Shown here: one piece after another, positions 1-64,000 of the stretch
Numbering within the stretch: position 1 is the first letter of the stretch
Layout of the letters: every line of letters starts with the position of its first letter
From: Mermis nigrescens
Lineage: Eukaryota; Nematoda; Enoplea; Mermithida; Mermithidae
Length of the DNA stretch: 64,000 bases
Direction: 5' to 3'
NCBI GenBank assembly: GCA_036768485.1
Contig: JAVLUZ010000142.1
Coordinates: 18,411,735-18,475,734 of the forward strand
Translations under genes and position numbers: made by a program
The notes under the pieces: model-generated
Seen by the model: only the letters and a program-made list of their open reading frames with translations
What the model was told of the DNA's origin: nothing
The model's database searches: none

Positions 1-689
1 GACCGCCCCTGTGGTCAAAAAATAGATGGACATAACAAGGAATAGATGTGTTTTTTGGCGATTATAGCCGGCGGCCAATCAATGATTTTCGTAAAGGGAG
101 CGGGGCGATACCCATAGTTTTCGGGAAACATTCAAAAATAGGTCTAAAAAAACCACTAATCGTGTGTAATAGCGTTTTTGGCCCTTTTGTGCAGTCTATT
201 TTGAATAAAAATCATTTCTGGTGCAAAAATTTATCGAAAAATTTCGCAATTTTATGATTTTTAGTTTGATAAAAAGTGCAAAAAAGTCTCGAAATTCGCA
301 AAAATTTTCGGCGCTTCGCCCCGGAATCAGCAATTGTGTGTTCTATATATCTTTATACTGTCAGAAATTGCATTTTGAAAGGGAAAATGTCGAAGATTTT
401 TAAACGCCTCGCGCCGTTTTGAGACGATTATTAACGATTTTTGCCCTCTGAAATCCAGAAATTAGCTCAAATACACTACCAACGGTCGAACAACTCTGTT
501 TTTGCCACACTAAATCGCTACTGTATCATATTACAGCACCCAAAAATTTATGAGCACAAAATGTACAAAGACTTTTAAGGACCATCTTTGTACATGAACA
601 AACGGACCTTGTACAAAAAAAGGACTGTATCCTGAATCAAAAACTTAGTATGGCCGGAAATCACTACAAAGTAAATATCTATCGCTCAT
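1..689. repeat. Remnant of hAT-like family C and AT-rich spacer
   Basis: No gene seen. Bases 3-11 (CCGCCCCTG) match the right terminus of the family C elements described at 1171 and 19067. Bases 85-420 resemble the interior of the 19067 copy (the stretch about a ...AATAGCGTTTTT... block followed by ATAAAAATCA). An inverted copy of the GGCGCGAAGCGCC-type palindrome lies at 302-323. A perfect 11-bp hairpin stem occurs at 561-571 and 585-595 (ATGTACAAAGA and its complement), followed by CCTTGTACAAA. The small reading frames here fall in repeat sequence and are not called. Confidence 0.5.
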
Positions 690-697
690 CTCGCCAC

Positions 698-959
698 CAC
701 ACATGGGCGTAGGGGGGGTTTGGGGGTATGCACACCCCTAGAAGTTGTAACACTCCCCAGAAATCAAAATATACACCCCCAGAATTCAAATTTTGATTTT
801 TTTGCCTTTTTGGTGATTTTTTGATGCTATTGAATAGTGCTCAATGAGAAACGTCAAAAAAATGGTGTTTTTTTGGCCATACGACCACTTTTAAGACCAT
901 TTTTTGACTTTCGAAAATTTTTCACCCCCCCCCTTGAATTTCGGTGCTGCCCACCTATG
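698..959 (+). mobile_element. hAT-like miniature element, family B
   Basis: The copy is 262 bp, bounded by a perfect 8-bp direct repeat CTCGCCAC at 690-697 and 960-967, the target-duplication length of the hAT superfamily. Ends are short imperfect inverted repeats: CACACATGGGCG on the left, and CATAGGTGGGCAGC read inwards from the right. The interior holds C-runs and a recurrent GATAGTGCTC-type block shared by at least ten other copies in the window. It has no coding capacity. Confidence 0.85.
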
Positions 960-1170
960 CTCGCCACCTATTTTGGGCCAATGGGAAGAGGGAGGGGGGA
1001 ACGCGAACCGCCTCTTTAAATCCGTTTACAATTCTGGTCACTTTTAACAGAATATCGACTTTGTTGGTGCTCTGAAAAGCTTATTTTTACGTTCGTACAC
1101 GGCAAAGATTTTGTGGTTCTTGCAATGATTTATTGAGTATAAATAATACACTTATATATTCAAACAGCCT

Positions 1171-1361
1171 AAGTGGCGGATCCAGGATTTTCCCGAGGGG
1201 GGGGGGCGGTACCCCTAAGGGGGGAAGGAACCATGACTTGGGCGGAAAAATTAGCCGTTTTGACCCAAAAATCGCTAAAAATCACTGAAAAATCCTTAAT
1301 TTTGCGCACTATTTTGGGCCAATGGGGGGGGGGGCGGCCACCCCCCTTAAATCCGCCCCTG
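1171..1361 (+). mobile_element. hAT-like miniature element, family C
   Basis: The copy is 191 bp. The left end AAGTGGCGGATCCAGG and right end TTAAATCCGCCCCTG are imperfect inverted repeats of the CAGGGGCGGATC type, common at hAT ends. The flanks AACAGCCT (1163-1170) and AACATCCT (1362-1369) match at 7 of 8 positions, read as an aged 8-bp target duplication. Open frames on both strands across it are shadows of the repeat. Confidence 0.75.
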
Positions 1362-1369
1362 AACATCCT

Positions 1370-2844
1370 TTATGCAATATTTTAGCAGATAGTCTAAAAC
1401 GTTTCGCGCTTCGCTTCGTGGCGTTTATTCGCATTTTATCCAACTGCTAGCATTGGTGCACGTATAGGAAGGAGCTTCGGGCCTTAGCGACGTTTTGCGT
1501 TTTTTACCCGGACTTTGCGTCCATTTTTTACCCTGTTTTTTGCGCGTTTTTCAGGGAAACTACGGACAATTTTTGAACTTTTTAGCATAAAAAAATCATT
1601 TAATCAAAAGACGACAAAAAACCCCTACTTTTCTCAGCAAGGACGAATTTGTCGGACTACTTTTGATGCTATTAGGGACCAGACGTGTTCTTGGGGGGTA
1701 TGGGGGAGGGGGTTTTGACCCCCGCCAGCATGACGACTGACACCCCCCCGCCAAATAGCTGCTACTCCCCAGAATTATGAATTTTTTGTATAAGTTGGTA
1801 AAAGCTACAAAAAGTCTACCTTTTTAAACATTTTTAGAACAGATTATATTATGATGTATAACACTTAATTCGAACAAATTTACGACAGATTACTTATCAA
1901 AGTTTAGGAACAGAAATTAAATAATGCCGAAAATATTAATTCAGGCAATAAATGACCGTTTTGAATGAAAATGACGAGCCAACAGCTTGCTTCATAAATT
2001 AGACAGAAGACCAGTCCGACCGGATTGATGAAAATTTTGAGACACGGGGTTGAGTTGGACCAAATTAATTAAATTAATTAAATTAATTAAATTCATTAAG
2101 AATCCATTTATTGAATCTGTGGAAATCTCTCATCTATAAAAACCCGAAAAACCGTTAAAGTCGAAGCTATGATTCCAAATCGTCAAACCCGAAGGCAAAG
2201 GCATTCGATTCAACCAGTTTACACTGCGCTTGGACTTACTTTACACTGAACGCCGTATAGCCGCCAGAATAAGCACTAAACGCACGCGTGGAATATTCCA
2301 TACCAGCGCAAAAGTTGAATTACTAATAAGATGCGGGTTTACACAATGTCAGTTTACACAAATAGAATAGCTGTTAAATACAACATGGTGCCCACAAGAC
2401 ACGCAAAACGTGGGAAACCTCGGGAAGGGCGGTGAAATTTCAATGTGCATAATACGTGTGAATATGGATGTTCGAAAATTAGTGTAGGTATGGTGCGAAG
2501 CGCCGAAATTTTTACACGTTCGAGCAAAAAGAACGTTTAAGAAAGGAGCATTTTTCATTTTTTGAAACTTCTGGAAAATCGAGGATTCTGGGGGAGGGGG
2601 GCAAGGGTAAAAAATATCTGGAGGGGTTTAAAACTTTTCAGCAGGAGTGAACCCCCGCCAAGATCATGCACGGTGCCCACGCTAAAGTACGACAAGCGAA
2701 CAATGGCTCTGAGCAACCGAAGTGTAAAGTGGCGCAATGGTGTAAAGTAAAGCGTAATACAGCGCCTCCGCGATGGCCAATTATGCCGCCAATTTTCGTT
2801 CGGTGTAAAGTTGAAAATTACGAAAAATATTTGAATTCCGATAG
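1370..2844. other. Gene-free spacer with repeat fragments
   Basis: I see no gene. Bases 1675-1850 match the left part of family G (compare 27107-27506) but the right terminus is missing. An (AATT/TTAA)n run lies at 2060-2096. One plus-orientation palindrome copy, GGTGCGAAGCGCC, is at 2492-2504 and is followed by GAAATTTTT like the other copies. Bases 2560-2670 carry G-rich repeat sequence typical of these miniature elements. Confidence 0.5.
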
Positions 2845-2849
2845 CTCAC

Positions 2850-3055
2850 CCGCGCGCCCTTAGCACGTCGACTTTGGTTGCATATGGTGGGACGGACAAG
2901 GCGAATGGTTTGCGTTCATTTCTCGCATTATCATCCGCATCCACCGAGTCAAACATGGACTCGGTGTTGGCATCTTCTCCGGTTTCGGCCTTCGACTTAC
3001 GGCCGAACAGGTTGCTCCAGTTGAATCGGGCCTTGCGAACTACAGTAAGCCGCAT
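2850..3055 (-). CDS. Possible first coding exon, unidentified protein
   Basis: On the minus strand an ATG (3053-3055, context CCAAAATGC) opens a frame of 68 codons starting MRLTVVRKARFNWSNLFGRK. It then has an acidic stretch (ESMFDSVDADD) and ends at LRAR. Immediately after the Arg codon the DNA reads CGG|GTGAGC, a strong splice-donor match, and the frame stops just inside that putative intron. Base composition is about balanced, clearly richer in GC than the flanks, as in smo. I do not recognise the protein. No following exon could be found between here and position 1, so it may lie outside the window. It could also be a gene relic. Confidence 0.4.
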
Positions 3056-3604
3056 TTTGGGAAATTACTAAAAAAATAAAAGCGCAAAATTAGTTAGACA
3101 AAGTTGTTATCGTACATGAATTTGGGATTTTCAGCCCCCCAAGAACTTTTCAACCCTGTCAGAATCAGCGGTTTTTCAAAAAATTCAAAAAAAATCTTGA
3201 AAAACATGCTTTTTTAAGCGTTTTGGTCATCTGTGTGCTCGAACGTGTCGAAGTTTCGGCGCTCCACTCATTTCTTGACTATATTTCCTTCAATTTATTC
3301 AATTTTTGTCATTTTTTCTAATTTTTATGTTTTTATGCTCTAGAAAGAAAGAACGTAATCAGAAACGCCGGAAAACGATGTTTTTGGAGTATAGAAGTGT
3401 CAAGTATAGAAGTGTAATAGAAGTGTCATCTTTCTTGGGATAACACCATCTGCTCGTTTACAGGTACGGAGAATCGGATTTAAAATTAGAATCCGAATTG
3501 GTTAGCAGGGAAGAATTAAGATTTTGATTTTAATATTCATTCTAATTTAGAGACTTTAAGGCACATTTTTCGTTGTAAAATATGGTGGAAAAAAAGTGGC
3601 ACAA
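3056..3604. repeat. Family G remnant and spacer
   Basis: No gene is visible apart from a short stretch upstream of the possible exon at 2850-3055. Bases 3115-3400 share the order of blocks seen in the interiors of the family G copies at 15690 and 27107: CAGCCCCC, TTGACTATA, CAATTTATT, ATGCTCTAGAAAG and CAGAAACGCCG. An inverted palindrome relative (TTTCGGCGCTCC) lies near 3254. The termini are not recognisable. Confidence 0.5.
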
Positions 3605-3612
3605 ATGAGAGG

Positions 3613-3769
3613 CAGGCACGTATCTTTGGGGGAATGGGGGGTTTGGACCACCCCGAAATTCAGAAAAATCGGAAAAATAAGACTTTTTAAACATTATTTG
3701 CTTTTTGGGCTCAGTCCCCCAAAAATTGGTGTGGCCTCCCCCAAGATAGAACGGCCAGCTACGTGGCTG
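3613..3769 (+). mobile_element. hAT-like miniature element, family D
   Basis: The copy is 157 bp, starting CAGGCACGTATCT and ending AGCTACGTGGCTG, an inverted pair. The flanks ATGAGAGG (3605-3612) and ATGACAGG (3770-3777) match at 7 of 8 positions. The interior has the block CAGAAAAATCGGAAAAATA shared with 4166-4332 and, in variant form, 14591, 19477 and 26646. Confidence 0.8.
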
Positions 3770-3777
3770 ATGACAGG

Positions 3778-4157
3778 CATATAAGAATTCCACATCCTTA
3801 GAATTTTGACGCTATCGATGCATTTCGAGGCTCAAGCGCCAGTCGGTGAAAAAAATTTCGAAAATTTTGGCTCGATGGAACCGTAGCGATCTTAAAGAGC
3901 ACTGCCAAGGTTGAAAGAGGGCGAAATCGACCTTGAATCATGTTTTATTAACTGTTTTAGGTACAGCGTAAAATAATTTTTTATTTTTTTCGATTCTAAT
4001 CTTCCCCCATTATCCTCATGACATTCGCTATTTTCTTTCTTGGGCTAAAAGAATCAATAACCCAACGATTCATAGAATTTTGGTAATTGGGAGGGCCCAT
4101 CTTCTGGATTCGATCGTCATTCACCGTGGGCGCACACCTGAGCAATGGATTAAACTC
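3778..4157. other. Gene-free spacer
   Basis: I see nothing supportable as a gene or RNA. The sequence is AT-rich and lacks long open frames. Fragments resemble the minisatellite-like motifs elsewhere (for example CTCGATGGAACCG), but no complete repeat unit or terminus is evident. Confidence 0.3.
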
Positions 4158-4165
4158 GGTATCAA

Positions 4166-4332
4166 CATGCACGTATCTCTGGGGGAATGGGTGGTTCGGA
4201 CCCCCTAAATTCAGAAAAATCGGAAAAATAGGACTTTTTAAACCTTATTTTGGGCTATTTATGTTTTTGGGCTTAGTTCCTCCAAAAATTGGTGTTGGTC
4301 CCCTTAAAATAGGACGGCCAGCTATGTGTCTG
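4166..4332 (+). mobile_element. hAT-like miniature element, family D
   Basis: The copy is 167 bp, with left end CATGCACGTATCTC and right end CAGCTATGTGTCTG. Flanks GGTATCAA (4158-4165) and GGTATCTT (4333-4340) agree at 6 of 8 positions. It is the closest relative of the copy at 3613. The 102-codon open frame running through it is repeat-derived. Confidence 0.7.
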
Positions 4333-4509
4333 GGTATCTTGGTTAGACCGTTCGGTATCATCGGTCAAGGCTTCGAGTATCAGCAAGAATTTTAAGTAAA
4401 AAAATCGAAGACAAATTCAAAATGGAATCAAAATATATTAAGGCACAAGAAATGGAAGTAATAACATAAAAAATGCATACCAATGGACCAACTAAGCAAT
4501 AAATATTAG

Positions 4510-4928
4510 ATCAGCCAGCCATCCAACTAATCAACCCAGCAACCAGCCAAACAGCCAAACCAACCAACAAACAGAACAAACAACCAACTGAACAACTAGC
4601 AACCAACAACAACAACCAACCAGCCAACAAACTAACCAACCAATCAACCAAGCAACCAGCCAAACCAACCAACAAACAAAACAAACAACCAACTGGACAA
4701 CTAGCAACCAACAACAACAACCAACCAGCCAACAAACTAACCAACCAAGCAACCCAGCAACCAGCCAAACAGCCAAACCAACCAACAAACAGAACAAACA
4801 ACCAACTGAACAACTAGCAACTAACAACAACAACCAACCAACCAACCAACAAACTAAGCATAAAATCAAGCAAGCAACCAACTAACCAACCGACCAAATA
4901 ATCAATTAAACAACCAACTAGCCAACCA
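4510..4928 (-). repeat. (CCAA)n tetranucleotide array
   Basis: About 420 bp of irregular CCAA/CAAC repeats with larger internal duplications (a block of about 140 bp containing CAACTAGCAACCAACAAC recurs three times). It is the reverse complement of the (TTGG)n arrays at 17393 and 31937. On the minus strand it translates into Trp-Leu-Val-Gly-rich frames of 100-116 codons. These stay open only because the tetramer creates no stop codon, so they are not genes. Confidence 0.9.
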
Positions 4929-5893
4929 AAATACGCAACTGTGTATATACTCCTTTGACAACAAGCAGTATAATAAAATAAAGTTGATTGCTAAAATGAA
5001 AATTTGATCGCACTATATTATGCAAAATGTATAACGAAATATTCATCTAATTACGTAGACAATTGCAAAATTCATTGATAAGCATAAGATTATAATTACA
5101 AAATTATTACTTTTATTATTATAATTTTTTATTATCAAAACCGATTAAGCCCTCTCCGTAATTCGACTGATAAAACAAAGATACATAATGCGCATAGAAA
5201 TTCATTAATTATCTGAAAATCGTGTGGTAAATTTTCACAACAAAACAACGCTTTTCGAAAATGACAAACAACCACATTTTCCTCGCTCCCGGTATCAGCG
5301 GGGAGACCGGCCATTGCCTAGGTACGCATGGGCGTGAGGGTTAAGCAGACCCTCAATCATCCAAACCCCCAGAACCCCTTATAAAAAAAACAACTGATGG
5401 TAGAAATAAATTCAGGAAAAAATGAAAATAAATCACAAAAATCGGCCACTTTAAAAAAAAAACGTAAATAACTTCGGTGACCAGGAATGCAAAAGATCGC
5501 CTTAAAGAAACTAAAAAAACAAGAATCTGCTCAAAAATTAGAAGTTTAAAAACAATAAAATTCCGAAGCAGGTGAGGTTGGTCAACTTTAGCAAAAGTAC
5601 ACCATCGCCCAATTACGCGCCATGTCTAATAAAATTAAATTTTTCAAAGAATCACGAAACAAATCAATTCCCTAAAAAGCTTTAAGCAAAAGATTGTGTC
5701 CTTATCATTAAACTTTAGCACGTGTCAATTTAAATTTTCTAAAAGTAATCATAAAACTCATCAGAATAAAAAACATAATTAAAAATTTAAAGAAGTGCGA
5801 CTAGAAGTAAACTGACCGAAACACGGTCTATACGGATGGTTACGCGAGCGTAGTTAGATTAAATAATGAGAAAGTCTTGATATAAAAAATTAC
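4929..5893. other. Gene-free AT-rich spacer
   Basis: I see no gene. A family B-like left end (ACGCATGGGCGTGAGG) is near 5325, with a short C-rich tail up to about 5385, but no right terminus. The rest is A/T-rich with no long open frame. Confidence 0.4.
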
Positions 5894-5901
5894 AGTATAT
5901 G

Positions 5902-6689
5902 CAGGCCCGTATCCAGCTTTTAATTTTGGGGGGGGGGCGAAAATTTTTGAGGCCAGATATCTCGAAAACCATTAGGAGATAGGCGAAAATAAAGGCAGTT
6001 TTGAGCGTATCTCGGCAAGCTCTATACGATGGTGAAGAAAAATTTCAAAATTTTTTCACTCTATTTCATATTGATATACAGCAAATTTATCATTTAAGCT
6101 GATTTCTCATCACTTAATCGACGAATTATTTCTTATCTCTTGCCTTTGCACTTAATCATTGTGCTTTACAGAGAAAAACAATGCAGATAACGAATAATTC
6201 GGCGCCAAGAGCCGAAAAAATTGACATATTCTGCATGTCAAGTTCAAATTTGAGCGGTTTTGAGCGGGCTAGAAGACAAAAAACATATATAAACAATAAA
6301 CACGGCGCGAAGCGCCGGAAAAATTTCATGTTTCCATTGTCAAACCTCAAATTTGAGCTGTTTTGAGTGAGCTAGAAGGCAAAAACTATAGCTGAACAAT
6401 GAATCCGGCGCACAGCGCTGGAAAAAATTGACATGCTCTCTAAGTCCAACTCAAATTTGAACGATTTTTAGCGGTTTAGAAGACAAAACTATACATAAAC
6501 AATAAATCCGGCGCGAAGCGCCGGAAAATTTTGAGTTTACTTGCTCAAAAGTACGCTAAAAACTTGTTTTGGCGGTGTTTTAGACGCACTTCGCCAATTT
6601 TTAATTTTTCCCTCTGGGGGACCCTTGGGAAAAACAGAAACTTTTCCCATTCCAGGGGGGCAGGCCCCCGCCCCCAGGATAAGGGCCTG
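5902..6689 (+). mobile_element. hAT-like element, family A (788 bp)
   Basis: Bounded by a perfect 8-bp duplication AGTATATG (5894-5901 and 6690-6697). Termini are CAGGCCCGTATCC on the left and GGATAAGGGCCTG on the right, inverted with one mismatch. The interior contains four tandem units of about 103 bp (near 6200, 6304, 6407 and 6510), each starting with a GGCGCGAAGCGCC-type palindrome followed by GAAAAATT and a CAAATTTGAGC block. The two exact palindromes are 6304-6316 and 6510-6522. No transposase is present, so it is non-autonomous. Sister copies are at 8811 and, inverted, 18085. Confidence 0.9.
6200..6540 (+). repeat. Tandem repeat of about 103 bp inside family A
   Basis: There are four units, each with a palindrome start, then TTGACATGCTCT or TTTCATGTTTCC, a CAAATTTGAGC stretch, a TAGAAGACAAAA block and an AACAATAAATC tail. 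The same units recur in the copy at 9110-9400 and inverted in 18240-18440, so the array belongs to the element and predates its spread. Confidence 0.8.
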
Positions 6690-6697
6690 AGTATATG

Positions 6698-8217
6698 TAT
6701 GTAAGTATATACAACCGCATTAAAGTTATAATTGTAAACTCGCAAAAAAGAATAAAAATAGCCGAAATGAAACGAGATTTACAAGTGCGCAACGAGCTTA
6801 TGAAATGATCCTTATAGAGCTTACGATTTTTTATTAATAATTCTTAAACGATCTATTATCTCCAATACCCGGCAAAAATTTTAAAATCTTTACAAAAAAA
6901 ATGACGACGTGGAATTATTTAGGAGAGATATACAAAAGAACAAACAACTCTTCAAAAACGTTGATTTTTTGAAAGACGTTGGAAAAAAGTAAAAATATAA
7001 ATTAAAGAAAAAGTCAATAATTAAATATAATAATAATTAAAATTCTAATTCAGAAATACATATTTATTAAAAAGAATAGAATATAGATGCCGATTAAATA
7101 AAAATGTAAATATACATTAAGTAAAATAAATACTAATACTTTTAATTCAGAAGCTTTAAGAAAAGTATAAATATAACTTTATAAAAATATATTTATAAAA
7201 TTGTATTTTCAAATTTATAAATACAGGAACGATTTTAAGCACAACAAAGATATTTAACTTAAATCCAAAATTTTATACATATCATACTATTTTCGAAATT
7301 TTGATTGAAACACAAAATTTAGAAAAAAATCGTAAAAAATGAAGTAAAATTTGAACAATTTGGAAAGCCCAATTATCTTTCTAGAATAAACTATACACCT
7401 TTGCTATTCGCTTTTTTTTCAATTCGACTTTGTCATCATTTTTTACACCATTTGGACATAAAAACGATCAAAAATTCCGTATTTCATTGGATAAAATATA
7501 GAATGTTGAATATTCTGCGAAGAAAAGATCCAGAAAACGAAAACAGCGAATACGACTAGTTTCGTAAAAAATAAATAAGACAAAATCAGACACAGATATA
7601 TACTGTAAAAGATAAACTGGGACAGTTATAAATGGATTGTAAACAAAAATTAACAAGGAAGGCAACATATTCCACACAAGAGAATGGGGGTGCTGGGGTA
7701 ATAATCCCAACCGGGTTTTGAAAACTGCTAGCTATACAACCATTTCGGCCGAAAAAGCATTGCGATATATCATTTTTGGGCTCAGGAAATCAGCTATACA
7801 GCCTTTTTGGGCCCAGAAAACAAGCTACTTCTTTTCTGGCTTTCTTTTTCTTTTTTTTCTGTCTTTTCTTCCTTTCTTACTTTTTTCTTTCTTTTCACTT
7901 TCTCGATTAAAAAAAAAACTGAAAGTTATTTTGAGTCCAAAAAGCTTATAGCAATATAGTCAAGGTTGACAATTAAAAATGTCCATTTATCTGCCAAAAA
8001 TGCGTGAAAACGCGCTCACGTATGTTATACTCATAGATTTAAAATGTTAGGGTGGTCAGGAGAGGGTGAAATAGAGGATGTGTAGCCAGCGGGGGGTGCA
8101 ATTTGTGATTGACAGGACAGCAAAATTTTTTTTTAAAGCTAGCTTAAATTTCCTGAAAATACACTATTTTAGGCCGAAATCACCCGACACCATACATGAT
8201 CTAGGTGGGAGGGGGAA
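6698..8217. other. Gene-free spacer with family N remnant
   Basis: Bases 6800-7460 are very AT-rich with no coding signal. Bases 7680-7935 resemble family N (see 17227-18060): G-rich start, then AAAACTGCTAGCTATAC and a repeated AGCTATACAGCC motif. A polypyrimidine run lies at 7840-7900. I support no gene here. Confidence 0.45.
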
Positions 8218-8225
8218 GTTTCAAC

Positions 8226-8802
8226 CACATGTGGGTGTAGGAGAGGCCTGTACCCCCAGAAGGCCGAATAACCCCCATAAAAAACGCGAAATACACCCCA
8301 TCCCAATTGAATTTCTCATTTTTTTGTTATTTTGCGATTCTTTGATGTCAACGGATAGTGCTCGATGAGAAACGTTGAAAAACGGTGTTTTTCGCCATGC
8401 CACCATAAATGCAGAGCATGGGAATTCTGGGGGAATGAGATTATAAAGTGCCTTTTGTGTGTCTAAAAATAATAGAAACGCGTCAAAAACATCGTTTTTC
8501 AGCGTTTCTGATGCTGTTCTATCTTTCTAGAGCATAAAAAAAAATTCGAAAAAAATCAAAAAAGTCGGAACATATTGAACAATATATATACAGTCAAAAC
8601 ATGAGTATAATGGCGCCCGAAAATTTGACTTTTCTGAGCAAATTGATAGCTAAACTCTCTTAAAAAACATCTTATTTACAAATTTTTAGAAAATTTTTGG
8701 GAACTTTCGAAAAATCAAGATCGTGTATGCATACCACCATTTTATGACATTTTTTCACCTTTAAAAAATCTTACCCTAGAATTTTGGTGCTGCCCACCTA
8801 TA
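8226..8802 (+). mobile_element. hAT-like family B element, interrupted
   Basis: Flanked by a perfect 8-bp repeat GTTTCAAC (8218-8225 and 8803-8810). The left end is CACATGTGGGTG and the right end TGCTGCCCACCTATA. The interior is split by the family G copy at 8404-8729. Without that copy and one 8-bp duplication, the element would be about 243 bp, close to the other family B copies. Its right duplication directly abuts the family A element at 8811. Confidence 0.8.
8404..8729 (+). mobile_element. hAT-like miniature element, family G, nested
   Basis: The copy is 326 bp, inserted in the family B element. The left terminus is CATAAATGCAGAGCATGGG and the right end is TCGTGTATG. Flanks CATGCCAC (8396-8403) and CATACCAC (8730-8737) match at 7 of 8 positions. 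The interior has the CAGCGTTTCTGATG and CTTTCTAGAGCAT blocks shared with the other G copies. Confidence 0.75.
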
Positions 8803-8810
8803 GTTTCAAC

Positions 8811-9543
8811 CAAGCCCGTATCCAGGAATTTATTTCGAGAGGGGAACCACAAATTTCTAGAGGCTAGATATCCCGAAAACCATTGAGATAGGCGAAAACA
8901 AGGGCAGTTTTGAGCGTATCTGGACGAGTTCTATACGATGTCGAAGATGAAGAAAAATTTCAAGAAAATTTGTCACCTTATTTCATATTGATTCATATAC
9001 AGCAAATTTATCGTTTGAGCTGATATCTCCATCACTTAATCGACTAATTTTTCCTTATCTCTTGCATTCGTAATTAATCATTGTGTTTTACAGAGAAAAA
9101 CAATGCAGATAATGGATCGCCAAAAAATTAACATATTCTGCATGTCAAGCTCAAACTTGAGCGGTCTTGAGCGGGCTAGAAGACGAAAAACAAATATAAA
9201 AAAGTAAACACGACGCGAAGCGCCGGAAAAATTCCATGTTTTCCTTACCATAAGTCAAGTTTGAGATGTTTTGAGTGAACTAGAAGGCAAAAACCACAGC
9301 TGATCAATTAATCCGGCGCACAGCGCCGGATAAAAAGTGACATGCTCTCTATGTCTAACTCAAATTTGAGCGATTTTTAGCGGTCTACTAGCTCAAAAGT
9401 ACGCTAAAAACCTGTTTTGGCGGTGTTTTAGACGAACTCCGCCAATTTTACATTTTTCCCATTGGAGTAACCTTTGCAGAAAAAATTTTTTTAATATTTC
9501 GGGGGAGATGGGGCGGCCACCGCCCCCTGAATATACGGGCCTG
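8811..9543 (+). mobile_element. hAT-like element, family A (733 bp)
   Basis: Second copy of the element at 5902, starting CAAGCCCGTATCCAGG and ending ATACGGGCCTG. Flanks GTTTCAAC (8803-8810) and GTTTTGAC (9544-9551) agree at 6 of 8 positions. The left flank is also the right target duplication of the family B element, so one 8-mer served two insertions. It contains palindrome variants near 9213 and 9313. Confidence 0.8.
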
Positions 9544-9551
9544 GTTTTGAC

Positions 9552-10040
9552 CGTGAAAAAATTTTGATCCTCCGCCAGGAATTCCTTCAAGCCCCCGAAC
9601 TTCGCGATTTTTGAAAGTTTCTAAAACATTTGTAGAAAATGCGCTCTTTTAAATGCTTTTAGCTATCTTCTTGTTCAAAAGTGTCACATTTTTGGCGCTT
9701 CGCGCTATACACTCCTTTTTTAACTAGTCTAATCAATTTGTTCAAAGTTTCATAATTTTTCTACGAATTTTAAACAGTGAGCAGTGAAATCAGAATTTTA
9801 AAATCAACAAAGGGTCAAATTCAGGATTTTAACTACAGTAAATTGTTTTGGCTATTTTCACGTCGAATTTGCTTTAAAATACACTTTTTTTGGCTCAAAC
9901 TACTCGTCAACCTAAATTTTGAACCCTTAAGCGGGTAGGAAGTGATATCCCCTCTCACCCCTCACTATGTGCATGTATGGAATAGAAGCTAAAGTATTCT
10001 AGGAAAAATACATAATAAAATCAGTAGAACTGAAAGAGCT
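9552..10040. repeat. Family G remnant and spacer
   Basis: No gene. Bases 9555-9780 carry the family G interior (CCAGGAATTCC, TCAAGCCCCC, an inverted palindrome TGGCGCTTCGCGC at 9694-9706, TTGTTCAAAG). The rest to 10040 shows no recognisable structure. Confidence 0.45.
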
Positions 10041-10048
10041 TATATAAG

Positions 10049-10308
10049 CATACGTGGGCAGCAAGAAAATTCTAGGGGTGCAAGATTTATCAAAGGTTAA
10101 AAATGGCCTTAAAAGTGGTGGTATGGCGAAAAAACACCATTTTTCGACGTTTCTCATCGAGCACTATCTATTGGCATCACAAAATTGCTAGCAAAAAACG
10201 AAAAAAATTTTTAAAAATTGAATTCTGGGGGGTATTTTGATTTCTGGGGAGGGTGTATTTCGGTTTCTCGGGGGATGCATATCCCCAAACACCCCACGCC
10301 CAGGTGTG
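10049..10308 (-). mobile_element. hAT-like miniature element, family B
   Basis: The copy is 260 bp, inverted relative to the one at 698. It begins CATACGTGGGCAGC and ends CACGCCCAGGTGTG. The right flank CTTATAAG (10309-10316) and left flank TATATAAG (10041-10048) agree at 6 of 8 positions. Confidence 0.75.
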
Positions 10309-10316
10309 CTTATAAG

Positions 10317-10806
10317 GAATAATACCAATAAAAGGCAAAAAAGGTGAAAAATGAATAAAACACATAGGAATACAGATGCATAATAGTTTGATTGTAGAAA
10401 TTCTGGAATATTTGTTCAAATACACAAGTTTAAATGTTCAAATAAGGACGCGTCCAGCGATCACATGCTACTAGGCGAAAATATGCATCGCAAAAATATA
10501 AAAACAAAAGATTGTCAAAAATGAAGATAAAATAAAACAGCTTTTAATGGGCTAGATTGATTGTCATTAAACAAAGAAAAATAATTATTCAATAAGGCAC
10601 TAAGAAATAATTGATAAATAATAATAAATAATAATTACATTACTTGCAGCTCAGAAAACTCTGCAGTACCTACGTAATATTTTATGAAAAGGACATAAAA
10701 CAACAGATATGGAAAACAGGGAGCAAAAACGAGATAAGTTTTAGATTCAAAGAATAAAAAGCGAAAATATCTCATAATACACAAGTTAAAGATTGTGCAC
10801 ATTATA
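10317..10806. other. Gene-free AT-rich spacer
   Basis: I see no gene, RNA or clear repeat unit. It is AT-rich unique-looking sequence between two family B copies, with an ATAATAAAT-rich patch near 10615-10635. Confidence 0.3.
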
Positions 10807-10814
10807 CTGCCGAC

Positions 10815-11113
10815 CATACGTGGGCAGAAAGAAAATTCTGGGGGAATGTGCAAGATTTTTTGGAAGGTCAAAAAATGGCCTTAAAAATGGTGGTGGTATG
10901 GCGATAAAATCAACATTTTTCGACGTTTCTCATCAAGCACTATCCATTGGCATCAAAAAAATTGCGAAAAAAACGAAAAAAGGTTCAAAAATTGAATTCT
11001 GGGTGGGAGGTATTTTGATTTCTGGGGTTGTATTTTGGTTTCTGGGGTTGTATTTTGGTTTCTGGGGTTGTATTTTGGTTTCTGGGGGGTGCATACCCCC
11101 ACGCCCAGGTGTG
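10815..11113 (-). mobile_element. hAT-like miniature element, family B, with perfect target duplication
   Basis: The copy is 299 bp. Termini CATACGTGGGCAG and CCCAGGTGTG are flanked by a perfect CTGCCGAC repeat (10807-10814 and 11114-11121). Internally a unit of about 20 bp (TTTCTGGGGTTGTATTTTGG) is tandemly repeated around 11018-11080, which lengthens this copy relative to its relatives. A 164-codon open frame across it (10793-11287) is repeat-derived. Confidence 0.85.
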
Positions 11114-11199
11114 CTGCCGACTCCGTCCAACATACTTTATAACGTTATCTGCCACGCCCAGGTGTGCTGCCGACTCCGTCCGAAATACTTTATAACGTC
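11100..11199. repeat. 53-bp tandem duplication of an element end
   Basis: The segment starting CACGCCCAGGTGTG, CTGCCGAC, TCCGTCC at 11100 is repeated with a 53-bp period from 11153. The second copy carries the family B right terminus, the 8-bp target duplication and about 25 bp of flank, but no element body. The two copies differ at a few positions. Confidence 0.85.
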
Positions 11200-11620
11200 A
11201 TTTTACACTAAATATTTCAGCAAACATAGAATTGCCCATTTTGTGAGCGGGATGGGGGAACGACCTAATACTTTGGGTAAAAAATAGCAAAAAAGCATCC
11301 GAAAAAGGGATGTTTGCCGAAAACCAGGGAGGAGTACAAGATCTATGCCATTGGGGGATGGCCAACTCCAAGTGGGGTATCCCCATTCCCATACTATATA
11401 AATAATATATACATTCCCATCCTATGTGTTAAGTATGAGAATACGCGGAGGGTCAGATCGGTAAAATTGATTAATAAGCGCCTTTTAGACGAAAGACTGT
11501 GGAGGATCTCAGCATTCGTCTATTTTTTTCATAACGTTGCGTTATTTTCGTTCGAAACATTCAAAAAATATATATAATTCTAAACTTCCGACAAAAATTC
11601 ATGAAATTCGAAGAGAAATA
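11200..11620. other. Downstream spacer of smo
   Basis: No gene seen. This is AT-rich sequence between the family B duplication and the smo polyadenylation signal. A G-rich fragment near 11345-11395 (GGCCAACTCCAAGTGGGG) may be another degraded miniature element. Confidence 0.3.
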
Positions 11621-11624
11621 AGAT

Positions 11625-11630
11625 TTTATT
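11625..11630 (-). terminator. Candidate polyadenylation signal of smo
   Basis: On the minus strand the hexamer AATAAA lies 88 bp past the smo tail stop codon, in the context GTGTCAATAAAATC. Its position fits a short 3' untranslated region. Cleavage-site evidence would need transcript data. Confidence 0.5.
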
Positions 11631-11717
11631 GACACAGCACAGGCAAGAATAATGTTAAATGATAAATTTACAAAAAAAACGAGCAAGAAAAGCACGCATC
11701 AACGTCTATGGCTGAGG

Positions 11718-12824
11718 TTACGAGGCGGATTTTTTGTCAAGGCTAGAAACTGACATTTGAAACTGTTTATCGATTATTTCCGCCTCGTCCGAATCGCAGC
11801 TACTATCCTCCTCCTCATCCTCGTCCGACGTCATCAAATTGTTCTGATTTTGTTGCGGTACATTTCCCGTAGTTTTATCAACAATACTGTCTCGTCGGGT
11901 CGCCTGACAGACCCCAGAAGAAACGACCCTACCGGCTCCATCAGTCTGATATTGAGACGACGATCCTGCTTCCATCTTATTGTCATTATTGACGCTCGAT
12001 TCGTCGGGTTGAATAGGGGTGCTGCTCGGATGCTGCGGAGGGAGCCAAAATTGAGGGGCGGCGGGGTAAAAGGGCACGTTGTAATACGGGGGCATGTAGC
12101 CCATGTTGGGCATAATCATAGGGGGCATAGTTGACCCCTGTTGCCCGGCGTTGGCCGGGCTAAAAGTGCCCAAATTCACCGACGCATTCGGTAATTTGGC
12201 CGACGACCCGGAAGTTGGCGCAGCGCCAGGCGGTTGCATCGGCTGAGGAAAACCGAACGGGGCGCCGAAATTTGGCTGATACATCGGGTAATTCGCCCAA
12301 AACTGGCGTTGGTACTCGGCCATTAATTTTAAAGCATTTTGATGCTGTTGTTGCTTCGCCTTGTCGTCGTCGGCGAACGTTAAATCGACAGAGCTACAAT
12401 TCAAGGCACTCGAAAGCGAGGTGCTCAGCAAAGAGGAGGGGGTGTTGCGCAGGGTTTTACCACCCCCACCGCTGCTGCTGCGACTGGTGAAGCCGTTGTT
12501 GATGTGCTTTTTTTGGTAATTTTTGGCCCTATTCTTTAAACGAGCGCTGAAAGCGCTCTGGCTCTCACCCTTTCGATTCTCGCTGCGGGCCGAACTGCCG
12601 GCCAATCTCTGCTTCTCTTCCAACGGGCTCAACGTTATACCGCGTTCGTCGTTGGACGAAATTTTGCCACCATCGTCCGAATTTAGCAATTGGGTTTCTT
12701 TGCCGACCGAATTATCGTTTTTGTGGCCGTAACAGAGATAGCAATGCGATCGGAAAGCTTCGCCTGAGGCGATCGAAGGATTTGCGTAGTAAAACGAGCC
12801 AGACCCGTAAAATTCCCGTTCCAA
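11718..12824 (-). CDS. smo: Smoothened, cytoplasmic C-terminal tail (second frame)
   Basis: Open frame of up to 368 codons overlapping the end of the seven-helix frame by 113 bp, shifted in phase. It lacks an ATG at its upstream limit, so it is read as the continuation of the receptor, not a separate gene. Content is typical of a long disordered Smoothened tail. A basic stretch (AFSARLKNRAKNYQKK) resembles the basic region that follows helix 8 in vertebrate SMO. Ser/Gly, Gln and Pro/Met/Tyr-rich segments follow (MPNMGYMPPYYNVPFY), then an acidic cluster (SDEDEEEDSS) near the end. Stop TAA at 11718-11720. The true join must lie within 12712-12824. A base-calling or assembly indel, a real inactivating frameshift, or a tiny intron could explain it. 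I found no convincing GT-AG pair. Known family role: the tail relays Hedgehog signals through kinases and the downstream complex. Confidence 0.75.
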   Translation of the reverse strand: MEREFYGSGSFYYANPSIASGEAFRSHCYLCYGHKNDNSVGKETQLLNSDDGGKISSNDERGITLSPLEEKQRLAGSSARSENRKGESQSAFSARLKNRAKNYQKKHINNGFTSRSSSGGGGKTLRNTPSSLLSTSLSSALNCSSVDLTFADDDKAKQQQHQNALKLMAEYQRQFWANYPMYQPNFGAPFGFPQPMQPPGAAPTSGSSAKLPNASVNLGTFSPANAGQQGSTMPPMIMPNMGYMPPYYNVPFYPAAPQFWLPPQHPSSTPIQPDESSVNNDNKMEAGSSSQYQTDGAGRVVSSGVCQATRRDSIVDKTTGNVPQQNQNNLMTSDEDEEEDSSCDSDEAEIIDKQFQMSVSSLDKKSAS

Positions 12825-14571
12825 ACAACAACGATACGTCGGTGATAAGAGTGCAGGCGAAGAAGGTGAAAATATGCAAATGAATGAGTCGAATGTCAGG
12901 TCGATTTTTTAGCACGCAATGTTGATCGTCCAATAAATTATTATTATTATTATTGTTACTGCCCGATCTTTTAATCTGGCATATTAAATAATCGATTAGC
13001 GATTGTTTATGCGCTTCCGGGTCAAAATTGTTCGACAAAGTTTGAATGCACCAGGCCGTCAATAAAGCCAAACAATGAATGAGATAAAATAAAAACAACT
13101 TCAAGCTGGACAGATAGGCGTTGACGTCAAAATAGACGCCCAAATTGTTTACAATTCGCCGCCGATGGTTCAATTTGATTCGTCGTAAAAGCCCGACGCA
13201 ATACAGTAGGACGGACAGGGCGAGCAATACCGTGATGGGAGTGTAAACGAATGCGATAGATAGCCACGGTTCGGAATAGCCGATGAAGCAAAGTCCCGAA
13301 ATGCCGTCCGCCTCCACTTTTCCGCCCGACAACGGATAAATGACCAGAACGATGGGCAACGCCCACGTCAGGTGCAACCAGGCCATTTTGTTGTTTTGGA
13401 ACAAAAAATCGATCCGTTTTTTCGATTCGACGTTGAATAGATAGAGGTAGCAGCCGAAAACGCACAGCCAAACGGCCGAGCCCAACAGGCCGCAGTAGAG
13501 GCAGAAAAATTGGGCGACGCAGGCGTAATTCTGCTCGCGGGCCATTTCGAATTTCCGTAAACTGCCGTCTTCCCGGCACACGATAAGTCGGCGAACTGAA
13601 GGATAAATTTGCAGCGCCCAGCAGCCGATGACCATCAGGTGGCAGGCGAGGTACCAGCAGAGGGGCCTGTTCAGGCATTTTTGCATCAACAAGCGATCGG
13701 GCGACTTGGGGTCGGTTCCGTGCGTGGTGAGCAGGAGCGAAATCCAGACGAAAAGAGTGAGTGTAAAGAAGACGATGACCAGAAAGTGGACGAAACCGCG
13801 AAGGTTGTCGTGCTCGGATTCGGTCAACGCGTGGCTGGTGCAGTTGGGGGCGCAGTGGGGCAAGGGGAACCAGCCGGGTTCGAATTTGGAAGCGACCAAC
13901 GGATGGACGCATTTGCGGTCACCGGATGGATTGAACGAAAGGTTATCGCCGTTGTGCAACAGGGATTGATAGGAGCACGAGTCGGTGAAAATCGATTTGT
14001 CCGAGCAATTTCGCAGTTCGACGGGCCAGAGGTCGGAGTTGTCGATCAAAAATCGACATTTTTGTTTGGCCTTCAGACACAAGTCCCGGGCCACCAGTCG
14101 AACTTTGTTCGATTCTTTGCACGGGGCGAACTGTATCGAGCAAACCAGTTCGCGCAATAAGGGCCAACAGTCGGGCAGTCCCGAAAAGTCCTTCGATAAA
14201 GCGTCCTGTACGGTGATTGGGTCGTTTTGTGAAGATTTTGTCGGTCCGGTCCAGGCCAGTGACGAATGGGCATAGTGCACTTTGGTGCCGAAACAAAATA
14301 GCTCGTCGTTTTGTTGGACCGGTTCGCATAATTGGTGCGATAGCTCGGTGTAACAATCGGCCTCTTTAAACCAAGGCCTCGGTTTAAACCTGTTACGGTA
14401 TTTAGACGAATAGTTGAATTTAGGCAAATTGGTTTTGGAGCTAGTAAGTTCGAATGAATAAATTAGGACGATATTAATCAAGAATAAAAGCATCCAAAGC
14501 TCATTTGTACAAAATGCATCAATTTTGAGCATAGGTTCCCTGGAATACGGAAATATTAAAAAACAAGTCAT
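12712..14571 (-). CDS. smo: Smoothened receptor: cysteine-rich domain and seven-helix core
   Basis: Class F (Frizzled/Smoothened) receptor, the Hedgehog-pathway transducer at the plasma membrane. Counting from the 14571 codon, 619 codons are open. A hydrophobic signal segment lies at about 27-40, so starts at 14571, 14532 or 14493 are all possible. A Frizzled-type cysteine-rich domain covers about 73-200 (LPDCWPLLRELVC, KCRFLIDNS). A linker (CAPNCTSHALTESEHDNL) follows, then helices near 259-282, 304-325, 350-380, 398-414, 437-462, 488-512 and 566-597. Family hallmarks are VCREDGSLR in loop 1, WLHLTWALPIVL in helix 4, ADGISGLCFIGY in loop 2, CVLKNRPDI in loop 3 and LLFGTGI in helix 7, then basic helix 8 (LLRKSFDRLRRS). 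These match Smoothened better than Frizzled. An Asn run sits at 539-545. No intron interrupts it. The frame ends in RPQKR-stop, and the tail continues in another phase at 12824-11718. Confidence 0.93.
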   Translation of the reverse strand: MTCFLIFPYSREPMLKIDAFCTNELWMLLFLINIVLIYSFELTSSKTNLPKFNYSSKYRNRFKPRPWFKEADCYTELSHQLCEPVQQNDELFCFGTKVHYAHSSLAWTGPTKSSQNDPITVQDALSKDFSGLPDCWPLLRELVCSIQFAPCKESNKVRLVARDLCLKAKQKCRFLIDNSDLWPVELRNCSDKSIFTDSCSYQSLLHNGDNLSFNPSGDRKCVHPLVASKFEPGWFPLPHCAPNCTSHALTESEHDNLRGFVHFLVIVFFTLTLFVWISLLLTTHGTDPKSPDRLLMQKCLNRPLCWYLACHLMVIGCWALQIYPSVRRLIVCREDGSLRKFEMAREQNYACVAQFFCLYCGLLGSAVWLCVFGCYLYLFNVESKKRIDFLFQNNKMAWLHLTWALPIVLVIYPLSGGKVEADGISGLCFIGYSEPWLSIAFVYTPITVLLALSVLLYCVGLLRRIKLNHRRRIVNNLGVYFDVNAYLSSLKLFLFYLIHCLALLTAWCIQTLSNNFDPEAHKQSLIDYLICQIKRSGSNNNNNNNLLDDQHCVLKNRPDIRLIHLHIFTFFACTLITDVSLLFGTGILRVWLVLLRKSFDRLRRSFPIALLSLLRPQKR

Positions 14572-14590
14572 AATATGGGGAAGGTATCAA

Positions 14591-15028
14591 CAGGCACGTA
14601 GCTGGCCCTCCTATTTTGGGGGGACCAACAACAATTTTTGGGGGTCTAAACCAAAAATAGCACAAAATAACGTGTAAAAGGTTCTATTTTTCCGGTTTTT
14701 CTGAATTTTGGTGGGGGTCCAGACCACACCTGTGCGTGGGGAGGGTTCGAGGGGAGTATGCACCCCCAGAAACCAAAATACCCCCCAGAAATCAAAATAC
14801 CCCCCCCCCCCCCGAATTCAATTTTTGAAAATTTTTTTCGTTTTTTTCCGCAATTTTTCGATGCCAATGGATAGTGCTTGATGAGAAACGTCGAAAAATG
14901 ATATTTTTATCGCCGTATCACCATTTTTAAGGCCATTTTTTGACCTTCAAAAAATCTTGCACCCCCAGAATTTTCTCGCTGCTCACGTATGGTTCGGACC
15001 CCCCCATTCCCCCACAGCAACGTGCCTG
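14591..15028 (+). mobile_element. hAT-like family D element abutting smo, carrying a nested element
   Basis: The copy is 438 bp. Starts CAGGCACGTAGCTGGCCC, ends CAACGTGCCTG. Perfect target duplication GGTATCAA at 14583-14590 and 15029-15036. Its left duplication lies about 11 bp upstream of the first possible smo start codon, so it must sit in the smo leader, promoter or a first intron. A family B copy interrupts it at 14725-14991. Confidence 0.88.
14725..14991 (+). mobile_element. hAT-like family B element nested in family D
   Basis: The copy is 267 bp. Left end CACACCTGTGCGTGGGG, right end CGCTGCTCACGTATG. Flanks GTCCAGAC (14717-14724) and GTTCGGAC (14992-14999) match at 6 of 8 positions. 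The sequence outside resumes the family D pattern on both sides, which confirms the nesting order. Confidence 0.75.
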
Positions 15029-15036
15029 GGTATCAA

Positions 15037-15689
15037 TACCCATGCATTGAATATTCAATGAATCAACGCTTAGCAGTATGTAGATACCTATACAACGGGT
15101 GCAGTAGGAAATTCGAGAGGGCTTTTCGATTAATATATGGGCTTTTCGATTAATATATCAAATATAAATGGATTAAAAAATTGCTCAAAATTTAGCCGTA
15201 ATTACGTCTTATTCTTCATTGAAAATTCAGGAAATTGTCATTTTGTTGATACAAAAAAAAACGCAAAAAATTTCTGTTAAAAATTTCATTTTTTGCCCAA
15301 AATTGAAAGAGAAGTCAAAATTTCTGAATTTTGGGGCATGGGGAGGCGGCGCCTTATGTCTCAGTAAGATCCTCAACGCCCGTTACAATATTAAGTTTGA
15401 CCAATGTATACTTCGATCCGTAAGTTAAAGGTCAAGTCGCTTATAAAATACATTCACTGCAGGTATATACAGCAAATTGAAATTAAGATTCGCTCAATGA
15501 ATAATGAATGAGTGAAAAATTATTACACAAATACATTTTTTCCTCCTATGTACTTCTGCACCATTCAGCTATTCGTATGTATCTAGAACACCCAAAAAAT
15601 CAATTCACCATATCAAAAACTTCGGCAACTAATTCACATCAACGCACACACAACATAGAAAAAATCAACTGTAGTTTCTCGAGAGCATG
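15037..15689. other. Gene-free spacer with a small tandem duplication
   Basis: No gene. The 20-bp word GGGCTTTTCGATTAATATAT occurs twice in tandem at about 15119-15158. Bases 15260-15355 resemble degraded miniature-element sequence (GAATTTTGGGGCATGGGG). The 167-codon frame from 15508 runs into the family G remnant and is not called. Confidence 0.4.
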
Positions 15690-16060
15690 TGGGATCTCGC
15701 AGGCTTTGGGAGGTTTCAGCCCCCCCAGAATTGACGATTTTTTGGAGGTTCCAAAAAATTTTAAAAAATTTGTAGAAAAGATATTTTTTACCTTTATAGC
15801 TATCTATTTGCTAAAATTTGTCAAATTTTCGGTGCTTCGCGCCATATTTTTAGGTTTTGACTATAGTTTGTCCAATTTATTTGACTTTTTGACATTTTTT
15901 CCAAAAATTTCTGTTTTTATGCTTCAGAAAGATAGAACATCGTCAGAAACGCCGAAAAACGATGTTTTTGACGCGTACCAATCATTATTGGCCTCAAAAA
16001 AGGCACTTTAAAATTTCACACACCTCAGAATTCCCACGCTGTGCGTGTCAGACAGACACC
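15690..16060 (+). repeat. Family G element, termini degraded
   Basis: The interior aligns block by block with 27107-27506: CAGCCCCCCCAGAATTG, an inverted palindrome GGTGCTTCGCGCC at 15831-15843, TTGACTATAG, TTTATGCTTCAGAAAG, CGTCAGAAACGCCG, GGCACTTTAAAA and CAGAATTCCCACGCTG. The ends near 15690 and 16050 are too diverged to fix a target duplication. Confidence 0.65.
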
Positions 16061-17226
16061 TATATATTTAAAAAGTTATGGAGGGACCCTGTAAAATAAT
16101 GTTCTCTTATTAGCTTCTTTGCTCATTATATCAGATGATCTGTTCGCTTTCTGAACGATTCAGTTGACTTGGAGTTACAGAGAAATATTAGAAATATTCA
16201 ATGCCATTATGCGTTGTTCACAAAGGAATATTTTCGACAGAGCAATTAATTTCAGTGTGAAATAATACGCAAACATATCAGCAATTAAAAATAGTTATCT
16301 ATGTAATGCACATGGGCAACTGAATAACGCAGAGCAGATGCCGATCATAAATTTTTATAAATACAAATTTTGATTAAAAAATCAGCAATTATAAAGTCGG
16401 GTATCAGCGGAAATTTCGGTTAAGCGTAAATTTGAATTAAGGCATACACTAAATCTTTTAGGATGTGTTCTTAGAATGTTTCAATTCTCCATCAAATATA
16501 CATAATTATATGCATTTGCCCGTTTTAAAGGGGGTAGGAAGCATACATAGACAGAAGCAGGCCCGTAACTGGGGCACAGTGAGACTCGCCCTTTTTTTTC
16601 ACCAGGGCCACCCAAGAAAAATTTGGGAGTTCTTGAAGTCAATCAAGACGACTACTAAATGAAGGTTTAGGTCCCCCCATCCCCCTGTTATACGTATGCC
16701 TTGCCTAGACATATTAAATATGTAGCAGTTTCAAACTACCAACCTTAAATTATCGAGTTATCAATTCCTGATTAAAAATAACAAAAATTGACCAAAAAAG
16801 CACGGTATTTACTGAAAGTTGGATAATGCAAGTGAACACCTTCGTCAATAAAGGCACAACGTCCAAAACAGTTAATTTTTGTACAAGGTTTGCACATATA
16901 AAAAGAGGGTCTGCAAAAGTCAATGTACATTCAGTTCATACAAACCTTAGGGTACTATAATTCGGTACAGCACAGTAGCACTTTATGTGCGGTGAATTGT
17001 GTTTCTTGAACCCTATAAGTAGAGCTTAGCCTAGTTTTAAGTATCTAGCATCAGAAAAAATATAAAAATTTATCAATAAGGCGCGAAGTGCCGGAAAATT
17101 TTGATAATTTCGCTGTTTCCAGGTAGAATTTCTGGCCTTTTTTCCACAGTAAGCTCAAAAACTGTCCTCTATTACCATTTGTTTACTCTAAACCGCCTGA
17201 CAGTACCTGGTTTCAAAAGCCTTATG
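16061..17226. other. Gene-free spacer with a hAT-like end
   Basis: No gene. A terminus like family A (CAGGCCCGTAACTGGGGC) begins near 16558, and GTTATACGTATGCCTTGCC near 16690 may be its degraded partner. A CTTGTACAAGG-type motif (TTTGTACAAGG) lies near 16877, and a palindrome variant (GGCGCGAAGTGCC) at about 17082. Confidence 0.4.
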
Positions 17227-18060
17227 TAGGGGCATACATGAGAATGGGGAGGGGGTGAGGGGGTATAAACACCCCCTTAAGCTTTGAAAAACTGATAGCT
17301 ATACAGCGATTTTGGCCGAAAAACCATTAGCCTTTTTGGCATACCTGGGCAATGGATTTTGGTTCTGAAAGTACCGGAGTCACTTTTGTTGAGGTTGGTT
17401 GGTTGGTTGTTTGGTTGGCTAGTTGGTTGGTTGTTTAGCTGGTTGGTTGGTTGTTTGGTTGGATAGTTAGTTGGTTAGTTGGCTAGTTGGTTGGTTGTTT
17501 GGCTGGTTGTTTGGCTGGTTGATTGGTTGTTTGGTTGGCTAGTTGGCTGGTTAGTTGGCCGGTTAGTTGGTTGGTTGATTGTATCATTTTCTCACTTTTT
17601 TATTTTCGGGTCAAAAAATTCTACCCCCCATCAAAAACTGTTTTTTCTGGCGCCACCCAGCTGGGGCTCTGAAGGTACCGAAGTGCCTTCTGGCGCCAGC
17701 CGGTGGCGCGGCATTGCCCATCTGTGCTTTTCGGGCTCACAAAATTAGCTATACAGCCATTTTGGGCTCAGCAAACTAGCTATATAGTCTTTTTTGAGCT
17801 CATAAATACTATTTAGTTGTCTTTTCTGAGGTTCAAAAGGCTATTTTCTCGGCTCCAAAAAGAGATTAATAGCTATTTTTAGTCCAAAAAGGCTATATAG
17901 CTATGTTTGTGAATTTAAAAAAGCTATATACATAGCTAGTTTTCTGAGCATAAAAAGGCTACATAGGTAATTTTCTTAATCCAAAAGGACTATAGAGCTT
18001 TTTTTTCGAAGCACATAGATATCAAGCAATTTTTGGTTTTCACCCACCCCTGAAAGTTTG
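17227..18060 (+). repeat. Family N repeat with minisatellite of about 30 bp
   Basis: Starts in G-rich sequence at 17227 and continues as a degenerate tandem repeat, most evident at 17740-18000. Its core is AAAAGGCTATATAGCTA followed by TTTT(C/T)TGAG(C/T)CC. A (TTGG)n array at 17393-17580 lies inside it. Related pieces occur at 7680-7935 and 35190-35340. No coding capacity is credible. Confidence 0.65.
17393..17580 (+). repeat. (TTGG)n tetranucleotide array
   Basis: Irregular TTGG/TTAG/CTGG repeats of about 190 bp, the same satellite as at 31937-34020 and, inverted, 4510-4928. It encodes only Trp-Leu-Val-Gly-type spurious frames. Confidence 0.9.
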
Positions 18061-18084
18061 ACCTTGGGCATCTATGTGTAGGGG

Positions 18085-18713
18085 AAGGCCCGTAACTAGG
18101 GGGTGGGGGCCGGCTCCCCTTCGAAATGTGAAAAAATTTTGTTTCTTCCAAGAATCCCTCGGATAAAAATGGAAAATTGGCGAAATGCGTCTGAAACACC
18201 GCCAAAACAGGTTTCCAGCATACTTTTGAGCTAGTAAACTCAAAATTTTCCGGCGCTTCGAGCTGGATTTATTGTTTATGTATGCTTTTGTATTATAAAC
18301 CGTTAAAAATCGCTCAAATTTGAGATGGACATAGAGAGCATGTTAATTTTTTTTCCGACGAGCTTGATATTGCAGAATATGTCAATTTTTTAGCGCTTAG
18401 CGCCGAATTATTCATTATCTGTATTGTTTTTCTCTGTAAAGGACAATGATTAAGTACACAGGCAAGAGATATACAATAATTCCTTGATTAAGTGATGATA
18501 AAGCAGCTTAAATGATAAATTTGCTGAATATAAATATGAAATAGATTTGAAAATTTTTGAAATTTGTTGTGAAATTTTTTTCACCATTGATTAGAGCTTG
18601 CCCAGATACGCTCAAAACTGCCCTCATTTGAGCCCATCTCTTATTGGTTCTCGAGATATCTGACCTCAAAAATTTTCGCCCCCTTCCCAAATAGAATCCT
18701 TGTTATGGGCCTG
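18085..18713 (-). mobile_element. hAT-like element, family A (629 bp), inverted
   Basis: Third family A copy, in reverse. Left end AAGGCCCGTAACTAGG, right end TTATGGGCCTG, with a perfect 8-bp duplication TGTAGGGG (18077-18084 and 18714-18721). It carries inverted palindrome units near 18250 and 18395 and the TTTTTCTCTGTAAA block common to all three copies. Confidence 0.88.
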
Positions 18714-18721
18714 TGTAGGGG

Positions 18722-19058
18722 TAATACTCCTCTCACATATGTGGTCTGTATGCCTCAACCGACGCCTCTTCTGTATACCACTAATGTTAAAAAACTTGGA
18801 AAAAATTCGATAGGCCATGGAGTTTACAAGTACCATTATAGGATTTTATTTCAGGAGGAATTGCAAAAAAATACATAATGCGCTTAGGCACAATTTTATG
18901 TGACACTTAAACAGGCACGTAGCTGTGGGGGACAGGGGGGACTAGTCATTAGTCTCCCAAGGTCCAAAGTTCAGGGGGTAAAATCCCAAAATTTAGGACC
19001 ACTAAATTTAGAGTCTAGCCGTTTTTGCTGGTCAAATATGAAAAATAGCTAAAACTTC
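18722..19058. repeat. Left part of a family E element
   Basis: No gene. From 18914 the sequence CAGGCACGTAGCTGTGGGGG starts an element related to 30534 (CAGGCACGTAGCTTTGGGGG). It holds the CCCAAGGTCC block also found at 51230 and 62945. It is interrupted or bounded by the family C element at 19067, and no right end was identified. Confidence 0.5.
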
Positions 19059-19066
19059 CTATGTAG

Positions 19067-19833
19067 CAATGGCGGATCTAGGATTTTCCTAAGGGGGGAA
19101 GGGCGGTATCCCAACTTTTCCAAAAACAGTCAAAAATAGGTCCGAAAATTTGCCCTTAACGCGCGAAATAGCGTTTTTTCGGTGTTTTACATTGTTTACT
19201 TTTAAATAAAATCACTTTTGACGCAATATTTTTCCAAAAATTTTAAAATTTTCGACAATTTTGTGTGAAAAAAAATCATCAAATTTCTTTGACTTTTACA
19301 AAAATCTGGAGCGTAGCGCCGGAAAATTTGTGAACTTAAGGCGGATAGACATCTAGAAGGATGATTTACTGCTTGATTCCCTGTTTCTATAGCATTTTAT
19401 GCGAAACATCAATATTTTCAACTGAAAATAGAAGAAAACAATGCAAACATAGAACAGAAAATGGCTTCCAGGTCGCCAGGCACGTAGCTGGCCCTTCTAT
19501 TTGGGGGGGGGGACCAACACCAATTTTGGGGGGTCTAAGCCAAAAAAAGCACAAAATAACGTGTAAAAAGTCCTATTTTTCCGGTTTTTTCTGAATTTTA
19601 GGGGTCCGAACCCCCCCCCCCAAGACTCCCCCACGGCTACGTGCCAGCAGGTCGTCAAGAAAGTTAATGAATGTCATTAATAGATATCATTCGGCGCGTA
19701 ACGCCGAAAAAATTTTAGAAATTATGGTCACTGACGGCCAAAAATCATTGCAAATTGCATACCCATTCTTTATCTCGCCAAATATTTTTTGGCCAATGGG
19801 GGAGGGCGGCCGCCCACCTTAAATCCGCGCCTG
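19067..19833 (+). mobile_element. hAT-like element, family C (767 bp), with nested family D
   Basis: Starts CAATGGCGGATCTAGG and ends TTAAATCCGCGCCTG, with a perfect duplication CTATGTAG (19059-19066 and 19834-19841). Closest relative is 30445-31638, which shares the interior GTTTTACATTG-type block, an AAATCTGGAGCGTAGCGCCGG-like palindrome region and TTTACTGCTTGATT. Interrupted by the family D copy at 19477-19647. Confidence 0.88.
19477..19647 (+). mobile_element. hAT-like miniature element, family D, nested in family C
   Basis: The copy is 171 bp. Starts CAGGCACGTAGCTGGCCC, ends GGCTACGTGCCAG. Flanks CAGGTCGC (19469-19476) and CAGGTCGT (19648-19655) match at 7 of 8 positions. It is younger than its host because it interrupts it. 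Confidence 0.85.
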
Positions 19834-21264
19834 CTATGTAGCACGTTTTAATGTGAAAAACTGCATTTTTAACTACTTTTTGTCTCATTCTAACTAGTTT
19901 CGTCACTCTTATGAGTAAAAATATAAGAATTCATCGAACATTTTGACTATTCAGATCATTTTAAGTTCATTCTAGGTATTTTATAAGTAAACTAGTGATG
20001 TCCTGGGCACCGGCACCGGGCCGGTGCTAAGCTGGTACCGGCGCCGGTGCTAGATAAAAGAGAAAAAATTAGTGTAAAAAGAATAATTGAAGCTCATTTA
20101 TCACCAATTTAATGAATAAAGGCGCAAAAAGGTAGCATTTTGTTAATAAAATCTTCTGATTAGCATAGTGAAGCATTTTGACTGAACTTCAGAACAAGTC
20201 TTCGAGCTTTAAAAATGAATTATTCATTTAACGAAACACATCTTATTGAAAACATCAATTAACAGCAAGAAGCGTGGACACTAATAAATAAAGTAAATTA
20301 AAATTAAAAACATCGACATATAGAGTGGAAAGCTCTTCCAATCCTACCATCTGTAGGCAAGAAGGATGAGTACTACAGAGTAGTTTTCAACTTAATTTCA
20401 TCAAATCCATTTTTATTTTTCCATTTCGTGAGCAGATGATCGTAAAACGCAGCTAGAATTTCAAAATAATTTTTATGCAAAACTTTTTCCTGCAAATTGT
20501 TCAGAAAAAGCTTGTTAAAACTTTTGTAAATGAACTTCTATGCAAGTCTTTTGCATTACTAATATATCCCATGTTTGTTTTCAGAGGCTTTTGAAAATGT
20601 GAAATGATAAACTCAAATAATTTAACCTATAAAAAAGTTTTTGTGGCTATTTTCATGTTTGTTTCTTATTAGTTGAATATTTAACTAATGCACTAAAACT
20701 AAATTTCGATTTGACTAAAGAATCAACTACTGCACAAGCCAATCTTGATTGCGCTACACTTAAACTTATAATACACTATTTAACTTTAATTTTTCTTCGA
20801 ATTCCAATTTTATTACAATTTTTTGTTTGTTTAATGCTTAAGTGAGAAAAATATTATGTATTCATAAATTAAAAATAATGAAGTCGTTACTAGCCAAATG
20901 AAATTTTGCCCTTAATATGTATATCCGGCAGTGATCGTACGGGGTCAGATTTTCACCCCCGATCGGGGTCGGGGTCGGGATGAAAAACCCCGGTTTTCGG
21001 GGTAGGGGTCGGGGTTGAAGATTAACAATTAACATTGCATGATTACATACCAATTTGAAAAGGATAAAAACGATACCTTCACTTGTTTGTAGAGCATACT
21101 AATAAAGCTGGTTATGTTCAACATTTTATTTTCATTCCAAGTTCAAGCATGGTTTTAGCAATTTAGCATTATTTTCAATTTTAATCACTAACCACTCTCG
21201 TTTTTCCGTATTGTTCCACAGTTTTTTCATAACGGTTTTCAATGGCGCACTAATTGTAGAGGAG

Positions 21265-22250
21265 CCAATGGCGCGAAGCGCCGAAAATTTTCGAAATTTT
21301 TACCGTTTTAATGTAGAATTTACGCCTTTTTATTGACAAACAGTTCGGAAATCATAAGTGGCGCAAAGCATCAAGAAATTCAGTCATATTTTACCGCCCT
21401 AAGACAATAATCGGCGGTGCTAAGCGCAAGAAAATTTTGACGTTTTTACTCTTTAAACTCAATTTATACCGCTCAAATCATACAGAACAAACAGATAAAC
21501 TAATTGCGGCGCGAAGCGCCGAAAATTTTTAAAAATTATTAATCCTTTTACCTTTTCTGTCCTCCTAAAAATCTCTTTCAACATGTAGAACCAGATTGTA
21601 CGGCTGGGGGTCTGGGGTGGCGCGCTCAAGCGCCACCGGCGAGGTCCAGAGCAGAACCCCCGAAAATTTTGTAAAAAAACACTCTAATTTTTAATTAGTA
21701 AAGTTAAAATTTTCGCAAATTGGCAAAATCTCGGTTCTGAATTAAGTCCAAAAAGTTAAAATTAATGAAAATCTACACTGCACAAAACTTTTGAGCTGAA
21801 ATGCGTTTTTCGACCTCTGCTAAGTATGTAGCGCAGCAACGGGTCTCAACCAATAAGTCACTGAAAGATGTATCAATGAGAATTTTGTTCTTACCATTTT
21901 CAGGCCCATTTGTGGCCTTCTACCTTCTTATTAACTAGTTCAGAAAACAGAAAATGCGCAAAAACACAAGAAAATTTGGCCTTTCCATTTAAAATAGAAT
22001 TATGTCCTTGTAAAGAAAGATAAACAAAGCAGAGAATAGATAAATTGGTACGCAAACATTTTCGCACTTTTACTATTATTTTCAACAAGCATGTGCAGTT
22101 TCATTCAGTGAACTAACAATGCATTAAATCACTAAAGTGCTGCGAAGTGCTGGATTATTTTGACAGATTCAAGCTTTTAAATTCATTGGATCTGTATAAC
22201 AATAAATAATAATGACTCGGCGCGAAGCGCCGGAAAATTTTGACGTTTGT
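21265..22250 (+). repeat. Diverged tandem repeat bearing the GGCGCGAAGCGCC palindrome
   Basis: Units of about 90 bp begin at 21270, about 21359, about 21412 and 21508. Isolated palindromes follow near 22139 and at 22219-22231. The exact 13-mer GGCGCGAAGCGCC is at 21270-21282, 21508-21520 and 22219-22231, each followed by GAAAATTTT or GGAAAATTTTGA. The unit (CTTTTTATTGACAAACAGTTC-like block) matches the satellite at 28300-29700. Confidence 0.7.
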
Positions 22251-22514
22251 GCCTTTTTAAACTCAATGTTCTGGACACATTGCGCCAGAAAAATCAACAT
22301 AATTTCTGAAAAATTCCGGGGGCATGTGCTTCCATTCCCCCTGGCTACGCCTGTGATTCCGCAGTAATTTCGGCGCACTTCATAATGGAAAATATGCGAA
22401 CATGTATGTACGTCTTAACAACATGGCGACCAGGCGTACTTTTTATGAAATATCGCGAGTGTCGAGTTTAATATATTAATTTCGCTGGTGAATGAATGGT
22501 CCTTGTTCCGAATT

Positions 22515-25013
22515 TACAGTTCTTGTCACGGAAATTGCAAACGCAGCGCCGCTGTGACCTACTATGATTGACCAACTACAGTAGAACGTAAGCGCTTCTA
22601 CCGTAGCCACGCGTGTTCGGTCATATTAAAATGGCGTTCGGCCTTAGTAGATCGCAGCTAGCATATTGCGTTATTTGTCACACATACGGGAAAAAATTTC
22701 TCAATGTGCTTTGATTTTTTGCATGCGTGCGTCTCAAAAGTGTGTGCATGCTGCATGTCCAGTCCGAGAAAAAAAGGTAAAAATAGATTGGAATTTTCGT
22801 GCATATCATTATAATTCTCGTTTCCTCCATTGTAATCTCATCTAAGAGATAATGGGCATAAAAATGAAAGAAAATAGTATTTCCTGTGTGCGATGAATTG
22901 CATATTGCTCTGCCACAAAAGAGCATTTTAAAATTAATTTCAGGCTGAGAGCGTTCTGCGTTTTAAAACAAATTCATAGCCAATGAAGAGCAAAAGATTC
23001 AAAAATCATATAGGCCCAAAAATTTCTTTTGCCATGAGTAATATGATTTTAAAAAGCGCATCTTTTTGACTAAATCAAAATTAGAAATAAAATCAAAGCA
23101 AATTGCTCTTATCTTTTGGAGGGAAAGGTTTTTAAAAAGTTATTTTCATTCTCCTACAAACCATATTTTTCACCATTATATTGCGAAATTGGGAAGAGAA
23201 TGAATAGTGACTGTAAGGTCTAAGCTAGATAGAAAATTTAACAAAATAGTGAAATACAGATGACAAATACTTTTGCAAATTAATTGTACATCATCCTTAG
23301 TAGATCGCGGATAGTAGAATGAGATGACCTTCTTATTGCGTATTAATACAAACATACAGTATGCGTGTCTTTTTCTTTAAGGAATCGGAGAATAATATGA
23401 CCACGCCGTTATTTGTTACAATGATGATCGTTTTACGCAAGTTGTAGTTTTAACGCGCGTGCTGCATGCAGCGTAGAAGGTTCCCTGCGCGCCTAAGTAC
23501 GTGCTTTGTGCCTGCTGTATGCAGCGTAAATCGGAAAGATAAAAATAGCCAGGCTGGCCGTTCTTTTGACACAGGCATGGAAGAACGAAAATCTACTTTG
23601 TTGAAAAAGTTGAACTAAATAAGCGTCTGAAGTGATTGGATAGAATAATTATATTTCTATCACATAATTTTATATAATATTTACATAATGATACAATTAG
23701 TAATATTAGATGGGAACTGACATGGAATACGACTCGACAAGAATTTGAAAATTGATATTTAAAATTATTTTTAAAATGAATGAATCAATTAATTAATCAT
23801 AAATCTTTATTCGATTCTTTTATAGTGTTGAAAAGACTAATAAAATTAATCATATGTCATACCAGCACAGCATGGGGATTGTGGAGGGATGAAACCTAAA
23901 TAATTTTGTATTAAAAACACCGTTGATGGTCCTTCTTTCTGGCCACAAATGGCCATGGGGGGATTGTGACCCCAGAAGTTGAAATACATACCCCTGCAAA
24001 TTACTGTTGACCCCAGTATTCTATTTTTAGTTATATTTTTGGCGATTTACCTTATTCTGACCCCCTAGAATTTAGGTGCTGCATATTTAAAATTTTTGTT
24101 ACATAAAATAAACTAAATAATAAATATCGTTATGTTTTTAAACTACAAAATTGATAAAAAAATTCCTCATTATCCGCTTTCAAAAATATTTTGTATCTTC
24201 GCTTTTTTCATTTATTTACGATATGTACATCAATAATATATTCAGTTCAGAAGTGAAATACATCACATAGTGTCTGTCTCCTCAGGCAGGACATATAGTT
24301 AAAAAAATATTGCCCGTTCTATTATTTCGCGCAAATTTTATTCTGACCAGCCAGCTTTCGTCACAATTTTTCTTGTTCAATTAAAGTACTTATATATGTG
24401 TATCTACCATTTTGTATTTATTCTATTCAGCGGACATACACCTACACACACATGTAATAAAGGCAAGGCTTGAAAACAACAACAAATTTTTACCTCCTAA
24501 TATTTTAATACACAAGCTCACAAAGATTTTGCTCGCGTTCCCTAGGTCTATATGATTTTTAAATCTTTTGCTCTTCATTGGCGATGAATTTCTTTTAAAA
24601 CGCCGATCGTTCTCAGCCTGAAATTAATTTTAAAATGCCCTTTTGCGGCAGAGCAATATGCAATTGATCGCAAACAGGAAATACTATTTTCTTCCATTTT
24701 TATGCCCATTATCTCTTAGATGAGATTCCAATGGAGGAAACGAGAATTATAATGATATGCACGAAAATTCCAATCTATTTTTCTCGGACTGGACCTGCAT
24801 CATGCACACACTTTTGAGACGCACGCATGCAAAAAATCAAAGCAGTGTGACAAAAAACGCAATATGCTAGCTGCGATCTACTAAGGTCGAACGCAATTTT
24901 AATATGACCGAACACGCGTGGCTACGGTAGAAGCGCTTATGTTCTACTGTAGTTGGTCAATCGTAGTAGATCACAGCGGCGCTGCGTTTGCAATTTCCGT
25001 GACAAGAACTGTA
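22515..25013. mobile_element. Fold-back element with arms of about 480 bp
   Basis: Bases 22515-23013 and 24545-25013 are long imperfect inverted repeats. The outer edge is TACAGTTCTTGTCACGG and its complement; internal matches include CAGCGCCGCTGTGA, GCATGCGTGCGTCTCAAAAG and CTCATCTAAGAGATAATGGG. The 1.5-kb centre is AT-rich and non-coding. Flanking 8-mers TCCGAATT and TTTGCTAT do not match, so the target duplication is unresolved. Long-arm elements of this kind are known among Mutator-like and fold-back transposons; the superfamily is not determined. Confidence 0.75.
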
Positions 25014-25441
25014 TTTGCTATTTATACAATTCTTTTATGTACCAACAAATAAAATGCTATATTTCAACCCCGGAAAAAAAGGTTCAACCCTGACTCGAGG
25101 GTCGGGGTTGAGGCCGGGATTTTTCGGCGTCGGGGTCCCCGTACAATCACTGATATCCGGTGAAAAATAGGTACAAATTTAACCCTTTTGAAGAAGCATA
25201 GTACACTATATAATATTCTAATGTAGCACCGGCACCGGCACCGGCCGCCGGTACAGGGGTACCGGCACCGGCACCAGTAAAAAAGCGGCACCGGGACATC
25301 ACTAAAGTAGGTAAACAAAACAGAAATGTATTCTTCAGCTGCTTTTGTACCCAAAAATCATACAGAAAATGTTTGATAGCTCAAAATCATCTGACAGTGA
25401 TTCAAGTCTCGGACCCCAAGATGGGGGTAATGCCCCCTCAC

Positions 25442-25711
25442 CATACGTGGGCAGCTAGAAAATTCTGGGGGGTTACAAGATTTTTCAAAGGTCAAAAAAT
25501 GGCCTTAAAAATGGTGGTAAAGCGAAAAAACACTCTTTTCAACGTTTTCCATCAAGCACTATCCATTGGTATCAAAAAATTGCGAAAAAAAAAACAAAAA
25601 AATTTCAAAAATTTATTTCTGGAGGGGGGGGGTATTTTGGTTTTTGGGATAGGGGTATTTTGGTTTCTCGCGGGGGTTGCATATCCCCCCAAACCCCCCT
25701 GCCCAGGTGTG
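25442..25711 (-). mobile_element. hAT-like miniature element, family B
   Basis: Begins CATACGTGGGCAGC and ends TGCCCAGGTGTG with the usual interior. It interrupts another repeat: the sequence on both sides (GGGGGTAATGCCCCCTCAC and CCCTTCCCTATGAGAATGTG) recalls the C-rich block at 52515-52550 and its inverse at 61440-61475. The target duplication is imperfect. Confidence 0.75.
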
Positions 25712-25742
25712 CCCTCAGCCCCCCTTCCCTATGAGAATGTGT

Positions 25743-26275
25743 GAGACTATTCCCCCCAAAATTTTGGAAATACGAATATTTTTTACAAGGGTCATCCAAA
25801 GGAAAAAGGTGAAATCTCTTGGAGCGCATTTGAAAGACCGATAGAATAGATTCTAGCACACTTTTTGAACAATGAGCCCAGTATTTTCTGGCGCTTAGCA
25901 CCAAATTTATTGTTTTTGTATAACTTTTGTCATCCGAACAGCCCAATTTTGAGTAAGACACGATGAATATATCAAAACTTTCTGACGCTGCGCAAAATGA
26001 TTTAATTTTTTGTACCTAATGCTTTTCTTTGCAATACTACCAGAATTGGTACAGAAACAATTAGGCAATTTTGCAGCGAGTCAAATGTTCAGAAAGACAT
26101 TTTTTAGAATGTGATTAAGATGAAGTCAAATTGTTCGAATTTTTTAATACATTTTTTCTTGTCCAGTGTGTAGAGCTCACTGAGAAACGCTCAAAAACTT
26201 TATTTTTGCCTGCCAACAAGTATATATATATATATACACTTGTTAGGATACCTGACTTAAAATTTTAGTCTCCCT
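25743..26275 (+). repeat. Family E element interior
   Basis: Aligns with 30570-31075: TATTCCCCCCAAA, TACGAATATTTTTTACA, GGCGCTTAGCACCAAATTT palindrome variant near 25890, CATCCGAACAGCCCA, and TGTAGAGCTCACTGAGAA near the end. A (TA)n run at 26220-26237 precedes the right edge. No gene. Confidence 0.6.
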
Positions 26276-26637
26276 ACATGCCTGCACTTAGGAACAACAT
26301 CTTTCAACCTATGTATACATATGTAGGTAGATATGGCTTTTGGATTCAGTAAGTACCTGCCTACTAATTTCTGCAGCTTGTGGTGATGAACAAACACACA
26401 AAAATTATAAGCGATTCGGCAAAATTTTACTATTTTTACTCTTTTAGACTTAATTTTGTGGTCTTTTTGCGGACAAGCACTGTAAACACGATTTAAAAAA
26501 GAATCCGTATTCAGCACTTCAGCCAATAAGTACATAAGCGTTTTGAGGGATAAAAACTGTTGTACAATGCAGCAAAACACAAAAAAGCTGGATCAAATGG
26601 GCGAAAATCAGTTGGAGATACGTTTTGTTTGAGAGCG
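26276..26637. other. Gene-free spacer
   Basis: I see no gene. An open frame of 107 codons on the minus strand (26257-26580) has no recognisable domain and AT-rich composition like the surroundings, so I leave it uncalled. Confidence 0.3.
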
Positions 26638-26645
26638 CCCGTAAG

Positions 26646-26811
26646 CAGACATGTAGCTGGCCCTCTAATTTTGGGGGGACCAACATCAATTTTGGGAAGT
26701 CTATGCCAAGAATAGCACAAAATATGGGGTAAGAAGTCCTACTTTTCCGGGTTTTTCTGAATTATGGGGGTTGGGTCCCCGGACCCCCATCCCCCCACTG
26801 CTACATGCCTG
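26646..26811 (+). mobile_element. hAT-like miniature element, family D, perfect target duplication
   Basis: The copy is 166 bp. Starts CAGACATGTAGCTGGCCC, ends GCTACATGCCTG. Perfect flanking CCCGTAAG at 26638-26645 and 26812-26819. The best-preserved simple copy of the family. Confidence 0.9.
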
Positions 26812-26819
26812 CCCGTAAG

Positions 26820-27098
26820 AAGAGTGCATAGTTGACTAGAAAAATGTCTAGAGCGAATGAATCAGCGTAACGCACTGCAGCCATCCTTTTTTTCCTAGCG
26901 ATTTGGTTCAAAAGGTCTTCTGGGACAATATCCTGGATTTTGTTTCGGGAAGGGCAAGACCAAAATTTTTTTTAAACATACCAGGGAATCAGAGGATGAA
27001 TTAAAAAAGACGGTTCACGACCACTAGAGCACGGTTTACGACCACTAGAGCTGAAAATTTGTAAATTTGGCAACCCAGATGCCTTAAATATGAATATG
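26820..27098. other. Short spacer between two elements
   Basis: No gene. A small tandem duplication (GGTTCACGACCACTAGAGC and GGTTTACGACCACTAGAGC) lies near 27012-27050. Confidence 0.4.
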
Positions 27099-27106
27099 GT
27101 GAGAAT

Positions 27107-27506
27107 CAGACATGTTTTTGGGGGTACGAGGGGGTTAACCTCCGAGGAATGGCAACTGACCTCCCCCACAGAATGGCTGCGAACCGCCAGAATTGTCGAC
27201 TTTTTGTGTAAAAGTTGTAAAAAGTGTACTTTTTAGAAGTTTTTAGATCATTTTTAGTTCAAAAATCTCAAATTTGTGGCGCTTCGAGCCATATGCACAT
27301 TTTTTGACTATATTTTGTTCAATTTATTCATTTTTCGAGATTTATTTTAGTTTTTATGTTCTATAAAGAGCGGGCATTGTCTGAAACGTCAAAAACCAGT
27401 GTCTGTGATGGACGTTTACCTACCCATCGTTTTTTAGCCCAAAAATGGCACTTCTAAAAAATAATTGGGCCTGATCCCCCCAGAATTCCCATGTTGTACA
27501 TGTATG
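27107..27506 (+). mobile_element. hAT-like element, family G, perfect target duplication
   Basis: The copy is 400 bp. Starts CAGACATGTTTTTGGGG and ends CCCATGTTGTACATGTATG. Flanked by GTGAGAAT at 27099-27106 and 27507-27514 (the direct repeat extends for 13 bases in total). It carries an inverted palindrome variant GGCGCTTCGAGCC near 27273. This copy defines the ends of the family. Confidence 0.85.
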
Positions 27507-27514
27507 GTGAGAAT

Positions 27515-28299
27515 CTAATGGAAACCCTCTTGAACAAATTTCATTTTCTGCATAAAACCTGTTCGAAAAAATTTATATGCAAAATCCACTTTAGGTTGTA
27601 CAAAGATAAATGAAAATTTTTAAACACAAAGATAATTTTGTTGTTGTATAAAGACTAAAAATAGAGTGTTTAAACCGAGTGCTATAGACTAATAGACTCT
27701 AATTATGATTGTAAAATTTGGCGCGAAGCACCGAAATTTTTTGCAATTTTTGGCTAAAAAAGCGAGGGGCGGAGTAAAAGAAAAAATCATCCACATATTT
27801 CATTCTGGGAGGGGAGAAGCATGGGTCCCTATCATAGGTGGACAAAGGCCGATCTTCCAGATGATACCGGCGGCCAAAAGATTACGGTTGGTTGCCGGTT
27901 CGAAAAAGGGTTGTTTTGGAATATGTCACCTCATAACTTTTTTGAAACGTTCTGCAAGTCTGCATGCATCATTTGCGCTTGTTTTATCCGTCCCAATTTA
28001 CTCGCATTTAGTATCATCATTCAATACACTAATTGTTTACAACTATAGTTTTTAGAGTTTGCATTGTGTTCACTTCTGGAAAATTTGTTTAGGCCTTTTT
28101 GTCATTCTCAGCTCAATTACGCAGATTTTTCAAGGACATGACAGCTACCGCAACAAAATTGGCCTTATGGAAAATTTGTACCCTTTCCTTTTAGTCCAAT
28201 TAAGCAGCCTCTTTATTAATAAACAATGTAATGATTAAGTATATCTGCCAAATAGTGCGGGAAAATTTTGGTCTTCTTATTTTTTAAAACATCAATAAA
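27515..28299. other. Spacer with one palindrome copy and an uncalled open frame
   Basis: A palindrome copy GGCGCGAAGCACC lies at about 27719. Overlapping frames at 27705-28055 (116 codons) and 27821-28048 (75 codons) lack recognisable domains. A locally GC-richer patch (27830-27930) could be a gene relic, but I cannot support a product. Confidence 0.3.
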
Positions 28300-29420
28300 T
28301 ATTACATCTGGCACGAAGCGCCAAAGAATCTTGACCTTCTATCCTTTTCAGCTCAATATGATGGGTTTTCGAAGATACGAGTATAAAACTCATTTTGCAG
28401 CCCTAATCATCCTCAAACTTCGCTTAGGTTTTTAAATGCTTTTTTCATGTGAAACAGGAAATAAAAATATTAAATCCAGCAGAAATATTGATAATTTCCC
28501 ATTCAGCTCAATTTTAGGAATTTATTAAAACAGACGTATGAATAAATTAGTAAATTTCGGCACCATTAATGGAATATTATGGCATTTCCATATCTTCGAC
28601 TTCATTTTGAGGCATTCAGAGCTGTAAAACTTTAAACCAGTACAAAAATATATTCGACTAAACAGCCCGGTATCCAGGATCCATAGTGGATCGCAAACTT
28701 TGAAGTCAGATATAAACCATTAGGAGATAGGCGAAAATAAACGCATTTTTGAGCATTTCTCAAAGAGCTCTAAACAATGGCGAAGGAAAATTTTTAAAAT
28801 ATTTTTTTCTATTTTTAACTCAATTTTGCAGCCTTATTAGACAAATACTGCAGAAACGTGCATATTATAAGACTATGGCGCGAAGCGCCGAAAATTTTGA
28901 CGTCCTTATCCCCTTAAGCTGAATTTTGAAGCTTTCTGAATATAGACAGTGCTTAAATAATATATGGCGCGAAGCGCCAGAACATTTCTATATTATTATT
29001 CTTTTAGGCTCAAATTTGCATCTTTCTCGATATAAATAATCGAGTATCATGCCTGGCGTGTAGCGCCGAAAATTTTTGAGATTTCTACACTTTTTACCTA
29101 AATTTTGCAACTTTCTAAACAGCAATGCAATAATTATAGTTTGCACGAAGCGCCGGAAATTTTCGATTTTTCTATCTTTTTAAGCACAATTTTGCAGCTT
29201 TCTGAATGTATGCAATTGAAATTATATTTGGTGCGAAGCACTGGAAATTTTCGATACATTTACTCTCTTATGCTCACTTTTGCAGGTTTCCGTATATAAG
29301 CAATGCAGCAATTATATTTGGCGCAAAGCATCGGAAAATTTGTGCGTTTTTATGCTGTTAAGCTCAATTTGACACCTTTCTGAAGATAGGAAATGCAAGA
29401 AATATGTGCATTCAATGTTT
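28300..29420 (+). repeat. Satellite of about 89 bp built on the GGCGCGAAGCGCC palindrome
   Basis: Palindrome starts at 28877, 28966, 29055, 29142, 29230 and 29320 give spacings of 89, 89, 87, 88 and 90 bp. More diverged units extend back to about 28312. Each unit is the palindrome, then (G)GAAAATTTTGA-like sequence, a T-rich stretch with CTTTTAAGCTCAATTTTGC, and CTTTCTGAATATA(A)GCAATGCA. Exact 13-mers are at 28877-28889 and 28966-28978; the others decay with one to four changes. It has no coding capacity. Confidence 0.85.
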
Positions 29421-30436
29421 GACTTCAGCCTTAAATGCCAAGCCCCAGTAGCAGGTCTTATGCCCTGACGCCAGCGCCGATTGACATACCTTTATTCAGT
29501 GTTTTTTGTACAAGGTCCCTTCATACAAATGCGAAGACGGTCCCCAAAGTTTTTCAATTTATAGGTTTCTAAAGATGAAAAATACAGAAGAGCTAAAAAA
29601 TTTTTGATATTTCTATTTATTTTCAAGCAGATTTTGCGGCCTTTTTATTGACAAATAATTTAGAAAATTCGAAAAATTATATTATTTCTACAGTCCTTAA
29701 CACAATTTTGAAGTTTTGTGAACTGATGAAACAAAAAATTGCCAAATTTGTGCAAAACAATCTTGACATATTTACATATCATAAGTTTAGGTCAAGTTTA
29801 GTCATCCAATAAATAAACAGTGCAAACAACTTTTATAACAAAGTGCCTGAATCTTTTGTCTGATTCAAACTTTTAAACTCAATGCTGGAGGTTTATAGAG
29901 AGGAAAAACACAGTAATCGACGCGAGGTGCCGGAAAACATTGACGTTTTTGTGTTCGCTCAATCAATGTTTACAGCTATAAATGCATTCCGAACAGACAA
30001 AATTTCGGAAATATCTTGAAATTCTGACACTTCTACTGATTTTGTCCTACCAGAAATCTTTGTCTTTTACAAAGACGGTCCTAAAAAGTCGTAATAGATC
30101 GGAAAAAATCTTTGCCAAATACAAAACTAGGCCTTTTGCCCAAGATGTCTTTGTAAATTGAACAAAAATTGCTCCAACATTTTTTTGTGGGCCTCAATTT
30201 TGTCTGGTACATAACCCGACCCATATCAAGGATTTAAGTTCAGCAAGGGTCTCCCGAATTTGAGAATGTAAATAATGCGCTGAGAAGCTATTTTATTTGA
30301 TGACACGAATTTTCAAAGTGTTTTGCCTTTTTGGCTCAGTTTTGCAGCTTGTAATGATAAAAAAATCAGTTTTGTGACTTGAGAAGAATTATAGCGCTTT
30401 ACTCTTTCACAATCTATTTTACAGCCTTACACTAAT
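29421..30436. repeat. Degenerate satellite and spacer
   Basis: No gene. Diverged units of the same satellite occur at about 29590-29700 and 29900-29960 (GACGCGAGGTGCCGG). A TTTTGTACAAGGTCCC motif is near 29508, and TTTACAAAGACGGTCC lies near 30067. Confidence 0.45.
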
Positions 30437-30444
30437 TCTGCAAC

Positions 30445-31638
30445 CAGTGGCGGATCTAGGACTTCCGTAAGAAGGCATGCCCGTATTCCATTTTCCGAAA
30501 ACAGCCGAAACAGGTCCACAAAATGGCCTTCACCAGGCACGTAGCTTTGGGGGATAGAAGAGACTAGTCCCCCTTTCCAAATGTTGAAAGTACGAGTATT
30601 TTTTACAGGGGTCCCTAAAGGAAAATTAAAAATTCTTGAAGCGTACCTATTTGAAAAATCGCCAAAATAGATTTCAGCATACTTTTGAGCTAATAGGCCC
30701 AAAATTTTCGGCGCTTTGCGCCAAATTTATTGCTAGTTGCATAACTTTTAACTTCTAAACAGCCCACTTTTAGGTATAAAATGAAGAAATATGTCAAAAT
30801 TTTCTGGCGCTTCACAGAATTATTTACTGTTCACATAAGTTTTGTTTGCAATCTACCCGAATTGATTATAGAACAATTTAAACAATTTTTCAGCAGGGTC
30901 GACCTTATGTTTGTCGAGAAATCATTTGTGCGGCCAATTTATACGGCACGATTTTTGAAGACAAGTGAAATTGAAATAATATTTTTTCTAATTTTTTCTC
31001 TAATGTGTAGGGCTTGCTGAGAAGCGCTTAAAAACACCTCGTCCATCTACAAGTATTTGCTAAAACATCCGACTGCCCTTCACATGCAAATGGCATTTTT
31101 CCGCGTTTTACGTCGTCTACTTTCATTTGAAATCGCTTTCGAAGCAACATTCCTTAAAAATTTTTGAAGTTTTCGACAATTTTATTTGAAAAATATCATT
31201 AAATTTCGTTGACTCTAGTGGAAATCCAGCGCAAAGTTTCGGAAAATTCGTGGATTTTAGGCGGAAGGACTTCTAAAAACTTGAGTTACTGCTCGATTTC
31301 CCGTATTTGTAGCGTTTGATGCGTAGCGTCGAAAATTTTTTAAGGTTATGCATGGATTGAAATAGAATAAAAGTATGCTGAAATAGCAATTTCTGCTCTT
31401 GAAATCGTTTTAATTCATTTCTTGAGCGAAAATATGGCTTTTAGACCGCCAAGAAAGTAAATAAATGTCATTAATAGGTATTATCCGGCGTGAGGCACAG
31501 GAAAAATTGGAGAAATCAAGATCATTTACGTTCAAGAATCATTGCAAATTACATATCCATTCTTTATCGCGCCAAGTATGTTGGGGCCAATAAAAGGCAG
31601 GGCGGGGGGCGCCACCCAACCCCTTAAATCCTTCCCTG
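30445..31638 (+). mobile_element. hAT-like element, family C (1.2 kb), with nested family E
   Basis: Starts CAGTGGCGGATCTAGG and ends TTAAATCCTTCCCTG. Perfect duplication TCTGCAAC at 30437-30444 and 31639-31646. The interior aligns with 19067-19833 once the nested insertion at 30534-31075 is skipped. A palindrome variant (AATCCAGCGCAAAGTTTCGG) lies near 31226. Confidence 0.88.
30534..31075 (+). mobile_element. Nested family E element
   Basis: The copy is 542 bp. Starts CAGGCACGTAGCTTTGGGGG; the right end is near CATCCGACTG, where the inverted terminus has decayed. Flanks GCCTTCAC (30526-30533) and CCCTTCAC (31076-31083) match at 7 of 8 positions. The boundaries also follow from comparison with the uninterrupted family C copy at 19067. 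Contains an inverted palindrome GGCGCTTTGCGCC near 30709. Confidence 0.75.
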
Positions 31639-31646
31639 TCTGCAAC

Positions 31647-31936
31647 TATCTGAAGAGAAGCAATTCAAGAAAGTATGTCTGGTGCTGAGCGTAAAAAATT
31701 TCGATATTTCTATTCTTTTGCACTCGATTTTTGCACCTTTTTGCGTGATAAAAAAATGCAGAAAATTTTATTTGCCGAAAAGTTTTATCTGTCGAAAATT
31801 GAAATTGGCTATAAGTAAGTTTTGTTAAATTGATGGCGCCATGCGACGGAAATTTTAGTATTTTTATGCTGTGAAGCGTATAAAACATTTGTAGTTTTTC
31901 AGCTGAAAAGTTGAAGAAAATTTCAGGATGAAACGT
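31647..31936. other. Spacer before the TTGG satellite
   Basis: AT-rich. It contains more degraded units of the 89-bp satellite (GGTGCTGAGCGTAAAAAATTTCG near 31681, with gaps) and no gene. Confidence 0.35.
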
Positions 31937-32150
31937 TGATTGGTTCGTCAGTTGGCTGGTTTATTGATTAAGTGATTGATCAGTTGGTTGATTCATTGGT
32001 TGGTTAGTTGGTTGATTGGTTGGTTAGTTGGTTGGTTGGTTGGTTGGTTGATTGGTTGGTTGGTTGGTTGGTTGGTTGGTTGGTTGGTTGGTCGATTGTT
32101 TGGTTGTTTGTTTGGTTGGTTGGTTGGTTGGTAAGTCGGTTCATCAGTTG

Positions 32151-32214
<64 letters not shown>

Positions 32215-32267
32215 CTTAGTTATTTACTTAGTTAGTTAGTTAGTTAGTTAGTCAGTTAGTTAGTTAA

Positions 32268-32299
<32 letters not shown>

Positions 32300-34020
32300 C
32301 TAATTGGTTGGTTGGTCGGTCGGTTGGTTGGTCGGATCGGTTGGTTGGTCGGTCGGTTGGTTGGTTAGTTGGTTGGTTAGTTGGTTGGTTGGTTGGTAAT
32401 TGGTTGTTTGGTTGGTTAGTTGGTTGTTTGGTTAGTTGGTTGGTTGGCTGTTTAGTTTGCTAGTTGGTTGACTGGTTGGTCGGCTGGTTGATTAGTTAAT
32501 TGACTGGTTGGTTGGTTGCTTAGTTGGCTGGTTGGTTGATTGGCTGGCTGGTTGGTTGGTTGGTAGGCTGATTAGTTCGCTTGTTGGTTGACTGGTCGGT
32601 CGGTTGGTTGGTTAGTTGGTTGATTGGTTGGTTGGTTAGTTGGTTGATTAGTTGGTTGGTTAGTTGCTTGGTTGGTTGATTGATTGATTGGTTGGTTGGT
32701 TAGTTGGTTACTTGGTTAGTTGGTTGGTTGTTTAGTTGAGTGGTCGTTTAGTTGGTTGGTTGGTTGGTTGGTTGGTTGGTTGGTTGGTTGGTTGGTTGGT
32801 TGGTTCGATTGGTTCGTTCGTTCGTTGCTTGGTGACTGGGTTGGTTGGTTGGCGGGTGGGTTGGTTGGTTGGTTGGTTAGTTGGTTGGTTACTTGGTTGG
32901 TTGTTTAATTAATTGGTTGGTTGGTTGGTTCGTTTGTTGGTTGGTAGGTGAGTTAGTTGGTTGGTTGGTTAGCCGGTTGGTTGGTTGGTTGTTGATTCTT
33001 TGGTTGGTTGGTTTATTAATTGGTTGGTTGGTTGGCTGTTTAGTTTGCTATTGGTTGACTGGTTGGTTGGTTGGTTGGTTGGCTGATTAGTTAGTTAGTT
33101 GGTTACTTAGTTAGTTGGTTGGTGGGTTGGTTTTTGGTTGGTTGGTTGGCTGGTGGGTTGGTTGGTTGGTTGGTTAGCTGGTTGGTTGGTTGGTTGGTTA
33201 GTTGGTTTGTTGGTTGGCTGGTTAGTTGGTTGGTTGGTTGGTTGGCTGGTTGGTTGGTTGGTTGTTTGTTTTGTTGGTTGGTTGGTAAGTTGGTTGGTTG
33301 GTTGGTTAGCTGATTAGTTGGTTGGTTGGTTGGTTGGTTAGTTAATTGGCTGGTTGGTTAGTTGGCTGGTTGGTTAGTTGGTTGGTTGGTTGTTAGTTTT
33401 GTTGGTTGGTTGGGAAGTTGGCTGATTGGTTGTTTAGTTAGTTAGTTAGTTGGTTGGTTAGTTGGTTAGTTGGTTGGTTGGTTGGTTGGTTGGTTGACTG
33501 GTTGGTTGGTTGGTTGGTTGGCTAATTGGTTGTTTGGTTGGTTAGTTCATTGTTTGGTTGGTTGGTTTGTCGGTTGATAAGTTGGTTGATTGGCTGGCTG
33601 CTTGGTTACTTAGTTTTTAGTTAAGTGGTTAATTGGTTGGCTGGCTTGCTGGTTGGTTGGCTGGCTGGTTGGTTGGTTGGCTGGCTGGTTGGTTGGTCGG
33701 TTGGCTGGTTAGTTGGTTGCTTGCTTGGTTGGTTGGTTAATCGGTTGGTTGGTTGATTGCTTAGTTGTTTGGTTGGTTGGTAAGTTGGTTGATCGGTTGG
33801 TTAGTTACTTAGTTAGTTAGTTAGTTAGTTATGTTATTAGTTACTTATAGTTAGTTGATTGGTTGGTTGGTTGGTTGGTTGGTTAGTTGATTGTTTGGTT
33901 GGTTGGTTGATTGGTTGGTTGGTTGCTTGATAAGTTGGTTGGCTGGTTGGTTAGTTAGTTAGTTAATTAGTTAGTTGGTTGGTTGGTTGGTTGGCTGACT
34001 GGCTGGTTGGTTGTTTAGTT
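31937..34020 (+). repeat. 2.1-kb (TTGG/TTAG)n satellite
   Basis: Continuous tetranucleotide array with TTGG as the main unit. An almost pure (TTAG)n block lies at about 32150-32310, and CTGG, TTGA, TCGG and CTTG variants are scattered through the rest. Higher-order duplications of TTGGTTGGCTGG type are frequent. Forward frames translate as Trp-Leu-Val-Gly repeats up to 69 codons, artefacts of a 12-base codon cycle. It is the longest simple array in the window; its origin could be slippage-driven growth. Confidence 0.95.
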
Positions 34021-35189
34021 GGACTACTGATTGGGCTCTATGTCTAAATAATCCATTTACATTTTTTAGTAATCCTACATTGGTTTTGCAGCGTGTATCT
34101 TCATTTTTTTACAAAAAATTCAGGTGACACCCGCCATTTTCCCAGGTGATACCGAGTGGCCATCAGGTGATACCGGGTTGAACCGGGTTGAGCCCATTGT
34201 CCAGGTGTGGTCCCTATCCACCCTGGATACGGGCCTGAAGTCTTTGCGTTTTGATCTAAATTTTACGCAATATAAAAGAATGCAGAACAGAAAATCTTGA
34301 TTCCTAAGCAAACAATGAAGAAAACTACCAACCAACACTGGCTGGCGTACCCAGTGGGCGGAAGAGTGGAGAATTCCCCCAAGGAAAATTTTGAATTTTT
34401 AGAAATGGAACTATGCAGTTGCATAACGCTGTTCTGCGACGATTTTTTAGAATAAACCCAGCTTCTTCCACTCTGTCCATTCTGTCAACTTAACAACAAA
34501 GAGCTAGAAAGCGCTAGAGTTTTAGTCAATAGAAATTAAAAAGTATGCAAAAAATTTTTGCACTTTGTTTAGATTGCATTTTTTAAAAGCTTTTTAAAAA
34601 CAAAAGATTCGTATCTCATACATTTTAAGAATTTTTTAAGTCATTTGGCATGGAAATGTCAGAAAATTTCAACACTTCAGCGCCAGTTTATATTATCTAT
34701 CAAGTGAATTAAGAATCCAGATTCGGACGATTCATTGAAAATTTTAAGATAAAAACTTGAGATTTCAGTGCTTATTTTGCAAAATTTTCCAGGGCTCTGT
34801 GTCAAACTCCGCTGAGGGCATTTGAGCAAGCCACCCCAGACCCCAGCAGTAAAAGAGAGGTTGTTCCTTGCATTCTGTCTGATCTAAGGTTGTACTTGAG
34901 TAGTAAAACTTGCTCAAACTTTCAGAGAGGGGTGAAAATCAAGAACTTGAAGATAGCTACATAAGTGCTTTAACAAACAATTCTATGGCAAAACAACGAC
35001 AATATGGCTTTGAAACCAGCTTCTTAGAACATTTATGGCGAAGATACAGCCTTTTTAAATTAAAAACAAGTCTTCTGAAGGAAAAAAACTTTAAAAACCC
35101 TTTTTGAGGTCGAGTAACAGTTATAAATGCATAAGAAAGTCAGAAAAACAACTTCAAAGCCTTTCTAAACTGACACGATATGTTTCTGC
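34021..35189. other. Gene-free spacer with an isolated family A right terminus
   Basis: The sequence CTGGATACGGGCCTG at 34223-34237 matches the right end of family A, preceded by CAGGTGATACCGGGTTGAAC-like short repeats (CAGGTGATACCG appears twice, GGGTTGAACC/GGGTTGAGCC). No left terminus is seen between it and the TTGG array. The rest is AT-rich without a gene. Confidence 0.45.
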
Positions 35190-35345
35190 GTCTTAAAAAG
35201 GCTATATAGATAGTTTTTTGAGTCCGAAAAAGGCTGTATAGCAGTGTTATCTCGGCGAAAATGGCTATATAGCTATCAGTTTTGAAAAGCTCAGGGGGAG
35301 TTATAGCCCCTTTCACCCCTACCCATGCCCACTGAGTACTCATGA
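35190..35345 (-). repeat. Family N fragment
   Basis: Contains GGCTATATAGATAGTTTTT, GGCTGTATAGC and GGCTATATAGCTATCAGTTT units followed by a G-rich end and CCCATGCCCACTGAG. Related to 17227-18060 in reverse order of blocks. Confidence 0.55.
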
Positions 35346-35889
35346 AAAAAGTCTAAAAAATTTCATATGCATTTCAATTGTTGCAAGACTATTGCGACGC
35401 TCCGAAAATTGTGCAAAGCGCCAGAAATTTCTCACATTTTCACACGTTTTAGCTAGAAATCGGGCATTTTTAGACAATTCTTGCCATCACATAGGTATTA
35501 ATCAGGAAAGGCCAAAGCTTTAACTTTTAATAAGTCTGTGAAACTTTTAGCTTTACTCTACCAGGACCTGCAATAGTTAAATCGGTGCAGGAAATACATA
35601 TTGATCATCTTAGTCAAGTATCCCAGAACAAGTTATTAATAAAAGAGCAGCAATCGGCGCATAGAATTTTCTGACAGGGGAGCGAAACCCCAAATTTTCC
35701 CAATACTTATTACTTAGGCATCACAAATTGTTAAAAAAATACGTTCATTATGGTTAAAGTATCAGTTTTTCGTCTTCTGGTAACATAATTATTTGTGATC
35801 CGAAGAAAGTTTAAGAATTTTGAAAAATTTCATGAAAAACGCGCTAAATTAGTAAAAGAACGGCACAAAGCAAAGCACCAAAAATAGGA
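35346..35889. other. Gene-free AT-rich spacer
   Basis: I see no gene. A palindrome variant (GTGCAAAGCGCCAGAAATTT) lies near 35413, and a partial one near 35660. Confidence 0.35.
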
Positions 35890-36513
35890 ATTCCTACGTT
35901 TGGTTGACAACTATGTCATTTTGTGTGTGCAGTTAGTTTGCTAGCAGTAAGCGTATATAGAAGCGCTTGGTCGCAGTTTACATAATTTTTCGGATGTGCT
36001 AATTCCATCAGTTGCATTCTTAGAAAGACCGTGGACCTCTTAATTCAAAGTCCAAAGTATTCACCAATAGACGAGGGTCCGTTAATTTCAATATTGGAAA
36101 AACTTTATTAACTTTTTTTATTAATATCGAAAAGGGAGGTTACTGGGATTACTTGAGAGTCCAGATTGGTGCCGCCCATGCGCTGGCACCAATATGAATG
36201 CCAATAGCCAAGCCTTAGCCTAAGACATTGGTAAAACAACCCAGTGAATCTTCAGAATCATTTGCTAAGCTTAGGAATTCGGATTGGCGCCAGCACCCTG
36301 TTTCCACAGCTGTCCAGACATGTTATATTTTTTATCATGCTGAGGGTTTTAATCGCTTATGCGCTAGACTTTGGACTCTTCAAATGTAAATGATAGAATC
36401 AGCGCATTCAAAAACCTGTGAAAACTGCGACCAAGCGCTTCTACACAAGCATAATGCTAGCAAACGTAACAAAACACAAACACAAAAGGCATTTGTCAAC
36501 TAAACGTAGGAAT
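35890..36513. mobile_element. Fold-back element, about 0.6 kb
   Basis: Outer edges ATTCCTACGTTTGGTTGACA and its near complement TGTCAACTAAACGTAGGAAT are inverted. The arms continue inwards for about 110 bp, with GTTTGCTAGCA and AGAAGCGCTTGGTCGCAGTTT repeated in complement on the far side (36420-36465). The centre includes a small inverted pair ATTGGTGCC/GGCACCAAT near 36165-36195. The target duplication is not resolved. Confidence 0.7.
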
Positions 36514-36573
36514 ACCCCGAAAATATAAGTACTCGAGAAATTATTCTAAGAGGTGAAAAATCCTTGTTTTGAT

Positions 36574-37671
36574 TAGAGCTGTGCCGGGGCCGCCTTTTTT
36601 GCCGGGGCCGGGGCCGGGGCTGGGGCCTAGGCCCCGGCGCCGGGGCCGGGGCCTGGCCGGGGCCAAGTAAAGCGTGCTTTACCGTGTTCATAGTACGACC
36701 CTACCCTACCCCTTATACCTATGTACATATATATTCTTGCTAGTAGATATGCGCGTCAAGCGTTAATATTTGTTGGGATTACAAGATATAACAGAACATG
36801 GGCATTGGGAGGCTTGGGACGTGGGCGTGGGGGGTTAGGGGTATGCATCCCCCCAGAAGTTGGAATACCCCCCCCCATAATTCAATTTTTGAAATTTTTT
36901 TGCTTTTTTAGCGATTTTTTGATGCCAAGGGATAGTGCTCGACGAGAAACGTCGGAAAATGGTGTTTTTCATCACCACTTCCCAGAAATTTTTTCACACT
37001 CCCAAAATTTCGGTGCTGCCCACCTATGGTCTAGAGACCCCCAGAATTCACACTCTCCCCCAAAAAAAAATCCGCTAGACGCCCCAGAAATTGATTTTCA
37101 GAATTTTTTTGTGTTTCTGCGATTTTTTGATGCTAATGGATAGCTCTCATTGAGAAACGGAAGAAAATGGTGTTTTTTCGCCCTACCATATATTATCAGG
37201 CGCTTTTCGACTTCGAAAAGTTTTGGAACCCTATAATTTTTGAGCGGCCCATGTATGGATTTAACTCCTCTGACTTGGACGCGTTTTTCAATTAGCTTTA
37301 CTTCGCACTTTTTGAGGCTTATTATTCTATTTGTTCTGATAGACGTAGCTGTCTGCTACCCTGCTACCAAGCAAGCTGGAAAGCTCGGCTATATGAATTG
37401 CAATTCAAAATATGTCAATTTTGATTATTAACTAGAAATTTGCACCAACCTGACATAATAAAATAAAGATTTGAATTAGCAAGATGTGTGGTGTTGCTTG
37501 AAATCGAGCTTGAAGGTAAATCTGCTCAAAACATTATCAATTTTCTACATTATAATTAATTATAACACTGGCCCCGGCCCCGGTGCTGGGGCCAGCCTGG
37601 CCCTGCCCGGGGCCGGGGCCTAGGCCCCGGCGCCGGGGCCGGGGCCGGGGCCTGGCCCCGGCACAGCTCTA
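36574..37671 (+). mobile_element. hAT-like element with GGGGCC arrays (1.1 kb)
   Basis: Ends TAGAGCTGTGCCGGGGCC and GGCCCCGGCACAGCTCTA are perfect inverted repeats. Perfect 8-bp duplication GTTTTGAT at 36566-36573 and 37672-37679. Each end continues into GGGGCC/CCGGGG hexamer arrays (36585-36665 and 37567-37660). The centre holds two family B-like copies in tandem (about 36800-37030 and 37031-37256) and a non-coding stretch. No transposase. Confidence 0.9.
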
Positions 37672-38600
37672 GTTTTGATTACAAACTACTCTGTTGACGT
37701 GAAAATGTTTCTTGGCAACAAGGGTGCCGGCCGACCCGCTGCACCCTCTAAATCACCGTTTTTTCCACTTTTTGGTCTATTTGTCAACCAAAATTTTGGA
37801 AAATGGAAAAAATTTTCGGGCTTGGTTGGCATTTGTGGAAAATTTTTGTTATGTTAAAATGCGTTTAGAGAAGCAAAACATCAACAAAATTTTGGTGCTT
37901 CGCGCCAAATTGATTTAATTATTACTTTTTATTAATCTTATGCCGCACCGCACCAATTGCAGCATTTTTATCGACTATCTGGTCTAGAACTTCACTATGA
38001 TTGAAAATCCTTATCTTATGCACGGATTTGGTTAGCTTTTGTAATGTGAAAATGCGTTTTACAGAGGTGAAACTTCAAAAATTTTGGCGCTTTGCGCCTA
38101 ATTGATTTAATTCTTACTTGTTTTTAATTTTTAAGCGTGCTGCGCCAATTGCAGCATTTTTATTGGCAATCTGGTCTGGAACTTCACTACGATTGAAAAT
38201 CCTTGGCTAAACTTAAGAATATGGTACTTTTGGAAAAGGTACAAAACGAATACGGAATGCCAAAATTTTTTTGCCAAAACGGTAGAACATGATAAATTGA
38301 AGCGCTGGAAAAAGAATTTGGTGAAAATCTGAGCCTTACTTGCAAAGTTGCAGGCAACTCTCGATTTGAGTGTTGCGTGGGACGATTAAACGGCTCGATC
38401 CAAGGACTTATATACACATTTGTCAGAAATAAATAATATGGGCTGAAATTACGGAAGGAAGCATAGCGATGAAGTAAAAAAAGAAAAAAGTGCGGAAAGC
38501 TGTTTGAAATTTTGAAAAAGAAAAAAAATTTCATTTTTTTGCTTGTTTTTTCGGTTTTACTCGATAATATATACGAAAATCTAAGTTTTTGCTTCTGTTA
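37672..38600 (+). repeat. Family K tandem units
   Basis: Two units of about 195 bp near 37870 and 38065. Each has an inverted palindrome (GGTGCTTCGCGCCAAATTGAT and GGCGCTTTGCGCCTAATTGAT), CACCAATTGCAGCATTTTTAT or its variant, and CTTCACTACGATTGAAAATCC. A third, diverged unit is at 42050-42240 on the far side of the Merlin gene. An open frame of 115 codons at 38187-38534 (minus) has no recognisable domain. Confidence 0.55.
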
Positions 38601-38604
38601 TACT

Positions 38605-38815
38605 CAGGCTTAGGCTTAGTATATCTGAAAAGGTGTTTCAGGCTGCTTAGGTCGAGGTCGCTCCCGCTCAGGTCGATGTATAGATGCTTAGGTCGATGCA
38701 TAGATGCTCAGATCGATGTATAGATGCTTGGGTCGATGTATCAATGCTTAGATCGATGTATAGATGCTTAGGTCGATGTATAGATGCTTAGGTCGACGTA
38801 AATTGGGTATCTACA
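38605..38815 (+). repeat. 20-bp tandem array upstream of the Merlin gene
   Basis: GGCTTAGGCTTAGT at 38609 leads into GGTCGAGGTCGCTCCCGCT and then about seven copies of a 20-bp unit, TAGATGCTTAGGTCGATGTA, from 38669. A shorter array with the same leader is at 47930-48090. It could be the subterminal repeat of a transposon end. Confidence 0.8.
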
Positions 38816-40245
38816 TGTGATTCTGCATTCAGCTGTTTGAATCTTCAAATACTTAAGTCAAGATGTTCGCTTAGGTCAAGAAGAATCTAATTAAAGAAAC
38901 CCATAGCTTTCGTAATATTGATCATAGACGAATGAAATTTTTTTTCTGCGCTTTCTTTCAACATGTTCTAAGTACTGAGCAAAAAATCTGCTCTTCTGAA
39001 GTTTGTTTTTCGGTATTCTGGAAGTACCATATTCTTAAGTTACTCCAAAATCCGGCTTAATTCTAGAATAGATAGAAGTCACAGAATTTAAATTAATGGG
39101 GATTTATCGAAAGATCAGCTGATGTAAGGAAGATATTGAAAAGAAATTATCGGCGGAAAGCATTTAGAAGGGGAGAAATTGAGGAATGAAGTTGTAAAGT
39201 GATAGATGCACAAAGCATGGGAAGGCGACTGCCGTAAACGGCGCATTGATTGATCTAATGTATACTGATGCATACGTTTGTTTGTATGTACATAGGCACG
39301 CAATGATTAGGGAAGGCGACTGGGAAATCGTCGGAATGATTGATCGAATTGTCTTGTGTACATAGGTATGTAACTAGGTACAGAGGTAATATGTACCTTC
39401 ATTAGCGAAGGCGACGGCGATAATGCTGACGATTGATGAATCTATGATGAATTAAAGAAGAACAGGATTGATCAAATAGTCTTGTGTACATAGGTATGGA
39501 AGTAGGGACATAGGTAATATGTATGTACATTCATTAGCGAAGGCAACGGGGATAATGCTGACAATTGATGAATCTATTATGAATTAAAGAAGAACAGGTT
39601 AATTCGAACATACGTGCACACGATGAACGTTTATAAAGGACGTAGGTACAGAACTATCCACAATGCATTTATTGGTTTCTATGTATAGCTTGAACGAACT
39701 TGATATACTTAAATGAATACACTGCGATCGGTCGATGTAAGTTTACATGACTATTTTAGGAGAATGTAAGTTAGGCGCATTTACTGTTGCCTTGATAGAA
39801 CAATCCGTCCATAGTGCATTGGATAAAAGTTGTGCATACATTACAGGCAGGTGATCTGTGGAACACATCTGAGTGACAATTCTTCATGTACTGTAGGGTG
39901 GTAGATTAGTAATCTATTGCTCGCGTGGAAGTCGACGTAGGTTCTCTATGCAAATTTTTTAATATCATGAGTGATTTAGGGAATAGGCGCTTGTTCGGTT
40001 GCGAGAATTATTTATTACGGATAGTTTTATAATAGTAACCTAATGCTCACGTGTGAGTCGACGTTGCATTTCTATGCAAATTTGTTTTCAATCATGAGTG
40101 ATTTACGTAATAGATGTTTGTTTCGGACGGTAGAATTGCGCATTCCGGTTATTTACGCTGTACCGTGCTGCTGTGTGAAAAGTATTACGTATATTAGATT
40201 GTTTATCAAAATTGTTGATGCTTGCGCTGTTACTGCGTAATAACC
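38816..40245 (+). other. Upstream region of the Merlin transposase gene with tandem duplications
   Basis: No separate gene. Two copies of a unit of about 126 bp (CATTAGCGAAGGCGACGG, GATAATGCTGAC, TTGATGAATCTAT, GAATTAAAGAAGAACAGG) lie at about 39385-39620, with a more distant variant near 39215-39340. Two copies of a unit of about 115 bp (GTGGAAGTCGACGTAGGTT / GTGTGAGTCGACGTTGCATT, ATCATGAGTGATTTA) lie at about 39910-40140, just before the start codon. This may be the element's 5' region, but no inverted terminus was located. Confidence 0.5.
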
Positions 40246-41862
40246 ATGTTTCTTAATCTTAGAGAAATTAATGAACTAACCGAAGATTCGGTGAAACTGT
40301 TACAGTGGCTACAAGATTTACAATTAGTACCGAAGGAGCCGGATTATAAATGTGATAGGTGTGGTGGAACATTGAAATTGTATGAATTGAAAGCGGCTAT
40401 TGATGGACGGGTATGGCGATGTCCAAATACGGTTTCAAAAAATAAGCAGAAAAGACGATTATGCAGAAATCAGATATCGTTTCGACGTGGCACATTTTTT
40501 GAACGCTCGAAACTATCGATACACGAAATTGTAGCATTTGTTAATTTGTGGGTATATGGTGCGGGATTAGACCTAATCGCGGTTCAGCTTAGACTAGCGG
40601 CTACGACTCTAGTGGATTGGGCGTCGTTTTGTCGAGAAGTGTTACTACAAACTTTGCTCGAGAATCCGGAAAAGATTGGAGGCCCAGGTCAGATCGTCGA
40701 AATCGATGAATCCAAGTTTGGTAAACGCAAGTACAATAAGGGGCGTTCCGTTGATGGGCAGTGGGTATTCGGAGGTTACGAGCGAGGTACTGGGCGAGTG
40801 TTTCTCATTGCAGTAAATCAGCGAAGTTCGTCAGAGCTGATTCCTATTACTAAAGGAGTGGGTGTTGCCTGAACGACGATAATAAGCGACTGCTGGAAGG
40901 CATACGACTGCCTGGATCAGCACGGATATCAACATTTAAAAGTGAGTATGAAATTATACTTCAGTAATAATAATAATTAAGTCAGGCAAACCATCCGGTT
41001 ATCATATTTTATTGTTAGGGTTAGTTACAAAGGGAAGGATTCCATATAATTAAGAAATTATACTATTTTTATACTTATTTAGTGAGGGTGAGTTAGAAAG
41101 AGAAGGATTCCATATAATTAAGAAATTATACTTCAGTAAATATAATTATTAAGTCATGCAAACCATCCGGTTATCATTTTTTTTTGATTACATATAATGA
41201 AGGAGAAAAAAGAAAAAAGACGCGGAAAGCTGTTTGAAATTACGAAAAAAACTTTAAAAAATTTCATATTTCTAGCAAGTTTTTTTATATTGTTTTTTTA
41301 TAATTACATATAATGCGACAAATAAGGGTGCTAACGTCATATTCTCCTATGTCTCTTCTAATATTTATTTTTTAGGCTTAGGCTTAGTATGTGCTCTTCA
41401 CATTGGTGCCGGGGATGATGTAAGCCTGAGACAAATGGGGCGAAAATTGCGAGCGAGCGAAGCGAGCGAAGCAATTTTTGCCCCATCTTTTTCTTAGGCT
41501 TAGATCATCCCCTGGCACCAATCTGAAGACGCACGATGCACAGAGCCCTAAAATACCTAATTAGTCCTTTCATGCAGGTAAACCATAGCATAACGTTCAA
41601 AGATAAAGAGACGGGCGCCCATACGAATGCGATAGAGTCAACCTGGAGAGCGGCAAAGGCAGTGTGCACATCCTCGAACCGCAAAAAGTCGCATATTCCC
41701 GGCAACCTGGCTAAATACATGTTCTTGAAGAAGTGTCAAGAGTGTAAACTCGACCGTACGGTGGAATTTTTGAAGTTGGCAGCCCGATTGTACGACCCCT
41801 TGAAGAAACGAGAAGTTCAATTACCCGAATACGATTCAAGCGATAGTGAAGACGTTGATTAA
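40246..41862 (+). CDS. Merlin-superfamily transposase, two exons, one in-frame stop
   Basis: DDE transposase of the Merlin superfamily (relatives of bacterial IS1016/ISXO2), which cuts and pastes its own element. Exon 1 is 40246-40941, exon 2 is 41578-41862; joined, 326 codon positions. A zinc-ribbon-like set of cysteines lies at 36, 39, 59 and 73 (CDRCGG, WRCPN, RRLC). Catalytic acids: Asp154 in VEIDESKFGKRKYNKG, Asp215 in IISDCWKAY, and Glu252 in GAHTNAIESTW. The intron (40942-41577) has GTGAGT and ATGCAG borders, is phase 0, and falls exactly at the conserved VNHS motif. Codon 209 is TGA (40870-40872); reading the neighbouring bases one phase over gives WVLP, so two compensating single-base changes near 40855-40872 probably disabled it. 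The start is the first ATG (40246, context TAACCATGT). Otherwise the gene is remarkably complete. Confidence 0.88.
40942..41577 (+). other. Intron of the Merlin transposase gene
   Basis: 636 bp with GT-AG borders. It contains a duplicated segment with a period of about 173 bp (AAGTCAGGCAAACCATCCGG at 40979, AAGTCATGCAAACCATCCGG near 41152), a GGAAAGCTGTTTGAAATT block also present near 38485, a GGCTTAGGCTTAGT leader like those at 38609 and 47930, and the palindromic repeat at 41401-41522. Confidence 0.75.
41401..41522. repeat. 122-bp palindromic miniature repeat in the Merlin intron
   Basis: CATTGGTGCCGGGGATGAT at the left is the near complement of ATCATCCCCTGGCACCAAT at the right. The arms continue through TAAGCCTGAG/CTTAGGCTTA and GGGGCGAAAATTGC/GCAATTTTTGCCCC to a centre of GAGCGAGCGAAGCGAGCGAA. 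The whole unit could fold into one hairpin in RNA or single-stranded DNA. Confidence 0.85.
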
Positions 41863-41868
41863 GGTGAG

Positions 41869-42046
41869 AATAGCGTTTTTATGCGAATTCAAGTAGGATT
41901 CTTTAATATAAAAGTTGAAAAAACAGACGGAAATTATAAATTAAAAAAATTTTATTTTAATTTTTTTTTGCAATCAAAAGCTTTCCGTCTGTTTTTTCAA
42001 CTTTTATTTTAAAGATACCTGCTTGAAATCGCATAAAAACGCTGTT
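41869..42046. repeat. Long hairpin directly after the Merlin stop codon
   Basis: Arms 41869-41934 and 41981-42046 are inverted copies with few mismatches (AGCGTTTTTATGCG, AAAAGTTGAAAAAACAGACGG and complements), separated by an AT-rich loop of about 46 bp. It begins seven bases after the transposase TAA. It could be a small inserted inverted-repeat element or part of the Merlin 3' end. Confidence 0.85.
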
Positions 42047-43326
42047 TTTTTGAAATCTGGGACATGGAGCTATTCTAGAATTCGCCCAATCCTTACCTTC
42101 TGCACGTATTTGGTTAGTTTTTGTAATGCACAAATGATTTTAGAGAGCTAAAATTTCACAATTTTCTTGCGCTTCGCGGCATTTGATAAATTAGTTTTAA
42201 TTGTCATAAAGCGACCTCAGAATTCGCTAAAATGCTTCACTGAAGGAAGGACATTCAAGTTTTAACAGATATAACGTATACTGATCGTGATGTTTATAGA
42301 AGAGCGCGAAATTTTTATATAAAAAGTGCATCAAACACCGCTATGGCGCTATTACGTAAGGTACATAGGATTTTCTACTTATAAAACACTGATTTCTTCA
42401 ACGCAGGCGCTCTATTTTTAAAACGTTTTTAGACCTCACACAAAAACGTGGAAAAGGGTTGGAAAAAGTGAAAAACAATTGTCGGGTCTGGTCTATAATG
42501 CCAATCAAATCGCTTGGAAAAACCGATGCTGCTAAATACGCGCCTAGGCGAGACCATCAATAAAAAGCGTTAAAAATGAAAATCAATCGACATTATGGAA
42601 TTTTAACTGTCTAACGCATTTGTGCGCTACAAAAATTTACCGCAATGCGAACCAAGTCCGAATTTTTTCCAGATCTCGAAATTTCGGCCAGCGAAATACC
42701 CGTAAATGTGGAAGGAAAGGTGAGAACAACTTTGAATGATAAGCAAGGTTACAGTAACTGCTCGAAAATGTTGCCATTCATGCACGGCTAAACGTGCAAT
42801 CACGAAAAAACAGGCAAATTTACAACATTGATTCAGCTATCGCTGATTTACTTTTTTAGAAAACGCAAATTCAACAATGGGTATTCCGGGCCCCTAATTC
42901 CAAATTTTTAATCAAAATGGCTGGATCGGGCTAATCTCTTGAAGATCGGATTACAATAAAAAGTTTTGGTGGCTTCTGCGAGTTTTGTTATGCCAAATGC
43001 CATGGAGCAATATTTTTTAAGCCGTTCTGCGTTGGCACGTTAGTCAAAAAGCGCCTTCGTTAACGTTATCGTCAATAAAAATTTCCGAAATAACGATAAC
43101 GGCTTGCTAACGAAGGCTCACATGGCGTCGTTGACGACATGAAACTTTTATTTTTTTATTGTGCGATTTCCTCAAAAAATGCCTCAGATTAGATGGAAAA
43201 TGCTGTTGGCATAAGCGTTGATTTAAAATCATAGATCATAAAGCAACATGAACATGTGCGCGCATATACATACATACGTACCTATGTATGTACATTACAT
43301 ATATATCCTGCTCATATACGTATGTA
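42047..43326. other. Gene-free spacer with family K fragment and hairpin
   Basis: Bases 42050-42240 hold a family K unit (TTTGGTTAGTTTTTGTAATG, TTGCGCTTCGCGGC). Bases 43053-43071 and 43094-43117 form a strong stem (GCCTTCGTTAACGTTATCG against CGATAACGG...CGAAGGC). TATG/CATA-rich sequence lies at 43260-43330. No gene is supportable. Confidence 0.45.
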
Positions 43327-43334
43327 TGTACATA

Positions 43335-43480
43335 CAGGGGCGGATGTGGGGGGCGGCCGCCCCTCCCCCCCCCCCCCCATAGGCCCAAAACAGAAATGGC
43401 ATTTTGCGTCACTAATTTTTCCGCCCAGAGGTTCCGCCTCCCCCTTAGGGGTACCGCCGGCCCCATAGATCCTGCAACTG
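43335..43480 (-). mobile_element. hAT-like miniature element, family C
   Basis: The copy is 146 bp. Starts CAGGGGCGGATGTGG and ends GATCCTGCAACTG. Perfect duplication TGTACATA at 43327-43334 and 43481-43488. The interior GCGGCCGCCCC and a GGTTCCGCC-TAGGGGTACC block match 45437-45636. Confidence 0.85.
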
Positions 43481-43488
43481 TGTACATA

Positions 43489-45436
43489 CGTACATTAAGA
43501 CCGCGCTCTCCGCAAAAAGTGGATTAACGCTTTGTAAGGAAGTTTAAGTATGTATGTGGGTACGCTACTACCGAACGTATATATGCGTGGTGGAGGGGTG
43601 TGTGGACTCAAACGAAAATCTGGCGGACACCTCCTTGAATCGGTAGTCACCCCAGAAATTGAATTTTTGATGCTACTTTTTGGCAATTCAGCCCCATCGG
43701 ACCCCAGAATTTGGTCGCTGCCCGCGACAGCTTAGGAAATAAATACGAATTAATCAAAATACATGGAGACAAGTAATTCCTCTTCATGAAATAATGCAAT
43801 GGAAGTGTTTATAGAGGTTTTAAGTTACGGTCGAGTGTCGCGCGTTTATTAAGGTTTTACTGAAATTTGAATAAATCAAAAAGACCAAGGCAGCTAGCAG
43901 CAGTAAGCATAGTTGGCGAGAGAAAGAATGGACAATGTAATTTATGATGATCTTTTGCTATCGTTGATCGTAATTTCTATCACATCTACTTGTCACATAT
44001 GTATGTAGCTGTCTGAAAGCAAGATCTATTCTAAAGTTTGTTGGGTTTTTATAGCAATAAATATCTTCATGCTAGAACGATATTTGAGAAGTCAAAAGAT
44101 TTATTACGGTTCAATTTCCTTACTTTTGAGCATGCACGCTTAAAAATTTTGTCGCTTTTCGTGTCCACGGGCTTATCTTATTTGAAGTCAAGGTCATAAA
44201 TGACCCTTTGCCCCTCAGGAGTCGAAACCCCCAGATTGCTGTAGACCCCCAGAATTCTATTTCTAGTAATGTTTGTAACAATTTCACCCATCCTGATCCC
44301 AGATTTTCTTGCTGCCCACGTATGATTCCCGCCCGACTAGGCCATTCCCTCGTTTTTTCATCTTTTTCTTTTGCTTTTGCCTGCCTCTGCGCAGTGCGTT
44401 CTTTGGCCGTCATTTGCCATGCACCCGTATGCGCCGCTCTTGTTTGCCTTGTTGCATGCAAGCATTGAGCTTACACGCGTTGTCTGCTTTGTGCCTAAAA
44501 GCTATTTCGTCGTTGTAGTAAGGGTGCATATGGTACCTTGTTGTATTTTTGATCGAGAAAGTTTACTCAAAAATATTCAAAATTGTCATTTAAACTATCT
44601 TCGCCTCGGTTGAATTTTCGTGCTTTTGCTTTCTGTCCTCGTGATTTATCTACACTTATAGTCCGTTTCATTTGAGTTTTTGGTTTTGAAAAATTCAAAG
44701 TGGCTACAAAATATTTGAACCAATACAGTAAATATTATATTTTGCAGTATATCGAGTCGTATGGAGACGTATGCTTTTGTTAAGCTGCATTACTGCATCA
44801 AAATTTTAAACGACTTTGTAGCCCGATTTCTGCGGAAAAATTCAAAAGAAAAACGCAAAGTTAAGAAACAGATTATATGTGGGAGGAACCAACAATATTT
44901 TCAAGTACGGAATCGGGACGAAAATAAGTTAATAATTATTTATCAATTGAGACTTCCGTAGGCTACAGAATATTCAAGTAAGTAAGCGCGCAACGCACCG
45001 AGATGGGTAAGTAAGTAAGTTTCAGTAGTTCCGCTTAGGCGTCAGCTTGTCTTGCTTGGTCTTGATCTCCTAGTACTCACTTGGTCTACGGCGTGGTGTA
45101 CTGGAGGTCAGGACACAGACAAGCTCATAAGATAAGCTAAGCTCGGAGAAGATAGTCTGTTTCACACAACTTCGTGCACAAAGTCTAAGAATTTTCACCG
45201 ACAGTAAGCCGAGGGTTACGATAATTATATATCAGATGAATGCTGTAATCGCAATCTGCCAGAATCTTGTCGAAGATGGTTGTAAAATTTATGACCGAAC
45301 TTTTGTGAAACAGACTATAGGTAAGGATAATAGTGGCTCTTGAGACCGCTAACAAATGTAATGGGGCTGAAAGCAGCAAACGCATGGCTTCGAAAATGTT
45401 AATAAGATTTTAAATATCTCTGCTTCTAGCGACTAA
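43489..45436. other. Gene-free spacer with repeat ends
   Basis: A family B-like fragment is at about 44195-44325 (CCCCCAGAATTCTATTT, TTGCTGCCCACGTATG); the minus-strand frame of 113 codons over 44120-44461 partly derives from it. A TATAGTCCGTTTCATTTGAG terminus is at 44658, and an inverted pair, AGTCTGTTTCACACAAC and TTTTGTGAAACAGACTATA, lies at 45159-45318 (family L). A 66-codon frame at 44761-44961 follows an acceptor-like TTTTGCAG but has no recognised domain. Confidence 0.4.
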
Positions 45437-45636
45437 CAGGGGCGGATTTGGGGGGGGGCAGCGGGGGGGGCGGCCGCCCCCATCGGCCCAAAATATGGCA
45501 CAAAATTAAGATTTTTGAGCGATTGATTTTAAGCGATTTCCGGTTCAAAACGGAAAATTTTTCCGCCAAAGTCAGGGTTCCGCCCCCCCTTAGGGGTACG
45601 GCCCCCACCCTTAGAAAAATCTTGGATCCGCCACTG
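45437..45636 (+). mobile_element. hAT-like miniature element, family C
   Basis: The copy is 200 bp. Starts CAGGGGCGGATTTGGGGG and ends TTGGATCCGCCACTG. Flanks GCGACTAA (45429-45436) and GCGGATAA (45637-45644) agree at 6 of 8 positions. Confidence 0.8.
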
Positions 45637-45644
45637 GCGGATAA

Positions 45645-46157
45645 TTTTATGGAAGTTTTAGCGTTTGGTTGCGAATCGGTCAAACTTTAATTTAATTTTT
45701 TGAGTTTAGAGTGATCTCTTTGTCACACGATCAGAAAAAGGAGACAAGAAATATTTAAAGCAAGATAAAATTAGTCGTTGTAAAGTGACTGAAGAAAGCT
45801 GCGCAGCTAAACGCGAACACATTGGTGAATCTGATGTTACGACTTATTTAATTTGTAGAGCGAAGGGCAACCTCAGAGAAATTGATAATTTCTGAGTAAC
45901 GCTCCTTAACTATATTTTGAAATCTACTGTAAGACTGAGAGGGGCCAAACAATGCATATTACAGAGTAAGAGAGAAAAGTAGAGAAAAGTTAAAGCGGAG
46001 TAAATATGAATAATAAGATACAATTTAAAGACAATAATAAATAAGACTTAGGAATTGCTAGACAATTTTTGGTAAATTGGTTTTAAGTTATACCCGTTGT
46101 TTTAGAGATTACAACTTGTAGCATTTCCGAATGGGTTCAGAAGCGAAATGAGTTGTC
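45645..46157. other. Gene-free spacer
   Basis: AT-rich and apparently unique; no gene or structured repeat seen apart from a short AGAGAAAAGT duplication near 45970. Confidence 0.3.
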
Positions 46158-46680
46158 GGCATAGGTGGGCAGCATTAGAATTCGGGGGATCGCAAGATTT
46201 TTCAAAGGTCAAAAAATGGTCTTACAAATGGTGGTATGCATGCGTGGGCAGCAAGAAAATTCTGGGGGGGGGGGTGCAAGATTTTTGAAGGTCGAAAATG
46301 GCCTTCAAAAATGGTAGTGGCAATAAAAACACCATTTTTCGACGTTTCTCATCAAGCACTATCCATTGGCATCAAAAAATTGCTGCGAAAAAAACGAAAA
46401 AATTTTCAAAAATTGGAATTCTGGGGGGTATTTTGATTTTGGGGGGGGGTATTTTGGTTTCTGGGGGTGCATACCACCCCAAACACGCCTTGGTGTGGTG
46501 GTATGGCGAAAAAACACCATTTTCAACATTTTTTATCAAGCACTATCCATTGCGTAACAAACAATCGTGAAAGAAACAAAAAAATTTCGAAAATTGAATT
46601 TTTGGGGCGGAGTATTTTGTTCTTTTCGGCATCAGGCCTTCTGGGGTTGTATACCCCCGCACCAACCCCCACCCTCTAAG
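46158..46680 (-). mobile_element. Family B element interrupted by another family B element
   Basis: Left end CATAGGTGGGCAGC at 46158; the right part (46504-46680) carries the usual ATGGCGAAAAAACACCAT block and a G/C-rich end. The sequence is interrupted at TGGTGGTA by the copy at 46237-46495. The right terminus is diverged. Confidence 0.7.
46237..46495 (-). mobile_element. hAT-like family B copy nested inside family B
   Basis: The copy is 259 bp. Starts TGCATGCGTGGGCAGC and ends ACACGCCTTGGTG. Perfect target duplication TGGTGGTA at 46229-46236 and 46496-46503. The family inserted into its own kind, in the same orientation. Confidence 0.88.
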
Positions 46681-47925
46681 CACGAGCGGTTGTTGGCTTT
46701 CCTACACGAGCAATACACATTCCAGCTTTTTCGGGTAAATCCTACATTATTAATTTAATCACCCAACTTTGTTGGGTTATATAAACAAGATAAGCGCGTT
46801 TTCGCGTCAACTTTGTTGAAGTTATTAGCCTTTTTATCCGTCCTTGTTTGACAAATACAACGATGTTTAACATCGAAAATGATGTCGGACCTACACTTCG
46901 AAATGAATGATATTCAAAAAGCTATTACCTGTTTATTTCCTCTTTAATTCATAAATGTACGGAAGAAATTTGCAGGATCATGAGCCAACCAATATAAAAA
47001 TGAAGCATGCAAAGAAGTGGGATTACAAATTATGTTCTATGAAAGTGAAGCCACAAAACAAGTACAAACATAATCTGACACAAATATTACAAATTTTACT
47101 AACAGCACAACCTGAAAATGGCTAGTCACGAGACGACGACCACACATGCACGTGGTGGGGGGATCTACACCCTCACATTGGAAAAATGGAAAATTTTTCA
47201 GGGAACATGAGGACAATAAAGGCAAAAAACAGATTAAAATTAAAAATTTTCCTCAAAAATGTTTGAATTGACCAGAAACTGTATAATAAAGCACTTTTAA
47301 CGCTATTTTAGCGCTTATACCAGTTTTGAGGTGATTTCGGCAATATCTTGGAATTTTGGTGAAACTGAGGTTTTCTAAAATAAGCAAGCTAGATATCGAT
47401 TACAGTTAAAATACTTGTGTTAACATGCAGCTGATTTTAACTTCGCTCGCGACGCGATTGATTGAAACTGTAGGAACTGAAACTGAAGTGAACTGCCTAA
47501 AACATGCTAGTGGGTTCTAGGTAACGCCCATAATCTCAAAGTCAGGGGCTAAACTTTACTATATGGTGTGAACGGAAAACTTGCAGATGTACGTGGAAAG
47601 GAACGATATTGATTTAAATGAGGAGGACATGCATAAAGAAGGTGCGGAAAAAAATTTTATGAAAAACGGACCAATATTGGTGAAGATAGAGTCACTCAGG
47701 ATATAGCTACTTTAAAGTGAGGTATTTTACAGTTTACCAAAAATGTTCGAATTTGGGCTGAAAACATATGTATCTGACATTTTCAAGGTCGCTGATTACG
47801 AAAAAATAACTTTTATTTTACGGAAAAAAATTTTGTTTGAAAATTTTCAAATTTGAAAAAATAATTTTTTGCATGTTCTTTCTGTCTAGATAATGTGAAA
47901 ATTCAAGTTTCTGCTTAAATGACGC
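46681..47925. other. Gene-free spacer
   Basis: No supportable gene or RNA. A G-rich fragment near 47150-47220 and AT-rich stretches elsewhere; bases 47760-47900 resemble the sequence preceding the 20-bp array at 38520-38600. Confidence 0.3.
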
Positions 47926-47929
47926 TTAG

Positions 47930-48092
47930 GCTTAGGCTTAGTTTATCTGAGAAGGTGTTTTCGGCTGCTTAGGTCGAGGTCGCTCCCGCTTAGGTCGAGG
48001 TATAGATGCTTAGGTCAACGTATAGATGCTTAGGTCGATGTATAGATGCTCAGGTCGATGTATAGATGCTTAGGTCGACCTAAGTTGGGTAC
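47930..48092 (+). repeat. 20-bp tandem array, second copy
   Basis: Has the same leader as 38609 (GGCTTAGGCTTAGTTTATCTGA, then GGTCGAGGTCGCTCCCGCTT) followed by about five 20-bp units of TAGATGCTTAGGTCGATGTA type, same orientation. It lies 9.3 kb from the first array, with the Merlin gene in between. Confidence 0.8.
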
Positions 48093-48578
48093 ATGTTATT
48101 CTGCATTCCACTGTTTGAATCTTCAAATGGTTGGAACTTTAAGATAATCCAAAAATGCTGTTTGAATCGTATTTAAGTAGAAATCTTTAATTGGATGTAA
48201 ACAATGCTAAAAATAGTGAAATTAAAAAAAATTCTTGAAAATTTGGGCAAAAAATCACAGAAAAATTTTTTCTTTAATCTTGGTTTCCACGCAGTATAAC
48301 TTAATTTTTTGTAATCTGCGACCTTGAAAATGGCAGGAAAATATTAATTAGTAAAAATTGGAAACCTTTGATAAACTGCTAAGATTCCTTAAAGTGGCTC
48401 AAAATGGTGAATGTCGAAGTATGATGTTTGAAGTACCGTAACTCTGTGAGTTTTGTATGGATTTGGTTTATTATTTTTTTCCGCGTCTTTTAGTGACACA
48501 AAGTATCGTTTTTGCGCAATTGTATGGCAGTTCTGCCGGAATGGCGCAAAATCGGTTCACACCATATTCTTCAAAAAC
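48093..48578. other. Gene-free spacer
   Basis: AT-rich. Overlapping open frames starting at 48453 and 48457 run into T-rich GGTTTTTT repeats and are not called. Confidence 0.3.
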
Positions 48579-48586
48579 TCCAAAGT

Positions 48587-49359
48587 CAGGTTTGGAAAAA
48601 ACCAAAGTTTTGAAAATTTTCGATTTTTTGGTTTTTTGGTTTTTTATGGTTTTTTATGGTTTTTTAATGGTTTTTTTTATGGGTTTTTAATGGTTAAATT
48701 TTGGTTTTTATATCTTAGTCGTGAGTATAAGTGTTTAAATGCTTGATTATGATTAAAAACCACTAGAATTAAAGAACAGGCATGAGTTGCCTAAACAATT
48801 ATTCAGGAAAAATAACAAAAGTGAACAATTCCAAATTTATTCGGTAGAATAAACGGCAACATTAACAATCATTTTCTTCTTGTTTATTTCCATCGCTAGA
48901 AATATCTACGGTCGTTCCTTCGAGTTGGTTGATAAAATTTTGAAAAACTGGAAAAATTTCAATTTTTATTGCTATTTTTGGCCGTTTTGGCTGTTTTGGT
49001 ATTTGGTCCCCCCGAAAATAAGTTAGTCCCCCCAAAATTGGAGGGTCAGTCTACGTGCCTGGATCATCATTACATTATACTATTATAATTACGACTCTCT
49101 TAAAAAAAAGTTCAACCAAAATGAAAATAAATTATTTCATGCCGTTTATTCCCTAAATAATTAGTCTACTCTATGCTAGAGTAAAGAGTACTATTTGCAC
49201 ATGTTTACAAATGATGAAATATGAATCTTGCGACATTTTTTAACATCGACATGAAAAAACCAAAAAAAAAACAGAAACCAGGCCGATTTTTTAAACCATA
49301 AAAAATCATAAAAAACCAAAAAAATCAAAAAACCAAAAAACCACGCCCGGTCAACCCTG
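48587..49359. mobile_element. hAT-like candidate with GGTTTTTT/AACCAAAAAA inverted arrays
   Basis: Left end CAGGTTTGG followed by GGTTTTTTGGTTTTTTATGG repeats (48620-48690). Right end CGGTCAACCCTG preceded by the complementary AAAACC arrays (49290-49342). Flanks TCCAAAGT (48579-48586) and CTCAAAGT (49360-49367) match at 6 of 8 positions. A family D right terminus (GTCTACGTGCCTG) near 49060 marks an internal insertion whose left end I could not find. Confidence 0.6.
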
Positions 49360-49367
49360 CTCAAAGT

Positions 49368-49746
49368 AAGCCGTAGTACTTAATAAACCAACCAACGTGG
49401 GAGTAATAACTAGTGATCGACCGGGGCTTCAGTCCCAGCCCCAATTATCCCCGGCCCCGGTAATCTGCGGTCATTTTCCAGCATCCTAGGCCTCGGCCGG
49501 GGCAAGGACAAAAAATGGTCGGGGCCGGGGAAAATGTAGTGTAATTCGTATTTTGTACAGGAGGTGATACTGCCAGTTATTTATCAATAAGCAAGTGTTA
49601 ATTTTGAGAACTGTACTGATAAGACCAAATGTATACTTACTTAGTCCTTAATATAACTTTGCTACTGTGTATAAATGAGTTTTAACTGGATAAAATGTTT
49701 TGGAAAATCTGCATGTTTTTGATTCCTTCACTTGACTTTTTAAACC
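49368..49746. repeat. One-ended hAT-like terminus with CCGGGG repeats
   Basis: TAGTGATCGACCGGGGC begins at 49411 and is followed by CCCCGGCC-type repeats up to about 49530. It resembles the ends at 19993 and 36574, but no complementary right terminus occurs nearby. The GC-rich patch at 52820-52895 may be related. Confidence 0.55.
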
Positions 49747-50987
49747 AAGGCACTGATTATTGGCCAATGTTGGCCCCAAATTTTTTGTTAAAGGCCAATA
49801 TTGGCCAATAGCGAGTGCATTAGGGGCCAATATTTGCAAGATTTAAAATTCTTAAAAAGCTTCGCATCCATGATTTTTGAACCCCGTACTTTTGTGTTGG
49901 TAAACTCACGCTCGCACAATGCGCCATACCAAAATTGTGATCAGAAATCAGAAGAATAATACTAATGCTATCTCTTATATACAGTATACGCAGTTGCTAT
50001 TTTTGTAAGAAACATGTAATAAAAATAAGAAATTGGAATGGAAGACTAGAAGAGAGAAAGAGAAAAGCAAGTGAAGAACACACATTATGTGATAAAAATA
50101 CAGTAAATAATGATAAACATATTATGTAGAAAAATTAGAACCTGCTGGAAAAATACTATTTACATTCAAGTAAATCTTAAAGAGAATTTCAACTTACCGT
50201 AAAGCATAAGATATCACACGCTGAATCTGTATGACCAGAATTAAGTATAGTCTGTTTCGTTTATTGGAAAGCTTTTCCGCTGAATTTAGTCCGCATAAAT
50301 GAGGCTACAAAAGTGACCTATAAGTACATACCTATGTGATGCAGTCTTGCCTCTTAGCAGTATCAAAGATCATAATGCGACTCGATATTTTTCAGAATAT
50401 ACCTATTTGCTGTCGCATTAGTATAAAACACCTTTGTAGCCACTTTAAACTTTTCAAAAACCCTGGATCAAATGAAACACACTATAGTTGTGTAGGTACC
50501 TGTATACGTAGTACCTATTGTCCTGCTACATAGGTAGGTAACCTCATTTGAAATCACATACTGACATGGCATTAGAATATTTATGCACACATGTATGTAC
50601 ATATGCATTTATGTAGGTACATATGTAGGATTTTGCAATACATAAGGCAAACCAACGACAATTAGAAATACCTACCATACAATTCAAACTACATAGGCAT
50701 AAAAGATAGGATACGCAATCTCTTTCAAACAAAAAATAGCAAGTGCGTATACTGTATATAACAGATAGCATTAGTATCATTCTTCAGAATCTTGATCACA
50801 ATTCCGCTATGGTGCAGTGTGCGCGCGTGAGTTTACCAACAGAAAAGTGTGGGGTTCAAAATCCACGGATGTGAAGCTTTTTAAGAATTTTAAATCCTGC
50901 AAATATTGGCCCCTAATGCACTTGTTATTGGCCAATATTGGCCTTTAACAAAAAATTTGGGGCCAACATTGGCCAATAATCAGTGCC
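49747..50987. mobile_element. Fold-back element with arms of about 255 bp
   Basis: AAGGCACTGATTATTGGCC at the left edge mirrors GGCCAATAATCAGTGCC at the right. The inverted arms run to about 50005 and from about 50735, including GGCCAATATTGGCC palindromes and CTCTTATATACAGTATACGC-type sequence. A 7-bp repeat TTAAACC flanks it (49740-49746 and 50988-50994). A small element lies near its centre at 50255-50484. Non-coding. Confidence 0.75.
50255..50484. mobile_element. Small inverted-repeat element, family L
   Basis: Ends TATAGTCTGTTTCGTTT and AAATGAAACACACTATA are inverted with two mismatches. Related termini are at 44658 and 45159-45318. A TA target site, as used by Tc1/mariner elements, is possible but not demonstrable here. 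Confidence 0.55.
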
Positions 50988-51009
50988 TTAAACCAAATGC
51001 TACTTTTAT

Positions 51010-51210
51010 CTCATTTATTCGTAGCTAGTAGCTGAAACATTTAGAGTTGACAAATACGTTCTATTTTTAGCTGGAATTTGTACGTTTTCAAGAACTATTT
51101 CTACAAAAACACTTACATTTAATTGAATGAGGACCGCTTGCTTTAAAACGCGTTTCTTGTGTAATAGTTATTAGGAATGTTAATTATAGGCGAATGTAAA
51201 CTACGCAGCA
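51010..51210. other. Gene-free spacer
   Basis: Short AT-rich sequence with nothing recognisable. Confidence 0.3.
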
Positions 51211-51219
51211 GATCTCTCA

Positions 51220-52560
51220 AACAGTTTCCCAAGGTCCAGAGTTGAGGAAGGGATGAAATCCCAAAATGGGGGACCAGTAAATTAAGTGGTGTATAGCCGA
51301 CACTATTTTTTGTACGAGTTTCTTTGTGCTTGTATAAAGATCTCCAAAAAGGTCTTTGTAAGCTAACAAATTTTTATAGCTATATTATAAAAATATATTT
51401 CTAAACATACACATTTTTGCGTACTACCAGTGTGTGACCTGAGACCGGCATGCAGTCTTAAACAGTGTCTTTTGTACAAGGTACCTTTTTAAATGTACAA
51501 AGATGATACCCAAACGTCTTTGTACATTTTGTACATGCAAATTTATGTATACTCTAATATGGTACAGTACCGATTTCAGTGTGGTAAAACATTGTTTTTC
51601 GAATTTTGGCTAATTTTTGGGTTTCTGAATATTTGACATTTTCCATTTTCCCATTCTAAGCGCATTAGTGCTTATTACAAGATTTAATTGGCATATTACA
51701 ATTTCTGTAATATTTCTAATTTTGCAGTACAAGTTGTTTTAGCTTTCTCAGTCGAGTTTTATGGGTGACTTCCATCAAATGCTCATAAAAATTTTGGCAC
51801 TTCGCGCCAAACTAATATTATCAACTAAATTCAGGTCTAATTTTCACACTTAGAACCATGGTTTTTTCATATTCGGTGAAGATTTTTCCTGATGTACAAA
51901 GACTTTTTAGAACTGTCTTTGAACATGTACAAAGATTTTTGGGAAGACAAAAGCTGTAAAAAAGGTGTAAAATTCCTAATTGCAAATTCTACTATTTTTG
52001 AGATTTTCAGGAGGGTAGGCGGGTCCAAAAATCGGAGCTGCCTACCCCCCCTGAAAATGGCCGAGAAATATACATGTAACAGGGGGTTTGGGCGATCTTC
52101 CGCCCACGCTTTGAAACCCTAAACCCCCTTGAAAGTCAAAAATGTTTGACCACACTCCCCCACTTTTGGCGAAAACTTGTGCTTTTTTTGGCCATTTTCA
52201 TGTGTTTTTGCCATTTTTGACCTAAAATTGGAATCGCTAACCCCTGTCCTTTAAAAATGGTCAAGGACCCCTACCTAAGATTTTCAACCATTACATGTAT
52301 ACTGAGGACCCCTCATAAAATTTTGAGCAATTACATGCATGTTTTATATTGATGTTTTGTCTATTTACTCATGCTCACATTCAAAAATACTGTATCATTT
52401 TGTGAAATTCTAATAGTTATGTACACTTTTACTATACTAAAAAATTAAGTTCAAAAAATTCAAGAGGTTTTCACCAAAAATCGTCTGACACTGACTTTTA
52501 TCTTGGACCCTGAGGGGGGGTAATACCCCCTGACCCCCTCTGGTAATGTGTGATGTCTCA
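51220..52560 (+). repeat. Family I repeat, plus orientation
   Basis: Shares an ordered series of blocks with 61440-62960 in reverse: TTTCCCAAGGTCCAGAG, ACTACCAGTGTGTGACCT, TGTACAAAGA hairpins (51490-51540 and 51893-51945), TGCTTATTACAAGATTTAATT, CAAGTTGTTTTAGCTTT, and a C-rich end GTAATACCCCCTGACCCCC. Contains an inverted palindrome GGCACTTCGCGCC near 51797. Two copies this long suggest an element of about 1.4 kb; termini are not defined. Confidence 0.65.
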
Positions 52561-53470
52561 ATTATTACATCCAATACCTATTCCGTCTATTTGCTACAGC
52601 AGCAGTAGCACTGTGCTAATAGCAGCCACATACAATTTATTGATGATTCAGACAATGAAACAATGAACTAAATGTGTTTCTTGTGACATAAATAATAATG
52701 AAACTCAATTTGAAAAGGCGCACCTAACTTTGCGCTTGCCATTTACTACTGAATGGAGCAGTCGCTCATTATTTCTCTTCCTATACCCACCCCAAGTATA
52801 TGTCATTGCAATAATATTTTCCTTGTCTGACTCCTGCCCTGGCACGGCCCTGGCCCCAACTCCGGCCAGGGCCAGGGAATTTTTTCAGTCCCGGTCAGCT
52901 GTTGGGACGGTGGGGCTGTTGGGATTGTGAGGCTGTTAGGATTGGTGGGGCTGTTGGGATTGGTGGGGCTGTTGGGATTGGTGGGGCTGTTGAGATTATT
53001 GGTGGGGCTGTTGGGACTGATGGGGCTGTTGAGATTATCGGTGGGGCTGTTGGGACTGGTGGGGCTGTTGAGACATCACCCTTTAATATCCAATTTGCAT
53101 CTTTGACGTCATATATTTTAATGCGAAGTAACATGTCTGCATATTTTCTGTCTGTATTTTATTCGGTAGATAGATGTTGGTGCCATTTTCAGAGTCTCCT
53201 TCTGTTGTAAATTTAAAAAAAAACGAAACGAGAGTATTTCAATTATTTTAATATCTAAACGCGCTACTGTACAGGCGAGGCAATATATCACCTAAGAAGC
53301 AATCACGCAATCTGAGTGTATTCACAAATAATGGGACCAAGTTGTTCATATGAGACATCATAACTCATAAATTCTCATGGACCCGGACCCGGACCCGAAC
53401 CCGTTATTTTTCCTAGACCCGGACCCGGACCCGATATTCCAAAAAATGTGGACCCGTTGCATCCCTAATT
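52561..53470 (+). repeat. Minisatellite and GC-rich repeat ends
   Basis: Bases 52820-52895 hold CCTGGCACGGCCCTGGCC-type GC repeats. Bases 52905-53075 are a minisatellite of about 19-20 bp, GGTGGGGCTGTTGGGATT with variants, about nine units. Bases 53378-53450 carry GGACCC/ACCCGG hexamers ending in CCGTTGCATCCCTA (to 53467), the same terminus as the right end of 60982-63358, here without its partner. A 102-codon frame across the minisatellite is an artefact. Confidence 0.75.
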
Positions 53471-55152
53471 GTTACGAAACAAAATAAATTTTGACATGTA
53501 ACGCGTAGGACGAGGCACATTTTATAGATAATTACCATGTTCTGTCTACTAAGTGGAGAATATGGCAGGAGAAAAATATTTTTTGTCCCAGACTCTTTAC
53601 AATAAACCGCATCTAAATTTGGAAGTATTACTTTCGAAAAAATAAAAAACGCTATTCTGGATTTTATGACTGTCTATCTTTTGAAACCAAACAGACTGCA
53701 TGAAATGTAAAACTGAGTTAGATTTGCTTTTGCACATGAAAACAGTAAAAAACCGTCTACTTTACACTCCTGTGCAGCAACTAATGAGTGTAAAGAGATT
53801 TTAAGACCAGATTCATAATCTAAAACTCGGGGAACAACATTTTTCAAAATAAAATTGGCCCTCCGTAAATTGTTTGATACCCAATGCTCTGCCCCCACAT
53901 TTTCGCTGCAGCCCACCTACGCCCCCAGAATTTCTATGTTGTACACGTATGTTGGGGATTCCCATCACTCCGTGTTACTGTTAAATGTACGCCTGGGTAA
54001 CCCCCATTGTCCTCTTCAAGCCGTAAAGCCGCACATCTGGGAGGTGGAATTTTTTAAACGATAATGAAAAGCCACATTGTTTATACCTTTTTACACTAAA
54101 CCCCGAGCTAGTAATGAGTGTGCCAAGGTGTTGTGATATGTAGCAATTTTGGTGATTTTTTACGAAGATTGGCAACAACTTAGCATAAATGAGTCACAAA
54201 ATTTAAGGACAAAAAAGTTTTAGAGCACAAAATTTTCTATAACACTTTTTTTCATTTTTTGGAAAGTAGTGTGAGTTGCCGAAGTACAGTATCCTAAGTT
54301 GAAAAATGGGTTGAAATATTTGGGTCTCTTTTATCGTATGTCAACCTCTCTGAGTCGGGACAAAGCATCTCTAGTAAAAGCGTAGTACGTTTTAAATGTC
54401 ACACATTGAATTTGATCTCGTTTCTTAACATTGGTATTGAGTCACTTTTACACTGTGAGGGTCTGTGAGGGTGAAGTGTACGCTTTTATATCATTTCTCC
54501 TGCTAACATCTTGTCGAGACATAATTTCTATACTAAGAGCGTATTATCTTTTAAGGATGACACCTAAAACTTGTCCGCATTTTTCTACTCAATATTGAGT
54601 TGATTGGAGGAGAGGTAATAAAGTTAACAAAGCAGGGATTAAAAACGCATTTTTGCCTCGTTGTTATCCGTCAACGTTTCCGGTAAAGAGTCATTAAACA
54701 AAAACTTGTCTAAAAAACTTAAGTACGTTAGGTACTATAGAACGTTCCATTCAAACAGCCTATTTTCACTACATTCTTTTTACTGTATTAGTTTTTCACT
54801 GCACAGACTGGTTCCTAAATTATGCTGTCGTACCGGCTTGCGTTGTTTTCAGCATGCTACAATGGTCTAGCAAGTTAACTAAGAGAACTACAAGGAATCA
54901 GACTTTGATAGTTCATTAGAAAGAAGATAAAATTTTCCAGCTATTCACTGAAACAATTTTTAAATATATAAATTGAAACCGCAAAGAATTATTAATGGAA
55001 ACGTCTAGAACTACGGTGCATGGCTCAAAATGAAAATTGCGAGCTCTTTATCAAACCAGACAAGTGAGTTGTGGAATCATTCGAAAGCGCTTTTCTTGCA
55101 CTTTTCAAAATATACTTAACATTTAATAATATACAATTTATGGGGCGTAATA
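53471..55152. other. Gene-free spacer
   Basis: No supportable gene. A G/B-like terminus (CAGAATTTCTATGTTGTACA, then CGTATG) is near 53928-53950. The remainder is AT-rich, with several small open frames lacking domains. Confidence 0.3.
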
Positions 55153-55344
55153 TGCATAGCTGGTATTGGTGTAGTATGTCTCCACCTTGCCAAAAATGCA
55201 CCCACCTAGGTGTAGCATGTCTCCACCTCACCTAAAATTATTTTTTATGGATATTGCTTCTTAAATAATTGTTTTGTAAAACATACCTGTACGGGTTTAA
55301 CCAGTTCGCATAAGTGGTACCTAATTTGCATAACTTTAATGAGA

Positions 55345-56171
55345 GGTCGCCGGAAATACAACCGTGGTCGCTAACTCCAAGGAAATCGTGCGCCCCAGCT
55401 CGCCTGAACTATGGAAACAAAATAATTGGACCCTGGGTGTTTGGGTTAGTTTGGAAACGAGCTAATGGAACTCAGGAGCTTCGTATGTTCCATGTACTTC
55501 GACGGGATGAAATCACGTTAAGGGCCATTATCATTCGCAATGTTGCCCCTGGTACAATGATCTGGTCAGATGAATGGGCAGCTTATCGGAATGTACAAAA
55601 CTGGCCGGGTTACAACCATAGATGCACAGCGTGACCGATCAGTCTGCAAAAAGTCCAAAAATAAAGCTTTTTTGGGCCAAAATGACCTAAAATACTGGTA
55701 TAAATGCTTAAATGGCGTTAAAATAACGTTATTACACAGTTTCTCATCGATTTGAAGCACTTTTGAAGAAAATTTCCAATTATCAACCGTTTTTGACCTT
55801 GATTTTGCTTCATTTTCTCAATAAAATTTCCCATGTTTCCATTCTGGGGGGTCAGGACCACCAGCAAACCCCCCCGCACGTGCATGTCTGGTTACAACTA
55901 CAACCACCAAACAGTGAACCACCAGCAAAATTTCATAGATCCCATTATAGGTGCGCACACCCAAAGCATTGAAGCTAACTGGGGTCATGTAAAAACCGAA
56001 ATTATTAGAAAAATGCGAGGCACGTCGCTTACTTTGCTTCCAGGGCATTTAGCACAATATTGGTACAAGAAGCAGCATATTCAGACGCCTTTCAACGACA
56101 TCATCGCCGGAATAGCAGACAGTTTCCCCTTATTTAGCTCTTTTTTCTTGAACTTATCTCGCAATAATTAG
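55345..56171 (+). pseudogene. Merlin transposase remnant, N-terminally deleted and interrupted
   Basis: Recognisable parts in order: GRRKYNRGR (near 55347, then a stop in that phase); after a frameshift, RLNYGNKIIGPWVFGL, IIIRNVAPGTMIWSDEWAAY (second catalytic Asp in WSDEW) and NWPGYN at 55616; then, after the insertion, YNHQTVNHQQNFIDPIIGAH, with the catalytic Glu in TQSIEANWGHVK, and LLPGHLAQYWYKK, stop at 56169-56171. The zinc-ribbon and the first catalytic Asp region are absent, so an internal deletion removed the 5' half. Related to, but quite different from, the gene at 40246, so two Merlin families are present. Confidence 0.88.
55617..55890 (+). mobile_element. hAT-like insertion splitting the Merlin remnant
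   Basis: The copy is 274 bp. Starts CATAGATGCACAGCGTG and ends GCACGTGCATGTCTG, family G-like inverted termini. Perfect 8-bp duplication GTTACAAC at 55609-55616 and 55891-55898. Skipping the insertion and one duplication keeps the transposase in phase, so the Merlin copy was still readable at that point when it was hit. Confidence 0.85.
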
Positions 56172-56383
56172 CGATATAATTTTTTTCAGTTATAAAAACA
56201 AAAGAACAAAAAAACAACAACAAAAAAACAAAAAAAAATTTTATCGAGATAGCGACACATCAAGGAAGCTGGATGTCCTCCTATCCATAGAAAAATTAAT
56301 TTAGGTGAGGTGGAGACATGCTACACCTAGGTGGATGCATTTTTGGAAAGGTGGAGACATACTACACCAATACCTGCATAGCT

Positions 56384-57225
56384 TACGGAGGCAGCCATAT
56401 TGGAGAAAATTAAAAATGCTTCAGTGTGAGCAGCAAGCTTAGGAGAAAAAACCAAAAAAGCATTTTGGAGGATGCTTAAATGCAATGCTTCTTTTTATCA
56501 CAAACTAGTGAAAAATACGTGGCCGTGTTGAAATTTCAGTCGTTTTTCGCGGGTTTGGTTTACTATTGTTATAAGAAATTAGAAGTTTTTACCATATAAT
56601 AGTTTTTTGTTCCGTATTTAGACAACCGTAGTTTTTGAAATCGGTCCGGAGATTCTTGACTTTAAGTCAGAAAATTAAATTAGCCATTAAATTTACTTAA
56701 TGGTTTTGTCTGGTTTATCATTATGCTGTGCTTTATCAGCCAACAGATTACTGTAAGAGACATCGTTTGAAATAGAATATATATAACTGAAAAGAAAATT
56801 CACTTCTCTTTCTAACAAACGATAAGTTTACCGTGTTAAAGCTATGCGTGTGAAGCCACATTTCATAAAATGATAAATTTTTTATCAACAGGAGAAAGTC
56901 AACGTGGGACCCTTACCGCAATTTTACCACCACCGCATTTTTGTTATACCGTCTTTTTTGCGACTATTTGGCTATGTAGGTACAAAGTCTACGAATATAG
57001 CGAGTCAACAAGTAGTTGAGTAAACAAAAGCGTAATGAAAGTATTTACATGAAAATGTACATAGATGACTACAAAAATCGGTTAAGTTTGTCGGTTGGTG
57101 CCATTGCGGAGAAGATCCACAACGTGGGCTGGCTGCTTTAGATCTTATTAATCTTTACTGTGCTTTGCTTAACATGTGGCACATCTAACAAATAGCCGCA
57201 ACAATCTAAATCGTAAAATATTCTG
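56384..57225. other. Spacer with a weak exon-like stretch
   Basis: Mostly AT-rich. After TTTTATCAACAG (ending 56891) a frame of 43 codons reads EKVNVGPLPQFYHHRIFVIP and onwards, with GTAGGT as a possible donor near 56976. It is too short and unrecognised to call as a gene. Confidence 0.25.
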
Positions 57226-57585
57226 CTACGGTATAAAATGAAAATTTAAAACAGGTCGTTTAGAATGGAACAGATAATAGCGGATAAACCTTTTACTTTC
57301 GTAAGGCAGAAGACACAGCGTCAAATGCTCCAGCTTAGGCAGTGCAACAATTAAACGCAAGCATTTGTCGTCTATGTTCGAATCAAATTGATAACTCTAG
57401 CGTCACTAGATTTTGCATACTTGGCAAGAGGGCAATCAGTGACTGATTAATTTCTAATGCATCAGAGTTTTCCCAGCCTAGGCTGAACATCAAATACTGG
57501 AAGTCGGTGATATTAATCATTGCGTCCAATACCGCATCATAACGTGGTATCGCATCTATAACAATCTTATTAATATAAGTATATT
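57226..57585 (-). pseudogene. Leucine-rich-repeat protein relic with frameshift
   Basis: On the minus strand an open stretch (57585 to about 57385) reads ...RYDAVLDAMINITDFQYLMF, then LIALLPSMQNLVTLELS and a stop. One phase over, the frame continues without a gap as DSNIDDKCLRLIVALPKLEH, then LTLCLLPYESKRF to a TAG at 57226-57228. The LPxMxNLVTLELS and LPKLEHLTL segments have the spacing of leucine-rich repeats as in F-box/LRR proteins. A single-base frameshift near 57385 and the missing start suggest a relic or a last exon with an error. No partner exon was found upstream, where the sequence turns AT-rich. Confidence 0.5.
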
Positions 57586-57694
57586 AATATATTACTCATT
57601 AAATATTAATTAATAAATTATAATTATTATTAATTATTGACCAATTATTTATTAAAAAACAGAAATCTATCTCACACGCATCATTCATTTCAGG

Positions 57695-57966
57695 ACAATA
57701 TAGCGAGCGTCTAGATAGCAGCATAAGTGAAACTCGGAATGGCTCATTTTACTGCATACATCCGAAAAATCGCGAAAACAATCTAGGCACTATGAAAATT
57801 ATTTCGTGTCCTATTCATTCCCAGAGAAGCTTTGAATTTCCACCAGCTGATGAGCAATCCATAAACGAGTCCGATATTTCTAATATGAGGGGTTTGGATG
57901 TTAAGTATGGGACAATCGAAATTTTCTTTCCAAAGCCATATACAAAATTTTTAAATAAAGCTTGAA
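57695..57966 (+). CDS. Possible internal or terminal exon, unidentified
   Basis: After an acceptor-like tract TCATTCATTTCAG (ending about 57694) one phase is open for about 90 codons. It reads QYSERLDSSISETRNGSFYC, later FEFPPADEQSINESDIS and ending FPKPYTKFLNKA before TGA. An AATAAA overlaps the last codons. GTTAAGT near 57899 could instead be a donor. No family is recognised. It lies back to back with the LRR relic on the other strand. Without transcript support this remains a candidate. Confidence 0.3.
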
Positions 57967-58099
57967 ACCGAGGTTAACACAAAAATTAAATAATACTACT
58001 AAATTTTTGTCGAAACGAAATCCACTAACGATCATCTGTACACAAGCCGACAGTCGATATAATAACCCACGTTATCGTGCCTATAGCATCTTGACAAGC

Positions 58100-58462
58100 G
58101 TCGGGTGGATGCTTATAAGATTCTTATAATCTTATCCTTTTTCTTGTTGATGTTTATGGTATTGCACGATTTCATAAGCAAATGATACTGCTTACAAGTA
58201 ATCTTGTAAGATATCAAATTCTTATAGGATAGCTTGTACCATCTTGCATATTTGCCTACCTTAGCTTTTTTCTTATACGCATTCATAAGCAAGGCAAGCA
58301 AAATGACAAGTATCTTTGCAAGATTAAATAACTAAAAAGCAATTTTATAAGAAAATTAGCTGCTTGTTGCTTACAAGCATGACTAAGCAAACTCATAGGT
58401 GCATTATCGCAAGGCAACTTTTTTGCTTGTTTCTGCTTGCAAGCACTGACAAGCAGAAGAGC
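58100..58462. repeat. Left CTTRYAAG palindrome array
   Basis: Examples are CTTATAAGATTCTTATAATC at 58111, CTTACAAGTAATCTTGTAAG near 58190, AAGCAAGGCAAGCAAAATG near 58288, and CTTGCAAGCACTGACAAGC near 58436. The octamer CTTRYAAG is its own reverse complement, so the array is strandless. Confidence 0.7.
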
Positions 58463-59145
58463 AAGATAAGTTTTAAATATATCTACGGATTTACAGTGAC
58501 GTTTTATCAGACTGACCAGAAATGATTTGGAATGAAGTCAAATACTTGTAGGTACAGAGTCTGATTACTTTAACTTTATGGTTTTCTCTTGAATTCAATT
58601 AATCCGCATGCGTAAGGCCACAAAAATGGTTAAACGAGAATTTAATAAAATTGAATTAAAATTAAGTCAATTAAATAAAATGAGTCTATTGAAATTTTCA
58701 TAAGCGTACTAGTTACTGCTAAGCAACTCCAGTGATGCAGAAAATATTGCTAAAGCAAGTGGTGCACCTGCCAGTCTCCTAATAAGGTTATTTAATGTGT
58801 ATTATTCATCCTCCTCGGCTTTTTTCAAGGAAGGCTATAATTACATAAACACGCTGAGCCAATCGTGCTTATAAGTCATGAAAACAGGCCAAAATTCTTA
58901 CAAAAATAATTAAATGCTTATAGTTTTATTCAGCGATTCAAAATCTTGTAAGACGTTGAAAGTCTTAGCCAACCTTCAGCTATCGGAAATTTTTGAAAAC
59001 TTTATAAGGACTAAAAACATGTGCTGGGTTGCTGCCGTTTTTGATCCGAAATTCGCATTTTCACGTCAGACATAGCTTTTTATGAATACACACAATAATC
59101 GTGGTGGTGATCATTCCTGGGCGTGGGTGGTTTGGGCGCATGCAC

Positions 59146-59593
59146 CATAAGTGGGCAGCTCCAGAGTTCTAGGGAATTCAAAATTTTTTGAGAGTCGAAT
59201 ATTGGCCTAAAAATGGTGCCATGATGAAAAACACCATTTTTTGAACGTTTCTCGTCGAGCTATATCGATTGGCATCAAAAAATCCAAAAAAAACATAAAA
59301 TTTTTCAAAAATGAACAGTGGGGTACTGTTGGGCTTACCTGGGCGCGGGGGGTTTGGGGTATGCATCCCCCAAAAGGCAAGTACCCAACAAGAAATGGCA
59401 AATACCCAACAATCCCCCAGAATTTCAATTTTTGGAATTTTTTTTTGCTTTTTTCGAGTTTTTTATGCCAATCGATAGAGCTCGACGAGAAGCGTTCAAA
59501 AATGGCGTTTTTTCGCCATAGCACCATTTTTAAGGCCAATATTTGACTTTAAAAAAATTTTGCACCCCAGACCTTTGGAGCCGCTCACCTATG
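59146..59593. repeat. Inverted pair of family B copies
   Basis: The left half starts CATAAGTGGGCAGC and the right half ends CCGCTCACCTATG. The interior blocks ATTGGCATCAAAAAATCC and CGTTTCTCGTCGAGCTATAT on the left recur as complements on the right (59440-59500). Mirror-image open frames on both strands (59207-59539 minus and 59241-59546 plus) result from the palindrome. A further B left-end fragment (CCTGGGCGTGGGTGG) precedes it at 59117. Confidence 0.75.
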
Positions 59594-59639
59594 TTGTTGA
59601 TTATTTCCATTTTCTTGTTATGCATTTGGCCATCTGGGG

Positions 59640-59896
59640 ATGCTTACCCCCCCACCTTGCCCACATGTGGTATGCACCCCAAGAAAGCAAAATGCCTAAC
59701 ATGAAAAAAAATACCCAGCAAAACCGCCATAATTTCAATTTTTGAATTTTTTGCTTTTTTCATGATTTTTTGATGCCAATGCTTGATGAGGAATGTTCAA
59801 AATGGTGTTTACTTTGCCATAGTACCATTTTTAAAGCCAATGTTTGACTCAAAAAAATTTTGCACCCTCAGAACTTCGAAGCCGCCTATCTACAGT
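59640..59896 (+). repeat. Diverged family B copy
   Basis: C-rich start (GGGGATGCTTACCCCCCC), CAATTTTTGAATTTTTTGC, GATGCCAATGCTTGATGAGG and a final GCACCCTCAGAACTTCG, the order seen in other B copies. The ends are too diverged for a target duplication. Confidence 0.65.
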
Positions 59897-60379
59897 CGTG
59901 CTGATGCTGCTTTTGGTCATATGTCTGAAATGAAGAAATTCAGCCTATGGTTTTGATTTCCAAAAAACAAAACATAAATGGATATATTGTAGGTATATTA
60001 CAATGAAATTCAAAGAAAATTTGACATATAAGCCCAAATTGTTTTTTGTCCACCTATGTATATAGCTGCCCCATGTTTATCTTGAAGCTGTGAGGGACAT
60101 ACCTGCATACATAAACAAGATTTAAACTTTAGACGCTTATAATTATGCACAACCAAGTTGATGTTGTCAAATTTTGGGCAATTTAAAAAAAAATCTTATA
60201 CTTGCTTATAAGGACTTCTCTTTGCTATTGAACCCGTGAAGATTATGTTTCAAGTTCGTATCAAGTAAGTTCAAAATATCAAGATTATCAAGCAGCGCAC
60301 GCATGACTGACTTGTAGATCTCGAACAATAATGCAGATGTAGATGTGTATTTGGTGGTTGTTCTCAGTGCTCTGTAACT

Positions 60380-60700
60380 AAGACCGGCTGATGCTCATAA
60401 GATGCTTGCACGTTTTTATAAGCAGTCAGCTGGGATCTTGTTGAACTGCTTGTAGGGCAAGCCCTTGCAAGCAAAATTATAAGTATGCTTGCAAGATAGA
60501 AATTCTTGTAAGATTCGGATAAGCAAGGTCTTACAAGCATTTCAATAAGATTCAAAATTTCTTGTAAGCTTGCTTGTAAGAATTACGTTTTCCTGTAAGT
60601 TGGCAAGTAAGCACATGACAAGCAAAAGGTACAGCACTTGCAAGAAAACTAACAAGCATTTCTATAAGATCTTATTCGTAAGCATTGCAAGCACACATAA
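60380..60700. repeat. Right CTTRYAAG palindrome array
   Basis: Examples are CCCTTGCAAGCAAAATTATAAG near 60470 (quoted words CTTGCAAG and TTATAAG), CTTGTAAGATTCGG near 60512, CTTGTAAGCTTGCTTGTAAG near 60561, and CACTTGCAAG near 60635. Composition and spacing match the left array. Confidence 0.7.
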
Positions 60701-60706
60701 CGTGGG

Positions 60707-60981
60707 AATGTATATGACTTCTCGCAATATCAGACAAACGACACCAGGTGTTCGTCAATACCTTTAAAAAAACTCATTACTCTTTAATTTGATATAGAGA
60801 AATATACTTGCAGTCGCATAGGAATCACTTGGAATATTCCGAGTCAATGACAAACGCTTCCAGTACTTATGCGTTAAGTACCGAATTGGAAATCCAAAAA
60901 AGTAAGCATGAAGAATAAACATTGGTCATAAGTAGGCCCGGATGCTTGAGTGGATCCGCGTTTGATTTGTAATCTTCTTAA
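60707..60981. other. Spacer between two elements
   Basis: Short AT-rich sequence with no recognised feature. Confidence 0.3.
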
Positions 60982-63358
60982 TAGGGATGCAACGGGTACC
61001 CGAACCCGTATACTCCGGTGCCCGAACCCAATCATGAATAAACTGAACTTGACTACCCGAACCCGAATAAAATTATTATAACTGCATACCCGGACCCGAA
61101 TGTTTATGAATTTTATTCGGGTTTACTCGGGTATTTTCAAGCTCTAGAATATCACAATTGTAGGTCAAAGAATCAAAAATTTTCGGCTTTGTGCGCCGTT
61201 TTCAGTTTGCTCGACCCTAAAACGCTGAATTTCATGTAGTTATCAAGTGCACATTAATGGCTGTGTAAGTAAGTGGTATATTTCAATCGATTCACGTGAA
61301 TTTTTAATCATTTTATTTCACAAAACGACTGCCAAATGATATCGTTTAAAATGCTAAACACTGCTTCTTTGGTCGTGATTAAACTTGGTTTCTATCAAAT
61401 TAAACTTCACGAATAACTGTCTTTCGGCAGCACACATTCCCATAGAAGTGAGAGGGGTATTACCCCCCCCCTTAGCGTCCACGACTCAAGTCACTAACAG
61501 ACTATATTTGGGTGAAAACCTTTTTGAATTCTTTTAGCTTAGTTTCTACTATGGAAATAGTGCACTTAACTATTAGAATTTAATGAAGTGATACAGTATT
61601 TTGGAATGAAAGCAAAACTATTTCTATAAAACATGCATGTAACAGCTCAAAATTTTGGAAGAGGATGTCCTCGGCATACATGTAACGGCTGGAAATTTTG
61701 GGTGGGGGTGCCATTTTTAGAAGAAGGGGAGGGTTTGTGACTACAATTTTAGGCCAAAAATGGCAAAAACACCTAAGAATAGCCAAACACGCAAGTTTTC
61801 GCCAAAAAAAATGGTGGAGGAAGGTCAAAAATTTTCACTGACTTTGGAGGGGGTGCGAAGCCTAAAAGCGTTGGTGGGGGAATCGCCTAAACAACCTGTT
61901 AAGTTTATGTTTCTCAGTCATTTTTAGGGGGGGGGGTAAGCGGCTCCGATTTTTGGCCAAAAGTGGCAAAAACAGCTAAAAATAGCTAAAAAGCGCAAGT
62001 TTTCGCCAAAAATGGGGGAGGGTGGGTCAAAATTTTCTGACGTTGGGGGCTGTAGGAGGTCGTCCAACCTGGGGTGGAGAATCCCCCAAAGCACCGTGTT
62101 ATACATCTGATATTCGGCCAATTTAGGGGGGGGGGGGGTAAATGACAAATTTTTGGCCGCAAATCGCAAAAAAGGCGCCTAAAAATGCTCGAAAAGGGCG
62201 GGTTTTCGCCAGAAATTGATTTCGGCTCGTGCATTTATTCTTGGAGCCATCTTTATACAATGTTAAAATACTTTCAGGGACAAAGTGATAGTAATTTTAA
62301 CCTTTTTGTTCAGTATTTTTCAGAAATTTCAAAAATTTCGGGTGCTTCGCGCAAAATATCACTAATATACTGTATTTAGCTTCAAAGGGGCATTAAATAT
62401 TCCAAAATCAATCTTTGTGTAATATAGGCATCTTTATGCAGATTCAAATATCTCTTGTATCTATTTCTACTGTTTTTAAAAATTTTATGCAAATATAAGT
62501 ACTGTTTGATGTGTTTGCACATTTTTCCCTTCAATGATAAAATTGACTAATTTATCTCTATATTACGTTGGATTTATGAGCGCAGTGGTGCTTATTACAA
62601 GATTTGATTGTCATATTACAATTTCTTTTAATATTTGTGATTTTGTAGTACATACAAGTTGTTTTAGCTTTTCCAGTCGAGTTTTATTAAAAATATACTA
62701 AATTCAGGCCAAATCGTCATATTTAGGACTGCATGTGGATCGTAGGTCACACACTGGTAGTATGTAAAAATTTGTATATTTAATAATATATTTATATAAT
62801 ACATCTTTCAAAAATTTTTCCGCTCATTCAAAGACCTTTTCGGAGATCTTTATACATGCACAAAGAAGCTTCGTACACAAAAATCGTGTCGACTTATAAT
62901 AATACCCCACTTAATTCACCCCTCCCTCAACTCTGGAGCTTGGGAAACTATGTTCAGCAGTTTCTCCAAGCAAGCGATTTCGCGTGAGCTCATATATCAA
63001 AAGTAGTTGTTAATGTTATTTGCAGGTGTAGGTATATCAGACACAATACACACAGCGCTACCTCTCATTTACATTAGCGTTATTGCACACTGAGAGGAGG
63101 AAGGAAAATCACTGGATACTTGAGTGAAACATATTAAATAATTAGGCACGAGGCATCTAATAATAATAAAAATTGTAACATCTGGCTTACATTTACCTAA
63201 GAAATTCGCCATACACTGGTATGGTATTCCTATAAACTTACTGAAATACCCGAACCCGATCGGGTATTGATTTTGATACCCGAACCCGAATAAACTTGGA
63301 TGAACTGCCCGAACCCGAACCTGACATACACCAAAATTCACTACCCGTTGCATCCCTA
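60982..63358 (+). mobile_element. hAT-like element with ACCCGA arrays (2.4 kb)
   Basis: Left end TAGGGATGCAACGGGT and right end ACCCGTTGCATCCCTA are perfect inverted repeats. Flanks CTTCTTAA (60974-60981) and ATACTTAA (63359-63366) agree at 6 of 8 positions. Both ends run into ACCCGAACCCGA arrays (60998-61135 and 63245-63325). Much of the interior (61440-62960) is an inverted copy of the family I repeat at 51220. No transposase frame is recognised. Confidence 0.85.
61440..62960 (-). repeat. Family I repeat, minus orientation, inside the ACCCGA element
   Basis: Reverse-order match to 51220-52560 (AGGGGTATTACCCCCC near 61450, TGCTTATTACAAGATTTGATT near 62588, GGTCACACACTGGTAGTA near 62743, CTCTGGAGCTTGGGAAACT near 62930). 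Three degenerate G-rich units (TTTTGGCCAAAAGTGGCAAA-like) at about 61680, 61925 and 62125 form an internal tandem repeat of about 200 bp. Open frames over it are repeat shadows. Confidence 0.6.
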
Positions 63359-63366
63359 ATACTTAA

Positions 63367-64000
63367 TGAGCAAAGCCTAAAAATAGATTTTTAGCGTAGT
63401 AAGATATGTAAGTCTCATTTGCACATAATTTGACATTTTCCACATAATTTCACGTAATCTGGATAAACGGAAAAATTTACACGTAGTCTGATATTTTTTG
63501 TAGGTACTGATGCGTACGTTAAACGTAGCGAACGACTGTCACTACTCGTCATGCCTGAAATACCGGTGTCTGAGCTTTTAGTTTAACTGCACGACAAAAA
63601 AAGATTTTCGATGGTTTTCTAATTGAATGTAAAATATGCGATTTAGTCATAGAAATTGAATATTCATCAAACAGCCGATTGTTCAGCACATAGCATCTCA
63701 GCATCACCTTGATGATGATATCGTGATGCTATCTGGTTTTGCTGGTGAAAGTTCGCATCGAGACTATCCAGAAACTTCAATTTAGTACGATTTATGTATG
63801 TCAAACAAAAATCCAGGACTTCGACTAAAAACGTTGTATTTTAAGCAGAATGATCTTTTTCACAATGCGAGTGGATTCGTAAGTGATAGTGGCAAACTTT
63901 TTAAAAACATATGGTTAATGTTACTTTTAAGCGTTTCTAAATGAATCAAAACGAGTTTCGTCACACTAGCACGCATGTGTTTCGGAATAATTTTCACGTA
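63367..64000. other. Gene-free terminal spacer
   Basis: No gene supportable. A short imperfect stem, TAGCATCTCAGCATCAC against GTGATGCTA, lies near 63690-63732. The element or gene context beyond the window is unknown. Confidence 0.3.

Follow-up and report, generated by a model that had tools for sequence, protein, structure and literature searches.

A recurrent 13-letter dyad box in small hAT-type elements of Mermis nigrescens as a candidate protein-binding site

Why a single 13-letter near-palindrome should recur in otherwise dissimilar repeats is the question raised by the window, that is, the whole stretch of 64,000 nucleotides of Mermis nigrescens DNA analysed here. The box is built of two GGCGC half-sites in dyad about GAA, to which an oriented A/T tail is added. 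Its abundance, its host elements, the extent of sharing among its host families and the fate of its copies are considered in turn, and the readings that might account for it are weighed.

Abundance and architecture of the box

Seven exact copies occur in the window (0 expected; 0 in 100 shuffles), and all seven coordinates that a sequence-only reading of this DNA had given for them are right. They are listed here with three boxes on the opposite strand.

6304..6316, + strand: exact box, family A monomer 2
6510..6522, + strand: exact box, family A monomer 4, 167 bp short of the right end of the element
21270..21282, + strand: exact box, degenerate array inside the 20929-25152 unit
21508..21520, + strand: exact box, final recognisable unit of the degenerate array of the 20929-25152 unit
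22219..22231, + strand: exact box
28877..28889, + strand: exact box, first of six 87-90 bp monomers
28966..28978, + strand: exact box, second 87-90 bp monomer
15831..15843, - strand: family C box (others at 2492, 9694 and 27278), tail facing a G/C-run 104 bp off
37894..38098, - strand: family D box pair (37894, 38086), spacing 192 bp

With up to 2 mismatches, 32 box places are found on both strands, where 0.55 are expected and the largest shuffle gave 2, in agreement with the some thirty variants first noticed. At up to 3 mismatches the number rises to 47, seven of which (1000, 1405, 1471, 27176, 31601, 35679 and 37199) were excluded from the family work for want of tail or context; 1471 belongs to the 32. 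The tail, AAAATTTT, starts 0-2 bases past the box and had been thought to follow nearly all copies; it does so at no fewer than 6 of its 8 letters in 30 of the 32 places (random places 7.1%) and at no fewer than 7 of 8 in 22 (random places 2.0%). Equally, terminal copies are oriented with respect to a G/C-run, which lies 80-190 bp downstream in 14/25 and upstream in 2/25 (random 11.6%), a count in which copies of the same family are not independent; a paired test on downstream and upstream distances to the run gave p = 0.052.

The genome-wide count against a control, as proposed with the sequence-only reading, gave 23,501 plus 23,765, that is 47,266 exact 13-mers in the 523,963,438 bases of the 524-Mb genome, as compared to 6 occurrences of the same 13-mer reversed. 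Among non-simple 13-mers the box ranks first in 264 kb counted; at a word length of 17 bp, family-specific words match or surpass it in frequency in the same 264 kb. Twenty 10-kb stretches distributed over 18 Mb of the contig of the window hold 16 exact, 18 one-mismatch and 20 two-mismatch boxes, with an exact box in 8/20 stretches and a box with up to 2 mismatches in 15/20, so that the window is typical of its own contig.

A prokaryotic or viral origin was considered and rejected, with 0 matches of the extended box in viral contigs and 5 stretches from a prokaryote collection that read as chance. A Smoothened gene marks the DNA as that of an animal, and among the matches listed in three protein searches no named relative was near-identical. 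In the searchable part of the open-licence literature, the 13-mer and four close forms were not found save for one 12-mer in a myxobacterial paper.

Host elements and their arrays

MITEs of the hAT superfamily are characterised by target duplications of 8 bp, by short terminal inverted repeats of the form CA..TG, by the lack of coding capacity and by nested insertion. The hosts of the box had been called hAT-like, and both 8-bp target duplications (TSDs) and CA..TG inverted ends (TIRs) are found.

5902..6689, + strand: hAT-type MITE, family A copy 1; TIR CAGGCCCGTATCCAG/CAGGCCCTTATCCTG, TSD AGTATATG 8/8
8811..9543, + strand: family A copy 2; TSD GTTTCAAC/GTTTTGAC 6/8, boxes 9212 and 9315
18085..18713, - strand: family A copy 3; TSD TGTAGGGG 8/8, two recognisable boxes (18252, 18392)
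19067..19833, + strand: family E element copy 1; TSD CTATGTAG 8/8, boxes 19308 and 19693
20929..25152, no strand assigned: 4.2-kb unit; TIR CAGTGATCGTACGGG/CAGTGATTGTACGGG, TSD ATATCCGG 8/8, encloses boxes 21270-22219
28877..29409, + strand: array of six 87-90 bp monomers, box or box variant at the start of each
30445..31638, + strand: family E element copy 2; TSD TCTGCAAC 8/8, own boxes degenerate, element B nested inside
30534..31075, - strand: family B element, 542 bp; TSD GCCTTCAC/CCCTTCAC 7/8, box 30710 on the - strand

The hosts are small non-coding hAT-type elements. Target duplications of the hAT type were found in nine units with several kinds of ends, namely four of family A, two of family E, the 4.2-kb unit and one each of families B and M, while the hosts of families C and D and of the array at 28877 are outside this set. 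Six of the duplications match at 8/8, including that of a fourth family A copy (L013), two at 7/8, one of which belongs to family M, and one at 6/8. The short CA..TG TIRs match each other at 13/15 in family A copy 1, 14/15 in L013, 13/14 in the 20929-25152 unit and 10/15 in both family E elements. One host is nested in another and its uninterrupted site is seen elsewhere: the TIRs of the family B element match poorly, and the matching uninterrupted site for its insertion is present in family E copy 1, which holds a nested insert of its own at about 19477-19648.

Within hAT-type elements the box stands at the start of tandem monomers, which measure about 90 or 103 bp. Four boxes are recognisable in the internal 103-bp array of family A copy 1, and box number varies among the copies of the family. 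Conservation in the 103-bp array is highest over the box stretch (0.82 vs 0.52 elsewhere); in the 89-bp array a different 13-bp stretch outdoes the box (0.81 vs 0.75). The 89-bp array had been taken for a satellite of a distinct kind, from which we depart as it is not clearly separate: the left subterminal sequence of its host (28699-28814) is 78.5% identical to that of a family A element (5946-6066).

The hosts thus resemble hAT-superfamily MITEs in their target duplications, their short CA..TG ends, their nested insertion and in that no coding capacity was seen, but differ by internal tandem arrays whose monomers are about 90 or 103 bp long and by a single palindromic box that families unlike in their TIRs share. 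Titles and abstract openings of open-licence papers gave no description of hAT MITEs that carry tandem repeats internally or have a box in common. Variable internal tandem repeats are equally known from the foldback elements Galileo, a member of the P superfamily, and Tetris (PMC3688188, PMC4079207), where the repeats sit in long TIRs and, in the consulted parts of these papers, no box common to unlike families is described.

Sharing between families and decay of copies

The families were compared on 131 instances, 109 of them in eight flank-defined clusters and 22 paired or alone. Any copy that lay close to a stretch end or contained N was removed from the family-consensus and stem-change sets, 3-mismatch copies needed an A-rich tail, and the overlapping stretches L008 and L010 were excluded. 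Stretches L006-L013 were chosen for containing exact copies and are a biased sample, in which L006, L007 and L009 look near-duplicate and dominate cluster 5; L007 and L009 were additionally excluded from the flank-model, within-family decay and L013 TIR analyses.

The exact box is the consensus in 7/8 families, a figure that leans towards the box since copies were picked at up to 3 mismatches and that includes one family with 3 members. For the three copies of cluster 7, a majority taken column by column gives the exact box, but two letters differ from it in the gapped alignment. Flank consensuses of different families are mostly no closer than shuffled sequence, with 4/28 pairs non-random on a side, which upholds the initial observation of a shared box amid dissimilar surroundings. 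Family consensuses mostly have only box and tail in common, and the box is what unlike families have most in common.

The close rival to a candidate protein-binding site is plain homology without function, by which all families would descend from a single ancient hAT-type element whose monomers bore the box, and the box would be the segment that is still recognisable. Inter-family flank similarity is above the null, as scores of 36 or more are reached by 1.9% of 723 pairs to the right of the box (null 0.06%) and by 2.4% to the left (null 0.12%). Among five family consensuses, 5/20 flank comparisons exceed the 95th percentile of the null; residual flank homology joins certain families (A-B, F-G and others), and families A and F have subterminal sequence in common. 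Homology far beyond the palindrome, named at the outset as the finding that would reduce the recurrence to common descent, is therefore present for some families, whereas most consensuses share only box and tail.

The behaviour of resident copies also favours plain homology. Single copies decay after insertion, and they do so at about the rate of their flanks; within families the core is barely better kept than the flanks and worse in 3/8 clusters, a comparison that uses models with a bias towards their training copies. Selection on resident copies is thus unsupported. Degenerate monomers without a good box are recoverable through their flanks. The flank models found 151 distinct places, 103 of which have at least 10/13 box letters; as 97 of these 103 are training copies, the models give no independent support. 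Among the 54 non-training places, 6 have at least 10/13 box letters, 22 have 7-9 and 26 fewer. On the other hand, without constraint 13 contiguous letters are unlikely to be identical in seven of eight consensuses with flanks mostly at chance level, a consideration tempered by the use of the box in finding the families, since those with a lost or changed box are under-counted. Plain homology is, on balance, a possible explanation on the unlikely side.

Candidate readings and their meaning

The reading put forward, tentatively and as somewhat short of probable in its entirety, is that the box is a candidate cis-acting dyad protein-binding site retained in mobile founders. Box and oriented A/T tail would be required while elements are still mobilised, and the binder would most likely be a dimeric or multimeric hAT transposase acting via paired BED zinc fingers. 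Arrays might provide extra binding capacity, selection on founders would hold the box identical as flanks drift, and dead copies would decay neutrally. A protein-binding dyad had been among the options named from the beginning, and it is still a live one.

Precedents for such sites exist. In Hermes, an STR1-STR2 quasi-palindrome is bound by two BED domains, with AAGT/AAGC as putative sites (PMC10368747), and repeated transposase sites have been described for Herves (PMC3143072) and, as THAP-domain sites, for Galileo. Short repeated motifs are common to Hermes, Herves and the elements considered here; however, as far as the consulted parts of these papers go, the bound sites of Hermes and Herves are near the ends and element-specific, while the candidate box is located about 128-377 bp in and is common to families. 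Transposases of the hAT type occur in the genome, one with a BED finger. The box at up to 3 mismatches is absent from both hAT transposase loci examined (0.6-0.8 kb each side of the ORF, element ends not located), no TIR/TSD pair was found at either, and neither is established as partner of any box family. No transposase was matched to any of the box-bearing elements, and no partner with the same TIRs came to light. As the hosts differ in their TIRs, one transposase would need to serve several families.

Several different host TIRs are more easily explained by one host protein than by one transposase. The motif might accordingly bind a chromosomal protein, with box carriers spread or tolerated for that reason, in line with the CENP-B box and with what has been proposed for the 17-bp and 19-bp boxes of Meloidogyne. 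In satellites of root-knot nematodes, the CENP-B-box-like Box 1 and a 19-bp box are likewise short boxes kept in divergent tandem repeats, a box being conserved though the satellites are otherwise 36-74% alike (PMC9673304, PMC3694981); in the consulted parts of these papers they are described in satellite arrays, and the likeness to the present box is one of description. The scatter of copies over the sampled contig, in 8/20 stretches as exact boxes and in 15/20 at up to 2 mismatches, fits with a host-protein box. Nevertheless, long arrays were not seen in the sample and copies are unprotected from decay after insertion, and this explanation is considered improbable.

Modular transfer, in which breaks or recombination would concentrate at the palindrome and a segment of about 25 bp would move from one element to another, unrelated one by gene conversion or template switching, is a quite improbable alternative. 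Sharing ends near box and tail in most family pairs, and monomer transitions have been placed exactly at Box 1 in the consulted part of the Meloidogyne work (PMC3694981), but here the spacing class is shared too, as are wider flanks in certain pairs.

An RNA hairpin or a Helitron/Helentron-type terminal hairpin is very improbable, as, despite a possible 5-bp stem, stem pairing is close to independent expectation. Stem changes in the 131 copies comprise 132 one-sided, 3 compensated and 1 two-sided but unpaired (3/136 changed pairs compensated); stem changes being uncompensated, the RNA hairpin suggested earlier is unsupported. Folding of 7 segments was inconsistent, with z below -2 in 2/7 (-4.9, -2.5) and 5/7 unremarkable, and no Rfam match was found in the window. 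The next outer position is Watson-Crick in 71/131 copies vs 54.3 expected, an excess confounded by family membership. The Helitron/Helentron-type terminal-hairpin class is without target duplication; the present palindrome, on the contrary, is inside monomers and not at an element end, in elements with TIRs and with 8-bp target duplications in nine host units. The non-autonomous HINE/Helentron elements of the oyster Crassostrea disperse short satellite-like arrays together with a 3' palindrome (PMC7492417, PMC8268682), and are, in the consulted parts of these papers, of rolling-circle type with subTIRs and the palindrome at the 3' end.

Two further candidates were tried and rejected. GAA-loop hairpins seemed to be in general excess (19 vs 7.1 shuffled), yet the box itself makes up 12/19, the remainder being the expected number. 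Decay by CpG methylation was rejected, as base composition gives it no support, with a window CpG O/E of 0.97; of 62 core substitutions counted over 40 instances, 25 are CpG transitions.

Returning to the candidate protein-binding site, a further and doubtful step would be that a single protein recognises one dyad box kept, as a common address, in many hAT-type families with different ends. If this were so, one transposase or host factor would handle all families, and tens of thousands of dispersed sites, spread by cut-and-paste elements, would make up a built-in chromosomal binding landscape comparable to CENP-B boxes or nematode holocentromere boxes. A protein that binds the box weakly would still be heavily titrated by the roughly 47,000 exact copies. 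Furthermore, should the same 13 bp be kept by the founders of many families, the box would mark a sequence-specific interaction that they share. This would give a handle on the protein on which the success of non-autonomous transposons depends, and would allow a direct test of whether transposition or chromosome function is the reason why divergent tandem repeats keep their boxes.

Abundance of the box and its host elements

The box GGCGCGAAGCGCC, a 13-bp near-palindrome with GGCGC/GCGCC arms around GAA followed by an A/T tail, was found at all seven window places where the sequence-only reading had seen exact copies (0 expected). The variants claimed besides were recovered at 32 window places with at most two mismatches (0.55 expected), and the tail said to follow nearly all boxes is present with at least 6 of 8 letters in 30 of 32 (7.1% at random). 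The genome-wide count that had been proposed gave 47,266 exact boxes, or one per about 11 kb, and 6 copies of the reversed word in 523,963,438 bases; the window lies in contig 48 (23.3 Mb) of this assembly. Within the window's own contig, 20 samples of 10 kb each, taken across 18 Mb, held 16 exact matches, 18 with one mismatch and 20 with two, and showed no long arrays. In window and sample combined (264 kb), with simple words excluded, the box is the top-ranked 13-mer (23 copies), another word leads at 11 bp (38 versus 28) and a family-specific word leads slightly at 17 bp (15 versus 14), the ranking to be expected when several repeat families share one short element.

Self-comparison of the window together with scans for terminal inverted repeats (TIRs) and target-site duplications (TSDs) substantiated the claim of hAT-like hosts, with boxes inside units that have CA..TG inverted ends and 8-bp TSDs.

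Host units carrying the box (TSD, matching letters of 8; L013, from elsewhere in the genome, and L029 are further stretches analysed)
5902-6689: family A element; TSD 8/8; four recognisable boxes
18085-18713: family A element; TSD 8/8; two recognisable boxes
8811-9543: family A element; TSD 6/8; two recognisable boxes
L013:877-1683: family A element; TSD 8/8
19067-19833: family E element; TSD 8/8; interrupted by another insert
30445-31638: family E element; TSD 8/8; own boxes all degenerate
30534-31075: element B, nested in the preceding E copy; TSD 7/8; poor TIRs
L029 6222-6976: family M element; TSD 7/8; ends CAGTGTTTTTTGTAC, quite unlike other hosts
20929-25152: 4.2-kb unit; TSD 8/8; encloses boxes 21270-22219

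hAT-type status is thus shown for the nine host units with both ends established and inferred for the remaining hosts, which include families C and D and the array of 87-90 bp monomers at 28877. The L013 element has the layout of 5902-6689, with four boxes spaced by 103-104 bp and 170 bp (167 bp in 5902-6689) from last box to right end. Once B is taken out and its flanks in the second E copy are joined, the alignment to the first E copy runs over the full length (61% identity, gaps counted), which indicates that a box-bearing element has moved. Elements like family M also occur in three other fetched stretches (L023, L027, L031); the family M box pair recurs about 310 bp further along the element, and CTTTGTACATGTACAAA in its subterminal part is the commonest non-simple 17-mer in the 264 kb. 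Short box-less units with TIRs close to CAGGCACGTAGCTG lie at 14591-15028, 26646-26811 and 3613-3769 (TSDs 8/8, 8/8 and 7/8, respectively), with similar units in the sampled contig stretches.

Another repeat carries a second box, with copies at 10140(-), 10916(-), 14883(+), 36944(+), 46335(-) and 59238(-), whose sequence is approximately (T)CGAYGAGAAACGTCGAAAAA; it too is almost a palindrome centred on GAA, has an A-run behind it and may be a parallel or a distant relative of the first. The window equally contains GTTG/CCAA tetranucleotide-type arrays (31983-34022, 17393-17581 and 4515-4929), one of which is 2 kb long and strongly GC-skewed, and pieces of IS1595/ISXO2-type transposases at 40219-40869 (beetle and other relatives) and 55314-55631, which 41527-41859 resembles by eye, with no Pfam match. 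The genome's animal origin is established by a minus-strand Smoothened gene at 12712-14571, whose best match among solved structures reaches 1.4e-40 and which matches Pfam Frizzled; 11718-14571(-) comprises this gene and then a second long open reading frame in another frame.

Identity between families and decay of single copies

In five window families, which cover 24 of 40 window instances, 10 of 10 pairwise comparisons gave the same consensus box. Gapped flank identity is 0.32-0.65 to the right (null mean 0.44, 95th percentile 0.55) and 0.42-0.70 to the left (0.42 and 0.57), with 5 of 20 values above the null 95th percentile. Clustering by flanks of 131 instances from 282 kb gave eight clusters of at least three members (109 instances); seven of these have exactly GGCGCGAAGCGCC as their majority box, and the eighth differs from it by one letter. 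As instances were picked at no more than three mismatches, any family whose box had changed a great deal would have been missed. What emerges is that family founders share one box and that copies decay once inserted; constraint and the way in which families were found may both contribute to the sameness of the founders' boxes in this sample.

Single copies are not protected from decay. Among 23 close pairs chosen on masked flanks, mean identity is 0.81 in flanks and 0.60 in the core, the latter lowered by alignment gaps; flank-bracketed copies have cluster means of 0.73-0.92 (core) and 0.70-0.87 (flanks), the core exceeding its own flanks in 58 of 86 copies and being worse in three of eight clusters. 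The box is the best-kept stretch of the 103-bp array of family A (0.82; rest 0.52), and a different 13-bp stretch is better kept in the 89-bp array (0.81 versus 0.75). Flank models trained on boxed copies recovered 151 distinct places. Of these, 97 belong to the training set; the other 54 match the box at 10 or more of its 13 letters in 6 cases, at 7-9 in 22 and at fewer in 26.

As an overall account of the recurrence, plain homology comes a close second to the binding site favoured here. Flank scores of at least 36 between families are reached in 1.9% of 723 pairs to the right (null 0.06%) and 2.4% to the left (null 0.12%). The excess is owed to A-B and to F, G and some singles, and to that extent the boxes recur through ordinary homology that reaches past the box. 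Spacings below 450 bp between neighbouring boxes (n=54) fall at 87-94 bp in 25 and 101-107 bp in 10, and a box-masked model from twelve monomers picks up further monomers through flanking sequence, including some in which the box is poor. Descent of all hosts from one element extending far beyond the box, named beforehand as the refuting outcome, is borne out only in part, by residual flank homology that links some families (A-B, F-G and others). Of 28 flank-consensus pairs, most are at the level of shuffled sequence; 4 depart from it on one side or the other, and 1 does so on both.

A candidate protein-binding site

We favour the box as a candidate binding site of a transposase or accessory factor, repeated in arrays. 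Two subterminal repeats of Hermes make up a quasi-palindrome to which two BED domains bind (PMC10368747), Galileo has further functional binding sites within internal tandem repeats (PMC3688188), and a greater number of internal tandem repeats has been suggested to increase transposition (Tetris; PMC4079207). The genome is rich in hAT transposase domains, which matched in all 150 scored candidates out of 3,147 first-look candidates, some within open frames of 580-613 amino acids, and one of two transposases examined has a BED finger. On the other hand, Hermes sites more than 50 bp in are described as dispensable (PMC10368747), and the absence of the box from both hAT transposase loci looked at may count against such a site. 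A box for a host protein, in the manner of Meloidogyne satellites (PMC9673304, PMC3694981), might account for sharing across differing TIRs at least equally well.

The RNA-hairpin function proposed from the sequence was not borne out, with 132 one-sided and 3 compensated stem changes, Watson-Crick counts near independent expectation, inconsistent folding (z below -2 in 2 of 7) and no Rfam match within the 64-kb window. A putative DNA-binding dyad, which would consist of two GGCGC arms flanking GAA with an oriented tail, fits better. Among flank-bracketed copies the central G varies most, being kept in 77% as against 81-92% at the other positions. For 14 of 25 terminal boxes the tail faces a G/C-run at a distance of 80-190 bp, and such a run lies upstream in 2 of 25 (random 11.6%; paired test of downstream and upstream distances, p = 0.052), and runs of this type occur near the ends of box-bearing elements.

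Internal arrays in non-autonomous elements are a known kind, as are boxes common to divergent tandem repeats; in the open-licence literature, no account was found of a single palindromic box that reaches such a copy number in hAT-type families with different ends.
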